A stretch of DNA of 64,000 bases. Origin: Dulcicalothrix desertica PCC 7102 (lineage in GTDB: Bacteria > Cyanobacteriota > Cyanobacteriia > Cyanobacteriales > Nostocaceae). The notes beneath the pieces are model-generated. The model ran no database searches. It had not been told where the DNA came from and saw nothing but the letters and a program-made list of their open reading frames with translations. The position numbers and the translations under genes are program-made. The stretch is from the NCBI RefSeq assembly GCF_003991905.1, contig NZ_RSCL01000006.1:156493-220492 (forward strand). Reading direction: 5' to 3'. Below are positions 1-64,000 of the stretch, piece by piece (position 1 is the stretch's first letter; each line of letters begins with the position of its first letter).

Positions 1-7
1 GACTTTA

Positions 8-37
8 GGGCGGGCAAGGATGCCCACCCCACAAGAG
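8..37. repeat. Interspersed palindrome, family A
   Basis: Copy of a repeat built around a GGGCA(T)CC-TTGCCC-type palindrome followed by a CCACAAG tail. Related copies lie near 6228, 14393, 30168, 34681, 41815, 42831, 53623, 56928 and 60464. This one lies 25 bases downstream of the stop of the PRC-barrel gene, where it could act as a transcription terminator (inference). Confidence 0.75.
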
Positions 38-62
38 TTAACAAGATAATTATTCAAATTTA

Positions 63-1043
63 TTAGCGTTGGTCAACATCGAGACCAGGAGCATTTACGT
101 CTAATTCTTCACGACGAATTGTTTCTTGTGCTTCGACTGTATCGTGGTCTACAACTTTACTAACGCGAACTTCTTCACGAACAACAGTTTCTTTACGGAT
201 ATCGGGAGTTTCTTCGTAAATATCTACGTGAGCTACTTCACCATCGTGGAATGCGGTTGCGTCGGGAGTTACTGCTCTACCCGCATCAGTAGGAGTTATA
301 CGCTCAACAACTACTCTTTCTTTTTCGACTGGAACAGCTACTCGTGCGGTTTCTGTTTCAACGCGCTTACCAATGGCAACTTCACCCGATTTACGACGCT
401 GCTTGTTGGCAACTAAACGTTCTTCGTATAAACGTAATGTTTGGTGGTCTTGCTCATTCAGGTCATACAACGATGGTTCATCTTTGTATGTATATGCATC
501 ACGGTTGTATACAGGGGTATCAGCAATTTTACGTGACTCAGATGTAGCTGGAACTGCGGCGGCGCCTGTAGTATATGCTGTACCTATTGCTGCTGCGGAA
601 GCATCGAGAGGCATTGATGTATCTAATGGTGCTGATGCTTCTAGAGGTGCAGTACTTGTTACACCAGAAGTACGAACATTGCTGGATGAACCGCGATAAA
701 CTCCGCGAACATTCTCTTCGTAATCGTAATCTACAGCAAGATCGTTATTAAATTCTGGTAGTGCATCTGCTTGCTCACGTGTCATACCAATAGCATAAAC
801 GCGGTCAGCAGTATGGTCGATGCGTGATCGACCAACTGGTAATAATACTTTTTTACCAAAAATCCAGAAACCTAAATCAACAATAAAATAGCGGAAACGA
901 CCTTCTTCATCTACTAATACATCGCCGATAGTACCGATTTTTTCATCGCTTGCTTCAGCGTATACACTTAAACCTTTGATATCATTTCCTTCAAAAGTAT
1001 CACGGTAATCTGGGTCAAAATCTCCAAGTTTATGAAGTACCAT
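63..1043 (-). CDS. PRC-barrel / DUF2382 stress-response protein
   Basis: A 326-residue soluble protein. Residues about 22-80 form a PRC-barrel (GLSVYAEA, IGDVLVDEEGRFRYFIVDLG, KKVLLPVGR). About 120-175 is a low-complexity Ala/Ser/Thr linker. Residues about 200-315 are a DUF2382 (YsnF/AvaK-like) region with LRLYEERLVANKQ and charged VEKERVVVERI-type repeats. This architecture is widespread in filamentous cyanobacteria and is associated with stress; the Anabaena akinete protein AvaK belongs to this group. The molecular activity is not known. The start is the first Met, with a GAGGG about 11 bases upstream. The gene stands alone and its 3' end abuts a family A palindrome. Confidence 0.88.
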   Translation of the reverse strand: MVLHKLGDFDPDYRDTFEGNDIKGLSVYAEASDEKIGTIGDVLVDEEGRFRYFIVDLGFWIFGKKVLLPVGRSRIDHTADRVYAIGMTREQADALPEFNNDLAVDYDYEENVRGVYRGSSSNVRTSGVTSTAPLEASAPLDTSMPLDASAAAIGTAYTTGAAAVPATSESRKIADTPVYNRDAYTYKDEPSLYDLNEQDHQTLRLYEERLVANKQRRKSGEVAIGKRVETETARVAVPVEKERVVVERITPTDAGRAVTPDATAFHDGEVAHVDIYEETPDIRKETVVREEVRVSKVVDHDTVEAQETIRREELDVNAPGLDVDQR

Positions 1044-1250
1044 AATTATTTGCCCTCAATGTGGTTTTATATTCCTTAATTGAAAGAGTAAGAAATAAAT
1101 GACTTATTCTCCATCTTTCTGAGGGCTGAATTCAGGTAAATATAAGCTTCCGCAGGTTATATTTACTGCTATGCGAATTCTGTATTAAATTAATTCAAGA
1201 GGATTCAGAGACAACTAGAGATAACTTTTTTAGGATTATAAACAGGTTAA

Positions 1251-1973
1251 CTATCGTTTAAAGCGTTTGAGATGTTTTGAAGATTTGTAACCAAGTAACA
1301 TCCCTAATTGTCGATGACAACTTTTTGTGAACGTAGAAAAAGCACGATAACCCTTGCGGATGATATCAAGGACGAAGTAAGGTACCCGCAAGCCAAGTGG
1401 ACGCAGTATGGGACGGTAGAGCCAATAGTATGCTTTTTTAAAGTTGTCCCATTTCGAGCAACTCTCTTGATCAAGAAAGTCTGATATATCTACCACATAA
1501 CCTCTACCTTCATGCATCATCACGTTACGCGCGTGAATATCGTGAGGATAAAGTCCTTTTCTTCGTGCGTATTCTAATGCTTCATCAATATCATCTATAA
1601 CTTGCTTCGGTATCCGCATACCTCGTTGAATACAGTCGTATAGAGTTGTACCAAGTAAACGCTTTAAAACTAAAAAGTTTGGTTTGGCGTAATAGCACTG
1701 AGAAAAAGCTGGATGCTCTCCAAGACGACTGTACACTTGTATCTCTTCCTCAAAACCCTGTCGTCCCGGTGCATAAATTTTTACAACTTCATCTGCGTAA
1801 TCAGGATGACAAAATACCGCAGCATAATTACCCCTGCCTAACAGGCGCCAAGGTTGAGGCAAATTATCAACTTCTACCGGGTCGTGAGGGTACACGCTTT
1901 CGACCTTCACCTGGGGTAATAGCTGTTGATAAATTTCTTCGAGCAGCCCATGCAAGTGTAAACTATCGTTCAT
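1251..1973 (-). CDS. Small serine/threonine kinase-like protein
   Basis: About 240 residues from Met in MNDSLHLHG. It carries a reduced protein-kinase fold: a glycine-rich LGRGNYAAVF loop, a VVKIYAPG stretch supplying the ATP-binding lysine, LKRLLGTTL as hinge region, and a catalytic loop HDIHARNV (Asp and Asn retained), followed by VDISDF in place of a normal DFG. The C-terminal 80 residues are basic and may contact nucleic acid or membrane. The frame is open upstream to an ATG ending at 2099, only 3 bases from the recN stop, but the extra 42 residues look like non-coding sequence. It follows recN on the same strand. The substrate is unknown. Confidence 0.75.
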   Translation of the reverse strand: MNDSLHLHGLLEEIYQQLLPQVKVESVYPHDPVEVDNLPQPWRLLGRGNYAAVFCHPDYADEVVKIYAPGRQGFEEEIQVYSRLGEHPAFSQCYYAKPNFLVLKRLLGTTLYDCIQRGMRIPKQVIDDIDEALEYARRKGLYPHDIHARNVMMHEGRGYVVDISDFLDQESCSKWDNFKKAYYWLYRPILRPLGLRVPYFVLDIIRKGYRAFSTFTKSCHRQLGMLLGYKSSKHLKRFKR

Positions 1974-2102
1974 TTGGGAGTTTCCAATACCACTGCCACT
2001 AGTTTTACTACAATTTATGGTTCCCAAATTTCCGATAATTGTTTCAAAATGTAGACTTGGCAACGGTACCACTCCTGTAACGGATAAGGGCAAAATCATT
2101 CG

Positions 2103-3863
2103 TTACATCCGTTTATCATCCGTTGCCAGTTTATTCCGGTGGTGTTGTGCTTGTACTAGTAGTGAGTCAGCGAAAGCGATGGCATCTTGGGCTGATTTTC
2201 CTCCTGCTAGCTGTGCGAGTTCGTCGCGACGCTTTGTTAGGTTGTCTAGGGTTACGACTCTTACTACTGTACGTTCTTCTGCGTGTCCGTTGTTTTCTTT
2301 TTTACGTGCCTCATTGATTACTTGCTTAGAGACACGAAAATGTCTATCTGCCATTGCCGCTACAAGAGGTTGGTGAGTGACGCATAATACTTGCTGTTGA
2401 TAGCTAATTTGGTGGAGTTTTTCAGCGATGCTTTGCGCGACTCTTCCTGATACCCCTACGTCAATTTCATCGAATACCATTGTATCCGGCGCCTCCTGAA
2501 GTGAGAAACAAGCTTTGAGAGCGAGTAAAAATCGACTCATTTCCCCACCACTAGCAGTTTCTGACAAAGGTTGTAAAGGTTCACCTGGGTTGGGACTAAA
2601 CATAAAGGTAATTTTATCGGCGCCCGTAGATGTTGGTGTAGTTGGGGTAATATCAACTTTGAACTGCACTTTTTCCATTGCTAACGGTTTGAGTTCGCGA
2701 ATTAACTCAGCTTCTAACTTCTCGCCAGCAGAGCGCCGTAATTGCGTTAACTTGTTACAAGCTTTGATTAATTTGTCGAAACAAGCTTTTTCTTGCTTTT
2801 CCAAACTCTCGATAGATTGTTCTGAGTTGGTCAGTGCTGCTAACTCAGCTTGTGTACGGTTGTAATGGGCAATGGCGTCCGCTAAAGTTGGCCCGTATTT
2901 ACGAATAATTTGTTTAAGTTCGCGAATTCTTTCTTCGACTTCTTCTAAACGTTGTGGATCAGCTTCAAGATTTTCACCATAAGCATTTATTTGTCGCGCG
3001 ACTTCGCAAACTGCTGTTTGAGCATCACATATTAAATCTAATAATGGTTGTAACTCTTTGTCGTACTCAACCATGTCTGTCAAGGCGCCTTCACTATCAC
3101 CGAGTAAATCTGTAACAGTAAGAGCATCACCATCATTTTGATATAAAGCTTGGTATATTTTATAACTCATGTGCTGCAAATCAACCACGTGGGTCAGACG
3201 CTCACGTTCCTGTTGAAGTTGTTCAAATTCGTCGGGGTCGTCTAAAGAAGCGGCGCCAAGTTCAGTTACTTGATAAGTTAATAAATCGAGTTGCTGTAAA
3301 CGTTCACGGTCGGATGTGCGACGTTGTTCTAAAGCTAAATGTGCTTGTTGGTAGGTAACATAAGCACCTGCAACAACATCACGGTGTTGGGGAAGTGTAC
3401 TTCCACCGTAAACGTCTAACCAGTCACGAACTTGAGAAGATTGTCCGACCAAGACACTTTGTCCTTGGGCAGTAATTTCCACTAATCTTTCACGTAACTC
3501 GTTCATGACTTGACGATTAACAAGTACACCGTTTAAACGCGAACGACTGCGAACATTATTGGCAGTAATAGAAATTTCGCGGCTAACGATTAGTAAATTA
3601 TCATCGATTAAATCAATTTCTTGTTCGCTTAACCAATGCGCTAAAGCTGAGTCAGCAACAAAAGTAGCTTCGACTAGTGAGCGATTAGTACCAGTACGAA
3701 TTACACGACTTGAGACTTTGCCACCCAAGACCGCATCAATAGCATCGAGTATAATCGACTTTCCCGCACCAGTTTCACCAGTTAGAACATTCAATCCAGT
3801 TCCAAATTCAAGTTCTAATTGGTCGATGAGGGCAAAATTCTCGATTCGTAGAACTCGCAACAT
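2103..3863 (-). CDS. recN: DNA repair protein RecN
   Basis: A 586-residue SMC-like ATPase of double-strand-break repair. Walker A GETGAGKS is near residues 31-38. A long central coiled coil follows (about 150-390), then the ABC signature SGGEMSRFLLAL, Walker B MVFDEIDVGVSG and the CVTHQPLVAAMADRHF switch region. Length matches the family (about 550-590). The start Met begins MLRVLRIENFALID, the standard RecN N-terminus, with GGAG about 11 bases upstream. It is transcribed away from the divergent AarF gene and is followed immediately by the kinase-like gene. Confidence 0.97.
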   Translation of the reverse strand: MLRVLRIENFALIDQLELEFGTGLNVLTGETGAGKSIILDAIDAVLGGKVSSRVIRTGTNRSLVEATFVADSALAHWLSEQEIDLIDDNLLIVSREISITANNVRSRSRLNGVLVNRQVMNELRERLVEITAQGQSVLVGQSSQVRDWLDVYGGSTLPQHRDVVAGAYVTYQQAHLALEQRRTSDRERLQQLDLLTYQVTELGAASLDDPDEFEQLQQERERLTHVVDLQHMSYKIYQALYQNDGDALTVTDLLGDSEGALTDMVEYDKELQPLLDLICDAQTAVCEVARQINAYGENLEADPQRLEEVEERIRELKQIIRKYGPTLADAIAHYNRTQAELAALTNSEQSIESLEKQEKACFDKLIKACNKLTQLRRSAGEKLEAELIRELKPLAMEKVQFKVDITPTTPTSTGADKITFMFSPNPGEPLQPLSETASGGEMSRFLLALKACFSLQEAPDTMVFDEIDVGVSGRVAQSIAEKLHQISYQQQVLCVTHQPLVAAMADRHFRVSKQVINEARKKENNGHAEERTVVRVVTLDNLTKRRDELAQLAGGKSAQDAIAFADSLLVQAQHHRNKLATDDKRM

Positions 3864-4205
3864 CCAGCTAAATCTCCGTGCCTTTTGAGAAACGGGATAC
3901 CATCAAATTATCCCGTCAAGTATGAGTTTATCAAACCTGGTATGGTTTTACTGTTGTCGCAATAATCAGTGACAAAGCTCGGTTTAAGTACAAATTTTAG
4001 TACTCACCCCTATACCCAATGTTGTATCTCTAATGCCTCGTGACTGCTTATTGTCGGCTCGCTAACATAATATTGGCGGTTTTTTGGGTACATCCCTTTT
4101 AATGAAGCAAGTTAAGCTGAAATATAGAGGCGCCTTGGTGTAATTAATTTAATATTAATTTATTACTTGTTACAATACTTAACAATATAGCTGTGGTGGT
4201 AGTTC
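3864..4205. other. Divergent promoter region recN / aarF-like
   Basis: A 342-base AT-rich spacer between two divergent genes. One GGCGCC lies near 4129. No palindromic repeat, RNA gene or recognised operator was seen. Both promoters must lie here. Confidence 0.5.
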
Positions 4206-6200
4206 ATGAACGTGAATAGAGTTTCCCAACCAGACCTAGTGCTTGAAAAAGAAAGTCACCCCGAAGCGCTGACATCTGTTGAACTTATGGCTTTAAATAG
4301 CGCACCAGGTGAGTTAGCAAACTTACCTCCAAGAGCGGTAACTTCGACTTTCGGCAATAGTGAATTGCAGTTAAAGTACAATGCTGATGCAATTGCGCTT
4401 TACTATCAGTCGCGTCTATTTCGGGTATTGAAAAGAATATTCAAGGTATTGGCGCCAACATTGGCGTTTGCTTTTGGGATATGGTGGGATGGAAAACGAG
4501 GTGTCAAAGTAAAAAACGACGTCAAGCGCGCTATACAGTTTCGTAAACTGCTGACCAAACTTGGGCCAGCGTATATAAAAATTGGGCAAGCTTTATCAAC
4601 ACGTCCAGATTTGGTGCCTGTTGTATATTTAGAAGAACTAACGCAGCTACAAGATAAACTACCTGCGTTCCCAAACGAAATAGCATATCAATTTATAGAA
4701 GAAGAACTTGGACAAAAGCCACACGAAGTTTACGCAGAAATTTCACCTCACCCAATAGCTGCTGCTTCGTTAGGACAGGTATACAAAGCAAAGCTTTTCA
4801 GTGGTGAAGAAGTTGCCGTAAAAATTCAACGTCCTGACTTACGCGAAGCTATAGCTATAGATTTATACTTGCTTCGTAAACTTGCTGGATGGGCACAACG
4901 GGCAGTAAAGCGTGTACGTAGCGACTTAGTGGGAATACTCGATGAGTTGGGTGAACGTATCTTCGAGGAAATGGACTACATCCACGAAGGTGAAAACGCA
5001 GAGCGATTTTTCCAGCTTTACGGTCACATTAAAGATATTTACGTTCCCAAAATTTATTGGGAGTATACAAACCGTCGTGTGTTAACGATGGAATGGATAT
5101 ATGGAACAAAATTAAATCAAACTGAGGAATTGCGCGCGCAAGGAATCGATGCTCGTTATTTAATCGAAGTTGGTGTACAGTGTTCGCTGCGGCAGTTACT
5201 CGAACATGGATTTTTCCATGCTGACCCTCACCCAGGCAACTTACTTGCTACACCTGATGGAAAACTCGCTTATTTAGACTTTGGGATGATGAGCGAAGTT
5301 CAACCAGCACAGCGTTATGGTTTAATCGAAGCTATTGTTCACGTGGTCAACCGAGATTTTGAAGGTTTAGCTCAAGATTACGTCAATCTAGATTTTCTCA
5401 CCCCCGATACCGACTTAACGCCAATAGTCCCAGCGTTTGCCAAAGTCTTTGCTAATGCTCAAGGCGCCAGTGTTGCCGACTTTAACATCAAGAGTATAAC
5501 TGACGACCTGTCAGAATTGATGTACGAGTATCCCTTCCGTGTACCCCCTTATTACGCGTTGATTATTCGCTCCTTGGTAACACTCGAAGGTATCGCTATT
5601 TACATCGACCCCAACTTTAAAGTATTAAGCGAAGCATATCCATATGTCGCAAAACGATTATTAACCGACCCGGCGCCGCAATTAAGAAACTCTTTAAGAG
5701 ACTTATTATTTAAAGATGGCAGCTTCCGTTGGAACCGTTTAGAAAATTTGTTAAAGAACGCGCGTGGCAACCAAGAGTACGACTTTAACTTAGTACTAAA
5801 CCAAGCACTCGACTTTCTATCATCCGAACGTGGTCAGTATATTCGTGAAAAACTTGTTGACGAGTTGTTTAAAACTGTCGATGGGTTACGAAGAAATGCT
5901 TTGCACAATTTTACAACTTTACTACGTCAACAAGTTGGACTAACCGCAGTAACAGAGGCGCCTGCTGCCAACACCGACCAGCAGCAAACCTTGGAACACA
6001 TCAAGAACATTGCCAAAATTTTACAAGAAACACGCGGCTTTGATGCAAATCAACTGGCGCCTCAACTTACCCAAATACTTTTTAACCCTGATGTACAAAA
6101 GTTAGGGCAACAAATTACTGGTCAAATCGCACAAAAAGCTGCGGCAAGAGTTGTCAGAGAACTACTAGCAGCAACCGAAGTTCGCACAACCTCTGTCTAA
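4206..6200 (+). CDS. AarF/UbiB (ABC1) family atypical kinase
   Basis: 664 residues. ABC1-family hallmarks are clear: the KxGQ motif (LGPAYIKIGQALSTRPDLVP, about 115-135), the Ala-rich nucleotide loop AAASLGQVYKAKL (about 196-208), the VAVKIQRP lysine, the HADPHPGNL catalytic loop (about 337-345) and LDFGMM. Members support ubiquinone or plastoquinone/tocopherol metabolism in plastids and cyanobacteria, and most cyanobacteria have several paralogues. The last 200 residues are helical and poorly conserved. Start ATG has GGTGG upstream. A family A palindrome lies 28 bases after the stop. Confidence 0.93.
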   Translation: MNVNRVSQPDLVLEKESHPEALTSVELMALNSAPGELANLPPRAVTSTFGNSELQLKYNADAIALYYQSRLFRVLKRIFKVLAPTLAFAFGIWWDGKRGVKVKNDVKRAIQFRKLLTKLGPAYIKIGQALSTRPDLVPVVYLEELTQLQDKLPAFPNEIAYQFIEEELGQKPHEVYAEISPHPIAAASLGQVYKAKLFSGEEVAVKIQRPDLREAIAIDLYLLRKLAGWAQRAVKRVRSDLVGILDELGERIFEEMDYIHEGENAERFFQLYGHIKDIYVPKIYWEYTNRRVLTMEWIYGTKLNQTEELRAQGIDARYLIEVGVQCSLRQLLEHGFFHADPHPGNLLATPDGKLAYLDFGMMSEVQPAQRYGLIEAIVHVVNRDFEGLAQDYVNLDFLTPDTDLTPIVPAFAKVFANAQGASVADFNIKSITDDLSELMYEYPFRVPPYYALIIRSLVTLEGIAIYIDPNFKVLSEAYPYVAKRLLTDPAPQLRNSLRDLLFKDGSFRWNRLENLLKNARGNQEYDFNLVLNQALDFLSSERGQYIREKLVDELFKTVDGLRRNALHNFTTLLRQQVGLTAVTEAPAANTDQQQTLEHIKNIAKILQETRGFDANQLAPQLTQILFNPDVQKLGQQITGQIAQKAAARVVRELLAATEVRTTSV

Positions 6201-6657
6201 TTTACAGAATAGTTCTTGTAAAATAACTCTTGTGGAACGGGCATCCTTGCCCGTTTCAAATATAAGAGTAGAATTATACTCAGTAATTGCAAATTATTCG
6301 CTACGTTCTGACCCGCATAGGGTTGAAAACCCATATGCTAATAGCCAAAGTCCTCTTCAAGAGGACTAAAAAAAATTGTTATTTTTATTACTCTATATAG
6401 TCTTGTTTATAGTTTTTACTTAGAGATTCCAGATATAACACCCATGTTGTATACTGCGAACGGGTAAAATTTAGACTTTTGTCATGCTGAGGGACGAAGC
6501 ATCTTAAAGATTTTCGCTTGCTTTAAAAGTATAGTTTTCAGCCGTTATTAGTATAACATAATACAAGTAGTCTATAGCAGTCCTAAATCATTCGTAAAAT
6601 TTTAAAACTGTATCTTCTTTTTCTTCCTTTGTGTCCTTTGTGGTTCATTACATAAGT
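6201..6657. other. Intergenic region with repeats
   Basis: No gene seen. It holds a family A palindrome at 6228-6257, a motif TCATGCTGAGGGACGAAGCA at 6481-6500 that recurs in variant form near 40360, and a short cttccTTTGTG-type tract near 6622-6650 of the sort repeated near 7430 and 63240. Confidence 0.55.
6228..6257. repeat. Interspersed palindrome, family A
   Basis: CTTGTGGAACGGGCATCC followed by the matching TTGCCCGTT arm, 28 bases after the AarF-like stop codon. A stem-loop at a gene 3' end and a possible terminator. Confidence 0.75.
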
Positions 6658-7371
6658 TTAATCTGGCTCAAATCTTACCCCATGATGGGCATATAATTTA
6701 AACCCATCAATAAATTCAATCGCAGCTTCACCTTCAGCATGAAGATTAAATTGATTATCAAAAAGTATTTTACAAGGACGCTCACAAACAATACAAACCT
6801 CCTGATATGAAGCAATCCATCCACAGTTTTTAAGAATTGCTTCATAAATTTCCCAATGATTAGAGTCGTGCTGATAATTTAATTCAGAAATACAAAAATC
6901 AAACCAGTTAGCTTCACAACATGCAGTATCTGGCTGAACGTTACCCGCTTCAAACTCTTCTGGAATATAAATATTACCTATACCAAATGAAGAATCTAAT
7001 TCCCACATATGACTTGTAACTAAATCATGAATATGGTGTGTTAAATGCCATAGTTTAGGGTCTTCTTTATCTTCAGGTGCATGAGTAAGATAAGTAAATA
7101 ACTTATCCCAAAGCCTATCTAGCATATCATTATACTTTAGCTCTGAAAAACCTGTTTCGTAAAGTAATTTATCAAGTGCCAAACCCGCAGCATAAGGACT
7201 ATCAAAAATTAGAACTTCAGGTTGTGGCTCACCAATTAGTGTATATGCACTTTTAACTGCTACTTTTGCTTTTTCTTTGTCAATGGGTTCCGTTGAAAGT
7301 GCTATTTTTCTCCACTTTTCCTGATATTCTAAAAATAAAGCTCCTTGTTGTGATGTTAATTGCTTGCTCAT
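6658..7371 (-). CDS. DUF6745-like uncharacterised protein
   Basis: 237 residues, soluble. The N-terminus (KWRKIALSTEPIDKEKAKVAVKSAYTLIG) and C-terminus (CIVCERPCKI, LHAEGEAAIEFIDGFKLYAHHGV) match the plan I know from cyanobacterial DUF6745 proteins, which often carry leucine-rich-type repeats. The function of that group is unknown. The CxxC pair in CIVCERPC could be metal-binding or merely structural. It is divergent from the repeat-solenoid gene at 7537. The family assignment is from memory of the motif pattern, so moderately sure. Confidence 0.75.
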   Translation of the reverse strand: MSKQLTSQQGALFLEYQEKWRKIALSTEPIDKEKAKVAVKSAYTLIGEPQPEVLIFDSPYAAGLALDKLLYETGFSELKYNDMLDRLWDKLFTYLTHAPEDKEDPKLWHLTHHIHDLVTSHMWELDSSFGIGNIYIPEEFEAGNVQPDTACCEANWFDFCISELNYQHDSNHWEIYEAILKNCGWIASYQEVCIVCERPCKILFDNQFNLHAEGEAAIEFIDGFKLYAHHGVRFEPD

Positions 7372-7536
7372 TTAAGCTGTCCACCATACCCGTTACAACA
7401 GTATATTAGTTTGTTTACCACAGAGTTCACAGAGAAAAGAGTTTAAACCACAAAGGCACAAAGGTCACAAAGGTAATTTTTTTATTTAAGTAGGGAATAA
7501 TAAGTATATAGAGATAGTACTTGTGATTCCATTACT

Positions 7537-8598
7537 ATGAGAGAAAGTTTGGAAGAGGCGTTAGATGAAACTACACCTGGCGAACGTTTGCGAGAATTAG
7601 CTATAAGTAGTCAGGTAAAAACACGCATCGCTGTTGCTCAAAATCCTAATACACCAGTAGATGTACTTATAAAGTTATTCTCTGAGGCGCCAAATTCTGT
7701 TTTAAACAACCCTGCTCTTTGTCTATTACTACTTGAAAATCCATGTTTTTTTGAAGACTTATATAAATCAAATAAACATATCTTTCAACAATTTGAGCTA
7801 CCAATTTTTTTTCTTAACTGGGCACTTCATAATCATGATTCTAAAATCAGAGCTTCTCTAGCAAGAAGTTCTAAAATTCCTCTAAGTTTTTTGACAGAAC
7901 TAGCTGACGATAAAGACGCAAGAGTACGCAGTATTTTAGCAGAGAATCCCTGTATTCCAGTCAAAATGCTAGAAAAACTATCTCAAGATTCTGTTTTTGG
8001 TGTGCGTCATAAAGTTGCTAGAAATCCTAATACTCCAGGCAATATACTAGAAAATTTAGCAACGCATTGTAATAAATATTTTCAATGTAGAATTGCGAAA
8101 CATATTCCTGAAGAAAGAGAAGAACATCTTCAACTCAGGCAAGATAAAGAAATTTTTTGTGTTGCTGTACGTAATCCAAATATATCCATTAAGTTGTTAG
8201 AAAAATTTTATACTAGTAATCAAACAGAAATACGATTGTCAGTAGCAGCGAATTCTAATGCTCCAGCAGATATACTGAAAATATTAGCTTACGATGAAGA
8301 ATATGGTATACGTCGAGCAGTTGCATCAAATAAAAACACACCAACTAAGACTTTAGATTATTTAGCAAAAGATCAAAACGATAGAAGTGAGAGAATACGT
8401 TATTACGTTGCTCGTAATATTCAAACTTCAGAATCTACTCTTAAAAAACTTGCACAAGACAAACTTGATTTTATTCGCCATGCGGTTGCGGAGAATAAGA
8501 ATACGCCAGAAACAGTTTTAGCACAGTTAGTTTATGATGAAAGTGAAGAAGTTCGTTTGGCTGCTGTAAAAGCTCTTTACCCTTATAAAAGTAATTAA
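7537..8598 (+). CDS. LRV/HEAT-like repeat solenoid protein
   Basis: 353 residues made almost wholly of degenerate 23-25-residue repeats with the pattern VRxxVAxNPNTPxxxLxxLAxD, for example TRIAVAQNPNTPVDVL, VRHKVARNPNTP and IRHAVAENKNTPETVL. This is the leucine-rich-repeat-variant (LRV) or HEAT-like helical solenoid type, which binds protein partners. About 12 repeats are visible; the section near residues 55-105 is more diverged. No catalytic domain or signal peptide. Start ATG at 7537 is the first in frame; RBS is weak. It may act with the divergent DUF6745-like gene, but this rests on position only. Confidence 0.82.
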   Translation: MRESLEEALDETTPGERLRELAISSQVKTRIAVAQNPNTPVDVLIKLFSEAPNSVLNNPALCLLLLENPCFFEDLYKSNKHIFQQFELPIFFLNWALHNHDSKIRASLARSSKIPLSFLTELADDKDARVRSILAENPCIPVKMLEKLSQDSVFGVRHKVARNPNTPGNILENLATHCNKYFQCRIAKHIPEEREEHLQLRQDKEIFCVAVRNPNISIKLLEKFYTSNQTEIRLSVAANSNAPADILKILAYDEEYGIRRAVASNKNTPTKTLDYLAKDQNDRSERIRYYVARNIQTSESTLKKLAQDKLDFIRHAVAENKNTPETVLAQLVYDESEEVRLAAVKALYPYKSN

Positions 8599-8947
8599 TG
8601 GATATTAATAAGATAAGTTTTATCTTAGGCTTGTAAGTATAAACTAATAAATCTAAATATTAATTTAATTAATTTAACGTAATTATATTCAGTCCATTTT
8701 AATGGACTTATGCCCCACCGCCTATGGGTTTCAACCATAGGCGGTTATTGGTGAGATAACAAGTGTTTGTGTTGGGTTGCGCCTACCTCACCGGAATGCA
8801 CCAGGCTTAGAAACCGGGCAACAGTCACAAAAATTTCGCTATAAAACCCTAATTTATCGTAAAGAAGCCCGGTTTCTTTTGGCTTGTTGAGAATGCTGCA
8901 AGATGTGAGCTACGGCGTACTACGTAAACGCAAAGCCTCCACCCAAC
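8599..8947. other. Intergenic region with repeats
   Basis: Between two converging genes. It contains a family C inverted repeat (8809-8880) and the start of a family D unit (8928-8950). A further hairpin-like sequence lies near 8694-8740 (agtccattttaatggactta and cgcctatgggtttcaacca). No coding sequence is supported. Confidence 0.5.
8809..8880. repeat. Inverted repeat, family C
   Basis: AGAAACCGGGC at the left end and GCCCGGTTTCTT at the right end enclose about 45 AT-rich bases. The unit shares its ends with copies at 9673, 33051, 46049, 46678 and 58766. Confidence 0.65.
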
Positions 8948-8950
8948 CTA
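8928..8950 (-). repeat. Family D repeat supplying a stop codon
   Basis: Reads TAGGTTGGGTGGAGGCTTTG on the minus strand. The TAG that opens the repeat is the stop codon of the secreted protein gene at 8948-9610. Other family D copies are at 20209, 26501, 26549, 32228 and 60292. Confidence 0.7.
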
Positions 8951-9610
8951 TAATATATCGATGTTATCGACAATATCTAGCTTTTCTATTGCACGTATTT
9001 GAGCAGGAGTTAAATTTCCATATACCGCAGGACTGGAGTTATCGCCATTTACATTAAACCCTAATTCTTCAATTTTATTAATTGCCTCATTTACAACTCG
9101 TTCGTTTTCTATAGTTTGTTGTTGCGTATCTGTACTGACGGTCACTGGCGCCTGAATACTTTTTACATCTTGACGTTCTACTTTTAATTTAATTACCACA
9201 GAGATTTGGTCATTGGGTTTAGTATCTGCAAGTTTTTCAAATAAACCTTGTGATAGTTTTCCATATTTAGATACATAAGCAGTTTTATCTTGTTGCGCTA
9301 ATTTCTCTATATTCATTTCTTGTCCATTGGCATCGACTGCTATGTCAAATATTTTACCGTTACGTTTGTCTACAACTACAAATCCAAATCCACTTTTGCC
9401 AATAGTCCGAAAAGTTGGTTTAAAGGTATAGACAATTTCTAATTTGTCAATAGGAGCATTAACTTTTTTAGATAATTTTCTTAGTGCTGCTTGCTGTATT
9501 GATGCTTTAATTTCGCTTATATCTGATGCAAATGCGCGCGTATTGAAGGGTGCGCTGGTTGATAAAATTAGTAATAATAAGCAAGCAGTTGACAGCTTAT
9601 TTGAGTTCAT
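8948..9610 (-). CDS. Secreted protein of unknown function
   Basis: 220 residues. An N-terminal signal peptide (MNSNKLSTACLLLLILSTSA... with cleavage likely after AFA, about residue 28) points to export. The mature part has a TFRTIGKSGFGFVVVDKRNGKIFDIAVDANGQ segment that resembles a PepSY-like strand pattern, and a C-terminal part (NEAINKIEELGFNVNGD, GNLTPAQIRAIEKLDIVDNIDIL) that resembles a subtilase-prodomain or I9-inhibitor ferredoxin-like fold. Both likenesses are pattern impressions, not firm assignments. The stop TAG is the first three bases of a family D repeat. Confidence 0.75.
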   Translation of the reverse strand: MNSNKLSTACLLLLILSTSAPFNTRAFASDISEIKASIQQAALRKLSKKVNAPIDKLEIVYTFKPTFRTIGKSGFGFVVVDKRNGKIFDIAVDANGQEMNIEKLAQQDKTAYVSKYGKLSQGLFEKLADTKPNDQISVVIKLKVERQDVKSIQAPVTVSTDTQQQTIENERVVNEAINKIEELGFNVNGDNSSPAVYGNLTPAQIRAIEKLDIVDNIDIL

Positions 9611-9672
9611 TGACGTACAGCTTTCTGGTTGGGATTAGTTAAAGACGTTTATAATACCATTATCTGTTCCCA

Positions 9673-9740
9673 CAGAAACCTGGTTTTTTATTGAAATATT
9701 GTAATGAAAATAAATATTTTGGGTAGAAACCAGGTTTCTC
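9673..9740. repeat. Inverted repeat, family C
   Basis: CAGAAACCTGGTTTTTTATT on the left and TAGAAACCAGGTTTCTCCTG on the right, about 25 bases between the arms. It lies in the promoter side of the divergent genes at 9610 and 9843. Confidence 0.65.
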
Positions 9741-9842
9741 CTGACAATCAATTATAGTAGTGAATAAGTAAATAGCGTAGGCGCCATTTTATATATCATT
9801 AGGTATCTACAACAAAAATATTTATAATTAATTATTATACAC

Positions 9843-10715
9843 ATGAAAAATATTGCAGATACTGCCTATTTGGTAGCGATGTACCGTGCTTTGGAAAGCG
9901 AACGCGCTGATGCTTTATTTCATGACCCTTACGCACGTTTACTTGCAGGGGGTAAGGGAGCGATGTTGGTTGAGGTGCTTGGAGAAAAGGAAAAAATCAC
10001 CAATGCGATAGCGCTTCGTACTCGTCTTATCGATGAACAAATTGAAAAGCTGGTTCAGTCTCACGAGATTGATACGGTGTTAAACTTAGCGGCAGGACTA
10101 GATACTCGTCCTTATCGATTAAATCTTCCTGGGTCGCTTCGCTGGGTTGAAATTGATTTTGCTGATATTTTGGCTGAAAAGGAACAAAAACTCTTACAAG
10201 CTACACCTGTTTGTACTTTGGAGCGAGTTAAGTTAGATATTACAGATATTTCTGAAAGAAAACGTTTATTTGCTGAGATTACCAAAAATTCTAAACAAGC
10301 ACTTGTAATTACTGAGGGACTTCTTTCTTATTTACCAGAACCACAAGTAGCATCTATTGCTGCTGATATTTATGAGCAATCAAACTTGAACTGGTGGTTA
10401 TTTGAGTTAGAGTCAGCAGACACTCTACAAAATTATGATAAAATATACGCTCGTAAAATATTTGACCAATATTTTGCTAGTGGAAATAAAACTTTATTAT
10501 TTGCTCCTACTGAAGGAACAAGCTTTTTTAAAAAATACGGTTGGAGAGTCGCAGAATCACTATATGTATGGAAGGAGCTACGGCGCCTCAAGCGACAGGT
10601 AAAATTAGCTTGGTTAGTAGAAATGTTAATGAAGCTTAATCAAACACATTGTGAAACTCAGCAGCAAAGTAGCATAGTACTGCTTTGTAAAACTGGGTTA
10701 CTCGCAACTTCCTAG
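9843..10715 (+). CDS. Class I SAM-dependent methyltransferase, LCMT/TIGR00027-like
   Basis: 290 residues. The N-terminus (TAYLVAMYRALESERADALFHDPYARLLAG) and SAM-binding motif (VLNLAAGLDTRPYRL, followed by WVEIDFADIL and ITEGLLSYL) are typical of the leucine-carboxyl-methyltransferase-like group (PF04072). These enzymes methylate carboxyl or hydroxyl groups of small molecules or proteins; the substrate here is unknown. Its stop overlaps the stop of the convergent gene at 10712 within a shared CTAG. No SD-like sequence is obvious before the ATG. Confidence 0.9.
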   Translation: MKNIADTAYLVAMYRALESERADALFHDPYARLLAGGKGAMLVEVLGEKEKITNAIALRTRLIDEQIEKLVQSHEIDTVLNLAAGLDTRPYRLNLPGSLRWVEIDFADILAEKEQKLLQATPVCTLERVKLDITDISERKRLFAEITKNSKQALVITEGLLSYLPEPQVASIAADIYEQSNLNWWLFELESADTLQNYDKIYARKIFDQYFASGNKTLLFAPTEGTSFFKKYGWRVAESLYVWKELRRLKRQVKLAWLVEMLMKLNQTHCETQQQSSIVLLCKTGLLATS

Positions 10716-11158
10716 CTTTCTTCAGGATGACTACCATTACTGAAGGAGCTTTTCTCACGCTTTAAACTTTCTTCTAAAGCTTGAATTTGTTCGCGTCGTG
10801 CTTCTAATTCTAGCGAGCGACGTGCTAAATCTTGGTTTTGTAAAGTTAAATTTTGGCGCCATTGTTCCGCACGTTCTTTTTCTTGCGTCAGAAAATCTGG
10901 GGTAATGCCAGTACTTAAGTAAGTATTTACTAAAGATAGCACCCAATTTGTAGCATCTTCGAGTCGTTCAATATCACCAGTGGGTGAAAGTTCAACTAAA
11001 ACCAGTAGCTTTTCGGTCATCGCACTACTTTTACCCAAAAGAATAAACGCTTCTTCAGGAATAGTAGCCCACATATTTTCAGCTTCTTTACGAGCTAACA
11101 AACGTAACTGGTATTGTTCGAGAAATTCGTTTTTATGTACTTGGGCTAGATACAACAT
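10712..11158 (-). CDS. Coiled-coil protein of unknown function
   Basis: 148 residues from Met in MLYLAQVHKNEF. The C-terminal third (WRQNLTLQNQDLARRSLELEARREQIQALEESLKREK) is a strong coiled coil. The N-terminal half has no recognised domain. The frame stays open to an ATG ending at 11242, but those extra residues (MRCRDVINHVSTRA) are a translation of a family B palindrome at 11178-11205 and overlap the end of valS, so the shorter start is preferred. It follows valS on the same strand and may be cotranscribed. Confidence 0.75.
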   Translation of the reverse strand: MLYLAQVHKNEFLEQYQLRLLARKEAENMWATIPEEAFILLGKSSAMTEKLLVLVELSPTGDIERLEDATNWVLSLVNTYLSTGITPDFLTQEKERAEQWRQNLTLQNQDLARRSLELEARREQIQALEESLKREKSSFSNGSHPEES

Positions 11159-11177
11159 AAGTAATGATATTGCGCGT

Positions 11178-11205
11178 GTAGAGACGTGATTAATCACGTC
11201 TCTAC
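11178..11205. repeat. Interspersed palindrome, family B
   Basis: A 28-base near-perfect palindrome starting GTAGAGACGTGATTAA and continuing with its own complement. It sits just downstream of valS and in front of the coiled-coil gene. Copies lie near 16753, 31650, 42963, 47553, 55381 and 56050. Confidence 0.8.
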
Positions 11206-11213
11206 AGCGCATC

Positions 11214-14200
11214 CTATTGTGATAATTTTTGAATGCGGTCACGTAAGATTTGTGCTTGTTTTTCGGCTTCGGCTAAATTATCGCGTACACCCTGAACAAC
11301 TTCAGGGGAAGCATTATTAACAAAACCTGGGTTATTAAGTCTAGCAGAAAGAGACTTGATATCGTTTTCGATTTTTTCAAGTTTTTTCTGTAGCTTGGCA
11401 CAAAAGGCAGCAATATCAACGACTCCGGTTAACGGCAAAATAACTTGTACAGTACCGATAACACCTGCAATAGCTTCTTCTTCTTGGTTCGGCTCAGATT
11501 CTACCGTTGGTTGTGGTACTTTTTCTACCGACTTGGATGCAGTTTGAAGTATTTGCTGTCTTTTTTCCTTGTTAAAAACATTATTCGCTAAATACCAACC
11601 AGAGAAACCAAGACCGACTACCTCAAAAAACCAAGCTAATACAGCAACATGATTAATAGCATTAAAAACAGCAAACCCAACTCTAACTGAAAGTATTACA
11701 CCAATAATCTTGAGATAAAGGCGCCACTGTTGAGGAATTTGGAATTTTTTCGTCGTGGTTGTAAGCACCCTTGTTGTAAGCACCGTTGTAAGCACTTCAG
11801 TGCTTTCCCCCATGCTTTCTTCATGTATCTCCACCTCCCCACCACCAACACTCAAACTCTCAACCTTCGCCAAATCCTTAATATAAACTTCTCCAGCAGC
11901 TAAAACCTCCCGTTCCCTACTACTATCAGTCTGCAAATTAATAGCAACCTTCACACCCGGTTTAACATCAGCTTCCGCACGTAAATTCCGAATAGTGCGA
12001 ATCACTCCAAATAACAAATCAAATGATTCTTCCAAACCTACATCAACCCGACTCTCATCAACCTCTGGATAACGCTGTAACGATAAACTTTCCTTAGAAT
12101 CGGCGCCTTTTTGAGTAAGCGTATGCCAAATTTCCTCAGTAATATGAGGCATATAAGGATGCAGTAACTTCAAAATCCCTTCTAAAACATAACCAAGCGT
12201 ATGCTGTGCAGCTTTACGTGAACTTGGGTCTGCATCACTTTGCAACCTAGATTTAACAAGCTCAATATACTGGTCGCAAAAATCACCCCAAATAAACTCA
12301 TAAAGTCCTTTTGCAGCCTCACCCAAACCATAATTATCAATATAATTACTAGTTTGTTTAATAACTTGGTTATACCGTGAAAGTATCCACTTATCGCTAA
12401 GTTCGCTTGGTTGCGGAACTCCCAGTTGTGCAGGAGTTTGTTCATCTAGGTTCATCATTACGAACCGCGAAGCATTCCATAGTTTGTTAGCAAAATTACG
12501 CGAAGCTTCAAACGACTGCGATTCATTTTTCTTACGGTCGTAGTCTAAACGAATATCTTGTCCGGCGCCAGCAACTTCTTTAATTAACGTATATCGCAGT
12601 GCATCAGTACCATATTTCTCAATTAGCAACAACGGGTCAATACCATTACCCGCTGACTTGGACATTTTCTTGCCCTTCTCATCAAGAACTAACCCGTGGA
12701 TGTAAACATCTTTAAACGGCATTTGTCCAGTAAAATGCCCAGCCATCATAGTCATTCTAGCTACCCAGAAAAATATAATGTCAAAGCCAGTGACTAAAAC
12801 ACTAGTAGGATAATACTTGGCTAAATCAGGAGTTTGTTCAGGCCATCCCAGTGTTGAAAACGGCCATAACCCAGCAGAAAACCAAGTATCTAATACATCT
12901 GGGTCACGTTCGAGTTTTACATCTTCGCCAAATTGTTGTTTTGCTTTTTGTATTGCTTCTTCTTCGTTTTTAGCAACAACAAAGGGAGTAGTATCTGTAA
13001 TTTCGCCATTTGTTTGGCTAACTGCATACCAAGCAGGAATTTGATGACCCCACCATAACTGCCGAGAAATACACCAATCTTCTAGCTTAACTAACCAGTC
13101 GCGATAAACTTTACTCCAACGCTGCGGAACATAGTTTGGAGAATTTTGATTATCAAGGCAAGAGAGCGCATTATCTGCCAAAGGACGAATTTTAACAAAC
13201 CACTGCGTGGAAAGTAGCGGTTCAACAGGAACCTTACCTCTTTCACTATATGGAACTGTATGTTTGTACTCTTCAATTTTAACTAAAACACCTAGCTCTT
13301 CCAGCTTTGCAACAACATTCTTACGCGCAACAAAACGGTCTTGCCCTTGAAATTCTCCGGCGTTTTCATTGAGGGCGCCGTTTTTATTCATAATATTGAT
13401 AAACGGCAAATTGTGACGTTTACCCATTTGAAAGTCGTTCAGGTCATGGGCAGGTGTAACCTTAACGCAACCAGTACCAAAAGTTGGGTCAACAAGTTCA
13501 TCAGCAATAATTGGAATTTCTCGATTCATTATTGGCAAAGTTAAAGTCTTGCCAATGAAATCTTTATAACGTTCGTCGTTTGGATTAACCGCAACTGCTG
13601 TATCACCCAACATTGTCTCAGGACGAGTTGTGGCAACTTCTACGAAACCCGAATTATCAGAAAGTGGGTAACGGAAATGCCAAAGGTTGCCATTTACTTC
13701 TTTTTGGTCAACCTCTAAATCTGAAACCGCCGATTGCGATTCAGGACACCAGTTTACTAAATACTCGCCTCTATATATTAGTCCTTCATCATAAATTTTA
13801 ACGAAAGCTTCTAATACAGCTTTTGATAAACCCTCATCTAAAGTGAACCGTTCGCGCGTCCAGTCCACCGACACACCTAAACGCCGCAACTGATTGACAA
13901 TAGTCCCTCCAGACTCAGCCTTCCACTGCCAAGCCTTTTCGAGAAACTTGTCGCGTCCCAAGTCGTAACGAGTTTTACCTTCTGCTTTGAGTTGCTTTTC
14001 AAGAATCGTTTGTACAGCAATACTCGCATGGTCAGTACCAGGGAGATATAAGGCGTTTTTGCCTTTCATCCGATGGTAGCGAACTAATGTATCAATCAGG
14101 GAGTTATCGAAAGCATGTCCCATATGCAAGCTTCCCGTAACGTTAGGAGGAGGAATAACGATACAGTACGGTTCGGCTTGGTTATTGGGGTCTGCCTTAT

Positions 14201-14297
14201 ATATATGGTTATCTTCCCAAAACTGTTGCCACTTAGATTCAGCGGCTTTTGGGTCGTAAACGCTAGGGAGGTTGGTGTTTGGTATTGTTGCGGTCAT
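11214..14297 (-). CDS. valS: Valyl-tRNA synthetase with CAAD membrane domain
   Basis: 1027 residues from [12 protein letters not shown]; the frame is also open 22 residues further. Class I synthetase: [15 protein letters not shown] (HIGH motif, about 50), the editing domain, [14 protein letters not shown] (KMSKS, about 540), an anticodon-binding domain, and a C-terminal coiled-coil tRNA arm ([16 protein letters not shown]). Between the anticodon domain and the arm, at about 828-925, is an insertion with a Thr-rich linker and two hydrophobic helices ([40 protein letters not shown]). This matches the CAAD domain, which anchors several aminoacyl-tRNA synthetases to thylakoid membranes in filamentous cyanobacteria. 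The linker sequence is a short interspersed repeat (11761-11806). Confidence 0.96.
11761..11806 (-). repeat. Repeat within the valS linker
   Basis: On the minus strand the sequence AAGCACTGAAGTGCTTACAA is followed by two further GTGCTTACAA units. It encodes the [19 protein letters not shown] linker of ValRS. A close copy, AAGCACTAAAGTGCTTACAA, occurs at 44209-44228 before the GTPase gene. Confidence 0.7.
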
Positions 14298-14392
14298 TCT
14301 GGGAAATAGTAAGTGTGGAAGTTTTTGTTCTTTATGTTTGTTCTTCTCTAAATTCTGCCACATGCTAACAAGAGTGTCGCAGAATCAATAAT

Positions 14393-14495
14393 CTTGTGGA
14401 ACAGGCTTGTGGAACAGGCTTGTGGAACAGGCTTGTGGAACAGGCATCCCTGCCTGTCCTTTATATTTTGGACAGGCAGTTAGCTATCCCACAAG
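14393..14495. repeat. Tandem 13-mer plus family A palindrome
   Basis: Four tandem copies of CTTGTGGAACAGG (14393-14444) run into a family A palindrome (CATCCCTGCCTGTCC), and a second inverted arm with TATCCCACAAGAG follows at 14470-14495. The tandem unit is the left arm of family A amplified in place. It lies upstream of valS. Confidence 0.75.
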
Positions 14496-14584
14496 AGCGA
14501 AATTTGGTTCTCCCAAACTGTAGTTACTTTAGTTACTGTTTTAAAGCTTTGCAGTTTGACCTAAAAACTTAACTATAAAATCAA

Positions 14585-14917
14585 ATGAAACTTAAACCTA
14601 GCTTATTAAAACTTATTGTCACGTTCATGACAATTTCATTACTCGCTTCTTGTGCATCTACTCCCGAAACAAGTCAGGAATGTAACCGCACGCAAACTGT
14701 ACAAGGACAACCAAACCAAAAAGTAAACAACTGTCCACCAAGTTCGAGTAGTGCTAGTAGTGGTAGTCGAAGCTACTACGGGGGTAGTTCAGGTAGTCGG
14801 TTTGGTAGTGGCGCCAGTGATAGTGGTTCTAGTAAAGTTGGTAGTGGCGCCAGTCATTCTACATCTGGGCGCAGTGGTTTTGGCAGTTTCGGACGAGGTG
14901 GGCATGGAGGCGGCTAA
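14585..14917 (+). CDS. Ser/Gly-rich lipoprotein
   Basis: 110 residues. The N-terminal signal ends in a lipobox (LLASC, Cys about 23), so the protein should be lipid-anchored. The C-terminal 60 residues are almost only Ser and Gly with a few aromatic and basic residues, predicted to be disordered. This plan is common among small cyanobacterial lipoproteins with no known function. The repetitive codon pattern (GGTAGT) suggests slippage-driven growth. Confidence 0.7.
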   Translation: MKLKPSLLKLIVTFMTISLLASCASTPETSQECNRTQTVQGQPNQKVNNCPPSSSSASSGSRSYYGGSSGSRFGSGASDSGSSKVGSGASHSTSGRSGFGSFGRGGHGGG

Positions 14918-15064
14918 TAGTCTATATCACTAGTTATTGAATTGGTAGAGATTTTTACCTTATTAGGCGCAGAGGACACGGATAAGAGAGAAGTTGATGA
15001 GATAAAGGATTTTGTATCAAACTACTAATTATTAATTCGAGCTTAATTTCATGTGTTAAAAAAA

Positions 15065-16102
15065 TTACATTCCTTTAAATCCTATAGTTGTTTCTACCTT
15101 GTGTTGTGCGGATGTAGAAATCATTTTTGGCAACTCAGTTCTAAGGGAAGCTTGGCGCCTAATTCCAATTTGACTCAACAAAATACCCATTAAAATCAAG
15201 CTACCACCAATATAATGAGCCATAGTCGGCGCCTCGCCCAAAATGAAGTAAGCTGCTAAGATGCCTACGAGTGGTGTAAATGAGCTAACTAAAGAAGCTA
15301 CCGATACAGTGGAAGCTTTCAAGCCTTTAATCCAAAAGGATTGACCTAAAACTACAATTACAAAACCATATACTAACATCCACTGCCAGAGAAAAGGCGA
15401 AAACACATCTGTAAAATGGTCGCGACCATAAATTATTAAAGCAAGAAAGAAAAATATTATTGTTCCCAAAGCTGTACGAAATACACTGTAGATTCCTAAA
15501 GGAATTTTATAAAGATGTTGTTTGCTAATAATTGTAGAAACAGCTAAAGCCACAGCTCCTATTGCGGACAATATTTCTCCAATACCTATGTTAACTCCCA
15601 TATGCATCGTGGATTGTCCTGGAGGCTGAAGAATTATGGTTAAGGTGACACCAATAAAGGCAGTAACTGCTCCTACAGTTTCCCAAATATTGACCCGTTG
15701 CTTCAAAACAAAAACTGATAAAGCTAGTGTTAAAGGTGGTTCTAAGCGCCCAATCAAAACAACATTATTAACATTAGTTAACGCCAATGCTTGAAAGATT
15801 AAAGCAGGTGCGATAGCTCCCGATAATATTGCAACTTTTGTCAGATTTAACCAGTTTATTATTGATATTTTCTTTAATATCGCTTTGTTCCACTGGCGCC
15901 TGTAAATAGTAATCAAAACCAATAAGGCGCATATATTACCGACAAATAAAACATTACATAGAGAAATTGGATTACGAGCATCTATAAAATGTTGGGCGCC
16001 AATTTCTGTTAACTTTCGAGTAATAGCGCTAGATGCTCCAAAAATTAGAATTGCAAGCCAAAGATAAATTTGTCCTGCAATTTTGTTGTGTCTCTTAACC
16101 AT
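15065..16102 (-). CDS. EamA/DMT family transporter
   Basis: About 345 residues from Met in MVKRHNKIAGQ; an in-frame Met 14 residues upstream (16144) is the alternative. Ten hydrophobic segments in two repeated EamA halves are visible, the first half ending near LALTNVNNVVLIGRLEPPLTLAL and the second with the LASLVSSFTPLVGILAAYFILGE signature. The drug/metabolite transporter family exports amino acids, nucleosides or other metabolites; the substrate cannot be told. Single gene, with a basic C-terminal tail of about 40 residues. Confidence 0.88.
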   Translation of the reverse strand: MVKRHNKIAGQIYLWLAILIFGASSAITRKLTEIGAQHFIDARNPISLCNVLFVGNICALLVLITIYRRQWNKAILKKISIINWLNLTKVAILSGAIAPALIFQALALTNVNNVVLIGRLEPPLTLALSVFVLKQRVNIWETVGAVTAFIGVTLTIILQPPGQSTMHMGVNIGIGEILSAIGAVALAVSTIISKQHLYKIPLGIYSVFRTALGTIIFFFLALIIYGRDHFTDVFSPFLWQWMLVYGFVIVVLGQSFWIKGLKASTVSVASLVSSFTPLVGILAAYFILGEAPTMAHYIGGSLILMGILLSQIGIRRQASLRTELPKMISTSAQHKVETTIGFKGM

Positions 16103-16177
16103 AACAAATCTGCCGTCAACGATATAAATAAGCATCACTACCAAAGATAAGTTGGCAGCGATGCACCTGGTAGCAAA

Positions 16178-16546
16178 TTAACTACCAGAATAAAAAGACA
16201 TCAATTCGTTATTTACTGCGTTGATATATTCTCGATTAGTTAATGTTTCAGCAGGCAGGAGTTTAGCGTCAATTCCGGCTTTTACAAGGTCTCGACCATA
16301 AAAATTCATTTGATGAGACTCAGAAATAAAACCTGCATAGCTAGAAATACCCTGATTTTTTAAGTATCCTTGATAGCCTAGAAAAACAAGGTGAAAAGGC
16401 TTTAATTTACGAGAAGTATTAGACAGATTATCTTGTACAGTTTGACTAATAGATGCTTCTTTGCCATGTCGTGTTTGTGCATTAGCTGGATTGCTAATAG
16501 CAAATAAGAACATTACAGATAGACTAGTTGCAATTAAGCGTTTCAT
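16178..16546 (-). CDS. Small secreted protein of unknown function
   Basis: 122 residues with a clear signal peptide (MKRLIATSLSVMFLFAISNPANAQ, cleavage after ANA). The mature 98 residues contain KLKPFHLVFLGYQGYLKNQGI and NREYINAVNNELMSFYSGS. No known domain recognised. ATG is preceded by GAGGAAAAAAT, a plausible ribosome-binding site. Confidence 0.7.
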   Translation of the reverse strand: MKRLIATSLSVMFLFAISNPANAQTRHGKEASISQTVQDNLSNTSRKLKPFHLVFLGYQGYLKNQGISSYAGFISESHQMNFYGRDLVKAGIDAKLLPAETLTNREYINAVNNELMSFYSGS

Positions 16547-16884
16547 ATTTTTTCCTCTGATGATACTTGTACTTTTCAGGTACTTGATTTAATTATTAGT
16601 ATGAAGAATTAACCTGAATTTGTTCTGATAAAATTATTAGAAACTGCTTAGATTTTGATGATATTTATCTAAATGATTAGAGATAAAACTATAAACCCAC
16701 TTCTTAAAGGATATAGAGTGCCAAACGGAGTAACTATCATTTTATAAAAACAGACGTGTAAAGACGCATTCACGGAGTGTACCGCAGGTAAATTTTGCGT
16801 CTCTACATTCGCGGTTCAGAACGTAAAATCGTGATTATATCGCGCAATCTATTCATGTCCCGTAGGGAAAATCTCAAATCTGTA
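16547..16884. other. Intergenic region with family B-like repeat
   Basis: No gene seen. A diverged long-arm hairpin at 16753-16806 pairs GTGTAAAGACGCA with TGCGTCTCTAC around an 'acggagtgtaccgcagg' loop, resembling family B with an insertion. The rest is AT-rich promoter-type sequence. Confidence 0.45.
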
Positions 16885-17382
16885 TCAGCTATTGCTTAAC
16901 TTTGCAGCACCAAAGGTAGCATTGAATTTACGGCACCAAATAGCAGCAGATTTATAATTTGCTAAATCGATATTTTTAGGGATGGCATAAGTTTGGGCGC
17001 CGCTAAATTTTTGTAAGCGACCAAGAATAACGTAATCTCCTTTTTTTAAAGGATAGGACGGTGGCTTAGTTGAACCAATTACGTTATCTGAACGATGTAA
17101 AATCACAACTAAATCTGGCCCTGAGTCGGAAGTTTTAAATGACTGGTTCAGCTTTAGAAACGAGTTACCGTTATTTTTTATAATGCTTGCTGTACCTTGA
17201 GTTGTATGCTCTCCAGAAACGAAAGTACCAACTTTGACATTTTGTTGAGATTGTGCTAACTGAACTACAGGATTATTTGAAGACTTCATAGTCGCATGAT
17301 TTTCAGTTGCACTAATTTCTTTTGCACAGCTTGCTATCAACAGGGATGCGAGACTTAGTATTAAAAAACTTCTTAATTTCAT
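16885..17382 (-). CDS. DM13-domain lipoprotein
   Basis: 165 residues. Lipobox LLIASC (Cys about 19). Residues about 48-160 form a DM13 domain: VKVGTFVSGEHTTQGTASIIKNNG, LNQSFKTSDSGPDLVVILH, KKGDYVILGRLQKFSGAQTYAIP and a late Cys in AAIWCRKFNATFGAAKL. DM13 domains are proposed to be redox-active and often sit in cell-envelope proteins. It lies between small secreted proteins in a stretch that leads to a two-component cluster; no cotranscription can be shown. Confidence 0.85.
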   Translation of the reverse strand: MKLRSFLILSLASLLIASCAKEISATENHATMKSSNNPVVQLAQSQQNVKVGTFVSGEHTTQGTASIIKNNGNSFLKLNQSFKTSDSGPDLVVILHRSDNVIGSTKPPSYPLKKGDYVILGRLQKFSGAQTYAIPKNIDLANYKSAAIWCRKFNATFGAAKLSNS

Positions 17383-17729
17383 AGCTTTATATTCCTCGAT
17401 ATAGCATCAGTTAGTGATATAGGTTTTGCTTTAGCTTTAACCAACTAACTTGATTGTTGCTTAAGCTATCCGGTTAAAGGTTATAAGGCTCTAAATGTTT
17501 CAGTCTATAAAGCTGAGATTTACCTTTGAAAGTTCTTATGGTTTTCTCAGCTAATTTTAAGCTCTTAAATTATGTCATGCATGAATAAATGCTTACTACC
17601 ATTAAGTAGATTAAAAAAAATAATGGTAGTTTTTAACACCAGCTAATCCTGTTCTCAGCAAAAACTCAGGAATTCAATCAATACTAATAAACATCGAAGA
17701 CAGACGATTTTATAAAGGAATCATCCAAA
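17383..17729. other. Divergent promoter region
   Basis: 347 AT-rich bases between divergent genes for two exported proteins. A few short inverted repeats (for example around 17605-17640, CCATTA.../TAATGG) but no recognised operator or RNA. Confidence 0.4.
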
Positions 17730-18152
17730 ATGAATCTCAAAACTATTGTAACTACTGCTGCTCTAACTGGTTTAGTCACAATTGGCGCCTCACTCAGTGC
17801 AATTAACTTACAGTCGAATCAAGCGGTAGCAAAAGAAACAAATGGAATGATGACCGAAACTCAGCGTTCTGCTCAAGCAGAAGCAATGAAAGATGTTACA
17901 GGCTTAACTCCTGGTCAAAAAATTGCTATGCTAACTAAACATAAAGGTATGTTTGGCAGTGGTGATGAACTCCGTCGCTATTTCTTCGGTGATTTGGAAC
18001 CAATTGCTGTTCAACCTGGTGGTGCAGGTATGGTTGTAAATCTTTATAATAAAGCTAATAATACTACATTTGCTTATTGTGCAACTTACGATGTAGTTGT
18101 TGCAGTTAAACAAGGTAAAATAACCGCTTTTGCTCCAAGCGAAGTCAAATAA
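17730..18152 (+). CDS. Exported protein of unknown function
   Basis: 140 residues with an N-terminal signal (MNLKTIVTTAALTGLVTIGASLSA, cleavage probably near AVA at about 35). The mature part has LTPGQKIAMLTKHKGMFGSGDELRRYFFGDLEP and TFAYCATYDVVVAVKQGKITAF with one Cys. No known family recognised. ATG has AAAGGAATC upstream. It precedes the response regulator gene, separated by a hairpin. Confidence 0.7.
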   Translation: MNLKTIVTTAALTGLVTIGASLSAINLQSNQAVAKETNGMMTETQRSAQAEAMKDVTGLTPGQKIAMLTKHKGMFGSGDELRRYFFGDLEPIAVQPGGAGMVVNLYNKANNTTFAYCATYDVVVAVKQGKITAFAPSEVK

Positions 18153-18167
18153 TCAGTAAGATTATTA

Positions 18168-18200
18168 AGATACCCGACTTGTTTAAAAAGTCGGGTATCT
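18168..18200 (+). terminator. Stem-loop between exported protein and response regulator
   Basis: A perfect 13-base inverted repeat (AGATACCCGACTT ... AAGTCGGGTATCT) around a 7-base loop, 16 bases after the stop at 18152 and 15 bases before the response regulator start. There is no T run after it, so it may act as an mRNA-stabilising or attenuating hairpin rather than a full terminator. Confidence 0.6.
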
Positions 18201-18214
18201 AATTCAGGGAAATT

Positions 18215-18892
18215 ATGACAGCACATATTCTTTTGGTGGAAGATGATGTAAAGCTAGCTCGATTTGTCGAGTTAGAATTAACTAGCGAAGGTTATAAGGT
18301 TAGTGTCGCTAACGATGGAATGACGGGAATTACCTTAGCACGGGAATCGGCGCCGGATTTAGCGATTTTAGATTGGATGGTTCCTGGTTTAACTGGAGTA
18401 GAACTTTGCCGTCGTCTACGTGCGACCGGGAGTAAAATTCCTGTTATTTTGTTAACCGCGAAAGATGAAGTTAATGACCGTGTGACTGGTTTAGATGCTG
18501 GCGCCGATGATTACGTCGTTAAACCATTTAGTATTGAGGAGTTGTTAGCAAGAATCCGCGCTCATTTGCGTCGTACTCAAGAAGATAGTTCTGATGTATT
18601 GCAATTTGAAGATTTACAATTAAACCGTCGCACTCGTCAAGTATTTCGAGGCAATAGAACAATAGAACTAACTGCGAAAGAGTTTGATTTGCTTGAGTAT
18701 TTAATGAGTTACCCGCGTCAGGTATTTACCAGAGAACAAATTTTAGAAAAAGTTTGGGGTTATGATTTTGTTGGAGACTCTAACGTTATAGAAGTCTATG
18801 TTCGCTATGTGCGTTTGAAGTTGGAAGCAAATAATGAAAAACGCTTAATTTATACGGTGCGGGGTATCGGGTATGCATTACGCGATAATTAA
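18215..18892 (+). CDS. OmpR-family response regulator (NrrA-like)
   Basis: 225 residues: a receiver domain (1-118; acidic pocket EDD at 9-11, phospho-acceptor Asp in LAILDWMVPGLTG about 54, Thr in LLTAKD, Lys in VVKPF) and an OmpR winged helix (LTAKEFDLLEYL, DSNVIEVYVRYVRLKLE, VRGIGYALR). The sequence resembles the nitrogen-related regulator NrrA and its paralogues of heterocystous cyanobacteria, as I remember them, but paralogue identity cannot be settled here. The GAF histidine kinase downstream on the same strand is the natural partner candidate. Confidence 0.93.
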   Translation: MTAHILLVEDDVKLARFVELELTSEGYKVSVANDGMTGITLARESAPDLAILDWMVPGLTGVELCRRLRATGSKIPVILLTAKDEVNDRVTGLDAGADDYVVKPFSIEELLARIRAHLRRTQEDSSDVLQFEDLQLNRRTRQVFRGNRTIELTAKEFDLLEYLMSYPRQVFTREQILEKVWGYDFVGDSNVIEVYVRYVRLKLEANNEKRLIYTVRGIGYALRDN

Positions 18893-18937
18893 TCACTGGC
18901 GCCAGTAAATCTTAAGTTTTTATTTAGCTGAAAAAGT

Positions 18938-18975
18938 CCTATCAAGTGTTAAGTCTATAAGATAGGTATTTTTTT
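18938..18975 (+). terminator. Possible terminator after the response regulator
   Basis: CCTATC and GATAGG arms separated by 17 bases and followed by TATTTTTTTATTT. The arms are short, so modest confidence. It would separate the regulator from the downstream kinase. Confidence 0.4.
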
Positions 18976-18988
18976 ATTTAGGTATATC

Positions 18989-20260
18989 ATGTTTGATGAC
19001 TTCTACTGGCGGCAAAGGCGGACAATAGAGGTTTTATCGTCGCTTAGTCATAGAAATGGCGAATTAAGCGAATATTTAAAAGAAATAGCTTGTGGTGTAA
19101 ATGAGTTAATTAGTATTGATTGGTCTGTTGTAACTATTTGTCAGCAAGGTTTTGGCAAGGTACTAGCTAGTAGTATAGATTTAGGTAGAGAAATAGGTAC
19201 TTATTCTGTACATGGTCAATTATCCGGAACAGTTATAGAAACTGGACGCAGTTTAATAGTCGAAGATACTAAGTGCTGTACAGAATATGGTCAAGCTCCA
19301 GAAGGTTATCAAGCTTACTTAGGAATACCATTGCGTACTTCTCATTCAGGAGTTATTGGAACAATTTGCTCATTTCATAAAGAACCACGCACTTTTTCTC
19401 CTTCAGAAGTTAATATAGTGGAATTATTTGCAGAACGTGCCGCTACAGCAATAGATAATTATCATCTTTATAAACAACAGCAGCAATTTAATGAACTATT
19501 AGAAGCTGAAGTCGCGCAGAGAACTGAAGAATTAAAAGCAGCACAAGCTCAACTGGTAGAACAAGAACGTCTTGCGGCAATTGGTGAATTTGCTGCTTGT
19601 ATTATCCATGAAATTCGCAATCCTTTGACAACCATGAAAATGGGATTGAATTATTTTAATAAACTGGATTTGAATGATGCTGCAAAATTACGATTATCTC
19701 TAGCGCTAGATGAAGGTAATCGTTTAGAAAGATTATTACAAGAAATATTACTTTACGCTAAACCCCAAGCTTTACAAGTGGCGCCAATTTGTCTCAACGA
19801 ATTCGTCACATGTCTTATAGAGTTTCTGCATATGCCAGAGGCAGAGGGAAGATATATAAAATTTACTCCTGCAAGTACGAACGTTCATGTACTCGGAGAT
19901 AAAGACAAGCTAAAACAAGTATTAATAAATATAATCCGTAATGCTTATGAAGCTGTTGCTGTGGAAGATACGATTAAGTTAGATATAGTATCAAATATTA
20001 ATCAAGTTACAATCAATGTGTATAATGGTGGCGCTATAATAGAACCAGAGGTTTTATCTAAACTAACTCAACCATTTTATTCAACAAAACCGGATGGTAC
20101 AGGACTGGGACTTGCAATAACTAAACGTATTGTTGAAGCACATGGTGGGAAGTTAGTGATTATATCTAATTTTGAACAAGGAACAATTGTAAGTATAATA
20201 TTACCTATGTTGGGTTCTGTTCCTCCATCCAACCTACAAATCATCAACAAGGTAAAATAA
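18989..20260 (+). CDS. GAF-domain sensor histidine kinase
   Basis: 423 residues, soluble. A GAF domain covers about 15-160 (GVIGTICSFHKEPRTFSPSEVNIVELFAERAATAIDNY), a coiled coil about 165-200 follows, then the H-box IHEIRNPLTTMKMG (phospho-His about 215) and an HATPase domain with NIIRNAYEA (N box), PFYSTKPDGTGLGLAITKRIVEAHGG (F/G boxes). The GAF region has no obvious chromophore Cys motif. The final 17 or so residues (MLGSVPPSNLQIINKVK) are encoded by a family D repeat. The gene ends 17 bases inside the convergent kinase gene. Confidence 0.9.
   Translation: MFDDFYWRQRRTIEVLSSLSHRNGELSEYLKEIACGVNELISIDWSVVTICQQGFGKVLASSIDLGREIGTYSVHGQLSGTVIETGRSLIVEDTKCCTEYGQAPEGYQAYLGIPLRTSHSGVIGTICSFHKEPRTFSPSEVNIVELFAERAATAIDNYHLYKQQQQFNELLEAEVAQRTEELKAAQAQLVEQERLAAIGEFAACIIHEIRNPLTTMKMGLNYFNKLDLNDAAKLRLSLALDEGNRLERLLQEILLYAKPQALQVAPICLNEFVTCLIEFLHMPEAEGRYIKFTPASTNVHVLGDKDKLKQVLINIIRNAYEAVAVEDTIKLDIVSNINQVTINVYNGGAIIEPEVLSKLTQPFYSTKPDGTGLGLAITKRIVEAHGGKLVIISNFEQGTIVSIILPMLGSVPPSNLQIINKVK
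20209..20237 (+). repeat. Family D repeat inside a kinase 3' end
   Basis: GTTGGGTTCTGTTCCTCCAT followed by CCAACCTAC. It is read through in a frame without a stop and provides the C-terminal tail of the histidine kinase. Confidence 0.7.
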
Positions 20261-21662
20261 TGGTAAATACACTTCCTTGATTTATTTTAGAACTCACCAT
20301 AACTGTACCCCCCATACTTTCTATAAAGCTTTTAACAATTGATAAACCTAAACCAGTACCACCATTGGAACTGCGCGCGTCATCTACACGATAAAATCGT
20401 TCAAAAATTCTAGATTGATGTTGTAAGGGTATACCATAGCCATTGTCAAAAACTTCAATTATGCCCTCGTTTTTAATTTGCTTTAATTTTATAATTATAG
20501 GTGTATCTTGATGAGAATATTTGATTGCATTGTCAATCAAGTTAAGTAACACTTTTTCAAGTTTATTGCTATCTGCTTTTACAATAATTTGATGAGTAGG
20601 CGCCTCAATTTCAATTTGTCTATTACTATTTTTATATGCCATTTCCACAACATCAGAAACTATGTCATTTAACGTGCAAGGTTTAATATCAAAATGCCCA
20701 TATCTACTATCGATTCTAACTAAGTCGAGTAAATCTTGTAATATATGAATAGTACGTTCTGCTTCTGATGCTGCTGTTTGCAAAGCTTCTTTCTGAATTT
20801 CGGTTAAATTTTGTTGTCTTCTTAGCACACTTTGTAAATATCCATATACAACAGTTAAAGGTGTTCGCAGTTCATGAGAAATATTACTGGTAAATTGTCG
20901 TTCTTTTTCCCAAGCTTGAGATAATCGAGACAACATCATATTAACAGTTTGAGCGAGTTCTTTGACCTCTGTCGGCGCCTGAGCAAGGTGTAATTTATAT
21001 GAGTCTAAATCTTCTGCTTGAATTACTGCCGTCATTTGACTAATTTGCCGTAGAGGTTGGAGGGAATTTTTAATGTAGAATGCAATTGTTGCTGATATTA
21101 TTACAATTACCACAATTCCAGCGATACCTACATTATGTAGCAGTGTGACAAACATGGTTTGGTCACGGGTAATATCTTGTGCTATAGAAATTTCACCTAT
21201 TAACTCACCTTTGATTCTTAATTTTTCACCGCATAAAACGAAGTAATGTCCTTTAACTGCGTAAATTTCTGCTTTATCAGGCATTTCTGTAAGAGAAATT
21301 AATTTAGCAATGTTAGAGCCAGATACAGGATTTAAATTATTTGATTTAGCTACTATTTGATTTGTATCTTGACTTTTTACCCATAATAAAGTGTCATTTT
21401 CTGTTCGATTGTCAATTGCTTTTTGTAATGCAGTCTCAATTGGCAACATCTCGCTGTAAACTTCGACATCGCGCGGTAGACGTGAAGCGATTTCCTGAAT
21501 ATTCCGCTTATGACTATCGATTAAAATTCGTTGCATTTTCCAACCAGTCCAAGTAGCAAGACCAGCTAATCCAAAAGCCGAAACTATAATAATACCGATT
21601 GTCAAACGAAATTGTAGTGAAAAAGAGTCAATTTTAGGAAATAATCTGTTGAATCTACTCAC
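20244..21662 (-). CDS. HAMP-domain membrane sensor histidine kinase
   Basis: About 472 residues from a GTG at 21662 whose GTGA overlaps the stop of the DUF4079 gene; an ATG ending at 21692 would give 482 residues and a 34-base overlap. N-terminal TM helix (FRLTIGIIIVSAFGLAGLATWTGW), a periplasmic region of about 120 residues, a second TM (VGIAGIVVIVIISATIAFYI), HAMP linker (QISQMTAVIQAEDLDSYKLHLA), H-box FTSNISHELRTPLTVVYGYL and HATPase (LLNLIDNAIKYS, DNGYGIP, GGTGLGLSIVKSFIESMGG). Upstream coupling to the membrane protein suggests joint sensing (inference). Confidence 0.9.
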   Translation of the reverse strand: MSRFNRLFPKIDSFSLQFRLTIGIIIVSAFGLAGLATWTGWKMQRILIDSHKRNIQEIASRLPRDVEVYSEMLPIETALQKAIDNRTENDTLLWVKSQDTNQIVAKSNNLNPVSGSNIAKLISLTEMPDKAEIYAVKGHYFVLCGEKLRIKGELIGEISIAQDITRDQTMFVTLLHNVGIAGIVVIVIISATIAFYIKNSLQPLRQISQMTAVIQAEDLDSYKLHLAQAPTEVKELAQTVNMMLSRLSQAWEKERQFTSNISHELRTPLTVVYGYLQSVLRRQQNLTEIQKEALQTAASEAERTIHILQDLLDLVRIDSRYGHFDIKPCTLNDIVSDVVEMAYKNSNRQIEIEAPTHQIIVKADSNKLEKVLLNLIDNAIKYSHQDTPIIIKLKQIKNEGIIEVFDNGYGIPLQHQSRIFERFYRVDDARSSNGGTGLGLSIVKSFIESMGGTVMVSSKINQGSVFTIILPC

Positions 21663-22378
21663 TTTTTTAATTCCGGTTGAGATATAGGACAAGTTTTATT
21701 AACAAAATCACACTTATAAATATAAGGTTCTTGCCAACTTAAAGGAATTTCTAATAAGTCTCGTGTCCCTGTCATTGCTTGTCCCATAAATAATAATAAA
21801 GCAACGCAATTTAAAATCGTGTGAATTAGGCGCCAGCGATGGGACTTATCTTTATAAATTTCGGGTACAATCGCTAAAGAGAAAATCATTAGCATTGCCG
21901 CAGCCATACCGATATAGTAATGCGACCAAAACCACTCGTTATCACGACGAAACACTCCGTCTTGAAACCCTAAAATTATCAAACCCGCACCTGTAAGAGT
22001 TGCAAATACAGACCGCCATAGCTTTGTATTCGCACGGTAGAGCAATACTAAAGATGTAATAGTCGCTACAAACATCAACAAAATAAAAATTACCTGAAAC
22101 GGCGCCTTGCTCCAAACTTGATTCGTGATAATATTTTTGCCGATGGGATAAGCTAATCCTAGCAAAGTAAGTCCGACAATGGCGCCTGTTAGCCAACTCC
22201 CCAATTGTTTATGTTCAACACCAACCGACGCTGGAATTTTGCTCTTACCTGCACTTTTGCTCTGTAAACGACGCTGACGTGTTGCCCAGGCAAAGTTAAC
22301 CACAATGCCAAGTAACGGAAAAACAAAGAATATAGCTATGAAAGGATGAACAAGTCCTAGAAAATCTACTAAGTCCAT
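21659..22378 (-). CDS. DUF4079 family membrane protein
   Basis: 239 residues from MDLVDFLGLVHP; the start is fixed by AAGGTGG six bases upstream. An ATG ending at 22438 in the same frame is open but lacks this site. Six hydrophobic segments are visible (PFIAIFFVFPLLGIVVNFAWA, WLTGAIVGLTLLGLAYPIG, VIFILLMFVATITSLVLLY and others). Histidines in the first and later helices (LVHPF, WSHYYIGM, RLIHTILN) may bind haem, as in related cytochrome b561-like membrane proteins; this is an impression only. Translationally coupled to the kinase gene. Confidence 0.82.
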   Translation of the reverse strand: MDLVDFLGLVHPFIAIFFVFPLLGIVVNFAWATRQRRLQSKSAGKSKIPASVGVEHKQLGSWLTGAIVGLTLLGLAYPIGKNIITNQVWSKAPFQVIFILLMFVATITSLVLLYRANTKLWRSVFATLTGAGLIILGFQDGVFRRDNEWFWSHYYIGMAAAMLMIFSLAIVPEIYKDKSHRWRLIHTILNCVALLLFMGQAMTGTRDLLEIPLSWQEPYIYKCDFVNKTCPISQPELKK

Positions 22379-22438
22379 ATAACCACCTTTTGACATGTCC
22401 CTGTTTGCGATAAGAACAATTATCGATGGTGTTGCCAA

Positions 22439-22946
22439 GAACTAAATTATGTATAGCTGAAAATTTATATAAATTTAGAAATATTTTTTCTTAGCTCTTT
22501 CTCAGCTTATTCTCATCTTAAGAAATTTGGATGCGTTACGGTTAGTATCGTTAGTGTGCTATTACGTGTTGTTGCTCTAAGCTTTACCGCTATTTAACGA
22601 AATATTAAATGTAAGGGACTTCCAAAAAAATAATTCTTCAAAAATCAGTTAAGAAGAGGCTGATAACAAATGAGAATAATAATCACTGGTTCAAGCTATA
22701 ACGTGACTATATCTTCCAAACTTTCGTCTTAAAAACCAACTTATTAACAACTATTATTTTCTGCTCAAGTTGAACGGGAGCAAGCACTGTCAAGGTTTAC
22801 TTAAACTTTAGCAATATAGGTAAATTGTACTATATTTACAGTCTTATGGATCAAAATGGTATAGTCACAGGTGCCATTATCGAGATATACATAAACGCAA
22901 GCTATAACAAAAGTAAAGGAAAAGCAACAAGAGGAACAGGGGGAAG
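22439..22946. other. Long intergenic region with Fur-like site and MITE end
   Basis: 508 bases, AT-rich. It has a solitary copy of the inverted-repeat end AAGGGACTTCCAAAAAA (about 22614-22630), matching the ends of the element at 42799-42921, and an AATGAGAATAATAATCA motif at 22669-22685. No ORF of merit. Confidence 0.5.
22669..22685. promoter_or_regulatory. Possible Fur box
   Basis: AATGAGAATAATAATCA; read on the other strand TGATTATTATTCTCATT, which is identical to the motif at 37094-37110. The form is close to the 7-1-7 Fur pattern (TGAtAAT-N-ATtATCA). It lies upstream of both the DUF4079 gene and the HicB gene. Binding is not shown. Confidence 0.35.
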
Positions 22947-23165
22947 ATGAGTCAATTTAAGTATCAGATGCTTATTCAATGGTCAGAAGAAGATAACTGC
23001 TTTCTAGTAGGGTTTCCTGATTTTTCTGGACAACGTTGGCGGACTCATGGTGATACCTATGAAGAAGCTCTTACAAATGGCATTGAAGCTTTGGAGTCTT
23101 TAATTATAGCTTATAAAGCAACAGGTGAACCTCTTCCAGAACCAACAGTTAGTAAAGCCGCTTAA
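22947..23165 (+). CDS. HicB-like antitoxin family protein
   Basis: 72 residues with the HicB fold signature: YQMLIQWSEEDNCFLVGFPDFSGQRWRTHGDTYEEALTNGIEALESLI. No HicA toxin of the usual 60-80 residues is found on either side, so it is an orphan, as is frequent in cyanobacteria. It has no C-terminal DNA-binding helix-turn-helix or ribbon-helix-helix. ATG has GGGGGAAG upstream. A role in toxin neutralisation is therefore uncertain. Confidence 0.85.
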   Translation: MSQFKYQMLIQWSEEDNCFLVGFPDFSGQRWRTHGDTYEEALTNGIEALESLIIAYKATGEPLPEPTVSKAA

Positions 23166-23279
23166 CAGGGTAGATTTTAAATCTGATAAAAGCTTAGAAT
23201 AACTTATAAAATATGTGCAGGCACCTTAAACGATTACACAAGCCTTGAAGAGCAGCTATTTAAATTAAAGTCACAACAT

Positions 23280-24161
23280 ATGAAAGGATTTGGATTTCAA
23301 AAAGAAAAACGTCTGCTTATTAAAATAATTAGCAGTCACAATTCAAAGGCGTATCAAGAATTTATAGGAAAGCTATGTTGGAAATTTGGAGCAGAACGCA
23401 TATCAGATTTATTTATAAATGAAGTTCTACCTGCCTTATCGCCAGAGGATTTTAAATGGTGCTATAAAACAATGTTGGGTCAGACAGGCTACGAGCGCAT
23501 GAAGCAAGAAATGATGAATACCCTTTCTCAAATGCTTATTGATAAAGGTTATACACCAGGCAAAGATTTTAGTATTAATCCAGAAGGCGGAGTAATACTT
23601 AATAATAATGCGAGTGAAGCTCTTTTGGCTGATATTCCAGAAGATTTGAGAGTCAGCATTCGTGCAGAATTTAAACCAATTACACTACCTGATGCTTTAG
23701 ATAGTTTAGAAAAACATTTAGGAGTGCCGTTTCGTGAGCGACTACTTCAAAGAGTAAGTGACCGCTTATTAAGCTTAAGTGATAATGAAGCTGCTACATA
23801 CTTGGCAGTGATGTCATGTGGGTTCGAGGATAGAACACAAATTGAATTATTTTCTATCCTTCTTAGCCATGTGGCAGAAGTATATCCAGAGCGGATTCAG
23901 GGAATTTTAGATGAGATGAAGAAACCTGATGATTTAGATAGCTCAAAATCAACCCATAAAGTAATGCTTGATTTAATCAGCGCGGCTGGTGGGGAGGATG
24001 AATTGAGACCTCACCCTGATCATCCTAATGACCCTGATGAAGGTCTTATTTCCCGTCGTGGGCTTGAGATTTTTGCCCAGGTATGGCGTGGTGAACGTTC
24101 GGTTTATGAAGTAATTGCCGTGCTTGATAGAGTAACGAAGAAGTATCAGGAGCAACAATAA
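23280..24161 (+). CDS. Protein of unknown function, 293 residues
   Basis: Mostly helical, acidic, soluble. No domain recognised. Visible stretches: MKGFGFQKEKRLLIKIISSHN at the start, DLFINEVLPALSPEDFKWC, MLIDKGYTPGKDFSINPEGGVILNNNA, and RRGLEIFAQVWRGERSVYEVIAVLDRV at the end. The central HLGVPFRERLLQRVSDRLLSLSDNEAATYLAV region may be an alpha-helical repeat. The C-terminal 30 residues look like a small separate module. It lies in an accessory stretch between an orphan HicB and a pentapeptide protein. Confidence 0.65.
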   Translation: MKGFGFQKEKRLLIKIISSHNSKAYQEFIGKLCWKFGAERISDLFINEVLPALSPEDFKWCYKTMLGQTGYERMKQEMMNTLSQMLIDKGYTPGKDFSINPEGGVILNNNASEALLADIPEDLRVSIRAEFKPITLPDALDSLEKHLGVPFRERLLQRVSDRLLSLSDNEAATYLAVMSCGFEDRTQIELFSILLSHVAEVYPERIQGILDEMKKPDDLDSSKSTHKVMLDLISAAGGEDELRPHPDHPNDPDEGLISRRGLEIFAQVWRGERSVYEVIAVLDRVTKKYQEQQ

Positions 24162-24165
24162 AATC

Positions 24166-25428
24166 TTAGCGACCAGTCAGAACCCCAGAGCGATCCCCTA
24201 TAGAGTCATTGAAAATAGCGCCTTTGTTTTCTAGGTCGCGTTCTACATCTTTAGATAGGTCAATATTATCTCCAAATATAGCGCCTTGTACTTTGACTCC
24301 GTTTAAATTAGTGCCACTCATTTTTACACCAACTAAGTTGGCATTACTCAAATCAGCATCATTTAAATTTGCACCACTTAAGTCAGCATTTTCCATAAAC
24401 GCACCAATCAAGTTAGCACCGCTTAAGTTAGCATTGCTTAGGTTAGCATTACTCAGGTCAGCATTACTCAGGTTTCGTCCAACATATCCAAAATTTACAA
24501 TTTCCCAAACTTGATGCCATTTTGTATCAAGTTTTGTTTTGTTGTTAATTGTTACCTCTCTTAAGTTAGCTGCACTTAAATCGGCATTACGGAGATCAGC
24601 ATTGCTAAGATCAGCATAACTTAGATCAACAGCAGTTAGGTCGGCGCCATTTAGATCTGCGCTATTAAGAAATGCATTATTTAATGCTGCATAGCTCAGG
24701 TCAGCATCGCGTAATGTGGCATAACTAAGGTTTGCAAATACTAGATTGGCACCACTTAGGTCTGCACCATTCAAATTAGCATGACTGAGGCGAGCAGCCA
24801 CTAACTTTATAAAGCTGAGGTCAGCACCGCTTAAATCAGCACTATACAAATCCGCGTAGCTTGAATCAGCATAACTTAAGTTAGTGTTACTTAAGTCACC
24901 ACCACTTAAGTTTGCATCTTTTAATTCAGCCTCACTCAAGTTCGCAGCCTTCAGATTAGCCTTGCTTAAGTTAGCACTGTTGAGGTTTGTCTTACTTAAA
25001 TTGGCAGCGTTCAAATCAGCATTGTTGAGATTAAAACTACTCAAGTATGCCCCAGAAAAATCTTTAGAAGGCAATTTAAGATAATCATCAGGTAACGGTA
25101 GCGAATCTTGATCAATTTCTTCGCTACTGATAGAGTTAGCTACATCAGAACTATCAAAAAAAATCTTGACCTCAAAAATTAATCCATCCTCAGATTTTAA
25201 AAATGCATTTCGTAAATCAATCTCTCCTGAGCGAATTTCCTGAAATCTTTTTAATGATACTGGTAGATAAAGCCATAAATCAAAACCTGCCTCTTCGTCT
25301 ACCCAAAGTGCAAAATATATATTAAGTGATACATTTCGGCAGGAAAAAAGTCTTGGACCGTTATAGTAGCTGTATATTTCAATAGTATCAAGCTCGCCTA
25401 AATCAGTATTTTGTGGTAGATAACTCAT
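24166..25428 (-). CDS. Pentapeptide-repeat protein
   Basis: 420 residues. Residues about 1-120 form a non-repetitive domain (ALWVDEEAGFDLWLYLPVSLKRFQEIRSGEIDLRNAF) of unknown type. Residues about 125-285 and 320-400 are two blocks of A(D/N)LxX pentapeptides (ADLSGANLVFANLSYATLRDADLS), predicted to fold as a right-handed quadrilateral beta-helix. A spacer of about 35 residues (VTINNKTKLDTKWHQVWEIVNFGYVGRN) separates the blocks. The start overlaps the stop of the upstream gene by four bases (ATGA), so the two are likely translated together. Function unknown. Confidence 0.9.
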   Translation of the reverse strand: MSYLPQNTDLGELDTIEIYSYYNGPRLFSCRNVSLNIYFALWVDEEAGFDLWLYLPVSLKRFQEIRSGEIDLRNAFLKSEDGLIFEVKIFFDSSDVANSISSEEIDQDSLPLPDDYLKLPSKDFSGAYLSSFNLNNADLNAANLSKTNLNSANLSKANLKAANLSEAELKDANLSGGDLSNTNLSYADSSYADLYSADLSGADLSFIKLVAARLSHANLNGADLSGANLVFANLSYATLRDADLSYAALNNAFLNSADLNGADLTAVDLSYADLSNADLRNADLSAANLREVTINNKTKLDTKWHQVWEIVNFGYVGRNLSNADLSNANLSNANLSGANLIGAFMENADLSGANLNDADLSNANLVGVKMSGTNLNGVKVQGAIFGDNIDLSKDVERDLENKGAIFNDSIGDRSGVLTGR

Positions 25429-25838
25429 GATTCTATAGTAGATTCTGTAGAAAGATTAATGACTTTAAATATTTTCCAAGGGGTCGCCTCATTAAAAATC
25501 CACCAAGTATGATGAGTTGGCGAATCATGTGATGGAGTATGCTTTATTACTCCGTGTTCAGAAGTCAATTTACCCAATGCTGGTTTCATTTTCCGAAAAC
25601 CACGATGCCTTGAACGAGTATTTAAGAGGTCAGATATTTCTGTATAGACTGATAGACCACATGCTCTACACTCAACTTCATTTGGCTCAAAGGGTGGCTT
25701 GTCTTGATGTTTTTCGCGTTTTGAGAGAAAATCTTCTGGTTTAGGGGTATTATCATTTACAAGCATATATACATTTCCTGATGCTTCCTTTGCATCTTCT
25801 GGTGGACAGTCATGTGGTAGATGGTCACGAAACTTCAT
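25425..25838 (-). CDS. Small protein of unknown function upstream of the pentapeptide gene
   Basis: 137 residues, basic and polar. It contains VECRACGLSVYTEISDLL (a CxxC pair) and a His-rich SHDSPTHHTWWIFNEATPWKIF segment, compatible with metal binding, but no family was recognised. Its stop overlaps the start of the pentapeptide gene by four bases, so the pair is probably one operon. The N-terminus MKFRDHLPHDCPPEDAKEA has a third Cys. Confidence 0.65.
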   Translation of the reverse strand: MKFRDHLPHDCPPEDAKEASGNVYMLVNDNTPKPEDFLSKREKHQDKPPFEPNEVECRACGLSVYTEISDLLNTRSRHRGFRKMKPALGKLTSEHGVIKHTPSHDSPTHHTWWIFNEATPWKIFKVINLSTESTIES

Positions 25839-26157
25839 TAAGTACTTACCTAGCTCTAGTGATTAAATACAATATAATTTGGCATAGCAGGGTATTATAT
25901 ACTCGCTTTTTAATAATGTACTAATTGAAAAAGTCGGATTTTTCTCATTTTTCCAGTATAAACAAGCCGTATAACTGGTATTTTACTCTAAAGCCATCCA
26001 TACCCGCTATTTTGTAAACCGTGTAAGTTATCTACCACTTAACAACTAAGTTACAGTGGCAAAATATGTAATCCTAGATACTGCTGGTAAATAAGAGGTT
26101 ATATCTAATCAGTTAGCTATTGGCTACAATCAAAGCAAGCTTGGTAATAAACTTGTT
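25839..26157. other. Intergenic region without visible features
   Basis: 319 AT-rich bases. No repeat, RNA or operator was recognised. Confidence 0.4.
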
Positions 26158-26500
26158 ATGATAGCCATTCCCCAACAACCGCAAAAAATGACCGTCGAGG
26201 AGTACCTCGAATGGGAACTTCAGCAAGATGTTCGCTATGAGTACGTAAACGGCGAAGTCTTTGCCATGACTGGTGGTACAATCCCCCATAATGATATTGC
26301 ACTTAACCTTTACAGTGCCCTACGTCCTCATCTTCGTTCTAGGGGTTGAATGTGGCTTTATTATCCTTACACTGCTAGAGATATCGTCACTTTATCAAGC
26401 ATTGAGTTGGAGTTTCCGATTGAACTGCTTTATGAGGGTGTTGTATTTGATACGGAAGAATAAAAGCACCCTACCGTTGAATGGCACTTACTTAACAATT

Positions 26501-26529
26501 GTAGGTTGGGTGGAGGAACGGAACCCAAC
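26501..26529 (+). repeat. Family D repeat, left arm of an inverted pair
   Basis: GTAGGTTGGGTGGAGGAACG followed by GAACCCAAC. Together with 26549-26580 it forms an inverted pair of 80 bases between the two Uma2 tail copies. Confidence 0.75.
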
Positions 26530-26548
26530 AACTTTTCTAGCTTAGAGC

Positions 26549-26580
26549 GTTGGGTTCCGCAAAGCCTCCACCCAACCTAC
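26549..26580 (-). repeat. Family D repeat, right arm of an inverted pair
   Basis: GTTGGGTTCCGCAAAGCCTC followed by CACCCAACCTAC, inverted relative to 26501-26529. Confidence 0.75.
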
Positions 26581-26683
26581 AATCTGGAGATATAGTGACT
26601 TTATCGAGCATTGATTTGGAGTTTGCTATCGAAATACTGTATGAAGGTGTTGTATTTGAAGTAGAAGAGTAAAAGTACTTCCT

Positions 26684-27952
26684 ATGCGTACAGATATTTA
26701 CAATAGTCCTCAACGTCGGCGCCTGTTTCAATCTATGAAGATGGGGTGGTATGATGTGTGTCCCATTGAAGAGGGTACAGGTATACCTCTAAGTGAGCAA
26801 ACTGTTCCTTATGCGCTTTACCATTGTCACAAAGTTCCACAACAAACAATTGATGAAATTAGACAAGCTTCCGTTGCTGTAGGTAAAGTATTGATGCAAA
26901 GTTGGGATATTATTAGAAATCTAGATGAAGAAACGCTGTTAGATTACGGTTTTCCTGAAGAAAGTATTAAGCTAGTGAAATTTGATAGTTTACCACCATT
27001 CTGTATGCGCCTTGATTGGTGCTGGAATGAAGCTAAGGGTATTAAACAAGTTATTGAGACGAATCCTCAAACGCCTAGTTTTTGGTTTGAATGTACTGAA
27101 GGTAATACTAAAGTCGCTGAACATTTTAATTTGAAGGCGCCTATTTTTAATACCCAGCAAATATTAAGTTTATCTTTGAATCAACAAATTGAACGCGCGG
27201 CAAAGTATTTAAAAAAATCTCATACAGATTGTAATGTTACTTTTACAGCGTTGAATAATGCTGAAGATTTAGGTACAATGCGCTGGTTAAGTAGCCATTA
27301 TCACCATCAATCCACTGTTTTGCCGATTGAGTTTTTACGTATTAAAGATGGTAAATATCTCTTTGATTCTAGAACAGGTAAATCTATTGATGTTTTGTTT
27401 ATGTGGTATCCTGTGGAATGGGCGATTAATGATATTGATGAGGATGGGAATCGATTGTGGCAAGGATTGGAAGAACTTATTTTCAAAAAGAAAATAGTAA
27501 TTGTTAACTTTGCTTCGGCTTTTGCATTACAGCCTAAAAGTATTTTTGCTCTGATTTATGATTTGGGTTTGCAGTATTTAAGTTCAGAGAATGCTGAAAC
27601 TGTAATTAATTATTTCCCTAGAACATCGTTGAGTCAGCAAGATATTGGGGATACGTATTTCGCTAAACCTATTTTAGGACGCGAAGGTGAGGGTGGGTTT
27701 GCTGTTAAGTCTGGGAAGATGGTATATAGCAGTGAGAATAGTAATGATTGGTATAGGCGCCAGCAATTAGTTTATCAGCAGTTGTTGGAGTTGCCTAAGT
27801 TAGATGTTGGTGGGGAGTGGATGACGGCAGTTTGGGGTTCGTGGTTGTATAACGATGGTAATGATAAGTTGGTTTCTGGTGGTTTAGGAATAAGGGTGTC
27901 GCAAAGTGAGATTACCGATAATTTGGCTTACTGGTGTCCGGTTGGGTGTTAA
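26684..27952 (+). CDS. Glutathionylspermidine synthase-like ATP-grasp protein
   Basis: 422 residues with the plan of the GSP_synth C-terminal ligase (PF03738): CMRLDWCWNEAKGIKQVIETNPQTPSFWFECTEGN near 105-140 and a nucleotide-binding segment YFAKPILGREGEGGFAVKSG near 330-350. ATP-grasp enzymes of this family join a carboxylate to an amine. The amidase half of E. coli GspSA is absent, as in many bacterial homologues whose product is unknown. Start is ATG at 26684; the family D repeats and Uma2 debris lie directly upstream. Confidence 0.85.
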   Translation: MRTDIYNSPQRRRLFQSMKMGWYDVCPIEEGTGIPLSEQTVPYALYHCHKVPQQTIDEIRQASVAVGKVLMQSWDIIRNLDEETLLDYGFPEESIKLVKFDSLPPFCMRLDWCWNEAKGIKQVIETNPQTPSFWFECTEGNTKVAEHFNLKAPIFNTQQILSLSLNQQIERAAKYLKKSHTDCNVTFTALNNAEDLGTMRWLSSHYHHQSTVLPIEFLRIKDGKYLFDSRTGKSIDVLFMWYPVEWAINDIDEDGNRLWQGLEELIFKKKIVIVNFASAFALQPKSIFALIYDLGLQYLSSENAETVINYFPRTSLSQQDIGDTYFAKPILGREGEGGFAVKSGKMVYSSENSNDWYRRQQLVYQQLLELPKLDVGGEWMTAVWGSWLYNDGNDKLVSGGLGIRVSQSEITDNLAYWCPVGC

Positions 27953-27956
27953 TTTG

Positions 27957-28739
27957 TTAATCAAGTTGAGAAATAAAATTCAGTATGAGTGATGTAAATT
28001 TCTCAGGATACCAAAGTGCCCATTCGTGTAAACCTTCTTCTACAGTAATTAATTTCGAGTTGGGAATAATTGCTGCCATTTCTTGAGCGTTATTCAATGG
28101 CGTAGTTAGGTCTTTGTCTGACCATAATAACAAACAGGGAGCCTGAATTTTTGGTAGCAAATGACTGATATCTTCGTATACAGAAATTAGCAATCCTTGA
28201 ATGACATTTCCTGTATTGAATAACAAGTTATAGGAGAAAACCAAAGGAATATCAACTAATTTCAATTTGTGCCTTGGAAGAAACATTTGAACCGTCATTT
28301 CAATTGCCCTTCGTGGTATCATCTCCGGTATAGACGGCGCAGGAATCCCGGTACTATCTACGAGAATTACACTTCTGACTTTTTCTGGAACAAGTGTAGA
28401 TAAAGTAATGGCAATACCTCCACCTAATGAGTGTCCTACTACATGAAATTGTTGTAAATCCAACACTTCTATAAATGAAAGGAGAATTTTGCTATAGCTA
28501 ACGTAATCGGGAATTAGCTTAGAGTAACTTGATCTCGCAAAACTAGGCAAGTCAGGAGCAATTATGGTATGAGAAAGTGCTAGTAGTTTCAGCACTTCAG
28601 TATAAGGCTCAGTAGAAATTCCCCATCCGTGTAGAAACAAGATGGGGATTGAACTCGATTCTAACCTACTTTGCTGATAAAAAATAGTGCAATCTTCTAA
28701 ATCAACCCGATGATTAGTTAATTGGGATATTAAAACCAT
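27957..28739 (-). CDS. Alpha/beta hydrolase
   Basis: About 260 residues from Met in MVLISQLTNHRVDLED; a GTG ending at 28802 would add a hydrophobic 21-residue leader. Typical alpha/beta hydrolase motifs: oxyanion ILFLHGWG, nucleophile elbow VVGHSLGGG (Ser about 105), Asp in LWSDKDLTTPL, and His in VEEGLHEWALWYP. The substrate is unknown. It is convergent with the GSP-synthase-like gene, with only 4 bases between the stops. Confidence 0.87.
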   Translation of the reverse strand: MVLISQLTNHRVDLEDCTIFYQQSRLESSSIPILFLHGWGISTEPYTEVLKLLALSHTIIAPDLPSFARSSYSKLIPDYVSYSKILLSFIEVLDLQQFHVVGHSLGGGIAITLSTLVPEKVRSVILVDSTGIPAPSIPEMIPRRAIEMTVQMFLPRHKLKLVDIPLVFSYNLLFNTGNVIQGLLISVYEDISHLLPKIQAPCLLLWSDKDLTTPLNNAQEMAAIIPNSKLITVEEGLHEWALWYPEKFTSLILNFISQLD

Positions 28740-28866
28740 AACCTTATTCACTATGACTCGATAAATTACGAAGAGCGTGTTATATAACAATAGCAAGCCC
28801 ACCTTCTTTGAGGAACCTTTCTCAAGGATTATAATTCAACTTCGGAGAGTCAATTTATAAAGCTTT

Positions 28867-30126
28867 ATGAAAAAAGAAATAAAATCTCCTTCTCCCTGGA
28901 CATACATCTCCACCCTGTACTTTGCCCAAGGTGTACCCAACACCATCGTCACCGCAGTGGCGCCTCTCCTTTACAAACGTCTAGCCATTAGCAACGAACA
29001 AATTACATTTTGGATAAGCTTTTTGAGACTACCTTGGGTTCTCAAAATGTTTTGGGCACCTTTCATCGATACCAACTCCACCAAACGAACATGGATACTA
29101 ACCACACAATTTGCCATGTTCGCATGTTTAGCACTCGCGGCACTTTCTTTACAACTACCAAATTTCTTTCCTATCTCACTAGCCATATTCGCCATAGCTG
29201 CATTTGTCTCAGCAACCTGCGACATTGCCACCGATGGATTCTACATGCTAGCGCTCAGTAATGAACAACAAGCTTTTTTCGTTGGGTTCCGTTCGCTATT
29301 TTTCCGCTTCGCCGTATTATTCGGTTCAGGTTTTTTATTATTTCTTGCAGGCACACTTGAAAAATCCCTAAATAACATTCAAGGCGCCTGGACTATCACT
29401 CTTGGATTTGCCGCAATATTATTTATATTGCTTTCTATCTATCATCGCTTAATTTTACCAAAACCACCATCTGATATACCAAATACATCGGCAACAAATG
29501 AAACAGTACCCTTTTGGACAGTAATTAAATCCTATTTTCAAAAAGAAAAAATCGGCGCCATCTTAGCCTTTATTTTACTTTATCGTTTAGGCGAGGCGAT
29601 GTTTGTTACACTCGCTCCATTATTTTTAGTAGATACAATTGAAGCAGGTGGCTTAGGACTTTCTACAGATACAGTTGGTATAGTAAACGGTACATTCGGC
29701 GTAATTTCTTTAATAGTCGGAGGCATTTTAGGTGGAATCACAATTACACGCTATGGCTTAAAAAAATGCCTTTTGCCGATGGCTTTAGCAATGAATCTAC
29801 CGAATTTATTTTATGTCTACATGGCTTATACAAAACCACCTTTAGCATTAATATACTTGCTAGTTTCTTTAGAGCAATTTGGATACGGTTTAGGTTTTAC
29901 TGGTTTTACTGTATATCTACTATATATTTGTCAAGGTCAATATAAAACCTCACACTACGCCATTTCTACAGGTTTTATGGCTTTGGGTTTACTGCTGCCT
30001 GGGGCAATAAGTGGCGCCATTCAAAAGCAAATGGGTTATCCTTTGTTTTTCATTTTTGGCTTATTATTAACACTACCTGGCATAATTTCTATCTTTTTTA
30101 TTCCTTTAGAAGATAATGTAAAATAG
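28867..30126 (+). CDS. MFS transporter, AmpG-like
   Basis: 419 residues with twelve membrane segments. The start (SPWTYISTLYFAQGVPNTIVTAVAPLLYKRLAISNEQI, RLPWVLKMFWAPFIDT) is typical of the AmpG/PAT branch of the major facilitator superfamily, which imports muropeptides in enterobacteria. In cyanobacteria the substrate is not established. The loop between helices 6 and 7 (KPPSDIPNTSATNETVPFW) is short. Divergent from the hydrolase gene. Confidence 0.88.
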   Translation: MKKEIKSPSPWTYISTLYFAQGVPNTIVTAVAPLLYKRLAISNEQITFWISFLRLPWVLKMFWAPFIDTNSTKRTWILTTQFAMFACLALAALSLQLPNFFPISLAIFAIAAFVSATCDIATDGFYMLALSNEQQAFFVGFRSLFFRFAVLFGSGFLLFLAGTLEKSLNNIQGAWTITLGFAAILFILLSIYHRLILPKPPSDIPNTSATNETVPFWTVIKSYFQKEKIGAILAFILLYRLGEAMFVTLAPLFLVDTIEAGGLGLSTDTVGIVNGTFGVISLIVGGILGGITITRYGLKKCLLPMALAMNLPNLFYVYMAYTKPPLALIYLLVSLEQFGYGLGFTGFTVYLLYICQGQYKTSHYAISTGFMALGLLLPGAISGAIQKQMGYPLFFIFGLLLTLPGIISIFFIPLEDNVK

Positions 30127-30167
30127 TAGGTGTTTCTAAAATTGAAAAATATTATTTAGAGTGGTCA

Positions 30168-30195
30168 GGGCGGGCAAGGATGCCCACCCCACAAG
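30168..30195. repeat. Interspersed palindrome, family A
   Basis: GGGCGGGCAAGGATGCCCAC followed by CCCACAAG, between two converging genes (stops at 30126 and 30214). Suited to be a bidirectional terminator. The sequence is nearly identical to the copy at 8-37. Confidence 0.78.
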
Positions 30196-30213
30196 ACTAG
30201 AAGAGGATTTTTG

Positions 30214-30582
30214 TTAACCGATTGTAACTTGCGATGTGTCTACTGCATCGGCGCCATTAACGTTGCGTGCGACTGATACCATTTTGTTGAGTATGTCTTG
30301 GCTGGGGACTTTTCCTTTTAGTACTACTGTTCCACTTGTTTGGGCTACCCAAAGTGTGTTGATGTCATCGAGTTGCGAGTCTTGGTCGAATGCTAGTGCG
30401 ACGCGCTTGGCTAGACCGCTTTGGTCATATTCTCCGTTTAAACCGATGCGTTCGGGTGGTATTGATTGTGTGGCACTTGGCGCCGATGCGGTTTGTTGCT
30501 GTGGTGTATATTGTTGTGGTTCGGGATTTACTTGTGCGTTTTGTGGTTTTTCTAGTCCGAATAGTCTTTTTAGCCAGCCCAT
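30214..30582 (-). CDS. BON-domain protein
   Basis: 122 residues. A short Gln/Pro-rich N-terminal linker (about 15-45) leads to a BON domain at about 50-120 (LAKRVALAFDQDSQLDDINTLWVAQTSGTVVLKGKVPSQDILNKMVSVARNVNGADAVDTSQVTI). BON domains bind phospholipid or partner proteins in the envelope. There is no signal peptide. It lies at the downstream end of the long minus-strand gene run. Confidence 0.88.
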   Translation of the reverse strand: MGWLKRLFGLEKPQNAQVNPEPQQYTPQQQTASAPSATQSIPPERIGLNGEYDQSGLAKRVALAFDQDSQLDDINTLWVAQTSGTVVLKGKVPSQDILNKMVSVARNVNGADAVDTSQVTIG

Positions 30583-30673
30583 GATTTCTACTCCCTACTA
30601 AATATTTATATCATCTATATATTAGGTGGCAGGATATTTGACGACATCTATCTTTTAAGAGAGGTGGTTATAT

Positions 30674-31579
30674 TTAATAGTTGATATCTTTAATTGATAC
30701 AAAGTCATGGAACTTTGAGTAATCTATACAACGTTTGCCGTCAGATGTGCGAGTCAAGATGTCCACGAAGCGCGCATTCCATACGGTTTCATCGGGTATA
30801 TATGAGTGACGTGCGTGGATGGTTTGTGATACTGTTTCGTCGATGCCTGTAAAAATGACGAGAATCTCCATTTCATCCTCTATCATTTTTTGCTGTGTAA
30901 CACCGTAAAGCGGACTACTTTCATCGATGGTATGCATTACTGACCATGAAAGCGCAAATAGTGGAGAGTCGCTACGAACTAAGGGTACGTCGTAAAATCG
31001 CCGCATAAAACTCCCTTCTTTTGTTAATTCGTTACGAACAATTGTAAGACGCACTTGGGCTTCTAAAATCCAGTTTTGCCGCTTATTCGCTACCCTTAGC
31101 ATTAACGTTGGTAAGCCGTTATGGGTTGTAATTAATATGACGCGACTAAATATTACCCGTGCTTTTGGCAATGAAAAGCGAGCAAACATTATACCACTCG
31201 CCATAGTTAATATCAGTAACCCAATGATGGATTCAATAGTAACTAAAAAATTGGCATAAACTGTCTTTGGATACATGGCGCCGTAACCAATCGATGCCAT
31301 CGTTTGAACGCTAAAAAAGAAAGCATCCAAAAAGTTACCAGGACGTGCGTTTTCAATTCCATCACCACCAGCAAGGTATAGCAATGCAAAAATAGCATTA
31401 GCGATAAAGTAACCAACAGTAATAAGAGCAACAAATCTGCCCCACGAAATAGTTAGCAGCGCATGGTAAGGGTCGTAACGCCAAGGTGAATACGATATGC
31501 CTTTACGTAGAACATTAAAAGAACCATATCGATTGACTACGCGAGATTTTGCTCTATCTTGCCAACGTTTTTTAACCAT
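30674..31579 (-). CDS. Inward-rectifier potassium channel (KirBac type)
   Basis: 301 residues. TM1 (FVALITVGYFIANAIFALLYLAG, about 48-72), a pore helix and selectivity filter (FSVQTMASIGYGAMYP, GYG at about 98-100), TM2 (FLVTIESIIGLLILTMASGIMFARFSLP) and the C-terminal immunoglobulin-like cytoplasmic domain (SHSYIPDETVWNARFVDIL as last strand pair). The membrane-interface N-terminal slide helix (YDPYHALLTISWGRF) is present. K+ permeation is the known family role. Its association with the iron genes upstream is positional only. Confidence 0.93.
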   Translation of the reverse strand: MVKKRWQDRAKSRVVNRYGSFNVLRKGISYSPWRYDPYHALLTISWGRFVALITVGYFIANAIFALLYLAGGDGIENARPGNFLDAFFFSVQTMASIGYGAMYPKTVYANFLVTIESIIGLLILTMASGIMFARFSLPKARVIFSRVILITTHNGLPTLMLRVANKRQNWILEAQVRLTIVRNELTKEGSFMRRFYDVPLVRSDSPLFALSWSVMHTIDESSPLYGVTQQKMIEDEMEILVIFTGIDETVSQTIHARHSYIPDETVWNARFVDILTRTSDGKRCIDYSKFHDFVSIKDINY

Positions 31580-31649
31580 TTATGACGTAATACCAAAGCC
31601 AGGAGCTTCTAGAATTTTAGGATTTCTTTATTATCCAATATTTTTGCAT

Positions 31650-31713
31650 GTAGAGACGCGATTAATCGCGTCTCCACGAATTTATCACGTCTCCACGATT
31701 TATAACGTCTCTA
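31650..31713. repeat. Family B palindrome with amplified arms
   Basis: GTAGAGACGCGATTAATCGC is followed by three more CACGTCTCCACGA-type arms. It lies between the Kir and ferritin-like genes. Confidence 0.72.
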
Positions 31714-31720
31714 GATTGGT

Positions 31721-32155
31721 TTACCCTAAATCTTGAATCATTTGTTCGAGTTCTAAGTGATGACTGCTTTCTTCTTCAATCATGTTGGTTACAAATTCTA
31801 CTAGTTCTTGGTTAGACTGTTGCGCTGAAGCCAGAAGCTGTTTATACATTTGTATTGCCTCTCGTTCGTGTGCGAGACTTGCAACTAGCACATCTTTGAT
31901 TGAATATTTATCTATATCTCTAACAGATGCAATACCAAGTTTGGGATGACCTTCAACAGAAACAAGTATTTCCCCTACTCTTTGGGCATGAGTTAAAGAT
32001 TCCGCAGCTTGCTCTTTAAAAAAATCTACTATAAAATTCCTCTCTGTACCAGTAACCACTAAAGAAAAGTGGGTGTAGCGCACGACTCCCGCAAGCTCAT
32101 ATTCCATGATGCTTTGCAACAAGTCGAGAGTTCGTTGCTGTTCATTTTCTTTCAT
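31721..32155 (-). CDS. Ferritin-like (bacterioferritin-type) protein 1
   Basis: 144 residues, a four-helix bundle. Metal-ligand pattern: Glu in MEYELAGVVRYTHFSL (helix 1), ESLTHAQR (ExxH, helix 2), HEREAIQMY (helix 3) and EEESSHHLELEQM (ExxH, helix 4). Length is slightly shorter than bacterioferritin (about 158) and there is no clear haem Met. It is about 55% similar by eye to the second copy at 34084-34518. A role in iron storage or redox handling fits the neighbouring FTR1 and multicopper oxidase (inference). Confidence 0.85.
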   Translation of the reverse strand: MKENEQQRTLDLLQSIMEYELAGVVRYTHFSLVVTGTERNFIVDFFKEQAAESLTHAQRVGEILVSVEGHPKLGIASVRDIDKYSIKDVLVASLAHEREAIQMYKQLLASAQQSNQELVEFVTNMIEEESSHHLELEQMIQDLG

Positions 32156-32227
32156 TTAATTGCCAGTATCTTTCATTAATATTGCATACTGAGTATACAA
32201 TATTGCTATTAAATTGCAAGACTATTT

Positions 32228-32255
32228 GTTGGGTTTTGTTCCTCCACCCAACCTA
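32228..32255 (-). repeat. Family D repeat supplying the MOSC stop codon
   Basis: TAGGTTGGGTGGAGGAACAA on the minus strand. The opening TAG is the stop of the MOSC-domain gene (32253-32255). Confidence 0.75.
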
Positions 32256-33050
32256 AAATTGTATTATATCTTGCTTCTTTATGTGAGCTTCTGTAATAAT
32301 TGTTGCAATTACGCCTGTTTGAGTATGTTGAAAGTTATTCTTAAGAATTGTCAGCAAAGCAATGTCGCGTTCTCCGGTTTCGGGATTAACTTCAATATTT
32401 AAGCAGCGGTTAATGCGAGCGGTAACTTCAACTAGCGCGTTGCCTATTTTGATTTGTTTACCTACCCAGTCAAACTCATTCCATGCGGGTATTCCGTCTA
32501 CCACAATATTGGGACGGAAGCGACGAACGTCTATAATATGACCTGCTATTTCGCTTAAATTATCTATAGTTGCTTGACTAACTAATGATATATGTCCTGC
32601 TTCTCTATCTTGATAGCGCGTTTTGTTATATGACCCTACTAATTCTAAACGCGCCCTTTCTCTTGCGCTTTGACTCACACCTGGACTAGGATAGCTTGCT
32701 GCTAAATATCCCGTAAAAAACGTTGAAACTTCATGGCGCCCAGTTATGGTACTCGTATCGGCAACTAGTAATTCTATTCCTTTACGTTTGATTGTTAATT
32801 TTTCTGATGTTGGGTTGTAAAAACAGTCTAACGCTGCTAGCGAGTGCCAGTCGTTTTGCATCGCAAAGTTAACTTTCTTCATCCAAGATACTTCAACATC
32901 GATATCTGGCAGATTTTTTTTGTACATCAAAGCAAACGCTCGGTCTCCTGGAATGCCATGACCGACTTTGAGGTAAACAGATTCTTGTACCTGTGGGGTT
33001 AACCCTTTTATAGGATGGATAAATAACTGTTTGATAAAAATATTTGTCAT
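32253..33050 (-). CDS. MOSC-domain protein
   Basis: 265 residues. N-terminal MOSC_N-type beta barrel (VKQLFIHPIKGLTPQ, VGHGIPGDRAFALM) and a C-terminal MOSC domain (ISLVSQATIDNLSEIAG, RRFRPNIVVDGIPAWNEFDWVGKQIKIGNALVEVTARINRCLNIEVNPETGERD), with the conserved Cys in RINRCLNIEVNP. MOSC proteins carry molybdenum-cofactor-linked or sulfur-transfer activities. The ATG abuts a family C repeat unit that fills the gap to the upstream FTR1 gene; the stop is part of a family D repeat. Confidence 0.87.
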   Translation of the reverse strand: MTNIFIKQLFIHPIKGLTPQVQESVYLKVGHGIPGDRAFALMYKKNLPDIDVEVSWMKKVNFAMQNDWHSLAALDCFYNPTSEKLTIKRKGIELLVADTSTITGRHEVSTFFTGYLAASYPSPGVSQSARERARLELVGSYNKTRYQDREAGHISLVSQATIDNLSEIAGHIIDVRRFRPNIVVDGIPAWNEFDWVGKQIKIGNALVEVTARINRCLNIEVNPETGERDIALLTILKNNFQHTQTGVIATIITEAHIKKQDIIQF

Positions 33051-33118
33051 AGAAACCGGGTTTCTTGCTTGATAACTTGTAATAAAGATAACATTTTACA
33101 TAGAAACCCGGTTTCTTT
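33051..33118 (-). repeat. Family C unit forming the FTR1-MOSC junction
   Basis: Two inverted arms (AGAAACCGGGTTTCTTGC and TAGAAACCCGGTTTCTTT) enclose about 30 AT-rich bases. The unit starts at the base next to the MOSC start codon. On the minus strand the left part encodes the tail ERNRVSM and the stop of FTR1. Confidence 0.75.
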
Positions 33119-34076
33119 CTGGTTTTTTACCACCACCATTAAGACTACGAAGATAAATACCACCAACTGTGAACAAGAAAACTAAATAAGCGATGGCTTG
33201 TACAATATAAAGATGATGCTGGTATCCAAATAATGCTTTGAAAATAACACCAGGAAACTCTTCGTCAGGTAAAATTTTAGAAGTATCCCAAACCATTGGC
33301 CCGAGAATGCACGAATGAACTTTTGTAAAACGTTCATAGTAAAAACAAAGGTCTTGCGATGCCCGACTATAAGACGCTAATGATGCTGCCGCTGCGTCAA
33401 ACCTGCTTAATGCTGTTACAACTAATCCTGCTACAATTAATACCAGTAAAATACCCATCACTTGGAAAAACTGACGAATATTAAACTTAACTCCTAATTT
33501 AAATAACCCAACACCGATAAAAGCAGCACTAATAATACCTAATACTGCACCAATCCCGGCGCCATACGCTCCACTTCCAGTATTAGTAGTAATTAATGCG
33601 ACTGTCTCAAAACCTTCGCGAACAACCGCAACAAAAATTAATGTAAAAATATTTCGCGCCGCAGTTTTATCATTTTTCAATGCATCTGATAAGGCGCCTT
33701 CAACAGAAGCTTTCATAAATCTGGCTTGGTTAGTCATCCAGATTAACATCCAACTTAACATAATAACAGCAAGCACGCTGAATATTCCTTCATAAAGGAA
33801 TTCAATAACACCTGCATACTGTGGAAACGCGCGTTGCAAAGCTGGTACAAATAATTGAAACAAGAACGCTAAAACAAAACTTGCGGCAACTCCTGTTCCT
33901 AAACCTACATATACCCAGCGGTTGAGTTGTGTTTGTCCGGCTTTTTTGAGAAATGCCAACACAATTCCCACAACAAGCGCAGCTTCGACTCCTTCGCGAA
34001 GCGCAATAAAAAATGTAGATAAAGCAGCAGTAAAATCCATAATTATGAGTTGTAGTTGTAGGGTGGCCGAAGCCAC
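33096..34076 (-). CDS. FTR1-family iron permease
   Basis: 326 residues; seven membrane segments. The two REGxE iron-binding motifs are present: REGVEAALVVGIVLAF (about 27-42) and REGFETVALITTN (about 154-166). In fungi Ftr1 imports iron oxidised by a multicopper oxidase; bacterial members (EfeU type) act similarly. The last seven residues (ERNRVSM) are encoded by a family C repeat. The start MASATLQLQL is a reasonable choice; a Met in MDFTAALSTFFIALREGVEAAL (34040) is more typical. Seven bases separate it from the ferritin-like gene upstream. Confidence 0.93.
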   Translation of the reverse strand: MASATLQLQLIIMDFTAALSTFFIALREGVEAALVVGIVLAFLKKAGQTQLNRWVYVGLGTGVAASFVLAFLFQLFVPALQRAFPQYAGVIEFLYEGIFSVLAVIMLSWMLIWMTNQARFMKASVEGALSDALKNDKTAARNIFTLIFVAVVREGFETVALITTNTGSGAYGAGIGAVLGIISAAFIGVGLFKLGVKFNIRQFFQVMGILLVLIVAGLVVTALSRFDAAAASLASYSRASQDLCFYYERFTKVHSCILGPMVWDTSKILPDEEFPGVIFKALFGYQHHLYIVQAIAYLVFLFTVGGIYLRSLNGGGKKPERNRVSM

Positions 34077-34083
34077 CTTACTA

Positions 34084-34518
34084 TTAACTAAAATCGCGTA
34101 GCATTTTTTTCAATTCAAGATTGTGCATTTCTTCCTGACCAATCATTGTGCGAGCGAATTCTTCTAAATAAATACTAGCATCAGTTACTGCATCAAGTAA
34201 TTCTTTATACAGCGATAATGCTTTCTTTTCGTGCGCCAAACTTTCTTCTAAAATGTGTTTAACCGAGTGTTTATATGTTTCCTCCATTGGGGCAATTTTA
34301 AGGCTAGGATGTCCATCTAAACCTGTGAGAATTTCTCCTGCTTGTTGGGCATGAAGCAGCGATTCGCCAGCTTGTGCTTTGAAGAAATCTACAATGGGAA
34401 TTCGGTATGGACCCGTTACCATTAATGAGTAGTGTGTATAGCGAACAACACCTGCTAGCTCAAATTCCATGATGGTATTAAGCAGGTCGATTGCTTTTTG
34501 CTGATTAAGTTCTTGCAT
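34084..34518 (-). CDS. Ferritin-like (bacterioferritin-type) protein 2
   Basis: 144 residues, paralogue of the gene at 31721. Helix-1 Glu in MEFELAGVVRYTHYSL, GESLLHAQQ (ExxH), HEKKALSLY, and GQEEMHNLEL (ExxH). The stop is only 7 bases before the FTR1 start, so the two are almost certainly cotranscribed. Known family roles are iron storage or electron handling; pairing with an FTR1 permease suggests buffering of imported iron (inference). Confidence 0.87.
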   Translation of the reverse strand: MQELNQQKAIDLLNTIMEFELAGVVRYTHYSLMVTGPYRIPIVDFFKAQAGESLLHAQQAGEILTGLDGHPSLKIAPMEETYKHSVKHILEESLAHEKKALSLYKELLDAVTDASIYLEEFARTMIGQEEMHNLELKKMLRDFS

Positions 34519-34680
34519 TATTTATCAATTTACCTTACATGCATTCCAGGACGATTTACTAGGTAATTTTAGCCTTGGTTATCATGGCTCTTTACAATTA
34601 CATAGTTTTTTGGTTCATCCTGTATTTTAACCCCCTATTAAACTTCTATATAGTGTTGTATGGATAATGTTTTGATGAAT

Positions 34681-34707
34681 GCACAGGCAAGATGCCTGTG
34701 CTACAAG
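34681..34707 (-). repeat. Variant family A palindrome supplying a stop codon
   Basis: On the minus strand CTTGTAGCACAGGCATCTTG followed by CCTGTGC. The TAG is the stop of the HhH lipoprotein (34701-34703). Confidence 0.65.
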
Positions 34708-35741
34708 GCTTTTTGTGATTCTGCTTCTATGGTTTTTACTAGCTTGGTAACTTCAAGAGGCGCCTTTACGGGTGTTGCAGGCGGAATAGCTGCGGGCCAT
34801 ACTTTAATTAGTTCAGCAATACTAGCTTGAATATTTTTGTGAACTTCGGGATTTTCTTTTGCCATGCTGGTGGCAACGGTTTTGTAAAGTTCGTTGGCGT
34901 AGACTACAAAACCGCGTGAGTCTTGATATTCAATTGCAGCAGAAATTTTACCATCTGCGACAGCGGCGCCATATTCTGAGTTTGCAGAGTCAAGTAAACC
35001 GTTAATTACTTGTAGGTTAAAAGCATTCTTTTCGCGTTCTGCTTGGGGAAGTGCTGCTATGGCGCCATCAACCGCTTGCATTGAATTTGTAAAGTTGGTT
35101 TTAATAGAGTCTGCTTTGCCATTTGATTTGACTAAATCTTGCAAGCTAATCAAAGTTGTTTTAAATTCTTTTACTTTGCGCTCGTTGAGTTGTTCCTCTA
35201 CATCAGCATAAATTTCTTCTACTGGGTGTCCAATATGTGGTTCTGCTGCCTTGGGTTGATTTTGGTCGAGTAATTCTTTGGCCACTATCAAGTGTCCTTT
35301 CATTAGTCCCAATTTGGTCATGTAGTCAACATCTTTCGCTTCACCCGTCAGCTTGACTTCTTCTATCGTCACCATGTCTTTAATTTTGTCAAACTGCTCT
35401 TGAGTGACGACTTTTTTAGCTACCAATTCCTCTGGTGAAGCATAAGGACGACCCGCTTGAATTTTATTCGACAATGCAGGCACACCAAGCATTCCTTCAA
35501 ACTTGTCTAACTCCGATAAAATCGCAGAATTTATATTTACTTTCTTACCATGACCACTATGTGAGCTAGTAGTTGAAGCATCCGTAACTTGAGGAGTTGA
35601 AGCAACTGGGGCTGCGTTACCTCCGTTATTCGATGCTTCGGGCGCCCCACCACTAGCACAAGAACTAAGTGCAACGATGGCGCAAGCTGCGAATGCCAAA
35701 AATGCATAACGTGGTCTAATCACTTTTTTACTCCTAAACAA
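34701..35741 (-). CDS. Helix-hairpin-helix lipoprotein
   Basis: 346 residues. Lipobox VALSSC (Cys about 28) after a TM-like leader, a low-complexity Asn/Ala/Thr/Ser linker to about 65, then a ComEA-like helix-hairpin-helix (KVNINSAILSELDKFEGMLGVPALSNKIQAGRPYASPEELV, about 68-110), followed by a long alpha-helical domain (GLMKGHLIVAKELLDQNQPKAAEPHIGHPVEEIYADVEEQ) that may be a periplasmic electron- or metal-handling module. The His-containing stretch AEPHIGHPVEE is notable. It stands between FTR1/ferritin genes and the multicopper oxidase; function unknown but co-directional. Confidence 0.85.
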   Translation of the reverse strand: MFRSKKVIRPRYAFLAFAACAIVALSSCASGGAPEASNNGGNAAPVASTPQVTDASTTSSHSGHGKKVNINSAILSELDKFEGMLGVPALSNKIQAGRPYASPEELVAKKVVTQEQFDKIKDMVTIEEVKLTGEAKDVDYMTKLGLMKGHLIVAKELLDQNQPKAAEPHIGHPVEEIYADVEEQLNERKVKEFKTTLISLQDLVKSNGKADSIKTNFTNSMQAVDGAIAALPQAEREKNAFNLQVINGLLDSANSEYGAAVADGKISAAIEYQDSRGFVVYANELYKTVATSMAKENPEVHKNIQASIAELIKVWPAAIPPATPVKAPLEVTKLVKTIEAESQKAL

Positions 35742-35873
35742 ATTTACAAAGCTGAAAAATCAAATAATCTATGACAGCTTGTCGTAATCTCAGTTATGTT
35801 AGTTTTGCACTTAATGAATTATATTTGCAATAATTTCGCTTTCATTTAAACTTGATTTAACAATTATTTGCAA

Positions 35874-36887
35874 TTAGCTGTTTACTGAATTTTTATTTGA
35901 TGACCCAATAACCTCAAACTGTCCCATACAGCCATTTTCGGCAACTGCATCCTGATGTGGGTGGAACATATACTTACCCGGATAGCGGAAAGCAAACTCT
36001 AATATATGGCGTTCTGCAACACCCATCGTAATTACATCGCTTTTCTCGCTTGGAGTCATTGTCATACCATATCGATACACGTCGAAGAAGTTTGCGTGAA
36101 GGTGAAATGTTACAGCAGGGTCAAACTCAATGATGTTAAGAACATAGAGTCTAATTAGTTGGTCTTTGTAAATGCGAATTGGATTATCCATATAATAGTG
36201 TGGCAATCCGTTGAAAGCATAATATTCATTATGGTTGTCATCGTTCACATCGTATCCACCCATTATCAATACAATTTCATCCGCCGGTGGCCGTGGTGAA
36301 GGTGGGTCGATAATAAACATTCCATATAAACCTTTCGCAATATGCCGAGTTACAGGTTCAATATGACAATGGTATAAATGAACTCCATACGGTTCTGCGT
36401 CAAATTCATAAATTGTAGCTTTGCCGTTACTAATTGGTCGCACCCCATCCATTTCTGCCGGGTGAACTCCATGAAAATGCAGCGAGTGTGAATGACCTGC
36501 TTGGTTAAGAAATAATACCCGTATTCGTTCCCCTTGTTTTGCCCTTAGTGTTGGCCCAGGAATTCTGCCGTTTAAATCCCAGATGTTATAGGATACTACT
36601 GTATTTAGCTGAATTGTCGATGTACCTGCTGTTAAACGAAACTCACGAACAGTTCGCCCATTCTCGCGTTTAACTGTGCCGTAGTCAAAGTCACGCAATA
36701 TTTTCGTTGGATTCGCCAAAGTATCCGCAGGCACATCCATCGGTGGTATTCTTACTTCGGTATGACGCGAACTTAACGCCTGCCACAATGCTGTTCCACC
36801 TATTACCCCGGCGCCTGCCAACCCGAATTTAAGTAGTTGGCGCCGACTTAACAAGTCCCCTCCAGGCAAAATAAAGTTATTGGGCAT
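35874..36887 (-). CDS. Two-domain multicopper oxidase
   Basis: 337 residues with a Tat signal (SRRQLLKFGLAGAGVIGG). Copper-ligand motifs: LHFHGVHPAEMDG (HxHG, about 142), VHLYHCHIEPVTRHIAKGLYGMFII (HCHxxxH, about 172-190), VTFHLHANFFDVYRYG (HxH), and YMFHPHQD (HxHxD). Length fits small two-domain, nitrite-reductase-like or laccase-like oxidases rather than the three-domain type. By analogy with Fet3-Ftr1 it may oxidise Fe(II) for the permease downstream (inference). The gene starts the block. Confidence 0.9.
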   Translation of the reverse strand: MPNNFILPGGDLLSRRQLLKFGLAGAGVIGGTALWQALSSRHTEVRIPPMDVPADTLANPTKILRDFDYGTVKRENGRTVREFRLTAGTSTIQLNTVVSYNIWDLNGRIPGPTLRAKQGERIRVLFLNQAGHSHSLHFHGVHPAEMDGVRPISNGKATIYEFDAEPYGVHLYHCHIEPVTRHIAKGLYGMFIIDPPSPRPPADEIVLIMGGYDVNDDNHNEYYAFNGLPHYYMDNPIRIYKDQLIRLYVLNIIEFDPAVTFHLHANFFDVYRYGMTMTPSEKSDVITMGVAERHILEFAFRYPGKYMFHPHQDAVAENGCMGQFEVIGSSNKNSVNS

Positions 36888-37372
36888 GGTTTAAGATTAT
36901 TTTGCAAAAGAATAAGTATAGCTGCCAACTTTTCGCAACTAATCTAAATAGTATAGTAAGTATAAATTGTTGTCAATAAATCTCAAGTATCTTAGGACTA
37001 ATTCTTAACAAAAAATACTTATTTGTAAATTTCTGTAATGAATCTACTCAAAAGAATAAATTTTATAATTATATTTTATTATTTAAGTAAATATGATTAT
37101 TATTCTCATTAGGGTAAAAGTGTTTAGTAAAAAAAATTAAGTGTAATAATAAATAAAATTACATAATTTGAAAAATGTTTTTGATATTTGTGATATTAGG
37201 TATGTATGTAAAAATACGAAAAATTTGGCTGTCAATGACTCTTAAGAAGTATTTAGAATCCCCCATACGGGCATTGAAAATTTGTGAATCTTTTGTTTTT
37301 TATTAAGTTTATATACTAACAAAATTTTCAATGGTAAAGTATCAAAAATGACATTCAAAACTGGAGAAAATC
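36888..37372. other. Divergent promoter region with possible Fur box
   Basis: 485 AT-rich bases between the multicopper oxidase and cbiM genes. Motif ATGATTATTATTCTCATTA at 37093-37111 resembles a Fur box. No palindromic repeat of families A-D, and no cobalamin riboswitch signature (no box B12) was recognised. Confidence 0.5.
37093..37111. promoter_or_regulatory. Possible Fur box between iron and Ni/Co transporter genes
   Basis: ATGATTATTATTCTCATTA. A 17-base core is identical to the inverse of the motif at 22669-22685. About 205 bases upstream of the oxidase start and 260 before cbiM. Confidence 0.35.
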
Positions 37373-38305
37373 ATGCATATTCCTGATGGGTTTATTTCTC
37401 CATCGGTAGCTGCGGTAACAGGAGTAGCAACTGTTGCAGCGCTTACGATTGCGGTGAAACGCGCGAACAATGCATTTGGTGTACGTAGCGCACCGATTTT
37501 AGGATTAACGACGGCATTTGTTTTTGCCGCACAAATGATTAACTTTCCTGTAGCAGGTGGTACCAGTGGTCATTTGTTAGGTGGAACTTTAGCGGCAGTA
37601 ATTTTGGGTAGTCCTTGGGCAGCAACGCTTTGTATTGCAACAGTTCTGATTATTCAAGCAGTATTATTTGCCGATGGTGGAATTACTGCTCTGGGGGCAA
37701 ATATTTTAAATATGGGTGTAGTCGGAGTTTGGGTCGGTTGGAGTTTAACTCAACCTTTGCTACGGTTGTTAGGTGGTAAAAGAGGCCGTTTACCGTTGGC
37801 AGCAGGAGTTGCAGCTGGTATTAGTGTTGTGGTAGCGGCAATAGTCGCAGCAATTGAACTAGCATTATCGGGAACGGCGCCAATTAATATTGTTTTACCT
37901 TCAATGACAGGTATTCACATCTTGATTGGTGTTGGAGAAGGACTAATTACAGGAGGAGTACTTACTTATCTTGCGACTGCACGACCAGATTTACTGCCCG
38001 GAGAGCAGCACGAGTTTAGAGGTTGGTTAGTTCCTGTTGTAAGTATTCTGTTAATTGCAGGAGTCTTATCGCTATTTGCATCAGCGTTTCCTGACGGGTT
38101 GGACTGGGTATCAGAACAAACGGGTTTCGATAAACTCGCAGAAAATGTTCGTGTTGTGGTTCCTACACCGTTTGCAGATTATCAAGTGCAAGGTCTCGAC
38201 AAAATTGGCACTAGCATTGCTGGAATTGTTGGTTCTATCGTTTGCTTTGGTCTCGCATTTGGTCTTGCCAGCATTATGAAAGGCGCTCCTGCTCAAAGAA
38301 GCTAA
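37373..38305 (+). CDS. cbiM: ECF nickel/cobalt transporter substrate-binding/permease, CbiM-CbiN fusion
   Basis: 310 residues. The N-terminus MHIPDGFISP carries the conserved metal-binding His2 and the CbiM/NikM domain (residues 1-205, seven hydrophobic stretches). Residues about 225-305 form a PDGLE/CbiN-like domain (FPDGLDWVSEQTGF, LAENVRVVVPTPFADYQV) fused in place of a separate CbiN. Ni versus Co cannot be told. It opens a cluster with the T and A components downstream, an M-Q-O arrangement. A hairpin follows the gene. Confidence 0.92.
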   Translation: MHIPDGFISPSVAAVTGVATVAALTIAVKRANNAFGVRSAPILGLTTAFVFAAQMINFPVAGGTSGHLLGGTLAAVILGSPWAATLCIATVLIIQAVLFADGGITALGANILNMGVVGVWVGWSLTQPLLRLLGGKRGRLPLAAGVAAGISVVVAAIVAAIELALSGTAPINIVLPSMTGIHILIGVGEGLITGGVLTYLATARPDLLPGEQHEFRGWLVPVVSILLIAGVLSLFASAFPDGLDWVSEQTGFDKLAENVRVVVPTPFADYQVQGLDKIGTSIAGIVGSIVCFGLAFGLASIMKGAPAQRS

Positions 38306-38310
38306 AAAAT

Positions 38311-38345
38311 TGATCCCCCAACCTGCGATAACAAGGGGGGGATCA
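38311..38345 (+). terminator. Stem-loop between cbiM and cbiQ
   Basis: TTGATCCCCC and GGGGGGATCAA arms around a loop of about 14 bases, 6 bases after the cbiM stop. No T run after it; a stability or partial-termination element within the operon is likely. Confidence 0.6.
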
Positions 38346-38365
38346 AAATCATCTTATTTATAACT

Positions 38366-39007
38366 ATGTCTCTAACTCTACGTTTATACATATCTCTAAT
38401 AATTGTTATCGGTAGTGCTTTGCTTAAACAGAATGCTTGGCCTATGCTTAGTGTTTATGGAGTTTTAGCATTAATTTGGGCTAGTATATTGCGTGCAAGA
38501 CTTCCAAAACTTGCGGCTTTACTTGGTACTGAATTATTGTTTTTATCATTCTTAGCACTTCCTTTAGGTTGGCAACGCGCGAGTTTCTTGCTGGTGCGTT
38601 CGTTAATTTGTTTGTTAGCAATGAATAGTTTTTTGCTTACACTGCCACCCCATAGTTTTGGTATCGCGCTTAAATCTTTGCCTTTACCAAGTGCATTCAA
38701 ACAAAGCTTATTATTAGCTGGGCAGTATATGGAAATATTGCTGTCGGAAGTCGAAAGAATGCAGCGTGGCGCCCAGTTACGCGGAATGAACGGAACTGCT
38801 GGATGGTTACGTTATGCTAGTGCCTCAATGATAGGGGCATTATACGTTCGTAGTTTAGACCGTGCTGAGAGAGTTTATGCCGCAATGATAGCACGCGGTT
38901 ACACAGGAGAAATGCCCGTTAACTCAGAACTACGACCAAAAGAAATTTACATCGTTATCTTAATGAGCATTATTGCATTAAGTTTAACTATTGCATCCTG
39001 GTTATAA
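38366..39007 (+). CDS. cbiQ: ECF transporter transmembrane component
   Basis: 213 residues. Hydrophobic N-terminal half (SLTLRLYISLIIVIGSALL, LLFLSFLALPLGW) and the coupling motif that docks on the ATPase, RMQRGAQLRGMNG and RGYTG, characteristic of T components (Ala-Arg-Gly type, here RGAQ and AARGYTG variants). Shorter than the usual 225-250 residues. In order after cbiM and before the ATPase. Confidence 0.9.
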   Translation: MSLTLRLYISLIIVIGSALLKQNAWPMLSVYGVLALIWASILRARLPKLAALLGTELLFLSFLALPLGWQRASFLLVRSLICLLAMNSFLLTLPPHSFGIALKSLPLPSAFKQSLLLAGQYMEILLSEVERMQRGAQLRGMNGTAGWLRYASASMIGALYVRSLDRAERVYAAMIARGYTGEMPVNSELRPKEIYIVILMSIIALSLTIASWL

Positions 39008-39031
39008 TTATTCCTTTCCCCAATTTTTTTA

Positions 39032-39754
39032 ATGTCACAAACTGTTTTAGCTGTTCATAACTTAGTGTATTCATATACAAAAGAATCAAATGTATTAAGT
39101 GAAATTACATTTGATATTAAAGCTGGCGACCGAGTAGCTTTAATGGGCGCCACTGGTTCGGGTAAAAGTACTTTGCTCGAAAATCTGATTGGTTTAAAAC
39201 AACCGAAATCAGGAAAAATATTGATAAATAATATACACGTAGAACCCGAAAATTTTGCAGAAGTAAGGCGCCATATTGGTTTTGGTTTTCAGGATGCCAA
39301 CGACCAGTTATTTATGCCAACCATTTTAGAAGATATTACGTTTGGTCCAAGAAACTACGGAGTCAATAATGCCGTAGCAATCGACAAAGCTAGACATTTA
39401 CTCGCTGAGTTTGGTTTAGAAGCTTTTGAGCGACGTTCTGCACACGAACTTTCGGGTGGACAAAGGCGCCTAGCAGCCTTAGCAGCAATTCTTGTTCTAG
39501 AACCCGATATACTGATACTCGATGAACCTACTACTGGACTTGACCCAGCATGGCGCCGTAAACTCGCGCAAGTACTATTAAACTGGCAAGGTAAAGCTTT
39601 ACTCGTTGCTTCTCACGATTTACACTGGCTAGCGAGAGTCACACAACGCGCGCTAGTGCTTTACGGAGGTAAAATAGCCATCGACGGCGAAATTCAACCT
39701 TTATTAAAAGATGCCCAAAGATTGGATAATTTGGGTTTACCCGTAGACTGGTAA
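39032..39754 (+). CDS. cbiO: ECF transporter ATPase
   Basis: 240 residues. Walker A GATGSGKST (about 37-45), Q loop GFQDANDQLF, signature LSGGQRRLAAL (about 139), Walker B DILILDEPTTGLD, and switch His in VASHDLHWLARV. This ATPase couples ATP hydrolysis to Ni/Co import by CbiM-CbiQ. Starts 24 bases after the cbiQ stop. Confidence 0.93.
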   Translation: MSQTVLAVHNLVYSYTKESNVLSEITFDIKAGDRVALMGATGSGKSTLLENLIGLKQPKSGKILINNIHVEPENFAEVRRHIGFGFQDANDQLFMPTILEDITFGPRNYGVNNAVAIDKARHLLAEFGLEAFERRSAHELSGGQRRLAALAAILVLEPDILILDEPTTGLDPAWRRKLAQVLLNWQGKALLVASHDLHWLARVTQRALVLYGGKIAIDGEIQPLLKDAQRLDNLGLPVDW

Positions 39755-39861
39755 TATAAGTTACGTTCACAACATGCTTATGTATCGAATTATCGGAACA
39801 ATTATCTAAATAGTCGAATCATCGGATACTATTGTTTGGGATTTTATGGTGATGGGTATCA

Positions 39862-40338
39862 ATGGTGGTTTGGCGTAAGTATATAATTGCTCCCGTGAGC
39901 ATCAGTATGGCATTGTCACTTTTTGGCTGTAGTGACACTAAAGTTGCTCAGTGCGAACGATTTATTAAGCAAGTCAATGAAGGAACTACATTAATTGATA
40001 AAAATAAAGGTGCCCAGGTGTCAACTAGTTTAAAGCTTGCTAAAGAATTAGAAGAGGTTACCAAAAAAATACGTGACTTGAATTTGGGCGATGAAAAGTT
40101 AAAAGAGTATCAAGGTAAATTTGTCAAGACCTTTGAAACACTTAGCAAAAACGTAGAAATAGCAGGTAAAGCACTTGGTTCCACAAAAAAAGCTGAAGCT
40201 TCAACTGCTGGACGAGCGACAATTCAAAAAGCAAAAGGAGATATAGATACAGCACTCAAAAATGCTGCTGAAGCTGCGGCAAAATTCGATAGTTCAGTCA
40301 GCGAGCTTAATCAGTATTGCACAAAACCAGAATCTTAA
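39862..40338 (+). CDS. Lipoprotein of unknown function
   Basis: 158 residues. Signal with lipobox ALSLFGC (Cys about 23). The mature part is a Lys/Ala-rich helical bundle (LKLAKELEEVTKKIRDLNLGDEKLKEYQGKF, TIQKAKGDIDTALKNAAEAAAKFDSSV) with a Cys near each end (VAQCERFIKQV, LNQYCTKPES), which may form a disulfide. Similar small lipoproteins are known in cyanobacteria without a function. Separate from the ECF transporter by about 110 bases. Confidence 0.7.
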   Translation: MVVWRKYIIAPVSISMALSLFGCSDTKVAQCERFIKQVNEGTTLIDKNKGAQVSTSLKLAKELEEVTKKIRDLNLGDEKLKEYQGKFVKTFETLSKNVEIAGKALGSTKKAEASTAGRATIQKAKGDIDTALKNAAEAAAKFDSSVSELNQYCTKPES

Positions 40339-40473
40339 TAAGTTAGGAGTGCCCTCATGTCATGCTGAACGTAGTGAAGCATCTGATAATATTCGAGCAT
40401 TTAAGAGATTCTTCGCTGCGCTCAGAATGACAATTTATACCTTTACTAACTCCTAACTCCTAACTTTGTTTTT

Positions 40474-41802
40474 ATGATGCAATGGAAACGACTTTTGACT
40501 CCGCAGCGTTTGGGAAAACAGGCGCCAGAAGATTTACAATTAGACCGAACCTGTTTTCAAAAGGATTGTGACCGTATTGTTTTTTCTTCTCCGTTTCGGC
40601 GCCTTAAGGATAAAACTCAGGTTTACTCACTATCTAAAAACGATTATATTCGCACGCGGTTAATTCATAGCTTAGAGGTTTCTTGTGTAGGACGTTCGCT
40701 GGGTAGAATTGTTGGTTACGAGGTTGTTAAGCGTCATCAACTTGAAAAATACGAGTTGAGCGGTTCTGACTTTGGAGATATTGTCTCGGCTGCTTGTTTA
40801 GCGCATGATATTGGTAATCCCCCTTTTGGTCATTCGGGTGAAGATTCTATACGTCAAGGTTTTGCATCTTGGTATAATGGCGCCAGTACTTTGAAAGATT
40901 GTCTCAATAGACAGCAAAAATCTGACTTTGATTTATTTGAAGGTAACGCGCAAGGTTTTCGCATCCTTACCAATATAGAAATGCATCATCGTCACGGTGG
41001 AATGCAATTAACTTGTCCGACACTAGCAGCTTTTACCAAATATCCGCGCGAATCTTCTATACCTGTAAATGTTCTTAATAATTATACAGGTTGTAGCGCT
41101 AAAAAATACGGTTTTTTCCAAGCTGAAAAAGAGTTGTTCAATGAAGTAGCTCAAATTTTAGGCTTAATTAGGCATCATAATAATACTTATTGGTGGGTAC
41201 GTCATCCCCTTGCGTTTTTAGTAGAAGCTGCGGATGATATTTGTTACTCCATAATAGATGTTGAAGACGGTTATCGAATGGGGTATATTTCATATGAAGA
41301 CACACGCGCTTTACTAAGTGATATTGCTCTAATAAACATAGATGAACAAGAATTTAGCGAGGCAGAAAAAGTCAAACGTTTACGTGGCAAATCAATAAAT
41401 AACTTAATTCAAGAAGCAGCAGATAATTTCCTCGCACGTGAGAAAGAAATACTTACAGGTACATTCGACCAAAATTTATTATCGCTCAGTAAATACGCAC
41501 CCCAGTTAGAAAACATCTCTAAAACCGTCACAAAAAAAGTTTTCCTACATCCAGATATATTAGGAATGCGAATAGCAGGTTACGAAGTCCTAGGAAAACT
41601 ATTTGCTGAATTTGTCGATGCAGCATTACGCACCAGTAAAAAAGGTGAATTAATAGCGCTAATGCTCCCAGAAAAATACCGTCCACTCGAAACCGAAAGT
41701 ACATACCAAAAAATCTTACGCATCACCGATTATATATCAGGAATGAGCGACTCTTATGCAACCACCTTATTTCAAAAATTTAGCGGCATCTCCATCAAAT
41801 AA
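40474..41802 (+). CDS. dgt: Deoxyguanosinetriphosphate triphosphohydrolase
   Basis: 442 residues. HD-domain: RRLKDKTQVYSLSKNDYIRTRLIHSLEVS (His about 66), CLAHDIGNPPFGHSGED (HD about 110), and Asp in EAADDICYSIIDVEDGY. Hydrolyses dGTP to deoxyguanosine and triphosphate, and members are often activated by other dNTPs. Start may be the second Met (MQWKRLL). Ends immediately before the convergent PLP-enzyme gene; the stops are adjacent. Confidence 0.93.
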   Translation: MMQWKRLLTPQRLGKQAPEDLQLDRTCFQKDCDRIVFSSPFRRLKDKTQVYSLSKNDYIRTRLIHSLEVSCVGRSLGRIVGYEVVKRHQLEKYELSGSDFGDIVSAACLAHDIGNPPFGHSGEDSIRQGFASWYNGASTLKDCLNRQQKSDFDLFEGNAQGFRILTNIEMHHRHGGMQLTCPTLAAFTKYPRESSIPVNVLNNYTGCSAKKYGFFQAEKELFNEVAQILGLIRHHNNTYWWVRHPLAFLVEAADDICYSIIDVEDGYRMGYISYEDTRALLSDIALINIDEQEFSEAEKVKRLRGKSINNLIQEAADNFLAREKEILTGTFDQNLLSLSKYAPQLENISKTVTKKVFLHPDILGMRIAGYEVLGKLFAEFVDAALRTSKKGELIALMLPEKYRPLETESTYQKILRITDYISGMSDSYATTLFQKFSGISIK

Positions 41803-42720
41803 CTATACATTACTCTTGTGGAAGAGGCATCCCTGCGTGTCTCTTATAACATTCCCCTGTAACCCCCCAGTATGTATCAACAAAACACGGCGCTTATCAA
41901 AATACCCTTCTTTAACTAAATCCATAACACCATAAAACATCTTAGCAGTATACACATAATCAAGCGGTACACCACACTCCATCTCAAACTCGCGCGCAAA
42001 CCTTAACAACTCATCATTAACTTTCGCATAACCACCAAAATGATAATTACATATCAACTCCCACGATACATTTATATTATGTTGATACGGCGCCATTAAA
42101 CCTTCAATATCCTGCTTTAAAAAATCTCCCCCTTTTAAAACAGGAAAACCAATTAAATGCTGCTGAGTATTTAAAGAAAGTGCAACACCCGCTAAAGTCG
42201 TCCCAGTCCCGCAAGCTATACATGCAACATCAAACTCAATATCTTGACTAATTATTTCCCTACAACCCCTCACACCATCCAAATTACAACCACCTTCAGG
42301 AATTATAAACACCTTACCAAAGCGGTCTAGTAAATCTTTACGTAGCGTTTCGCTATTTCTTTGTTTATAAGTTTGTCTATCAACATAAACAAGTTGCATT
42401 CCCTGACTTGTGGCAAACTCTAATGTGGGGTTAAGTGGTAATGTCTCTTCTCCACGAATAACACCTATAGTTTTTAACCCAAATAAATTACCCGCCGCCG
42501 CAGTTGCATATATATGATTAGAATAGGCGCCGCCAAAAGTAAGTATAGTATCTAAGTTTTCTCGTTTCGCTGCTTCAAGGTTATATTTCAGCTTATACCA
42601 TTTGTTACCACTAATCAGCGGATGCACCAAGTCTAAACGTAATACGTAAAGTTCTACATCTTTTGCAAGCGCAACCTTACTATCAATTTTTTGTATAGGA
42701 GGAGAAGCAAAAGGGGACAT
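41803..42720 (-). CDS. PLP enzyme, ACC deaminase / D-cysteine desulfhydrase family
   Basis: 305 residues, fold type II PLP enzyme. SGNKWYKLKYNLEAA gives the PLP lysine (about 40), TFGGAYSNHIYATAAAG the Asn/His motif, and VACGTGTTLAGVALS the phosphate-binding loop. The family includes 1-aminocyclopropane-1-carboxylate deaminase and D-cysteine desulfhydrase; which one is unresolved. The last 14 or so residues (IRDTQGCLFHKSNV) are encoded by a family A palindrome at 41815-41843, replacing an expected ending. Convergent with dgt. Confidence 0.87.
   Translation of the reverse strand: MSPFASPPIQKIDSKVALAKDVELYVLRLDLVHPLISGNKWYKLKYNLEAAKRENLDTILTFGGAYSNHIYATAAAGNLFGLKTIGVIRGEETLPLNPTLEFATSQGMQLVYVDRQTYKQRNSETLRKDLLDRFGKVFIIPEGGCNLDGVRGCREIISQDIEFDVACIACGTGTTLAGVALSLNTQQHLIGFPVLKGGDFLKQDIEGLMAPYQHNINVSWELICNYHFGGYAKVNDELLRFAREFEMECGVPLDYVYTAKMFYGVMDLVKEGYFDKRRVLLIHTGGLQGNVIRDTQGCLFHKSNV
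41815..41843. repeat. Family A palindrome at the convergent ends
   Basis: CTTGTGGAAGAGGCATCCCT followed by the inverted arm GCGTGTCTC. Lies at the end of the PLP enzyme gene, just past the dgt stop. Confidence 0.65.
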
Positions 42721-42798
42721 AAATTAACAAAATTTAAATTGTCATTAGTCGAGTAGCGTAAACGGAGTTTTCCCGCAGGGAAGAATCTAAAAAATTAG

Positions 42799-42921
42799 GG
42801 ACTTCCATATAAAAAAATCTCCAAAATTTTTTTGTGGAGCAGGCATCCTTGCCTGCTCTAAACGTAGGCGGGCAAGGATGCCCGCTCCACAACATGAAGA
42901 ATTTATTTTTTGGAAGTCCCT
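42799..42921. mobile_element. Small non-coding inverted-repeat element (MITE-like)
   Basis: About 123 bases with ends AGGGACTTCCA and TGGAAGTCCCT, containing two inverted family A palindromes (42831-42893). One end also appears alone at about 22614-22630 and shares a longer 3' stretch. No transposase; it would be mobilised in trans (inference). Confidence 0.55.
42831..42893. repeat. Pair of family A palindromes
   Basis: TTTGTGGAGCAGGCATCCTT... and its inverse GGGCAAGGATGCCCGCTCCA in opposite orientation, inside the element at 42799-42921. Confidence 0.75.
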
Positions 42922-42962
42922 TAGAGCAAACTTCAAGTAGATGAAGCAATATTCAAAATCTT

Positions 42963-42990
42963 GTAGAGACGTTACATGTAACGTCTCTAC
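42963..42990. repeat. Family B palindrome (variant core)
   Basis: GTAGAGACGTTACATGTAAC with the complementary right half. Core TTACATGTAA replaces TGATTAATCA. Confidence 0.7.
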
Positions 42991-43051
42991 ATGTATGACC
43001 AAATATTATCAATGGTCGCTAATATGATAACCAAATTATAACAATTATTGT

Positions 43052-43240
43052 GTTTCTTTTAGTGCAAGATTGAAAATTCCATCAAGGTCAACAAGTTTAG
43101 ACATAATCGAGCTTATCTATTATTAGCCAACAGAAAAGGCGCCGTTATTTAGAAAATATACGAACTTATATCATAGTCAGCATTAGCCAGTTCAGGATAC
43201 ATAATAAATTGTTTGTCAATTAATGCCATTAACTGACATC
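43052..43240 (-). pseudogene. Remnants of copies of the 85-residue gene
   Basis: 43052-43105 encodes on the minus strand SKLVDLDGIFNLALKETQ and then stops; it matches the N-terminus of the gene at 43307-43564. 43155-43230 matches that gene's C-terminal part (cagttcaggatacataat, tatcatagtcagcatt). These are parts of two further, broken copies, indicating a former tandem array. Confidence 0.7.
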
Positions 43241-43306
43241 TTGCGCCTCTACGTATTAATTCTTAATTTTAAATAAGTTATAACACAACCAAAACAATGA
43301 CATCAT

Positions 43307-43564
43307 TTAGAAAACATGCGAATCTATATCATAGTAAGCATTTGCCAGTTCAGGATACATAACAGCTTGTTTTTCAATCAATTCCCTTAAAGTATTATTA
43401 CAACGCTCTGCAATCTCTGGGTACTTACCAGCGTACCATTCAAGCGATGTCACAAAGGAAGGGTCACTAATATCGTAACCAAGCTCTATCAATTCTTGAG
43501 TTTCTTTGAGCGCGAGATTGAAAATTCCATCAAGGTTAACAAGATTTTCTGACATTATTTTCAT
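43307..43564 (-). CDS. Small protein of unknown function
   Basis: 85 residues, acidic. NLDGIFNLALKETQELIELGYDISDPSFVTSLEWYAGKYPEIAERCNNTLRELIEKQAVMYPELANAYYDIDSHVF. No domain recognised; helical. An intact member of a small locally duplicated set, with remnants at 43052-43240. The Met used is residue 4 (MSENLVNL) or the first; both fit. Confidence 0.65.
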   Translation of the reverse strand: MKIMSENLVNLDGIFNLALKETQELIELGYDISDPSFVTSLEWYAGKYPEIAERCNNTLRELIEKQAVMYPELANAYYDIDSHVF

Positions 43565-43592
43565 CCTTGTAGTTATATAAAATACAATTGTA

Positions 43593-44117
43593 TCAATTTG
43601 AGCGCATTAATCTTTGAATATGAGCGATTATTTCCTGTTTACTAATGACATGTTCTGGAAGTACAAGCCAGCTAGGATAAACGTATGTAGCTTGTCCTAG
43701 AATTTTTGTTTTACGCTTATCTTCCACTGTCCCCCAACGGTCGGGAAAGATAAACCAACGTTTACTTAACCTTCTAGGAGGTATTGTACCCCAAGCTAAA
43801 CGAGTTGTGGGGCAATACCAAATAATTGCAGAAGGGGGATTAACCCATTGTTTGCTTTCAACTTCACCACACATCCAACCTCTGTAACCATTTGGTAAGA
43901 TACTAAAGTTAGAAACAGAGACTGTAACAGTTTTGACTGATATCCAAAACAGTTTGCGTTCACCATCACTACTGTATACAGGAATGTCCTCATCTGTACC
44001 AAAGTCCGTCATTATAGACTCCCCTGCGTTAATACCACGGTTTCTAAGTCCTTTACGAACTATTTCAACTGTTTGTCTTCCTTCGGCTAAAAATTTTTCC
44101 CAGTCTGATGCGGACAT
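43593..44117 (-). CDS. Protein of unknown function, possible nuclease-like fold
   Basis: 174 residues. SASDWEKFLAEGRQTVEIVRKGLRNRGINAGESIMTDFGTDEDIPVYSS, then FWISVKTVTVSVSNFSILP. The D..D..E-like spacing with a VK pair brings restriction-fold nucleases to mind, but this is weak. The C-terminal half has several Trp/Pro residues (RRLSKRWFIFPDRWG). No partner identified. It lies between duplicated small genes and the GTPase, in accessory-looking DNA. Confidence 0.6.
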   Translation of the reverse strand: MSASDWEKFLAEGRQTVEIVRKGLRNRGINAGESIMTDFGTDEDIPVYSSDGERKLFWISVKTVTVSVSNFSILPNGYRGWMCGEVESKQWVNPPSAIIWYCPTTRLAWGTIPPRRLSKRWFIFPDRWGTVEDKRKTKILGQATYVYPSWLVLPEHVISKQEIIAHIQRLMRSN

Positions 44118-44274
44118 AAGTGTAGATACATTAAGCTATAACAGGCGTTAATTATTAGATAAGCATGATTATGTTGTTGAGGGGTTATTTTTGTAATTAT
44201 TGTTTTGAAGCACTAAAGTGCTTACAACGAGTATTTATTACGAAAGTACATATAAACTTATAATTATTACGGCT

Positions 44275-45624
44275 GTGTCAAATTTACAAGAAAGTCACTT
44301 AAACCGCGCACGCGCTAGTCTCCGCCAAACTCTATCTTGGTACAATAGTCTTCGTAAGTCGGGACAAGCTTCGCGAGAGTTGACGGGTTTGGTTAAACCT
44401 GAGTTGGAGATGTTGACCTCGACTCTTAATAAGCTTGACCAAAATGTTGTGCGTATTGCTGCTTTTGGTTTGGTTAGTCGTGGCAAGTCTTCGGTGCTTA
44501 ATGCTTTGTTAGGACAGAAGGTTTTACAAACGGGGCCTCTTAATGGTGTGACGCAATACCCCCGTTCGATACGTTGGAGTCCTAGTGAGAAGGTGCAGGT
44601 GGAGTTGATTGATACACCTGGGTTAGATGAAATTGCGGGTGAAATACGCGCGAAAATGGCTAAGGATGTGGCTCAACAAGCTGATTTGATTTTGTTTGTG
44701 GTGTCGGGTGATATTACGCGCACTGAGTATAATGCTTTGTTGGAGTTACGAAAATCTCAGAAACCTTTAATTTTGGTGTTTAACAAGATTGATTTATATC
44801 CTGATACTGATAGAGAGACAGTTTATCGCAATTTGCAGCAGTTAGGCGCCGGGAATTTATTAGAAAAACCTTTGCAACCCGATGAAATTGTCATGGTAGC
44901 AGCAGAACCTTCTCCTTTAGAGGTGCGGGTTGAGTATCCTGATGGACGAGTTGACTATGAGTGGGAAACTTTACCACCCCAAATTGATGAGTTAAGAAAA
45001 ACTATATTAAATATTCTCAACCGTGAGGGTCGGTCACTTTTAGCGCTGAATGCTTTGGTACAAGCTAAGTTTACTGAAGAAATCATAGCCCAAAAAACAA
45101 TTGGCGCGCGCGAACAGCAAGCTGAAGAGTTAATATGGCAGTTTGCTAAATATAAAGCTTTGGCTGTAGCGTTAAATCCTATTGCTGTACTTGATGTGTT
45201 TGGTGGTGCGGTTGCTGACCTTGCTTTAATTCGTTCTCTCGCAAAGGTTTACGGTTTACCAATGACTGGGTTTCAAGCTGGAAAAATTCTCAAGACAATT
45301 TTTTTAAGTTCGGGTGGTTTATTACTTGGGGAGTTGGGAACAAGCGTTGTATTTGGGTTCGATAAAAGTGCTTCTATAGTAGCTGGTGATAACCCTGCTA
45401 ATATTACTGGGTTTATTGGCAGTGCTTTAGTACAGTCGGGTATTGCTGGATATGGCGCCGTTACAATTGGTAAAGCTGCTAAAGTATATCTTGAAGCTGG
45501 GTGTACTTGGGGACAATTTGGCGCCAGTACTGTTATACAAGAAATACTCGCTACTGTTCCTAAAGAAACGATTTTACACCGTTTACAACAAGAACTGGGC
45601 TGGCTGAAACCTGATAATCTTTGA
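44275..45624 (+). CDS. Membrane-associated GTPase (dynamin/Era-like small GTPase family)
   Basis: About 449 residues from a GTG at 44275 (MSNLQESHLNRARASL); an upstream GTG at 44218 is open but lies in a copy of the repeat found in the valS linker. G1 AFGLVSRGKSSVLNALLG, G3 DTPGLDE, G4 VFNKIDLYP are intact. From about 305 to 430 is a hydrophobic region (LAVALNPIAVLDVFGGAVADLALI, GFIGSALVQSGIAGYGAVTIG) resembling DUF697, which likely inserts in membrane. A partial copy of its 3' end lies at 46376-46603. Confidence 0.87.
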   Translation: MSNLQESHLNRARASLRQTLSWYNSLRKSGQASRELTGLVKPELEMLTSTLNKLDQNVVRIAAFGLVSRGKSSVLNALLGQKVLQTGPLNGVTQYPRSIRWSPSEKVQVELIDTPGLDEIAGEIRAKMAKDVAQQADLILFVVSGDITRTEYNALLELRKSQKPLILVFNKIDLYPDTDRETVYRNLQQLGAGNLLEKPLQPDEIVMVAAEPSPLEVRVEYPDGRVDYEWETLPPQIDELRKTILNILNREGRSLLALNALVQAKFTEEIIAQKTIGAREQQAEELIWQFAKYKALAVALNPIAVLDVFGGAVADLALIRSLAKVYGLPMTGFQAGKILKTIFLSSGGLLLGELGTSVVFGFDKSASIVAGDNPANITGFIGSALVQSGIAGYGAVTIGKAAKVYLEAGCTWGQFGASTVIQEILATVPKETILHRLQQELGWLKPDNL

Positions 45625-45659
45625 ATAAAATAACAGTAATGGCGCCATAAATTTATATA

Positions 45660-45884
45660 TCATGCCGCAAACTTATAAACAGGTGTTTCAATCATACGAA
45701 CAGGTTCTTCTGAGTTCCATATAATTTGTTGCAAGCGTTCTGCCGTATCTGGAGAAAAAAATTGCTCGCCAGTTTCAATATTAACCCGTGCAGGCACATT
45801 TTCAACTATAAAGAACTTACCATCCATTTCTAATGTGTAAGTTACTTCTTGTTCTACTAAAATCTCATTACTATCATTCGTCAT
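45660..45884 (-). CDS. YgiT-type antitoxin without zinc finger
   Basis: 74 residues from Met in MTNDSNEILVEQEV, with GGAG 9 bases upstream; the frame is open to 45938 but the extra residues overlap the toxin's remaining C-terminus. NVPARVNIETGEQFFSPDTAERLQQIIW is the conserved YgiT/MqsA-like core, here without the N-terminal CxxC finger. Its start lies inside the toxin's last codons, the usual toxin-antitoxin overlap. The toxin upstream is broken (see 45874). Confidence 0.8.
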   Translation of the reverse strand: MTNDSNEILVEQEVTYTLEMDGKFFIVENVPARVNIETGEQFFSPDTAERLQQIIWNSEEPVRMIETPVYKFAA

Positions 45885-46310
45885 TGCTACTTCTCCTTCT
45901 CTTAAAATTCTCTTCCCACAATTGAGGGTTTGGCTCATATACAGTAATAATTTTAATCAATGCTTGCCCTGGATAGCTACATTGGACATGAACTGCGCGA
46001 TTTGCAAGTGTAAAACCACTTATTAAACAACTTGGACTGTATTTATTCAGGACTTATGCAAAAATCCTAGAAACCTGGTTTCTTTGTCGATGACTTGCAA
46101 TAAAAACGACGATTTTGCGTAGAAACCAGGTTTCTTTGCGTAAGTCCTATTATCATCACGGTAATCCTCTATTACTAGGCCGCTAGCAACTGTTTCCCTA
46201 ATTTCGTTTATACTTATACGACGCTTGGTAGATTTGTCAAGTGCATGTTTGGATAGTTCAAATTTATTGTTAGCGATTTTTTGGCGAATTTCTTCAATAA
46301 GTTTTATCAT
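45874..46310 (-). pseudogene. DUF4258 toxin interrupted by a miniature element
   Basis: The N-terminal half (MIKLIEEIRQKIANNKFELSKHALDKSTKRRISINEIRETVASGLVIEDYRDDN) ends at about 46149 and the C-terminal half (KYSPSCLISGFTLANRAVHVQCSYPGQALIKIITVYEPNPQLWEENFKRRR) resumes at about 46044 and stops at 45874. A 100-base family C element lies between. A short 87-residue product ending in repeat-derived residues could still be made. Pairs with the YgiT-like antitoxin downstream. Confidence 0.85.
46049..46148 (-). mobile_element. 100-bp family C element inserted in the DUF4258 gene
   Basis: Terminal inverted repeats AGGACTTA(T/C)GCA bound a pair of family C arms (AGAAACCTGGTTTCT and AGAAACCAGGTTTCT). 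Flanked by a 3-base direct repeat (ATT at 46045-46047 and 46149-46151), with one extra base (46048) next to the left end. Removing the element and one ATT joins ...DDN to KYSPS... in frame. No coding capacity. Confidence 0.8.
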
Positions 46311-46375
46311 ACGTCATTTTACTCTGATTTGCATCGCAATGTACCATTTTTTGATACTTGAGGTACACAACTGTC

Positions 46376-46603
46376 GATTTTTTTAGTTCGGATGGTTTAT
46401 TACTGGGTTTATTGGCAGTGCTTTAGTACAGTCGGGTATTGCTGGTTATGGCGCCGTTACAATTGGTAAAGCAGCTAAAGTATATCTTGAAGCTGGGTGT
46501 ACTTGGGGACAATTTAGTGCAAGTACTGTTTACTGTTCCTAAAGAAACGATTCTACACCGTTTACAACAAGAACTAGGCACTAAATTAGGAGGTTTAAAT
46601 TAA
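46376..46603 (+). pseudogene. Partial, decayed copy of the GTPase 3' end
   Basis: Matches 45301-45615 (ggtttattggcagtgctt, acttggggacaatt and gtttacaacaagaact blocks) with an internal deletion of about 80-100 bases and frame shift. It lies on the other side of the toxin-antitoxin pair. Confidence 0.8.
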
Positions 46604-47284
46604 GTTATTTATATATTGTTCCCGTTTTTATATTGGCACTTCATATACTTACCACTTAAAAAACTTATATCAAATCCTAGAAACCGGGTTTTATGAAGAA
46701 ACCCGGTTTCTTTATATTTACAATTATATTAATTGCGAATTGTTAATCATATGTATATTTTGTTCAACCTACGCAAATTGAAATTAAAAAGAAAGAAACA
46801 AAAAATACATATATATACCATAAATTCTTATTTAGCAAGCATTTCAGCTTTGTACTGACTTTGTTTCGTAACAATGCGCTTATGTTACTTTTTATAACGT
46901 ATAATTAATTTCTACAGAGAAATATTGACGTTTTGATGAAAAACTCTCTGATTAATAAAGATAAAATTTATGCAAACTGTAACAGTTAATGCAGAATTAA
47001 AATTTACTTAATTCCATAATTACATCGGAGTGTTATCCGGTCATGTTAATCAAGTTAAATGACGGTTATTACCACCCGACAATCTGATAAACAGTAGTTT
47101 ACACTGGGTATGTTAGGTTAAGGTGAATAAAGCAACGCTTTCAAAGGCTGACAGGTAATTTTACCTAATATTTAATCCGAACTAAGTATTAATGCCTTGC
47201 GGCGCCTAATTTACCCTGTTAAAACCGAAGTACTTAAAAGATATTTCATTTATTGTCTAGTTAAATATCCAAGCGAGAGTCAAA
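46604..47284. other. Long intergenic region upstream of cp12
   Basis: 681 bases, AT-rich. It contains a family C inverted repeat at 46678-46714 and no credible gene. The cp12 promoter and leader are here; a GGCGCC lies at 47200. Confidence 0.5.
46678..46714. repeat. Family C inverted repeat
   Basis: TAGAAACCGGGTTTTATGAA followed by GAAACCCGGTTTCTTTA; short loop, a possible terminator for upstream transcription. Confidence 0.65.
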
Positions 47285-47548
47285 ATGCAAAATACATTAA
47301 ACGCAGTTACTTCCGAAGAAACTCAACGTACTATTGAACACGTAATTCATGAATCAATTGTAGAAGCACGCAGTGCATGTGGTTTGCACGGTGATACCTC
47401 ACAAGAGTGTGCAGTAGCTTGGGATATCGTTGAAGAGTTACAAGCTGAAAAATCACACCGTAGTAAAGAAGTTCAAGTTAAAAGTTCTTTAGACAAATAT
47501 TGCTCTTCGCATCCCGATGCTCTTGAATGTCGCGTTTACGACGTATAA
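47285..47548 (+). CDS. CP12-family Calvin-cycle regulator
   Basis: 87 residues. The CP12 core (EARSACGLHGDTSQECAVAWDIVEELQAEKSH) has the AWDxVEEL motif and the N-terminal Cys pair; the C-terminal Cys pair and tail (YCSSHPDALECRVYDV) bind GAPDH. CP12 joins phosphoribulokinase and GAPDH into an inactive complex when oxidised, lowering Calvin-cycle flux in the dark. Length is close to typical CP12 (about 75-80), slightly longer at the N-terminus. Monocistronic. Confidence 0.93.
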   Translation: MQNTLNAVTSEETQRTIEHVIHESIVEARSACGLHGDTSQECAVAWDIVEELQAEKSHRSKEVQVKSSLDKYCSSHPDALECRVYDV

Positions 47549-47552
47549 ATAT

Positions 47553-47580
47553 GTAGAGACGTGATTAATCACGTCTCTAC
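47553..47580. repeat. Family B palindrome giving the tlyA stop codon
   Basis: GTAGAGACGTGATTAATCAC followed by its mirror half. On the minus strand its TAG (47577-47579) terminates the tlyA-like gene. Lies between that gene and cp12. Confidence 0.78.
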
Positions 47581-48413
47581 AATTCATTTACTGCTGTAAC
47601 AGTTAGTTGCTTGATTGCTTCAAGTTCTAACGGCGCCGTTATACTTTCCATTGATAACCACAGTAAGTATTCTACATTTCCAGCGGGTCCCGTGATTGGC
47701 GACCACGTTAAACCTTTATATTTCCATCCAAGTTCTTGTGCTGTCTGCAAAACTTGGTAAATAGCGTCAGCTTGATGTAGTGGGTCACGCACTACTCCTT
47801 TTTTGCCAACTCGGTTTTTTCCAACTTCAAATTGTGGTTTTACTAGTAGTACCATTTCTCGCGGTGGTTGGGAGAGGCGCCACAGTGCTGATAAAATTTT
47901 GGTGACAGAAATAAATGAGACATCGACGACTATAAAGTTGGGTTGTTCTAATCCCCCCCCAAACTCTTGACCAGGGGGGGAGCTTTTGTATATTTGTTCT
48001 GGTGTGAGATGTCTGATATTTGTGCGTTCTAGTAAGATAACTCTGGGGTCGTTTCGCAGTTTCCAGTCTACTTGACCATAACCTACGTCTACTCCATAAA
48101 CTAATTTAGCTCCTGCTTGGAGTAAACAGTCTGTAAAACCACCTGTGGAGATACCCGCATCTAAGCATACACGTGCGGTTACGTCTATATTAAATGTTAA
48201 AAGTGCTTTTGCTAGTTTTTCGCCGCCTCTGGAAACGAAGCGAGATTTTTGTTTAACTGTTATAGAGGCGCCTGTGTCTATTTCGGTTCCAGCTTTATCA
48301 ATTATGTTACCATCAACTGTCACCTCTCCTGCTTGGATGAGACGCTGTGCTAATGCACGGGAAGTACATAAGTTTCGTTCGACAAGTAAAGTATCGAGTC
48401 GTTGTTTCGCCAA
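47577..48413 (-). CDS. tlyA: TlyA-family rRNA 2'-O-methyltransferase
   Basis: 278 residues: an S4 RNA-binding domain (RLDTLLVERNLCTSRALAQRLIQAGEVTVDG, about 4-60) and an FtsJ-like methyltransferase domain with motif I (VCLDAGISTGGFTDCLLQAGA, about 82) and the catalytic pattern DVSFIS ... LVKPQFEVGK. TlyA methylates ribose of 16S and 23S rRNA; some members have lost hemolysin-like roles. The stop codon TAG is provided by a family B repeat. Confidence 0.9.
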   Translation of the reverse strand: MAKQRLDTLLVERNLCTSRALAQRLIQAGEVTVDGNIIDKAGTEIDTGASITVKQKSRFVSRGGEKLAKALLTFNIDVTARVCLDAGISTGGFTDCLLQAGAKLVYGVDVGYGQVDWKLRNDPRVILLERTNIRHLTPEQIYKSSPPGQEFGGGLEQPNFIVVDVSFISVTKILSALWRLSQPPREMVLLVKPQFEVGKNRVGKKGVVRDPLHQADAIYQVLQTAQELGWKYKGLTWSPITGPAGNVEYLLWLSMESITAPLELEAIKQLTVTAVNEL

Positions 48414-48993
48414 TTTAATATTTTTGAGACAGTTGTTTATTTTTATTTTATATCAGCAGCGCTTTATCAGTTGCGATTAAATCTATACAAATCTAAGTAA
48501 AAGGAAATCCTACACGGGTTGTAGGAACGTCTAGTAACGGACATTGGGAGGATTAACCCATCCGCAATTGTAATGTTCCAGCATATGACATTACTAGAAC
48601 CAAGCCGACACAGACAGCAATGTAAGGATAAGTAAGGTTGCTTGTCCTGACACAAATCTTACATCTAACTGGCATAGTCCAGATTTAAGTAGGTTTAGTG
48701 AACCCGGAACTCTATCTGCACCTAAAGCATCTTAGCTATATGACCGTATCGATATACTCAAGTAGTTTTATTACCTCAGAGGTATAACATACTTGTTTTA
48801 TTTGTTGTGAATGTAAATCTTAATTAATAATTAAAAATATACTGTAACAAAAATTTGCAATTGTATAAGTAGTATATAGACAAATTATTTTAAGTTGTGA
48901 ATTTTCGGTGATTTTACTTATATCGGTCAACTGCCGCTGAAGTAGGATTAACATATTGATTCTTTATAATGCTTATATTTTAAAAATTTATTT
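48414..48993. other. Long intergenic region, possibly a structured RNA
   Basis: 580 bases. A more GC-balanced part (48500-48660) shows nested complementarity: TCTAGTAA at 48529 with TTACTAGA at about 48589; TAATGT with ACATTA at about 48571-48592; and GGATAAG with CTTGTCC near 48626-48648. The rest is AT-rich promoter sequence. Confidence 0.4.
48500..48660. ncRNA. Possible structured non-coding RNA of unknown family
   Basis: Several compatible stems (see the intergenic entry) in a region with more GC than its flanks and no credible ORF. Reads like a housekeeping RNA by density of stems, but the strand and family could not be settled; 6S RNA was considered. Confidence 0.3.
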
Positions 48994-49005
48994 GTGGTTA
49001 CTGTC

Positions 49006-49440
49006 ATGTATGTAGAGAAGCAAGTTATTGAAAAAACCTCGTTAAGAGGGTTAAGTGTGTTAGTCATCGAAAGTAAGCGAGATGAGCGCGACTTATTGAC
49101 TTATATTTTAGAATCGCATGGCGCCGCTGTTATATCATCTGCCTCAGTTTACGACGCTACAATGGGCGAACTGGTGTATTATCCCCCTGATGTTGTATTT
49201 GCCAGCGTTAAAGCGCTTCAACAATATGACATAGCTGAAAAAATAAACGTTTGTGCGAGTAAAGCTGGTAAGGAAATTTTGATAATTGGTGTAGTTGAGT
49301 CGAAACGCAATATTTACCCGCTAATGGCTGAAGATTTAAATTGTCATGCTTGTATATGTAAACCATTAGATATGACTGAAGTCGTAGATTTACTTATCAC
49401 TTTAGCAGGAAGATTTGAGCATAACTACTATTTGGTGTGA
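49006..49440 (+). CDS. Degenerate response-regulator receiver
   Basis: About 144 residues from ATG at 49006 (MYVEKQVIEKTSLRGLSVLVIESKRDE). A receiver-like fold (VLVIESKRDERDLLTYILESHGAAVISS, PPDVVFASVKALQQYDIAEKI, CICKPLDMTEVVDLLI): the Lys (CKPL) is kept but the acceptor Asp is replaced in VVFASVKA, and the N-terminal acidic pair is VIESK. This marks it as a pseudo-receiver that could not be phosphorylated in the usual way. Upstream GTG at 48994 is an alternative start. Confidence 0.8.
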   Translation: MYVEKQVIEKTSLRGLSVLVIESKRDERDLLTYILESHGAAVISSASVYDATMGELVYYPPDVVFASVKALQQYDIAEKINVCASKAGKEILIIGVVESKRNIYPLMAEDLNCHACICKPLDMTEVVDLLITLAGRFEHNYYLV

Positions 49441-49471
49441 TTAGGAGTAGTTTTGAACGAGTCATACAGAA

Positions 49472-49505
49472 AAAGCGAGTCTTTATAACAAAACTCGCTT
49501 TATTT
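49472..49505. terminator. Terminator after the degenerate receiver
   Basis: AAAGCGAGT and ACTCGCTTT arms with a 12-base loop, followed by ATTTTAATT. About 30 bases after the stop of the receiver gene. Confidence 0.7.
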
Positions 49506-49537
49506 TAATTAGAATTTATATTAAGTTTTGTTAAGCC

Positions 49538-49602
49538 GTAGGGGCAGGTTAACCTAGATTAAAATTGCCTTCTCGGATTAACTGTAAGTAACCTGCCCTT
49601 AC
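49538..49602. repeat. Imperfect long-arm hairpin at the apcF 3' end
   Basis: GTAGGGGCAGGTTA and TAACCTGCCCTTAC arms around about 35 bases. It abuts the stop codon of apcF and may help terminate transcription. Confidence 0.55.
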
Positions 49603-50111
49603 TAGATGTCTTTTTCGCTTAACTCACGGGTCATGTAATCGAAAGGTTCATCGATAAAGCTGGTATTGGTGACACCAGAGGAAGCAGCTTGTTCTTTAAC
49701 GATATCTTTCATAATTTGGATACCGCGAACTGTTGGACCGATGGGTACACCTAACGAGTTGTAAGTTTCGCGTAAACCTTGGAGAACACGCTCATCGAGT
49801 ACATCCATGCTGCCTGCTACAAGTGCATAAGTTGCATAGCGCAAGTAGTAGTCCATATCGCGTAAACAAGCTGCGTAGCGACGAGTTGTGTAAGCGTTTC
49901 CACCTGGACGAATTAACTCAGGTTGTTCGTCGAACAAAGCTGAACCTGCTTGTTTGACGATACCTGCTGCGTTGGAATTTATTGCTGCTGCTGCTTTAAT
50001 GCGTGCGGTACCGCTTTCAAAGTAGCCTTTGAGATTGTCAATGGCAATCCGGTCAAAGTAACGTCCAGCAACGTCATAATTCTTAATTAAACTTGTAACA
50101 GCGTCGCGCAT
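49602..50111 (-). CDS. apcF: Allophycocyanin beta-18 core subunit ApcF
   Basis: 169 residues from MRDAVTSLIKNYD, with AAAGG just upstream; the frame's earlier TTG is not needed. Bilin Cys in RRYAACLRDMDYYLRYATYAL (about 82), and the conserved beta-subunit core ERVLQGLRETYNSLGVPIGPTVRGIQIMKDI. The longer C-terminal tail and the ELIRPGGNAYTT region fit ApcF (beta-18) rather than ApcB, as I remember the two. It sits in the phycobilisome core basal cylinder near the terminal emitter. Not in a phycobilisome operon here. Confidence 0.88.
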   Translation of the reverse strand: MRDAVTSLIKNYDVAGRYFDRIAIDNLKGYFESGTARIKAAAAINSNAAGIVKQAGSALFDEQPELIRPGGNAYTTRRYAACLRDMDYYLRYATYALVAGSMDVLDERVLQGLRETYNSLGVPIGPTVRGIQIMKDIVKEQAASSGVTNTSFIDEPFDYMTRELSEKDI

Positions 50112-50496
50112 ACCTTTATCTCCCAATCATTCCTGTTAACGGTTTGATATTAATTTGGCTGTTTCGTTATGCAATAAATGCATGAGAATAGCAATTGTGT
50201 TGCCTTCATACCTCTACAATAATATTTCGGCGCCGCAACTCACACTCTCATAAAGGATTTTATGTCAAAGTTGCTTGTCATGAAAATCTACTTTGTAGTT
50301 TTGTATCGTTATGAACAGGTAAAGGTTAATATAACCTTTAAAGTGGAAATTCTGTATCAAAGAATACAAAATTCTGGTCAACCTCTTCTTACGATAATCC
50401 AGGTGTGCAAAAATTTGGTGAGTGCCAAGCAGGGTCAGCTATTGCTTTGGGCTTTATGAATTGACTATGAAGTAATTAGGCAGATAAGGAGTAACC
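50112..50496. other. Divergent apcF / glnA promoter region
   Basis: 385 bases. Contains the NtcA-type glnA promoter (50354-50395), a GGCGCC at 50229, and the apcF promoter on the other strand. A short ORF across it is not supported. Confidence 0.6.
50354..50395 (+). promoter_or_regulatory. NtcA-activated promoter of glnA
   Basis: GTATCAAAGAATAC at 50354-50367 is a perfect GTA-N8-TAC NtcA box. A -10 element TACGAT (TAN3T) lies at 50390-50395, 22 bases after the box. That spacing is typical of class II NtcA promoters. About 100 bases before the glnA start. Confidence 0.82.
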
Positions 50497-51915
50497 ATGA
50501 CAACCCCACAAGAAGTCCTGAAGTTGGTTAAAGACAACAACATTCAGATGATTGACCTGAAATTCATCGACATGTTGGGAACTTGGCAGCACTTAACGGT
50601 GTACCAAAACCAAATCGATGAAAGCAGCTTCACCGAAGGTGTACCTTTTGACGGTTCGAGTATTCGGGGTTGGAAAGGAATTGAAGCTAGTGACATGTCG
50701 ATGGTTCTCGACCCAGATACAGCATGGATAGACCCATTCATGCAAGAGCCAACGCTCTCAATAGTTTGTAGTATTATTGAGCCTCGTACTGGTGAACCTT
50801 ACGACCGTTGTCCTCGTCAAATTGCTCAACGCGCGGTAGATTCTGTAATTTCTAGTGGTGTTGGCGATACAGTATTTTTTGGGCCAGAAGCAGAATTTTT
50901 CATTTTTGATGATGTTCGCTTCGACCAAAATTCCAGTTCTGGTTACTACTATGTAGATTCTATCGAAGGTAAATGGAACTCAGGTAGAACCGAAGCAGGT
51001 GGTAACTTAGGTTACAAACCCCGCTTCAAAGAAGGTTATTTTCCAGTAGCTCCTACCGACACTTTCCAAGACATGCGGACAGAGATGCTGTTGACAATGG
51101 CGAAGTTAGGTGTCCCCATTGAAAAACATCACCACGAAGTAGCAACTGGTGGTCAGTGCGAACTAGGTTTCAAGTTTGGTAAATTAATCCAAGCTGCTGA
51201 CTGGTTGATGACTTATAAATATGTCATCAAAAACGTCGCTAAAAAGTATGGCAGAACCGTAACCTTCATGCCCAAACCTGTATTTGGTGATAATGGTTCT
51301 GGTATGCACTGTCACCAATCAATTTGGAAAGATGGTCAACCATTATTTGCTGGCGATAAATATGCTGGTTTAAGTGAAACTGCTTTACATTATATTGGCG
51401 GTTTGCTTAAGCACGCACCTGCTGTATTAGCAATAACTAACCCTACCACTAACTCATACAAGCGCTTAGTTCCTGGTTATGAGGCGCCTGTAAACCTAGC
51501 ATACTCCCAAGGTAACCGTTCAGCTTCTATTCGTATTCCATTATCTGGCACCAATCCAAAAGCAAAACGCTTAGAATTCCGTTGTCCAGATGCGACCTCT
51601 AACCCATACTTAGCATTTGCAGCAATGTTATGTGCAGGTTTAGACGGTATCAAGAATAAAATAGATCCAGGCGAACCTTTAGATAAAAACATCTACGAAT
51701 TATCACCAGAAGAACTAGCAAAAGTTCCTTCAACCCCAGGTTCACTTGATGCAGCACTCGAAGCATTAGAGAAAGACCATGCTTTCTTAACAGAGGGTGG
51801 TGTATTTAGCGAAGACTTTATCCAAAACTGGATAGCTTACAAAATAGATAACGAAGTCAACCCCATGCGTTTGCGTCCTCACCCCCATGAGTTCGCTCTC
51901 TACTACGACTGCTAG
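50497..51915 (+). CDS. glnA: Glutamine synthetase type I
   Basis: 472 residues, the standard dodecameric GSI length. Active-site motifs: [16 protein letters not shown] (about 50-65), [11 protein letters not shown] (about 128-138), [19 protein letters not shown] (about 209-227), [12 protein letters not shown] (about 262-273), the flap region [24 protein letters not shown], and [20 protein letters not shown] with the Tyr that E. coli adenylylates. Cyanobacterial GSI is instead controlled by the inhibitor proteins GifA/GifB. Preceded by an NtcA promoter and followed by a tandem repeat, a strong terminator and the convergent gifA. Confidence 0.98.
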
Positions 51916-51922
51916 TAATAAA

Positions 51923-52019
51923 GGACTTCAGTCCTTTTAATTCTAAGGTGGACTTCAGTCCTTTTAATTCTAAGGTGGACTTCAGTCCTTTTAATTCTAA
52001 GGTGGACTTCAGTCCTTTC
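51923..52019 (+). repeat. 27-bp tandem repeat downstream of glnA
   Basis: Three full copies and a partial fourth of a 27-base unit that begins GGACTTCAGTCCTTTTAATT. Each unit includes the short palindrome GGACTTCAGTCC, so the transcript can fold a run of small hairpins in the glnA 3' region. Confidence 0.9.
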
Positions 52020-52033
52020 CAAAAACCATAAAT

Positions 52034-52062
52034 AAAGCCATCCCTTGTGGATGGCTTTTTTC
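52034..52062. terminator. Rho-independent terminator between glnA and gifA
   Basis: AAAGCCATCC and GGATGGCTTT arms with a small CTTGT loop, followed by TTTTTCTT. A strong intrinsic terminator for glnA and possibly for the converging gifA. Confidence 0.88.
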
Positions 52063-52083
52063 TTGACTATCGTAGAAATTCTT

Positions 52084-52278
52084 TCAATTCATCGAAGTGC
52101 TATCATAAGTCGCGCGCTTGCTTGGGTCAATCTTACCTTGCAAGGGATTCCAATAATCAGAAACTTCTCCGGTCAAACCTATTTCTTCACCAGTACGTCC
52201 CAACATCGATTGCTGGCGATTTTTTACTGTGTGGTAGTGACGTTGCATTAACGCGCGTGCTTTATCTTGTGTAGACAT
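52084..52278 (-). CDS. gifA: Glutamine synthetase inactivating factor GifA (IF7)
   Basis: 64 residues. MSTQDKARALMQRHYHTVKNRQQSMLGRTG and the conserved C-terminal RATYDSTS match the IF7 family (about 65 residues). IF7 is a basic, intrinsically disordered protein that binds glutamine synthetase and inhibits it when nitrogen is plentiful. It is encoded convergently with its target gene, which is itself informative. An NtcA box overlaps the promoter region upstream (52350-52363). Confidence 0.9.
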   Translation of the reverse strand: MSTQDKARALMQRHYHTVKNRQQSMLGRTGEEIGLTGEVSDYWNPLQGKIDPSKRATYDSTSMN

Positions 52279-52349
52279 AATAAACTTCTCCCTATGAACT
52301 CTTAGTTATTTCTTTTCTTGTCTGAGCTAATCATATCGCATATAATTCT

Positions 52350-52363
52350 GTAGCGTATGTTAC
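52350..52363 (-). promoter_or_regulatory. NtcA box upstream of gifA
   Basis: Plus strand GTAGCGTATGTTAC, a perfect GTA-N8-TAC palindrome. It lies about 72 bases upstream of the gifA start, with -10-like TATGAT (minus strand) just downstream, so a bound NtcA would sit over the -35 region and repress. This is the expected sense for gifA. Confidence 0.72.
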
Positions 52364-52410
52364 CATATGATACAGTTTGATAAAACTTTATAATTTTTTC
52401 ATAATTTAAA

Positions 52411-52425
52411 TTATAATCATTCTCA
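52411..52425. promoter_or_regulatory. Possible Fur box
   Basis: TTATAATCATTCTCA, the inverse of TGAGAATGATTATAA, close to the 7-1-7 Fur pattern. It lies between gifA and the methyltransferase gene; the target gene is unclear. Confidence 0.4.
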
Positions 52426-52544
52426 AGAAATATCTCTAAGGATTTAATACTCCAGAACGGTAAACCCTACTCCAGGCTCATCAAATATTCGTTACAATTA
52501 CTTAAAGTAAATATATAAAAAGTAATAAAAATCGAGTTGTTCTC

Positions 52545-53600
52545 ATGTCTGACACTTTAACGAAGCTAACTTATCAGAGTTTTCAGCAGGGCAAAAATTA
52601 TTTTGGTTTAGCGCACAAGCTCATTAGCACACGGTTAATGAACTTGATATCACCGACTGAGAATAAAACAACGCCAATTCCAACTGGAGTATTACTAATA
52701 ATCCAACAAAGATTGAATAATCTACTTGAAGTTGACTGGCAAGACTCGCAACGCGGCATTTATTCAGAAAGTCTGCTATTCGATAACTCCTGGGAAGACT
52801 TTTTCAAGTACTACCCTATGGTGTGGTTTGACTTGCCCCAAATATGGGAACGTGCGAAAAATAAAAAGCACCAAGATTTTTCTTCAGGTGTTAATACCGA
52901 AGGCTACCCTAGCTATTACGTCCAAAACTTCCACCATCAGACAGATGGCTACTTGAGCGATTTGTCTGCCAATATGTATGACTTACAAGTCGAGATATTG
53001 TTTGGTGGTTCAGCAGATGCAATGCGTCGTAGAATTTTGGCGCCATTAAAAGAAAACTTAAACTTTTTTGCTGACGTACCACCATCACTTTTACGTGTAT
53101 TAGATGTCGCATGTGGTACAGGTCGTACCCTAAAAGCAATTCGTAGCACACTACCTCATGCATCGCTCTACGGTACAGACTTATCACCAGCTTATTTACG
53201 CAAAGCAAACGAATTACTATCTCAAATTCCTGGAGAAGTACCGCAACTACTGCAAGCGAATAGCGAAGAGTTACCTTATTTAGATAATTACTTTCACGCA
53301 GTGACTTCGGTATTCTTATTCCACGAACTACCAGGAGTAGCGCGGCAAAACATTATCAACGAATGCTTCCGTGTCGTCAAACCCGGTGGAACATTTATTA
53401 TCTGCGACTCCATCCAGGTAAGTGACTCACCTGAACTCGAACCGATGATGCACAACTTCTACGAAACCTTCCACGAACCATATTATCGCCACTACATGAC
53501 CGATGATTTGGTAGAGCGCTTACAGAAAGCAGGTTTTGAGAACATAGAGACACAAGTACACTTCATGAGCAAATACCTAATAGCTCACAAACCAGCATAA
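52545..53600 (+). CDS. Class I SAM-dependent methyltransferase
   Basis: 351 residues. Residues about 1-170 are an extension with no recognised domain (FQQGKNYFGLAHKLISTRLMNLISP). Residues about 175-345 form a UbiE/COQ5-like methyltransferase: motif I VLDVACGTGRTLKAIR, LYGTDLSPAYLRKANELL, ANSEELPYLDNYFHAVTSVFLFHELP, VVKPGGTFIICDSIQ, and ERLQKAGFENIETQVHF. The YNF/HDxPxD positions suggest methylation of a quinone-like or small-molecule substrate; the actual substrate is unknown. Confidence 0.88.
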   Translation: MSDTLTKLTYQSFQQGKNYFGLAHKLISTRLMNLISPTENKTTPIPTGVLLIIQQRLNNLLEVDWQDSQRGIYSESLLFDNSWEDFFKYYPMVWFDLPQIWERAKNKKHQDFSSGVNTEGYPSYYVQNFHHQTDGYLSDLSANMYDLQVEILFGGSADAMRRRILAPLKENLNFFADVPPSLLRVLDVACGTGRTLKAIRSTLPHASLYGTDLSPAYLRKANELLSQIPGEVPQLLQANSEELPYLDNYFHAVTSVFLFHELPGVARQNIINECFRVVKPGGTFIICDSIQVSDSPELEPMMHNFYETFHEPYYRHYMTDDLVERLQKAGFENIETQVHFMSKYLIAHKPA

Positions 53601-53622
53601 ACACTTATTTTGTTCTTTTATT

Positions 53623-53651
53623 CTTGTGGAGCGGGCATCCCTGCCCGCCTC
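53623..53651. repeat. Family A palindrome
   Basis: CTTGTGGAGCGGGCATCCCT followed by GCCCGCCTC, 23 bases after the methyltransferase stop. Confidence 0.78.
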
Positions 53652-53889
53652 TAATTTGCCCATATTTAATTTGCTCATAACACAGAAAAATTTTCCGAAA
53701 ACCAAAAAATACACTTGAAGTTAATAAGATAGTAAATTCCAAATATAAAGAAACATTAAAATGATGAGAGAATCATCATAAATCTTTATTGCCCTAAAAA
53801 CCTAAAAATGCTAGATTAACAAAACTGAAAGAATTTATCTGTAACAAGTACAAGTATAAATAATATAAAAAAGTTAAGTAGATAAAATT

Positions 53890-54135
53890 ATGAGAAGCGT
53901 ATATAGCTTAAGTAACAACGAATTCGCCAAAAAATTAACAGCAGAAGAGCGCCAAGTACGTTTGAACAAAGCCTCTAAAGAGTATATGCGAGGCAGAATA
54001 TCCAGACAACAGTTTCACCAAGCAGAACGAGACTACGGTACAGATTATACGCTTGTAACATTTGGTTTAGCCAAACAACGAAGTGTAATACCGCGTTTTA
54101 TAAATAAACTAACATCAATTTTTAGCAGTAAATAG
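53890..54135 (+). CDS. Small protein of unknown function
   Basis: 81 residues, basic. MRSVYSLSNNEFAKKLTAEERQVRLNKASKEYMRGRISRQQFHQAERDYGTDYTLVTFGLAKQRSVIPRFINKL. No family recognised. The stop is one base before the stop of the convergent gene on the other strand. Weak ribosome site (AAGTAG). The sequence composition looks coding. Confidence 0.6.
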   Translation: MRSVYSLSNNEFAKKLTAEERQVRLNKASKEYMRGRISRQQFHQAERDYGTDYTLVTFGLAKQRSVIPRFINKLTSIFSSK

Positions 54136-54136
54136 C

Positions 54137-54973
54137 TTAAGGAAGCAAAGGATGCATATGATGTGCTTTTGCAACGAGCATAGCAGTAGAAAGACGACCA
54201 GAAATAGCAACCAACAGGTTTTTAACTGCACTTGAATCAAAAGCAGTAACACAATTACTATACAAGCACATAACCCCAAGACAATCGCCCATATCCCCAA
54301 TAATGGGAACTGTAATTAAAGATTTATACGGGAAACGGCGCCGTTTAGCCTTATCAAAAAAGATATATTCGGGGTTATCTGCTTGTAACTCTCCATTTTT
54401 TCTCGACAAATGCACAACGTAGCTTTTTTTATCTAAAAAAGTCAGACCTGCAATACCACGTCTAGCATTAGAACCATTTCCAATATAAAAGCGTGCTTTA
54501 TCAGGACTTTCATTAGGATACTCAAGGAAAAACCAAGTAGTAAGATAATCAGGGTCAGTAGTATCAGGAGCGTATACAGCGATACCACAACCGTCTAAAA
54601 GTTGGAGGAATTCAAGAGTTTGCTCTAAAAATTCATCGAAAAAACGTTGTAAAGCTAGACTAGCATCAGGCGCCTCACATAACTTAGGCAGCAAATACCA
54701 TAGAGTTTCATCAAGAGAATGAAGTTTTACAGATATTTGATGTGCGGCATGATAGCGCTGTATAACCAACAGACAAGGAAGAACCACAACAAGCCCACAT
54801 AACAGCGCAGCCCACAGAGGAACTTTTATAGATATGAGAATAGGTAAAACGTGTTTAAGAGCCTCATCAGCTGTGTTTCCAATAATGCCCTGAAAAGCAA
54901 AAGCAATTAGAGTACCTATCGGTGCGATAGATATTTTTAACCAAATTGGAATTTTGGGTAGATTCAATGCCAT
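54137..54973 (-). CDS. Membrane-anchored GAF-like sensor protein
   Basis: 278 residues. Two N-terminal TM helices (LKISIAPIGTLIAFAFQGIIG, VPLWAALLCGLVVVLPCLLVIQRY), then a cytoplasmic domain (about 85-275) whose end (RRRFPYKSLITVPIIGDMGDCLGVMCLYSNCVTAFDSSAVKNLLVAISGRL) is a GAF domain. No output domain follows. May work with a separate kinase or act as a ligand sensor (inference). GGCGCC sites lie within the gene (54339, 54668). Confidence 0.8.
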   Translation of the reverse strand: MALNLPKIPIWLKISIAPIGTLIAFAFQGIIGNTADEALKHVLPILISIKVPLWAALLCGLVVVLPCLLVIQRYHAAHQISVKLHSLDETLWYLLPKLCEAPDASLALQRFFDEFLEQTLEFLQLLDGCGIAVYAPDTTDPDYLTTWFFLEYPNESPDKARFYIGNGSNARRGIAGLTFLDKKSYVVHLSRKNGELQADNPEYIFFDKAKRRRFPYKSLITVPIIGDMGDCLGVMCLYSNCVTAFDSSAVKNLLVAISGRLSTAMLVAKAHHMHPLLP

Positions 54974-55404
54974 AACGACCTGTCATAATTGGCAGCGTGA
55001 CATAATACCATCGATGTAGGTATCAATACTATACTAACAACCTCTAGATAAATTTACCTGTATATATATTAATGTTGTTGCCAAATATGTTATGTGACAG
55101 AAAAGCAAAAATCACTGTTCAATTGATTTCTCACCCTAATACCTGTGTTCAATCAAGTGTTATTAACAGTACTTACACTTAGACAAACTCGACAATAATA
55201 ATCTTAAAAGCTACACCAATAATGTTTATAACTCAATCACTACTTAATCATAATAAATATTTTATACAATCTAAGCCGATTACAGTTATTGTTAAGAAGT
55301 ATTGTGTTGAAATCTTGACATGGAAGTTAAAACTAGTGGAGGTTGAGGCGCCTTCCGACTTAAAATTACTATACCGATAAGTAGAGACGTGATTAATCAC
55401 GTCT
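54974..55404. other. Intergenic region before the tandem Uma2 genes
   Basis: 431 AT-rich bases with a GGCGCC near 55347 and a family B palindrome at 55381-55408. No gene recognised. Confidence 0.45.
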
Positions 55405-55408
55405 TTAC
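55381..55408. repeat. Family B palindrome (variant end)
   Basis: GTAGAGACGTGATTAATCAC continuing with GTCTTTAC. On the minus strand its GTAAAGAC end provides the stop TAA of the Uma2 gene that ends at 55405. Confidence 0.8.
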
Positions 55409-55980
55409 CATACAAACTGCATATCTAAAATAAACCCTGGTAACACGTCTTCTCCTGATAAAGTCGTAGGAGCATCTAATATTTCAACTTGTTGTCCTAA
55501 ACGGTAAATTTCTACGCGACGATTTTTTCTATCTATTAACCAACCTAATCTAACTTTCGCTTCGATATATTCGCGCATTTTGGCTTGTGTTTCGCTCAAG
55601 CTATCAGATGGAGACATTAATTCCAATACAAAGTCAGGAGCAATGGGAGGAAATTTCTCTCGTTGTGCGTCGGTAAGTCCATTCCATCTTTCTAATTGTA
55701 TCCATGATACATCTGGGGAACGGTCGGCGCCATTAGGAAGTTTAAAACAAGTAGAGGAATCAAATACTTCTCCTAATTGAGTTTGCTCGTTCCACACAAC
55801 AAACCTCGTGGTTAGTTTAGCGTTACGTTTTCCTGTTTCTCCTCCTGTTGGTGGCATTATAACTAGTTTCCCCCATTGGTTACGCTCAAATTTGATATCA
55901 GGATTATCCTGACACAGTTGGTAAAATTGGTCGTCAGTCAGCTTGACTACACTGTTAAAGTCAATAGTAATGGCAGTCAT
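55405..55980 (-). CDS. Uma2 family nuclease-like protein, copy 1
   Basis: 191 residues from MTAITIDFNSVVKL. Uma2 (DUF820) core: NPDIKFERNQWGKLVIMPPTGGETGKRN, FDSSTCFKLPNGADRSPDVSWIQLERW, PDFVLELMSPSDSLSETQAKMREYIEA, GWLIDRKNRRVEIY. The D..ELxS..K pattern is of the restriction-endonuclease fold; activity is not established. It is a recent duplicate of the gene at 56074, by eye about 90% identical. Extra 10 codons upstream (55981-56010) are open but not conserved between copies. Confidence 0.87.
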   Translation of the reverse strand: MTAITIDFNSVVKLTDDQFYQLCQDNPDIKFERNQWGKLVIMPPTGGETGKRNAKLTTRFVVWNEQTQLGEVFDSSTCFKLPNGADRSPDVSWIQLERWNGLTDAQREKFPPIAPDFVLELMSPSDSLSETQAKMREYIEAKVRLGWLIDRKNRRVEIYRLGQQVEILDAPTTLSGEDVLPGFILDMQFVW

Positions 55981-56049
55981 GGCATCTATATTACATGTAG
56001 GCGCCTCCATTTTAACGTAGATAAGTTTTGCTTAGACCGTGAATAAGAA

Positions 56050-56077
56050 GTAGAGACGTGATTAATCACGTCTTTAC
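56050..56077. repeat. Family B palindrome (variant end)
   Basis: Identical to the copy at 55381-55408. The right end gives the TAA of the second Uma2 gene. The repeat was duplicated together with the gene. Confidence 0.8.
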
Positions 56078-56649
56078 CATACAAACTGCATATCTAGAAC
56101 AAACCCTGGTAGCACGTCCTCTCCAGATAAAGTCGCAGGAGCATCTAATATTTCAACTTGTTGTCCTAAACGGTAAATTTCTACACGACGACTTTTTCTA
56201 TCTATTAACCAACCTAATCTAACTTCGGCGCCCATATATTCGCGCATTTTGGCTTGTGTTTCGCTCAAGCTATCAGACGGAGACATTAATTCCAATACAA
56301 AGTCAGGAGCAATAGGGGGAAATTTCTCTCGTTGTGCGTCGGTAAGTGCATTCCACCTTTCTAATTGTATCCATGAGACATCTGGGGAACGGTCAGGACC
56401 ATTAGGAAGTTTAAAACAAGTTGAAGAGTCAAATACTTCTCCTAATTTGGTTTGACGGTTCCAAATTACAAAATCAGCAATAACAGATGCATTACGTTTT
56501 CCTGTTTCTCCTCCTGTTGGTGGCATTATTACTAGTTTCCCCCATTGGTTACGCTCAAATTTGATATCAGGATTATCCTGACACAGTTGGTAAAATTGGT
56601 CGTCAGTAAGCTTGACTACACTGTTAAAGTCAATAGTAATGGCAGTCAT
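56074..56649 (-). CDS. Uma2 family nuclease-like protein, copy 2
   Basis: 191 residues from MTAI; the same motifs as copy 1 (SPDVSWIQLERWNALTD, LELMSPSDSLSETQAKMREYMGA, RKSRRVEIYRLGQQVE). Differences cluster near 56221-56232 and 56390-56400, two of which coincide with GGCGCC sites. Upstream flanking sequence (about 60 bases) is shared with copy 1, so the duplication unit is about 670 bases. Confidence 0.87.
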   Translation of the reverse strand: MTAITIDFNSVVKLTDDQFYQLCQDNPDIKFERNQWGKLVIMPPTGGETGKRNASVIADFVIWNRQTKLGEVFDSSTCFKLPNGPDRSPDVSWIQLERWNALTDAQREKFPPIAPDFVLELMSPSDSLSETQAKMREYMGAEVRLGWLIDRKSRRVEIYRLGQQVEILDAPATLSGEDVLPGFVLDMQFVW

Positions 56650-57007
56650 GGCATCTATTTTACATGTATGGCGCCTCCATTTTAACGTAGATAAGTTTTG
56701 CTTAGACGCTACTTCAGGCGCCGAGTTTGCGAATAGCAAAATTCATCATACTTATTTGCTTTTCATGAAATGAAGGAGGCATCAAGCTATGAACTGTATG
56801 GTCGAGTCCATCATGCATAACATCGGTTGTTAGTGCAGAGTGGTTTATATAAGAATATAAATAGTCGCTTATGATAAGCTTTGATATGTCTGGTTAGTTA
56901 GGCGCCTTTAATTTGCTTATAGTATTAGGGACGGGCAAGGATGCCCATCCCACAAGAGATTTTGAGAAGAGACTTAGAAGATAACGACGTTTTTATGTTT
57001 TATTTAT
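56650..57007. other. Intergenic region with repeat
   Basis: 358 bases, with three GGCGCC sites (near 56670, 56715 and 56900) and a family A palindrome at 56928-56956. No gene seen. Confidence 0.45.
56928..56956. repeat. Family A palindrome
   Basis: GGGACGGGCAAGGATGCCCA followed by TCCCACAAG, about 50 bases after the stop of the hybrid kinase gene. Confidence 0.75.
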
Positions 57008-58672
57008 TTAAGAATGGAGAACGTTTTGTAATATAGTTAATAATTCATAAACAGTAAAAGGTTTGGGTAAAAAGCCTTGTAATTCGTTATAGTTAATTTG
57101 AGGGTTTTCTCCCATACCATCTTTACTACCGCTCATGGCAATAATAGGTACTTGGGAATTGATTTTTTGTAGAGTGATAATAGCAGTTTTTCCATCAACT
57201 GATGGCATGTGGATGTCCATTAATACTAACTTAATAGTATTTTTATATTGAACATATGAAGCGATTGCTTCCATACCGTTTCTTGCAAGTAATACTGTGT
57301 AATTATATGCTTCTAATGTTGTTTTGGTGATATCACCTATTGCAATTTCGTCGTCTACTAATAAAATTAATTCTCCGTTTCCTTTCGGTAATTCAAAGTC
57401 TTCTGTATTGAGTTGTTCGTTAGCTGTTGTAGTTGCTGGTAAGTAAACTTTAAAACAACTACCTTGATTTATTGTGCTAGATACTTCAATAAAACCACCG
57501 TGTTTTTTGATAATGCTAAACACTGTAGATAAACCTAATCCTGTACCTTTACCCACTTCTTTTGTTGTGAAAAAGGGGTCAAATATTTTTTCAATAATGT
57601 CTGGAGGTATACCTGTACCTGTATCACTAACGCTGACGACGACATAAGCTCCTATTTGTGCTTCCGGATTTGTGGCATTATAAGTTTCATCAATATATAT
57701 ATTAGTGGCAGATAGATTTAAAGTACCGCCATTGGGCATTGCATCGCGGGCATTTATAACTAAGTTCATAAACACCTGATGTAGTTGTGTTGCATTAGCG
57801 TTTACCGTCCAAAGGTTATAATTAATATTTTTTTCAAGTTCAATAAATTTTGGAAATGTACTTTTAATTACTTTTTCAATATCTAATAGTAAATGCTTAA
57901 CTTGTAACATTAGACGTTTGTCTTCTGTTCCTCTGGCAAACGAAAGAATTTGTTGGACTAAATCGGCGCCACGTCTTGTGCTGGTTTCCAAAATATTGAG
58001 ATAATGCCGATTGCGGTCGCTTAAATTGGCAATAGTCACTGGTAACAGTTGAGCGGTGGCCAGAATTGGTGTGAGAATATTGTTGAGGTCATGAGCAATA
58101 CCGCTAGCGAGAATACCAAGGTTTTCTAACCTCTGAGCGCGTAAAAATTGGGTTTCTAGTTGTTTTTTCTCGGTAATATCAATAATTATCCCTACCATTC
58201 GCATTGCTTGTCCTACGTCGTTGTAATAAATACGACCACGACTAGTTACCCAATGTAAGCTACCGTTGGGATGGATGATACGATACTCTTGTTCCCAGTT
58301 GCGCTTTTGGGCAATTGCTGCTTGTAACTGCATTTCAACTTGGGGTAAATCTTCAGGATGTACCCGGTTTGCCCATTCTGCGTAGCTGCGCTGTGGTGTA
58401 CCTGGTGTATAGCCTAAAATAATTTCGTGATACGGTGTCCAGATGGTTTCATTCGTAGGAATATCCCAATCCCAAATTCCCATTTGCACTGCATCTAACG
58501 CTAGGGTTAAACGTTCGTTAAAAGCTTGTACTTTTTGCTCGCTTTCTTTTAATGCCTTTTCTGCTTGTTGACGTTGACGATTATTTTCTGCTTCTCGTAA
58601 TGAGCGCTCTATGGCAGGTATTAATCGTTTTAAACGACCTTTGCTGACAAAATCATTAGCTCCTGCTTGCAT
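57008..58672 (-). CDS. Hybrid histidine kinase with truncated N-terminal receiver
   Basis: 554 residues from the first Met: the tail of a receiver (QAGANDFVSKGRLKRLIPAIERSL), coiled coil, PAS domain (about 55-175; GIWDWDIPTNETIWTPYHEIILGYTPGTP), HisKA (IAHDLNNILTPILATAQLL), HATPase (NLVINARDAMPNGG, GTGLGLSTVFSIIKKHGGF) and a C-terminal receiver (LILLVDDEIA, LVLMDIHMPSVDG, FLPKPF). In frame upstream the receiver continues only to about 58722 (LIVISAVLDEEIAV) and then hits a stop; its first two-thirds are missing. Confidence 0.88.
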   Translation of the reverse strand: MQAGANDFVSKGRLKRLIPAIERSLREAENNRQRQQAEKALKESEQKVQAFNERLTLALDAVQMGIWDWDIPTNETIWTPYHEIILGYTPGTPQRSYAEWANRVHPEDLPQVEMQLQAAIAQKRNWEQEYRIIHPNGSLHWVTSRGRIYYNDVGQAMRMVGIIIDITEKKQLETQFLRAQRLENLGILASGIAHDLNNILTPILATAQLLPVTIANLSDRNRHYLNILETSTRRGADLVQQILSFARGTEDKRLMLQVKHLLLDIEKVIKSTFPKFIELEKNINYNLWTVNANATQLHQVFMNLVINARDAMPNGGTLNLSATNIYIDETYNATNPEAQIGAYVVVSVSDTGTGIPPDIIEKIFDPFFTTKEVGKGTGLGLSTVFSIIKKHGGFIEVSSTINQGSCFKVYLPATTTANEQLNTEDFELPKGNGELILLVDDEIAIGDITKTTLEAYNYTVLLARNGMEAIASYVQYKNTIKLVLMDIHMPSVDGKTAIITLQKINSQVPIIAMSGSKDGMGENPQINYNELQGFLPKPFTVYELLTILQNVLHS

Positions 58673-58765
58673 CGCAGTTACGGCGATTTCTTCATCCAGA
58701 ACCGCAGAGATAACAATTAAGGGTTAACTCCGATGAAAAAGCCTTTTGAAAACATAGGCAAAACT

Positions 58766-58783
58766 TAGAAACCAGGTTTCTTG
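58766..58783. repeat. Half family C unit upstream of the truncated kinase
   Basis: TAGAAACCAGGTTTCTTG. Next to it, AGCACAGGCGCCGATACCTGTGCT (58793-58816) is a second palindrome. Both lie at the point where the receiver was lost. Confidence 0.6.
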
Positions 58784-58832
58784 CTTGACAATAGCACAGG
58801 CGCCGATACCTGTGCTAAAGATTTAATTACAT

Positions 58833-60239
58833 TTACGCACTGTGAACACCTTCTGTTGAAAGTTGGTTAAAGGCGCCGATAGTGCGAGGAAGATTTATAC
58901 TAAGTGCCAATGTGATAGTTAGCATGTACGATACAAGACCAAGCCATAATATATGATTATTGTGGTAGTACCAAGCGGTAAACGCTAGAGGAAGGAAACC
59001 AAAGAAGAAAGCAATTAAAACAGCGTTGCGTAAAGTGGCGCCTTCTTTCAAGCCAATGAAATATCCTTCTAACATAAAAGCAATAGACGTAAATCCTAAT
59101 AAAGGCAGTAACCAAATAGTGTAAGTGTTAATGTGTTGGCTAACTTCGGTATGATTGGTTAATAGTCCAAATATTCTATCAGGGAATATTACCGATACAA
59201 TTGCAATTACAAAAGCTATTAACAAACTAGTCATGATTGAAACAGTCAGCAAAGGTAGTAGCTTTTGTGTATCGCCTTTGCCTTTGAAGTTACCAGTTAA
59301 AGTTTGAGCCGTCATTCCTACACCTTGAATAGTAAACTGGCTCAACAAAGCAATTTGGAGAATCAAACCGTTTTCAGCTAAAACAGTTGTCCCCATAGAT
59401 GCACTTATATTAGTAAAAATGGCATAAGCAGAAATCAAAGCCAAAAAACGAATCAAAATATTACTTTTGAGTACGACTGTATCTTTAAGTGCAGCCCAAT
59501 CAAAAACTTCTTTTACAGCATTTGGTAGTATTTGCCATTGAATAGTAAAGCATAAGCAAATCAAAGCAGTTATCAACGCTAAATATTGACTCGCTGCTGT
59601 CGCAAGTCCGGCGCCCATACTTTCCCAACCGAACTTATTAATCATTAAATAATCTAGGGCAACATTTGAGCCATTACCCATAATAGACATAAACAGCACA
59701 ATGCCATTCATCTCACGTCCCAAAAACCAACCGATAAGAACAAAATTTAGTAAAACAGCAGGCGCCCCCCAAATGCGCGCGCAAAAATAATCAACTCCCG
59801 ACGCTTCAATTTCTGGAGAACCGCTCAAAATTGCAAAACCCAACTTTTGTAAAGGATATTGCAGTAATACAATTAGCACACCTATTGTCAACGCTACCAA
59901 ACCGCTTCGCAAAAGAGCAAGTAACACACCCTTCGAGTCATCAAGTCCTACAGCTTGGGCAGTTAGTGCGTTAGTGCTAGTACGGAGAAACTTCAACACG
60001 CGGTAAAGATAGTCAAACAAGATAGTAGCTAGAACCACTCCAGCCAAGTGACGAATATCAGCCAAGTGTCCCAAAAAGGCAATATCAACAATCCCAGCTA
60101 GCGGTACCATCATATTCGACAGTGCGCTAACGCTGGCAAGCCGATAAAAACGAGGCAAAAAACTATATTGTACTGGGAGCGTCAACGCCATATCATCAAA
60201 AGCCTCAAAATTAGGACTTAGTTTAAATTTCTTTAACAT
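58833..60239 (-). CDS. MATE family efflux transporter
   Basis: 468 residues with twelve membrane segments. The DinF-like branch is indicated by VPLAGIVDIAFLGHLADIRHLAGV (helix 1), the QGVGMTAQTLTGNFKGKGDTQKLL region and NLP-type C-terminus. MATE proteins export cationic drugs or metabolites in exchange for Na+ or H+. Met at residue 17 (MALTLPVQYSF) is a possible shorter start. Upstream lies a family D repeat. Confidence 0.9.
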   Translation of the reverse strand: MLKKFKLSPNFEAFDDMALTLPVQYSFLPRFYRLASVSALSNMMVPLAGIVDIAFLGHLADIRHLAGVVLATILFDYLYRVLKFLRTSTNALTAQAVGLDDSKGVLLALLRSGLVALTIGVLIVLLQYPLQKLGFAILSGSPEIEASGVDYFCARIWGAPAVLLNFVLIGWFLGREMNGIVLFMSIMGNGSNVALDYLMINKFGWESMGAGLATAASQYLALITALICLCFTIQWQILPNAVKEVFDWAALKDTVVLKSNILIRFLALISAYAIFTNISASMGTTVLAENGLILQIALLSQFTIQGVGMTAQTLTGNFKGKGDTQKLLPLLTVSIMTSLLIAFVIAIVSVIFPDRIFGLLTNHTEVSQHINTYTIWLLPLLGFTSIAFMLEGYFIGLKEGATLRNAVLIAFFFGFLPLAFTAWYYHNNHILWLGLVSYMLTITLALSINLPRTIGAFNQLSTEGVHSA

Positions 60240-60291
60240 TAAACCTTTTTTGCCTAACTTTCTAGCAACTACTGAACTTTCGCTCCATATC

Positions 60292-60320
60292 GTAGGTTGG
60301 GTGGAGGAACGGAACCCAAC
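60292..60320 (+). repeat. Family D repeat
   Basis: GTAGGTTGGGTGGAGGAACG followed by GAACCCAAC, about 50 bases before the MATE start on the other strand. Same 28-base sequence as the copy at 26501. Confidence 0.75.
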
Positions 60321-60463
60321 TTATTCAGGAATAGTAGCTTACACACGTGTATAAGTATAAAAACCTAAAATACTGTAATCGTAAAAAATCTAATAACACA
60401 ACAGCTATTGATACAGTTATAAAGATATGTTGGTTCAGTATCTTGAATAATAAGAGAGTATTA

Positions 60464-60490
60464 GGACGGGCAGGGATGCCCGTTCCACAA
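60464..60490. repeat. Family A palindrome
   Basis: GGACGGGCAGGGATGCCCGT followed by TCCACAA, about 28 bases after the dacB stop at 60518. Confidence 0.75.
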
Positions 60491-60517
60491 GTCCACAAGA
60501 TGGTTAATTTAATTTTT

Positions 60518-61969
60518 TTAACAACGTCTTAGTTGTGTCATTGTTACTACCATTTCATCGACAGCTTGGCGTAAAACTCTGGCAGGTTGTTCGGTTTGAT
60601 TTACTATTACGCTGAATACTAAGGGTTCGTAGTTAGGTGTAGTTATATAGCCAGATAAGGAAACAACACCTCCTACTGTTCCTGTTTTTGCTATAACTAT
60701 ACCTTCTGCGGGTGTACCGCGAAACCTATTTTTAAGGGTGCCTGTTCTACCTGCTATAGGTAATGATGCACGAAATACAGATGCAGTCGGCGCCTTTGCC
60801 ATTCCTTGTAATACTTGTACTAATGCTTCGGGACTAATTAAGTTTTTGCGTGATAAACCAGAACCGTCAACGATGAAGTAACTAGTTGGGTTAACTCGAA
60901 GTTGCGTTAAAGTTGTTTTGAGAACCTCTAACCCTAAAGCTGATGTTGTTTGTCCTGGTTTTCGAGTTTGTCTAACAGCTAATGCATTCAATAAAGACTC
61001 TGCATATAAATTATTACTGTCTACATTTGTTTTTGCTGCTAGTTCACCCATAGTCGGTGACTGAATAGCTGCTACTTCTAGTTGACTGGCGCCGCCTACT
61101 TCAACAGCAGTTTCTCCTAAAGTTATTCCTTCACTCGCTAAAGCCACACGAAAGCGACGTAAGAAAAAGAAATTTGGGTCAACCACAGGTAAAGTAACAG
61201 CAAACGGGTTTGCATTTGCAGCAAGCTGTCCCTGAATTTTTAGCACATTTCCTGATAAGTCGCGCGTTACATTCAGGTTAGTTTCTTGGTTGTTTGCAAC
61301 TGTCACCGACTGGTTAAGTATTCGCCATATGCGTGCTTCGTTAGGGTCTATCCAGTTAATTTGTAGCGGTCTACCTACAGCTTGCGGCGCCAGTCTAATA
61401 GTAAATGCATTTTCATTCACTACAAAACTACCAAAAGCGGCGCCATAGTCTGACTGTACATCTTCCCATTGCCAACTTGGTACTACAACGTCACCTTGAA
61501 CATAGCTATCATCAGCAATTAATTTATTAATTTTAGTAATACCTTTAGCTTTGAGTTGTTTCGCTAACGCTGTTAACTGTGCATCAGTAATACTTGGGTC
61601 GCCTCTACCCACAACTCGCAACACACCATTCGCTTCTTGGTAAACTGAAGTGCGAATTCTAAAATTGGCGCCTAGCTGTTGTAAAGCCGCTGCCGTAGTT
61701 AGTAACTTAGTATTAGAAGCAGGAGTAAACAACTTGTTGGCATCACGGTTATATAACGTTTGCCCATTCAAATTTTGCACTAACAAACCCCACCGCACCC
61801 TATTAAACAACGGACGGTTAACAACAACATCAAGATTAGATGCAAGTTGCGCTGGACAAATAGTTCTAGGGGTTGGGGTTGGAGTTGGTGTTTGCGCTTG
61901 GACAACAGGAACAGTATTTAATTGGGCGCCGAGTAATAACAGTAGAATTGTACGAACACCTTTAGACAT
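60518..61969 (-). CDS. dacB: D-alanyl-D-alanine carboxypeptidase/endopeptidase (PBP4 type)
   Basis: 483 residues. Signal peptide (MSKGVRTILLLLLGAQLNTVPVVQAQ) followed by a PTPTPTP stretch. Peptidase S13 motifs: FTPASNTKLLTTAAAL (SxxK), DGSGLSRKNLIS (SxN) and IAKTGTVGGVVSL (KTG). Acts in the periplasm on peptidoglycan cross-links and stem peptides. The usual large insertion between SxxK and SxN is present. Confidence 0.93.
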   Translation of the reverse strand: MSKGVRTILLLLLGAQLNTVPVVQAQTPTPTPTPRTICPAQLASNLDVVVNRPLFNRVRWGLLVQNLNGQTLYNRDANKLFTPASNTKLLTTAAALQQLGANFRIRTSVYQEANGVLRVVGRGDPSITDAQLTALAKQLKAKGITKINKLIADDSYVQGDVVVPSWQWEDVQSDYGAAFGSFVVNENAFTIRLAPQAVGRPLQINWIDPNEARIWRILNQSVTVANNQETNLNVTRDLSGNVLKIQGQLAANANPFAVTLPVVDPNFFFLRRFRVALASEGITLGETAVEVGGASQLEVAAIQSPTMGELAAKTNVDSNNLYAESLLNALAVRQTRKPGQTTSALGLEVLKTTLTQLRVNPTSYFIVDGSGLSRKNLISPEALVQVLQGMAKAPTASVFRASLPIAGRTGTLKNRFRGTPAEGIVIAKTGTVGGVVSLSGYITTPNYEPLVFSVIVNQTEQPARVLRQAVDEMVVTMTQLRRC

Positions 61970-62257
61970 AAAAATTACTTAAGAACAAAAATATTTAGCC
62001 AAATATATTTAACTACCAGTTAAGGCTACGCAGACGCAAAAAGTGATTTCAATGTTCCTTTCGAGAGTCTATTGAATGGCACCATTAGAAAAACGCTTAC
62101 GTAGTTTACTAGTTATATTTGTTGCTAATAAATATAAATAATTACGCAATTACGGCTATGTATGAAAAAATTAAGTATTATTACTTAGAATTTTTAAGTT
62201 CATTAAAAGAAACACTCCATATGTTACTTCTTGGGAATTTTGGGGAATCATCTAAAT
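61970..62257. other. Divergent promoter region
   Basis: AT-rich spacer between dacB and the glycosyltransferase gene. No repeats of families A-D, RNA gene or operator recognised. Confidence 0.4.
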
Positions 62258-63229
62258 ATGATATTCAATTGGAAATATAACCCACAAAATCACATGAAAA
62301 AACCACTTGTGTCAATTGTTATCTCAACCTACAATCGTACCTCAAGTCTAAATAAATATTGTTTCCCTGGATTAACCCAACTTACCTACCCAAACTACGA
62401 GATTATTGTTGTCAATGATGGTTCCACAGATGAAACGCAAACTTTTCTTGACAGTTGTGTAGATGAAATGAATAACCTACTAGTTATTCATAATAAGAAG
62501 AACCAAGGGACATGTTTTTCGAGAAATATCGGTGTTGCTAATGCTAAAGGTGAGATTATAGTATTCAGCGATGATGATGTAAGGTTGCATCCAGACTGCC
62601 TTGATGAGTTAGTCAAGGTATACGAAAATGACTTAGATGTAATGGCGATTTGGGGATGTGTTTACGAATATGGTGGTTCCTGGAAAGAGGGAACAAAAAC
62701 ATTTGGCTCAGGTAGTCTTATGTCATTTCGACAATTGGTTTTTAACAACTTCCGTTTTGATACAAATCTTCGTTACTTTAAGACTAATAGTTGTGATGAA
62801 CATGAATTTATGCGCCGAATTCAAAGACATGGTTTAAAAATTATTAAGGTAGAGACTGCAAAAGCAGACCATTTCCATGCTCCCTCAAAGGATAGAAGTT
62901 GGAGATGGGTTGGAGGAGATTTGAATTTTCTTTATGAAAATTTGAAATCAGGCTCTGTTATTGAGTATTATCTATGTTTTTTGATGGGAATTATATTGAC
63001 CTTCAAAGAGTTAGTGACAAAAGAGAAGCCATCTGAAAAATGGTATAAACATATGTATAAAGAAATGTTTCAAACACCTAAACGGCTTTTTGCCATGTTA
63101 AACGAACGCCAGTTTTCTATAGCAATTAAATGGCTATTTTATACTCTAGTAGATATCCCATTGCGAGCAAAGACAAAGGGTATAATTGAGTCGATTGCTA
63201 GAACTCATAGCAAAACATGGCCTGTATAA
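62258..63229 (+). CDS. Family 2 glycosyltransferase
   Basis: About 323 residues from ATG at 62258; the Met at 62294 (MKKPLVSIVIST) is also possible, and an upstream TTG is less likely. GT-A fold: VSIVISTYNRTSSLNKY, IIVVNDGSTDETQ (nucleotide-sugar site), NRGTCFSRNIGVANAKGEIIVFSDDDVRLHPD (DDD about 115-117, metal site). The C-terminus has a hydrophobic stretch (YYLCFLMGIILTFKELV) that may anchor it to membrane. Likely involved in a cell-surface or capsular glycan; the acceptor is unknown. Confidence 0.85.
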   Translation: MIFNWKYNPQNHMKKPLVSIVISTYNRTSSLNKYCFPGLTQLTYPNYEIIVVNDGSTDETQTFLDSCVDEMNNLLVIHNKKNQGTCFSRNIGVANAKGEIIVFSDDDVRLHPDCLDELVKVYENDLDVMAIWGCVYEYGGSWKEGTKTFGSGSLMSFRQLVFNNFRFDTNLRYFKTNSCDEHEFMRRIQRHGLKIIKVETAKADHFHAPSKDRSWRWVGGDLNFLYENLKSGSVIEYYLCFLMGIILTFKELVTKEKPSEKWYKHMYKEMFQTPKRLFAMLNERQFSIAIKWLFYTLVDIPLRAKTKGIIESIARTHSKTWPV

Positions 63230-63298
63230 CAGAGGCGCAGAGGGCACAGAGATACATGCTCTACCTCTCTGTGTACTCCGTGTCTCTGTGGTAAAAAG
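63230..63298. repeat. Inverted CACAGAG tract
   Basis: AGAGGCGCAGAGGGCACAGA and CTCTGTGTACTCCGTGTCTC form an imperfect inverted repeat between the glycosyltransferase and nirD stops; similar tracts lie near 7420-7470 and 14968-14990. Confidence 0.5.
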
Positions 63299-63655
63299 CT
63301 ATGCTACGCTAACCATTACTTGACCATCAACAACTTTAGTTGGAAACGTGCGAACGCTGATTGCTTCGTTATCTAAACATTTACCTGTAGTTAAATTGAA
63401 GTTTTGTTTGTAGATAGGAGAAGCTACTTTGGGAACACCGTTACGGTCGCCAATAATTCCTCTAGATAAAACGTATGTTTTACTAAAGGGGTCGTAGTTG
63501 CAAATAGCATAAGTTTCTTCGGTGTTTCCTATTCTGAATATTGCTATTTGTTTACCTTTAAGTAATGCACATACTCCTGTATTCGGAATGATTTGTTCAA
63601 GTGAGCAAACGGTTATCCATTGCGTTGTTTGTTGGTTTGATGCAGTTTGAAGCAT
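63299..63655 (-). CDS. nirD: Nitrite reductase small subunit NirD
   Basis: 118 residues. Rieske-like fold of the NirD type: WITVCSLEQIIPNTGVCALLKGKQIAIFR, YAICNYDPFSKTYVLSRGIIGDRNGVPKVASPIYKQNFNLTTGKC. The two Cys-His pairs of a true Rieske cluster are not both present, as expected of NirD. It follows nirB on the same strand with 20 bases between. NirBD reduces nitrite to ammonium using NAD(P)H. Confidence 0.87.
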   Translation of the reverse strand: MLQTASNQQTTQWITVCSLEQIIPNTGVCALLKGKQIAIFRIGNTEETYAICNYDPFSKTYVLSRGIIGDRNGVPKVASPIYKQNFNLTTGKCLDNEAISVRTFPTKVVDGQVMVSVA

Positions 63656-63675
63656 AGGTTTAGATATTGGGGGGA

Positions 63676-64000
63676 TTAAATTAATACTGTTCTTTCTTCT
63701 TGACTGGCAGGGCGCCGTTGTTCTCTTTCTTCGACGTATACTAAATTGGGGTCAGTATCATCGGTGTTAATAAAGTGACGGAAGCGCGCGATTTTTGCAG
63801 GGTCTTCAATAGTTGCTTTCCATTCACAAGCATAAGTTTCGACGTGATGCGCCATTTCTGACTCAAGTTCGGCACATATTCCCAAAGAGTCTTCGATAAC
63901 TACTTCTTTGAGATATTCAATACCACCTTCTAACTTATTAAACCAAGTCGCAGTACGTTCTAAACGGTTTGCAGTGCGTATATAGAACATTAGAAAACGG
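63676..64000 (-). CDS. nirB: Nitrite reductase large subunit NirB (partial, runs off the window)
   Basis: Only the last 108 codons are present: RFLMFYIRTANRLERTATWFNKLEGG, then LKEVVIEDSLGICAELESEMAHHVETYACEWKATIEDPAKIARFRHFIN and NLVYVEEREQ, the characteristic NirB C-terminus. The frame is open to the window end, so the start is missing. The catalytic flavin, Fe-S and sirohaem parts lie outside. Upstream of nirD and cotranscribed with it. Confidence 0.87.
   Translation of the reverse strand, partial: RFLMFYIRTANRLERTATWFNKLEGGIEYLKEVVIEDSLGICAELESEMAHHVETYACEWKATIEDPAKIARFRHFINTDDTDPNLVYVEEREQRRPASQEERTVLI

Follow-up and report, generated by a model that had tools for sequence, protein, structure and literature searches.

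Palindromes of probable REP type supply stop codons and C-terminal tails to genes of Dulcicalothrix desertica

Introduction

Why do so many neighbouring genes of a cyanobacterium end inside short repeated palindromes? The question is raised by a stretch of 64,000 nucleotides from Dulcicalothrix desertica PCC 7102 (contig NZ_RSCL01000006.1, positions 156,493 to 220,492), hereafter the window. An earlier note on this DNA, made from the letters alone, had claimed that dispersed palindromes supply the stop codons and C-terminal residues of nine genes, that this is far beyond chance, and that the repeats may insert preferentially at 3' ends, be selected as terminators, or both. Palindromes read in frame inside genes are familiar from the Rickettsia palindromic elements; the cases considered here lie at the C-terminal end, where the protein stops.

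Results

Nine genes end within or just past a dispersed palindrome

All nine named genes end within or just past a dispersed palindrome, as checked in the DNA (nine of nine) and by translation, and the repeats do supply stop codons and C-terminal residues as the earlier note proposed. Pfam supports eight of the nine gene labels; the protein encoded at 8948, labelled ‘secreted’, has no Pfam match. An Rfam search of the window gave no match at the gathering score.

Three of the genes end at elements of family D. The foot of a minus-strand element (8936..8951) supplies the TAG of the 8948 gene, and another minus-strand element (32227..32256, folded as a hairpin of -10.3 kcal/mol) contains in its foot the TAG of the MOSC gene (32253-33050). 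The base preceding these stops is A in the former and T in the latter, and the full GTAG is found at these two feet only in relatives (G005 and G006 for 8948; G003, G005 and G006 for MOSC). A plus-strand D element (20210..20240) is instead read through by the histidine kinase gene (18989-20260), giving the tail MLGSVPPSNLQIINKVK. Similarly, the FTR1 gene (33096-34076) reads through a family C element (33102..33116) and ends in ERNRVSM; the next C copy (33051..33065) lies 51 nt away, a REPIN-like spacing.

Family A accounts for two further ends. A GTAG variant of A with a TTGTAG foot (34680..34706, minus strand, hairpin of -16.3 kcal/mol), contains the stop of the HhH gene (34701-35741), and a diverged A element (41809..41848), missed by our mapping patterns, is read through by the PLP-enzyme gene (41803-42720). 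The remaining three genes end in family B. The tlyA gene (47577-48413) takes its TAG stop from bases 2-4 of a perfect 28-nt palindrome with a foot at both ends (47553..47580; -20.7 kcal/mol, z -8.1), and two Uma2 genes (55405-56010 and its duplicate at 56074-56739) have TAA at the same position of B elements with a GTAA edge (55381..55408 and 56050..56077). Because the Uma2 genes are a tandem duplicate, the nine genes represent at most eight independent events. For comparison, a further B element (11178..11205) lies 8 nt beyond the stop of the gene at 11214-14363 and supplies no stop.

By a strict rule, 5 of the 31 copies mapped in the window overlap a stop codon; the remaining four of the nine cases are genes that read through an element, a stop in a foot beyond the mapped core (MOSC) or a copy that escaped mapping (PLP enzyme). 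With 5 of 31, the window is denser in stop overlaps than the 2.8-Mb sample scored by the same rule.

In families B and D the stop codon mostly lies in the conserved foot

Family B can be written GTAGAGACG...CGTCTCTAC, its two ends being GTAG and the complementary CTAC. The sequence logos were drawn with patterns that included the foot; with patterns free of it, 163 of 192 strand readings have GTA before GAGACG-N10-CGTCTC, and 26 of 28 D cores are followed by TAC. The pattern used for D is permissive, matching 45 times in 2.0 Mb where a reversed control matches 15 times. Among 232 recognised feet of family A (248 copies), 205 are GTGG and 27 GTAG, counting only recognisable feet, of which one copy may yield two. 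The logo of family C has no GT[AG]G foot, and 45% of its copies have A as the base preceding AGAAACC; since this logo averages both strands, an asymmetric foot could be hidden in it. With GTAG or GTGG at the hairpin foot in most copies, A, B and D match GTAG-tagged REPs, and B, with GT[AG]G at one end and the complement at the other, matches a double-foot REP. The B palindrome has constant arms and variable self-complementary centres and is common to several phyla.

We scored stop-codon overlap in a 2.8-Mb sample of the genome, comprising 2113 genes from our own caller (rather than annotated genes) and 827 mapped copies of five families. A stop codon is covered by 43 of the 827 copies, and only a start codon by 4. 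When the element cores were placed by 300 circular shifts, no shift reached the observed overlaps of B (11, 3.1 expected), C (17, 3.6 expected) or D (6, 0.9 expected), a 3.5- to 6.7-fold excess over random placement. Families A (1, 2.8 expected) and E (2, 1.0 expected) showed no excess in the same test, so the claim that the pattern is far beyond chance is borne out for B, C and D but not for A and E.

Where an overlap occurs, the stop occupies the same one or two sites within the element. Ten of the 11 B overlaps have the foot codon as their stop (seven TAG and three TAA, two of the latter being the Uma2 duplicates), as do all six D overlaps, each of them TAG and five preceded by G. The 17 C overlaps occupy two adjacent registers, eight with TAG and nine with TAA or TGA. 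In family A, 2 of 27 GTAG feet serve as stops versus none of 205 GTGG feet (p = 0.013). Regardless of family, a perfect hairpin of at least 7 bp starts 0-3 nt past the stop in 16 of 106 genes ending in GTAG versus 8 of 386 with other TAG stops (p = 1e-6). Hairpins are also in excess after GTAA stops (17/290 vs 20/1010, p = 0.001); the GTAG foot explains neither this excess nor the nine C copies at TA|A or TG|A. Of 12 B copies that touch the last 60 nt of a gene, 10 have their foot codon in frame (p = 0.0005, with one third as the expectation).

Copies lie mostly between genes and near 3' ends

Most copies (736 of 827) are intergenic. The proposed preference for 3' ends agrees with the enrichment of A, B and C within 10 nt of gene 3' ends (2.0 Mb), though C and D have no bias between classes of gap, and at stop codons proper A and E show no enrichment. 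Convergent gaps hold 40 of 111 intergenic B copies and 78 of 231 intergenic A copies, divergent gaps 8 and 27, for length shares of 0.158 and 0.310, respectively; family E shows only a deficit in divergent gaps. Distances of B past stops peak at 4-6 nt (20 copies), a peak that simple tolerance of insertions does not predict. When B copies are internal to genes, 13 of 14 sit at least 620 nt from the stop. On IMG/VR contigs, 49 of 101 B copies lie within, or at the start of, mechanically called ORFs, an observation that counts against the explanation by REP-type elements discussed below.

A and C cluster around transposase genes

Copies of A and C are concentrated near genes for REP-associated tyrosine transposases, in the flanking arrangement of REPINs and RAYTs. 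Three transposase loci, L187, L188 and L189, score above the cut-off of profile NF047646; the scores are 80.6 bits for L187, the locus of C, and 106.1 bits for L188, the locus of A (cut-off 80). Around L187, 11 C copies lie within 1 kb (0.25 expected), and around L188 four A copies lie within 500 nt (0.12 expected), with A and C each present on both sides of the gene. In addition, 111 neighbour distances of C fall at 50-53 nt, and 41 of 43 A neighbours within 120 nt form facing pairs.

The eight Y1-transposase loci contain no D core and a single B copy, near the sub-threshold L186, which counts against the explanation by REP-type elements. No subclass-2.4-like transposase was recognised among the genome's eight PF01797 matches (motifs compared by eye; L185 is broken), and the published motif set NH[IFV]H, WQ and YIxNNP is complete in none of the eight, although such a gene could lie outside the assembly. 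No clear target-site duplication was seen for A, B, C or E at lengths of 2-6 and 8 nt; the best signal (B at 3 nt, z 2.7, 11 observed and 5.2 expected of 130) is the best of 13 offsets. This, like the missing stop excess of A and E, also speaks against this explanation.

Protein tails turn over within the genus

Six of the nine tails differ from those in same-genus relatives, and the other three end at the same codon in relatives without the repeat. The same tail with no repeat, an outcome that the earlier note had named as refuting its reading, was accordingly seen for three of the nine genes, MOSC and both Uma2 genes. Tails are truncated or rewritten in five of the nine genes, and that of tlyA varies. 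For the 8948 gene, G003 and G004 are without the D element and end in YEAVNQPG; the D element of the kinase is absent from G002, G003 and G005; and the C element of FTR1 is absent from G002 and G003, the latter ending in KKPVTQKG. The HhH tail IDKASTKAQL is lost in G000 and G002; the HhH end was created by a deletion that reached a REP, which G004 carries beyond the native stop. The A element of the PLP enzyme is missing in G002, and this gene has six different tails in six genomes. MOSC has the same TAG without a D element in G004, and Uma2 the same W-stop without a B element in G003 and G001, which may be paralogues. Ends without an element are common among relatives. Comparing the relatives' loci with the 2.8-Mb sample gave 83 alignments, in which six indels lay close to an element (a B copy in one case) and none was a clean empty site at a stop.

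Discussion

What was directly observed are the elements and the feet that they carry, where they are placed, which transposase genes they surround and how relatives differ. Building on this, we consider it very probable that the repeats are mobile palindromes of several REP-type families, that copies remain where the damage is smallest, that their feet become stop codons and that protein tails turn over in consequence. B would be a double-foot REP, D and a minority of A would carry a GTAG foot (most recognised A feet being GTGG), and C would form REPIN-like pairs, with A and C presumably mobilised by the REP-associated tyrosine transposases that they surround. Copies would persist 3' of genes and in the last few codons, seldom inside genes and almost never at starts, with purifying selection the likely cause. 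A copy landing in a gene, or a deletion joining the gene to a foot, in the right frame would turn the TAG of GTAG into the stop; TAA stops in feet would derive from this TAG. In other frames the ribosome would enter the element and add a new short tail. Such tails may be tolerated because C-termini lie mostly at or past the end of recognised domains, and hence would turn over between species. What the earlier note missed is the REP-type nature of the repeats, with the TAG codon inside the conserved GTAG foot. The puzzling stop-codon pattern would be accounted for by the GTAG tetranucleotide, which is reported to be recognised by REP transposases (PMC6006769). As the conserved foot is itself the TAG codon, no special targeting of stop codons is needed.

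It is possible, though we think it rather unlikely, that the palindromes are retained at gene ends as transcription terminators or protectors of mRNA 3' ends, the overlap with stops being secondary. Cyanobacteria are without Rho, and most Synechococcus transcription units are described as not ended by known pathways (PMC13289151). The over-representation of A and B in convergent gaps and their scarcity in divergent ones fit this reading, as do the folding energies of a B copy and three A copies (-16 to -21 kcal/mol, one A only z -2.1). Among copies near a 3' end, 13 of 108 in B and 14 of 166 in A have a T5 run within 16 nt after the whole hairpin; such a run precedes the hairpin in 4 and 6, and is found at 3.7% of random 3'-flank positions. 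A and B thus show an excess, yet canonical intrinsic terminators would be a minority, about nine in ten copies being without the run. Moreover, C, D and E have no T5 excess, C and D no convergent bias, the folded C copy is weak (-3.6 kcal/mol) though C has the most stop overlaps, and element-free ends are common in relatives.

Alternatively, insertion could be aimed at stop codons, the transposase reading a tetranucleotide such as GTAG or GTAA at a gene end, so that insertion takes place in register and alters nothing in the protein; we regard this as improbable. The shared last codons of Uma2 and MOSC with repeat-free relatives, the registers of C (8 and 9 copies at -2 and -1, 1 at 0, 10 over 1-3), the hairpin excess after GTAA stops and the in-frame B feet are all in keeping with it. 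Against these stand the five truncated or rewritten tails, the variable tlyA tail, the HhH end made by deletion, the possible paralogy of the repeat-free Uma2 genes, and the B and D copies remote from stops that bear the same feet. That some elements home to stops, the transposase taking the gene's own GTAG or GTAA as target and the copy swapping TAA for the foot TAG and leaving the protein intact, is likewise improbable; if true, homing would amount to an insertion rule that limits itself, spread over several phyla by an element with invariant arms GTAGAGACG...CGTCTCTAC and a drifting centre that stays self-complementary.

Coincidence between many repeats 3' of genes and frequent stop-codon drift is quite improbable and already disfavoured: the B density of roughly three to four copies per nt at 2-12 nt past stops would, carried about three codons upstream, yield the ten in-frame cases, and A and E are within chance, but B, C and D exceed all 300 random shifts and their stops sit at one or two fixed element positions.

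The explanation by REP-type elements can be set beside known systems. GTAG-tagged REPs are reported in Cyanobacteria, and Di Nocera et al. (2013; PMC3733652) state that their GTAG termini often provide TAG stops; as described there, they resemble our families in having GTAG at the edge of a 20-40 nt palindrome and in lying mostly in convergent and unidirectional gaps near 3' ends. B differs in that its GTAG is paired inside the palindrome at both ends, and the count of supplied stops and the cyanobacterial tail comparison come from the present analysis. B also resembles the double-foot REPs described for TnpAREP subclass 2.4 (PMC6006769), whose two ends are GT[AG]G and the complementary C[TC]AC; like B, this subclass is frequent in Cyanobacteria and Bacteroidetes, with scattered occurrences elsewhere. 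The difference is the lack of a recognised subclass-2.4-like transposase among the eight PF01797 matches here. The C pairs at 50-53 nt and the facing A pairs, both around a RAYT gene, resemble REPINs and RAYTs (PMC2817692, PMC3116915), although C is without a GT[AG]G foot in the both-strand logo. Coxiella QMITE elements are described as overlapping C-termini by 1 to 50 bp and, in one case, as extending a C-terminus, but they are larger (150-190 bp for QMITE2) and have direct repeats (PMC5896051).

The internal B copies are akin to Rickettsia palindromic elements, from which the cases here differ in being C-terminal, mostly stop-supplying and made by shorter elements. A literature search with the literal letters of the B and A/C repeats returned, among the matches listed, none on these repeats by title, which means little. 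Stop supply by palindromes that begin with GTAG is mostly a known habit of such repeats, detailed further here. What is added is the turnover of tails within a genus, the counts, and a palindrome, shared across phyla, whose arms are constant while its self-complementary centre varies.

The locus offers a case, open to counting, of protein ends within one genus being rewritten again and again by mobile palindromes and other short repeats. It is also a starting point for examining whether such hairpins are in part responsible for transcript ends in Rho-less cyanobacteria, and annotators should expect differing tails at such genes.

Gene ends in the window and their counterparts in relatives

The earlier note held that nine genes of the window end within or just beyond a palindromic repeat, and reading of the DNA, translation and alignment to relatives bear this out in substance for all nine. 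Four genes (that of the protein at 8948, MOSC at 32253, HhH at 34701 and tlyA at 47577) take as their stop the TAG, or amber, codon of the foot, the short tetranucleotide at the edge of these REP-type elements; the base preceding it is G in tlyA and HhH, A in 8948 and T in MOSC. Both Uma2 genes stop at TAA where the edge of a copy of family B reads GTAA, and in the kinase (18989), FTR1 (33096) and PLP enzyme (41803) genes translation runs through the element to a stop beyond its core. Pfam backs eight of the nine gene labels, with the last matched residue 2 to 222 residues from the protein end and within 25 in seven of the eight. The Uma2 gene lies in tandem duplicate at 55379-56668 (blocks 95-98% identical, 669-nt spacing), with the B element copied too. 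The window also holds a repeat array of 15-nt register (24289-25041) within a 420-aa ORF on the minus strand (24166-25428).

The further claim, that repeats supply C-terminal residues, is supported. Six of the nine tails differ among relatives; the ends of MOSC and the two Uma2 proteins are unaltered. We compared this genome (G000) with related genomes G001 to G006; a tree of six genomes places G000 and G002 together (support 0.96), other groupings being weak. In G000 and in G002, its sister, the HhH protein has lost IDKASTKAQL through a deletion that ends at a REP; in G004 this REP is found beyond the native stop. The 8948 protein has lost YEAVNQPG along with the presence of family D in G000, G005 and G006, and also in G002, where another GTAG element (GTAGGGTGGGC...) occupies the codon. 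The kinase runs through D in G000, G004 and G006 and has differing tails in G002, G003 and G005, while FTR1 runs through family C in G000, G004, G005 and G006 and ends in KKPVTQKG in G003 (G002 being read from DNA alignment only). For the PLP enzyme gene, G000 and G003 have family A, G004 and G005 have short tandem repeats, G002 has neither and G006 is different again. The tail of tlyA at the B foot is NEL (G000, G006) or NEINKS (G004, G005), and at heptad repeats NEIK or NEISKKC (G002 and G003). The final residue of Uma2 is W with or without B, which is absent in G003 and G001 (both possibly paralogues), G002 offering a fragment only; MOSC is equally long in G004, where D is absent.

Placement of the repeats relative to genes

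The genome comprises 11.42 Mb in 109 contigs, the window lying on contig C6. We sampled 2.8 Mb as seven 400-kb pieces, the window among them, and called genes with our own hexamer-based caller (2113 in the 2.8 Mb, 1487 in the first 2.0 Mb). Mapping yielded 827 copies: 136 of B, 303 of C, 248 of A, 66 of D and 74 of a fifth family, E. In the first 2.0 Mb, forward patterns hit 99 (B), 226 (C), 164 (A), 45 (D) and 49 (E) times and reversed control patterns 0, 2, 0, 15 and 0 times, so that the D counts are noisy. A k-mer search blind to family returned words from all five families, tandem heptads and a few other words, and genome-wide the 28-nt B palindrome occurs at 162 places with at most 3 mismatches.

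With A counted with 7 extra bases per side, 43 of the 827 copies overlap a stop codon, 4 a start codon only, 44 lie within genes and 736 are intergenic. Against 300 circular shifts of the element cores, stop overlaps exceed every shift for B (11 observed, 3.1 expected), C (17, 3.6) and D (6, 0.9), with no excess for A (1, 2.8) or E (2, 1.0). An excess over chance is thus seen for B, C and D and not for A and E. The figure of nine genes in 64 kb overstates the genome-wide rate, because the window is denser than the sample (stop overlaps in 5 of its 31 mapped copies under the strict rule) and two of the nine are a duplicated gene.

Copies inside genes are depleted in all five families by the same shifts (B, 14 against 103.8 expected). 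Distances to gene ends, compared with random, show B, C and A crowding toward 3' ends within gaps: at most 10 nt from a 3' end in the 2.0 Mb we counted 24 copies of B (14.2 expected), 34 of C (12.0) and 28 of A (16.1), and at most 10 nt from a 5' end 0 (4.2), 3 (7.6) and 1 (5.4). D and E, with few copies, gave 4 (1.5) and 0 (2.5) near 3' ends. B and A favour convergent gaps and shun divergent ones; C and D show neither preference, and E only shuns divergent gaps. Thirteen of the 14 gene-internal B copies (contigs C6, C1, C4, C5 and C7) lie at least 620 nt from the stop; the genes that hold them, of about 460-1930 aa, have an open frame, and eight of the 13 copies encode a peptide of the type RDVINHVST.

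The foot as a source of stop codons

The foot is part of the element itself. Foot-free patterns still find it: 163 of 192 strand readings have GTA directly before the B core, and 26 of 28 have TAC directly after that of D. Logos built from copies lying over 40 nt away from every gene 3' end show the same foot, although the patterns used there contain it. The stop falls on element bases 2-4 in 10 of 11 B overlaps (7 TAG, 3 TAA) and is the foot TAG in all six D overlaps. The stops of 17 C copies in the 2.8-Mb sample use two adjacent registers. In 8 the stop is TAG with T outside the core; in the other 9 it is TAA or TGA, which the core adjoins at TA|A or TG|A so that two bases are outside, and only 1 copy sits at the next register.

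Family A provides an internal control: among 232 recognised feet, the 205 reading GTGG supply no stop and the 27 reading GTAG supply 2 (p = 0.013). Regardless of family, a perfect hairpin of at least 7 bp begins at most 3 nt past the stop in 16 of the 106 genes that end in GTAG and in 8 of the 386 whose TAG follows a base other than G (p = 1e-6). The same test on GTAA stops gives 17 of 290 against 20 of 1010 (p = 0.001), an excess that the GTAG foot does not fully explain.

Of the 12 B copies that touch the final 60 nt of a gene, 10 have the foot codon in frame (p = 0.0005 against one third), as expected if selection acts against longer foreign tails. From 2 to 12 nt beyond stops, each nucleotide position has about three to four B copies; we estimate from this that tolerance of the last three or so codons would be enough to give the ten that are in frame.

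Hairpins as possible terminators

We counted T5 runs within 16 nt beyond the whole hairpin, oriented by the upstream gene. They follow 13 of 108 B and 14 of 166 A hairpins and precede 4 and 6, the background being 3.7% of random positions 5-60 nt beyond stops; C (4/119), D (0/23) and E (3/31) show no excess over the side before the hairpin. Some A and B copies may therefore be intrinsic terminators, most being without a T5 run. According to PMC13289151, most transcription units of Synechococcus end by none of the known pathways. B copies past stop codons in the 2.8-Mb sample peak at 4-6 nt (20, with 4 at 1-3 nt and 9 at 7-9 nt). The peak is of interest because in E. coli, as PMC12306157 reports citing earlier work, REPs less than 16 nt beyond the stop lower translation.

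Candidate transposases

Eight loci in the genome match PF01797. L187, L188 and L189 score above the NCBIfam cut-off for REP-associated tyrosine transposases (RAYTs) and L186 below it; three further matches are IS200 transposases, and L185 is broken and outside the NCBIfam scan. The L187 gene (C2:308579-308908) has eleven C copies no more than 1 kb away, where 0.25 are expected; they stand on both sides of it, many at 52-nt spacing. L188 has four A copies no more than 500 nt away, where 0.12 are expected. Family E, CCCCCTTATTAAGGGGG, was not found in the window; its copies occur near the Y1 transposase genes L183, L184 and L186. The eight loci hold one B copy, near L186, and no D core. The pairing of C (111 neighbour distances of 50-53 nt) and the facing of A copies (41 of 43 neighbours at most 120 nt apart) correspond to the REPIN layout. 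In the published TnpAREP scheme, L188 is closest by eye to the motifs of subclass 2.7 and L189 to those of subclass 2.8.

Family B across phyla

Exact matches to the B 30-mer are present in records of Calothrix and Scytonematopsis, in three Flavobacterium species (one common locus, judging by flanks), and in MAGs, whose labels may be wrong: one of Bacteroidales and three labelled Microgenomates, Roizmanbacteria and Shapirobacteria. With one mismatch allowed, the arms GTAGAGACG and CGTCTCTAC, separated by ten bases of any kind, number 213-532 copies in six Calothrix/Scytonematopsis genomes and 2-6 in the seven others. Among 296 genomes of the phylum to which one Flavobacterium belongs, 37, that Flavobacterium included, have the arms with no mismatch (1-21 copies each), the reversed control hitting one genome.

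The centres vary widely, yet most are self-complementary, with the full five pairs in 62 of 68 copies of this genome, in 51 of 145 on IMG/VR contigs (four pairs in another 76) and in 45 of 76 copies among the Bacteroidota matches listed. The 9-nt arms are constant across this genome, the IMG/VR loci (L226 onward) and Bacteroidota, and each holds GAGACG/CGTCTC, which we take to be a type IIS restriction site. Among 101 IMG/VR copies examined against mechanical ORFs of at least 60 aa, 7 lie on a stop, 45 are intergenic and 49 are inside an ORF or on its start, so avoidance of genes is not evident there. B agrees in this with the 'double-foot' REPs, subclass 2.4, which PMC6006769 describes from Cyanobacteria, Bacteroidetes and other phyla.

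Relation to earlier work

The central finding is already in print: Di Nocera et al. (2013; PMC3733652) make the same observation of GTAG REP termini providing TAG stops. The phenomenon is of a known kind, to which we add the lineage, the numbers and the turnover of tails within a genus. REP-type elements with a built-in TAG at gene ends rewrite C-termini, an effect that is real and largely explained.
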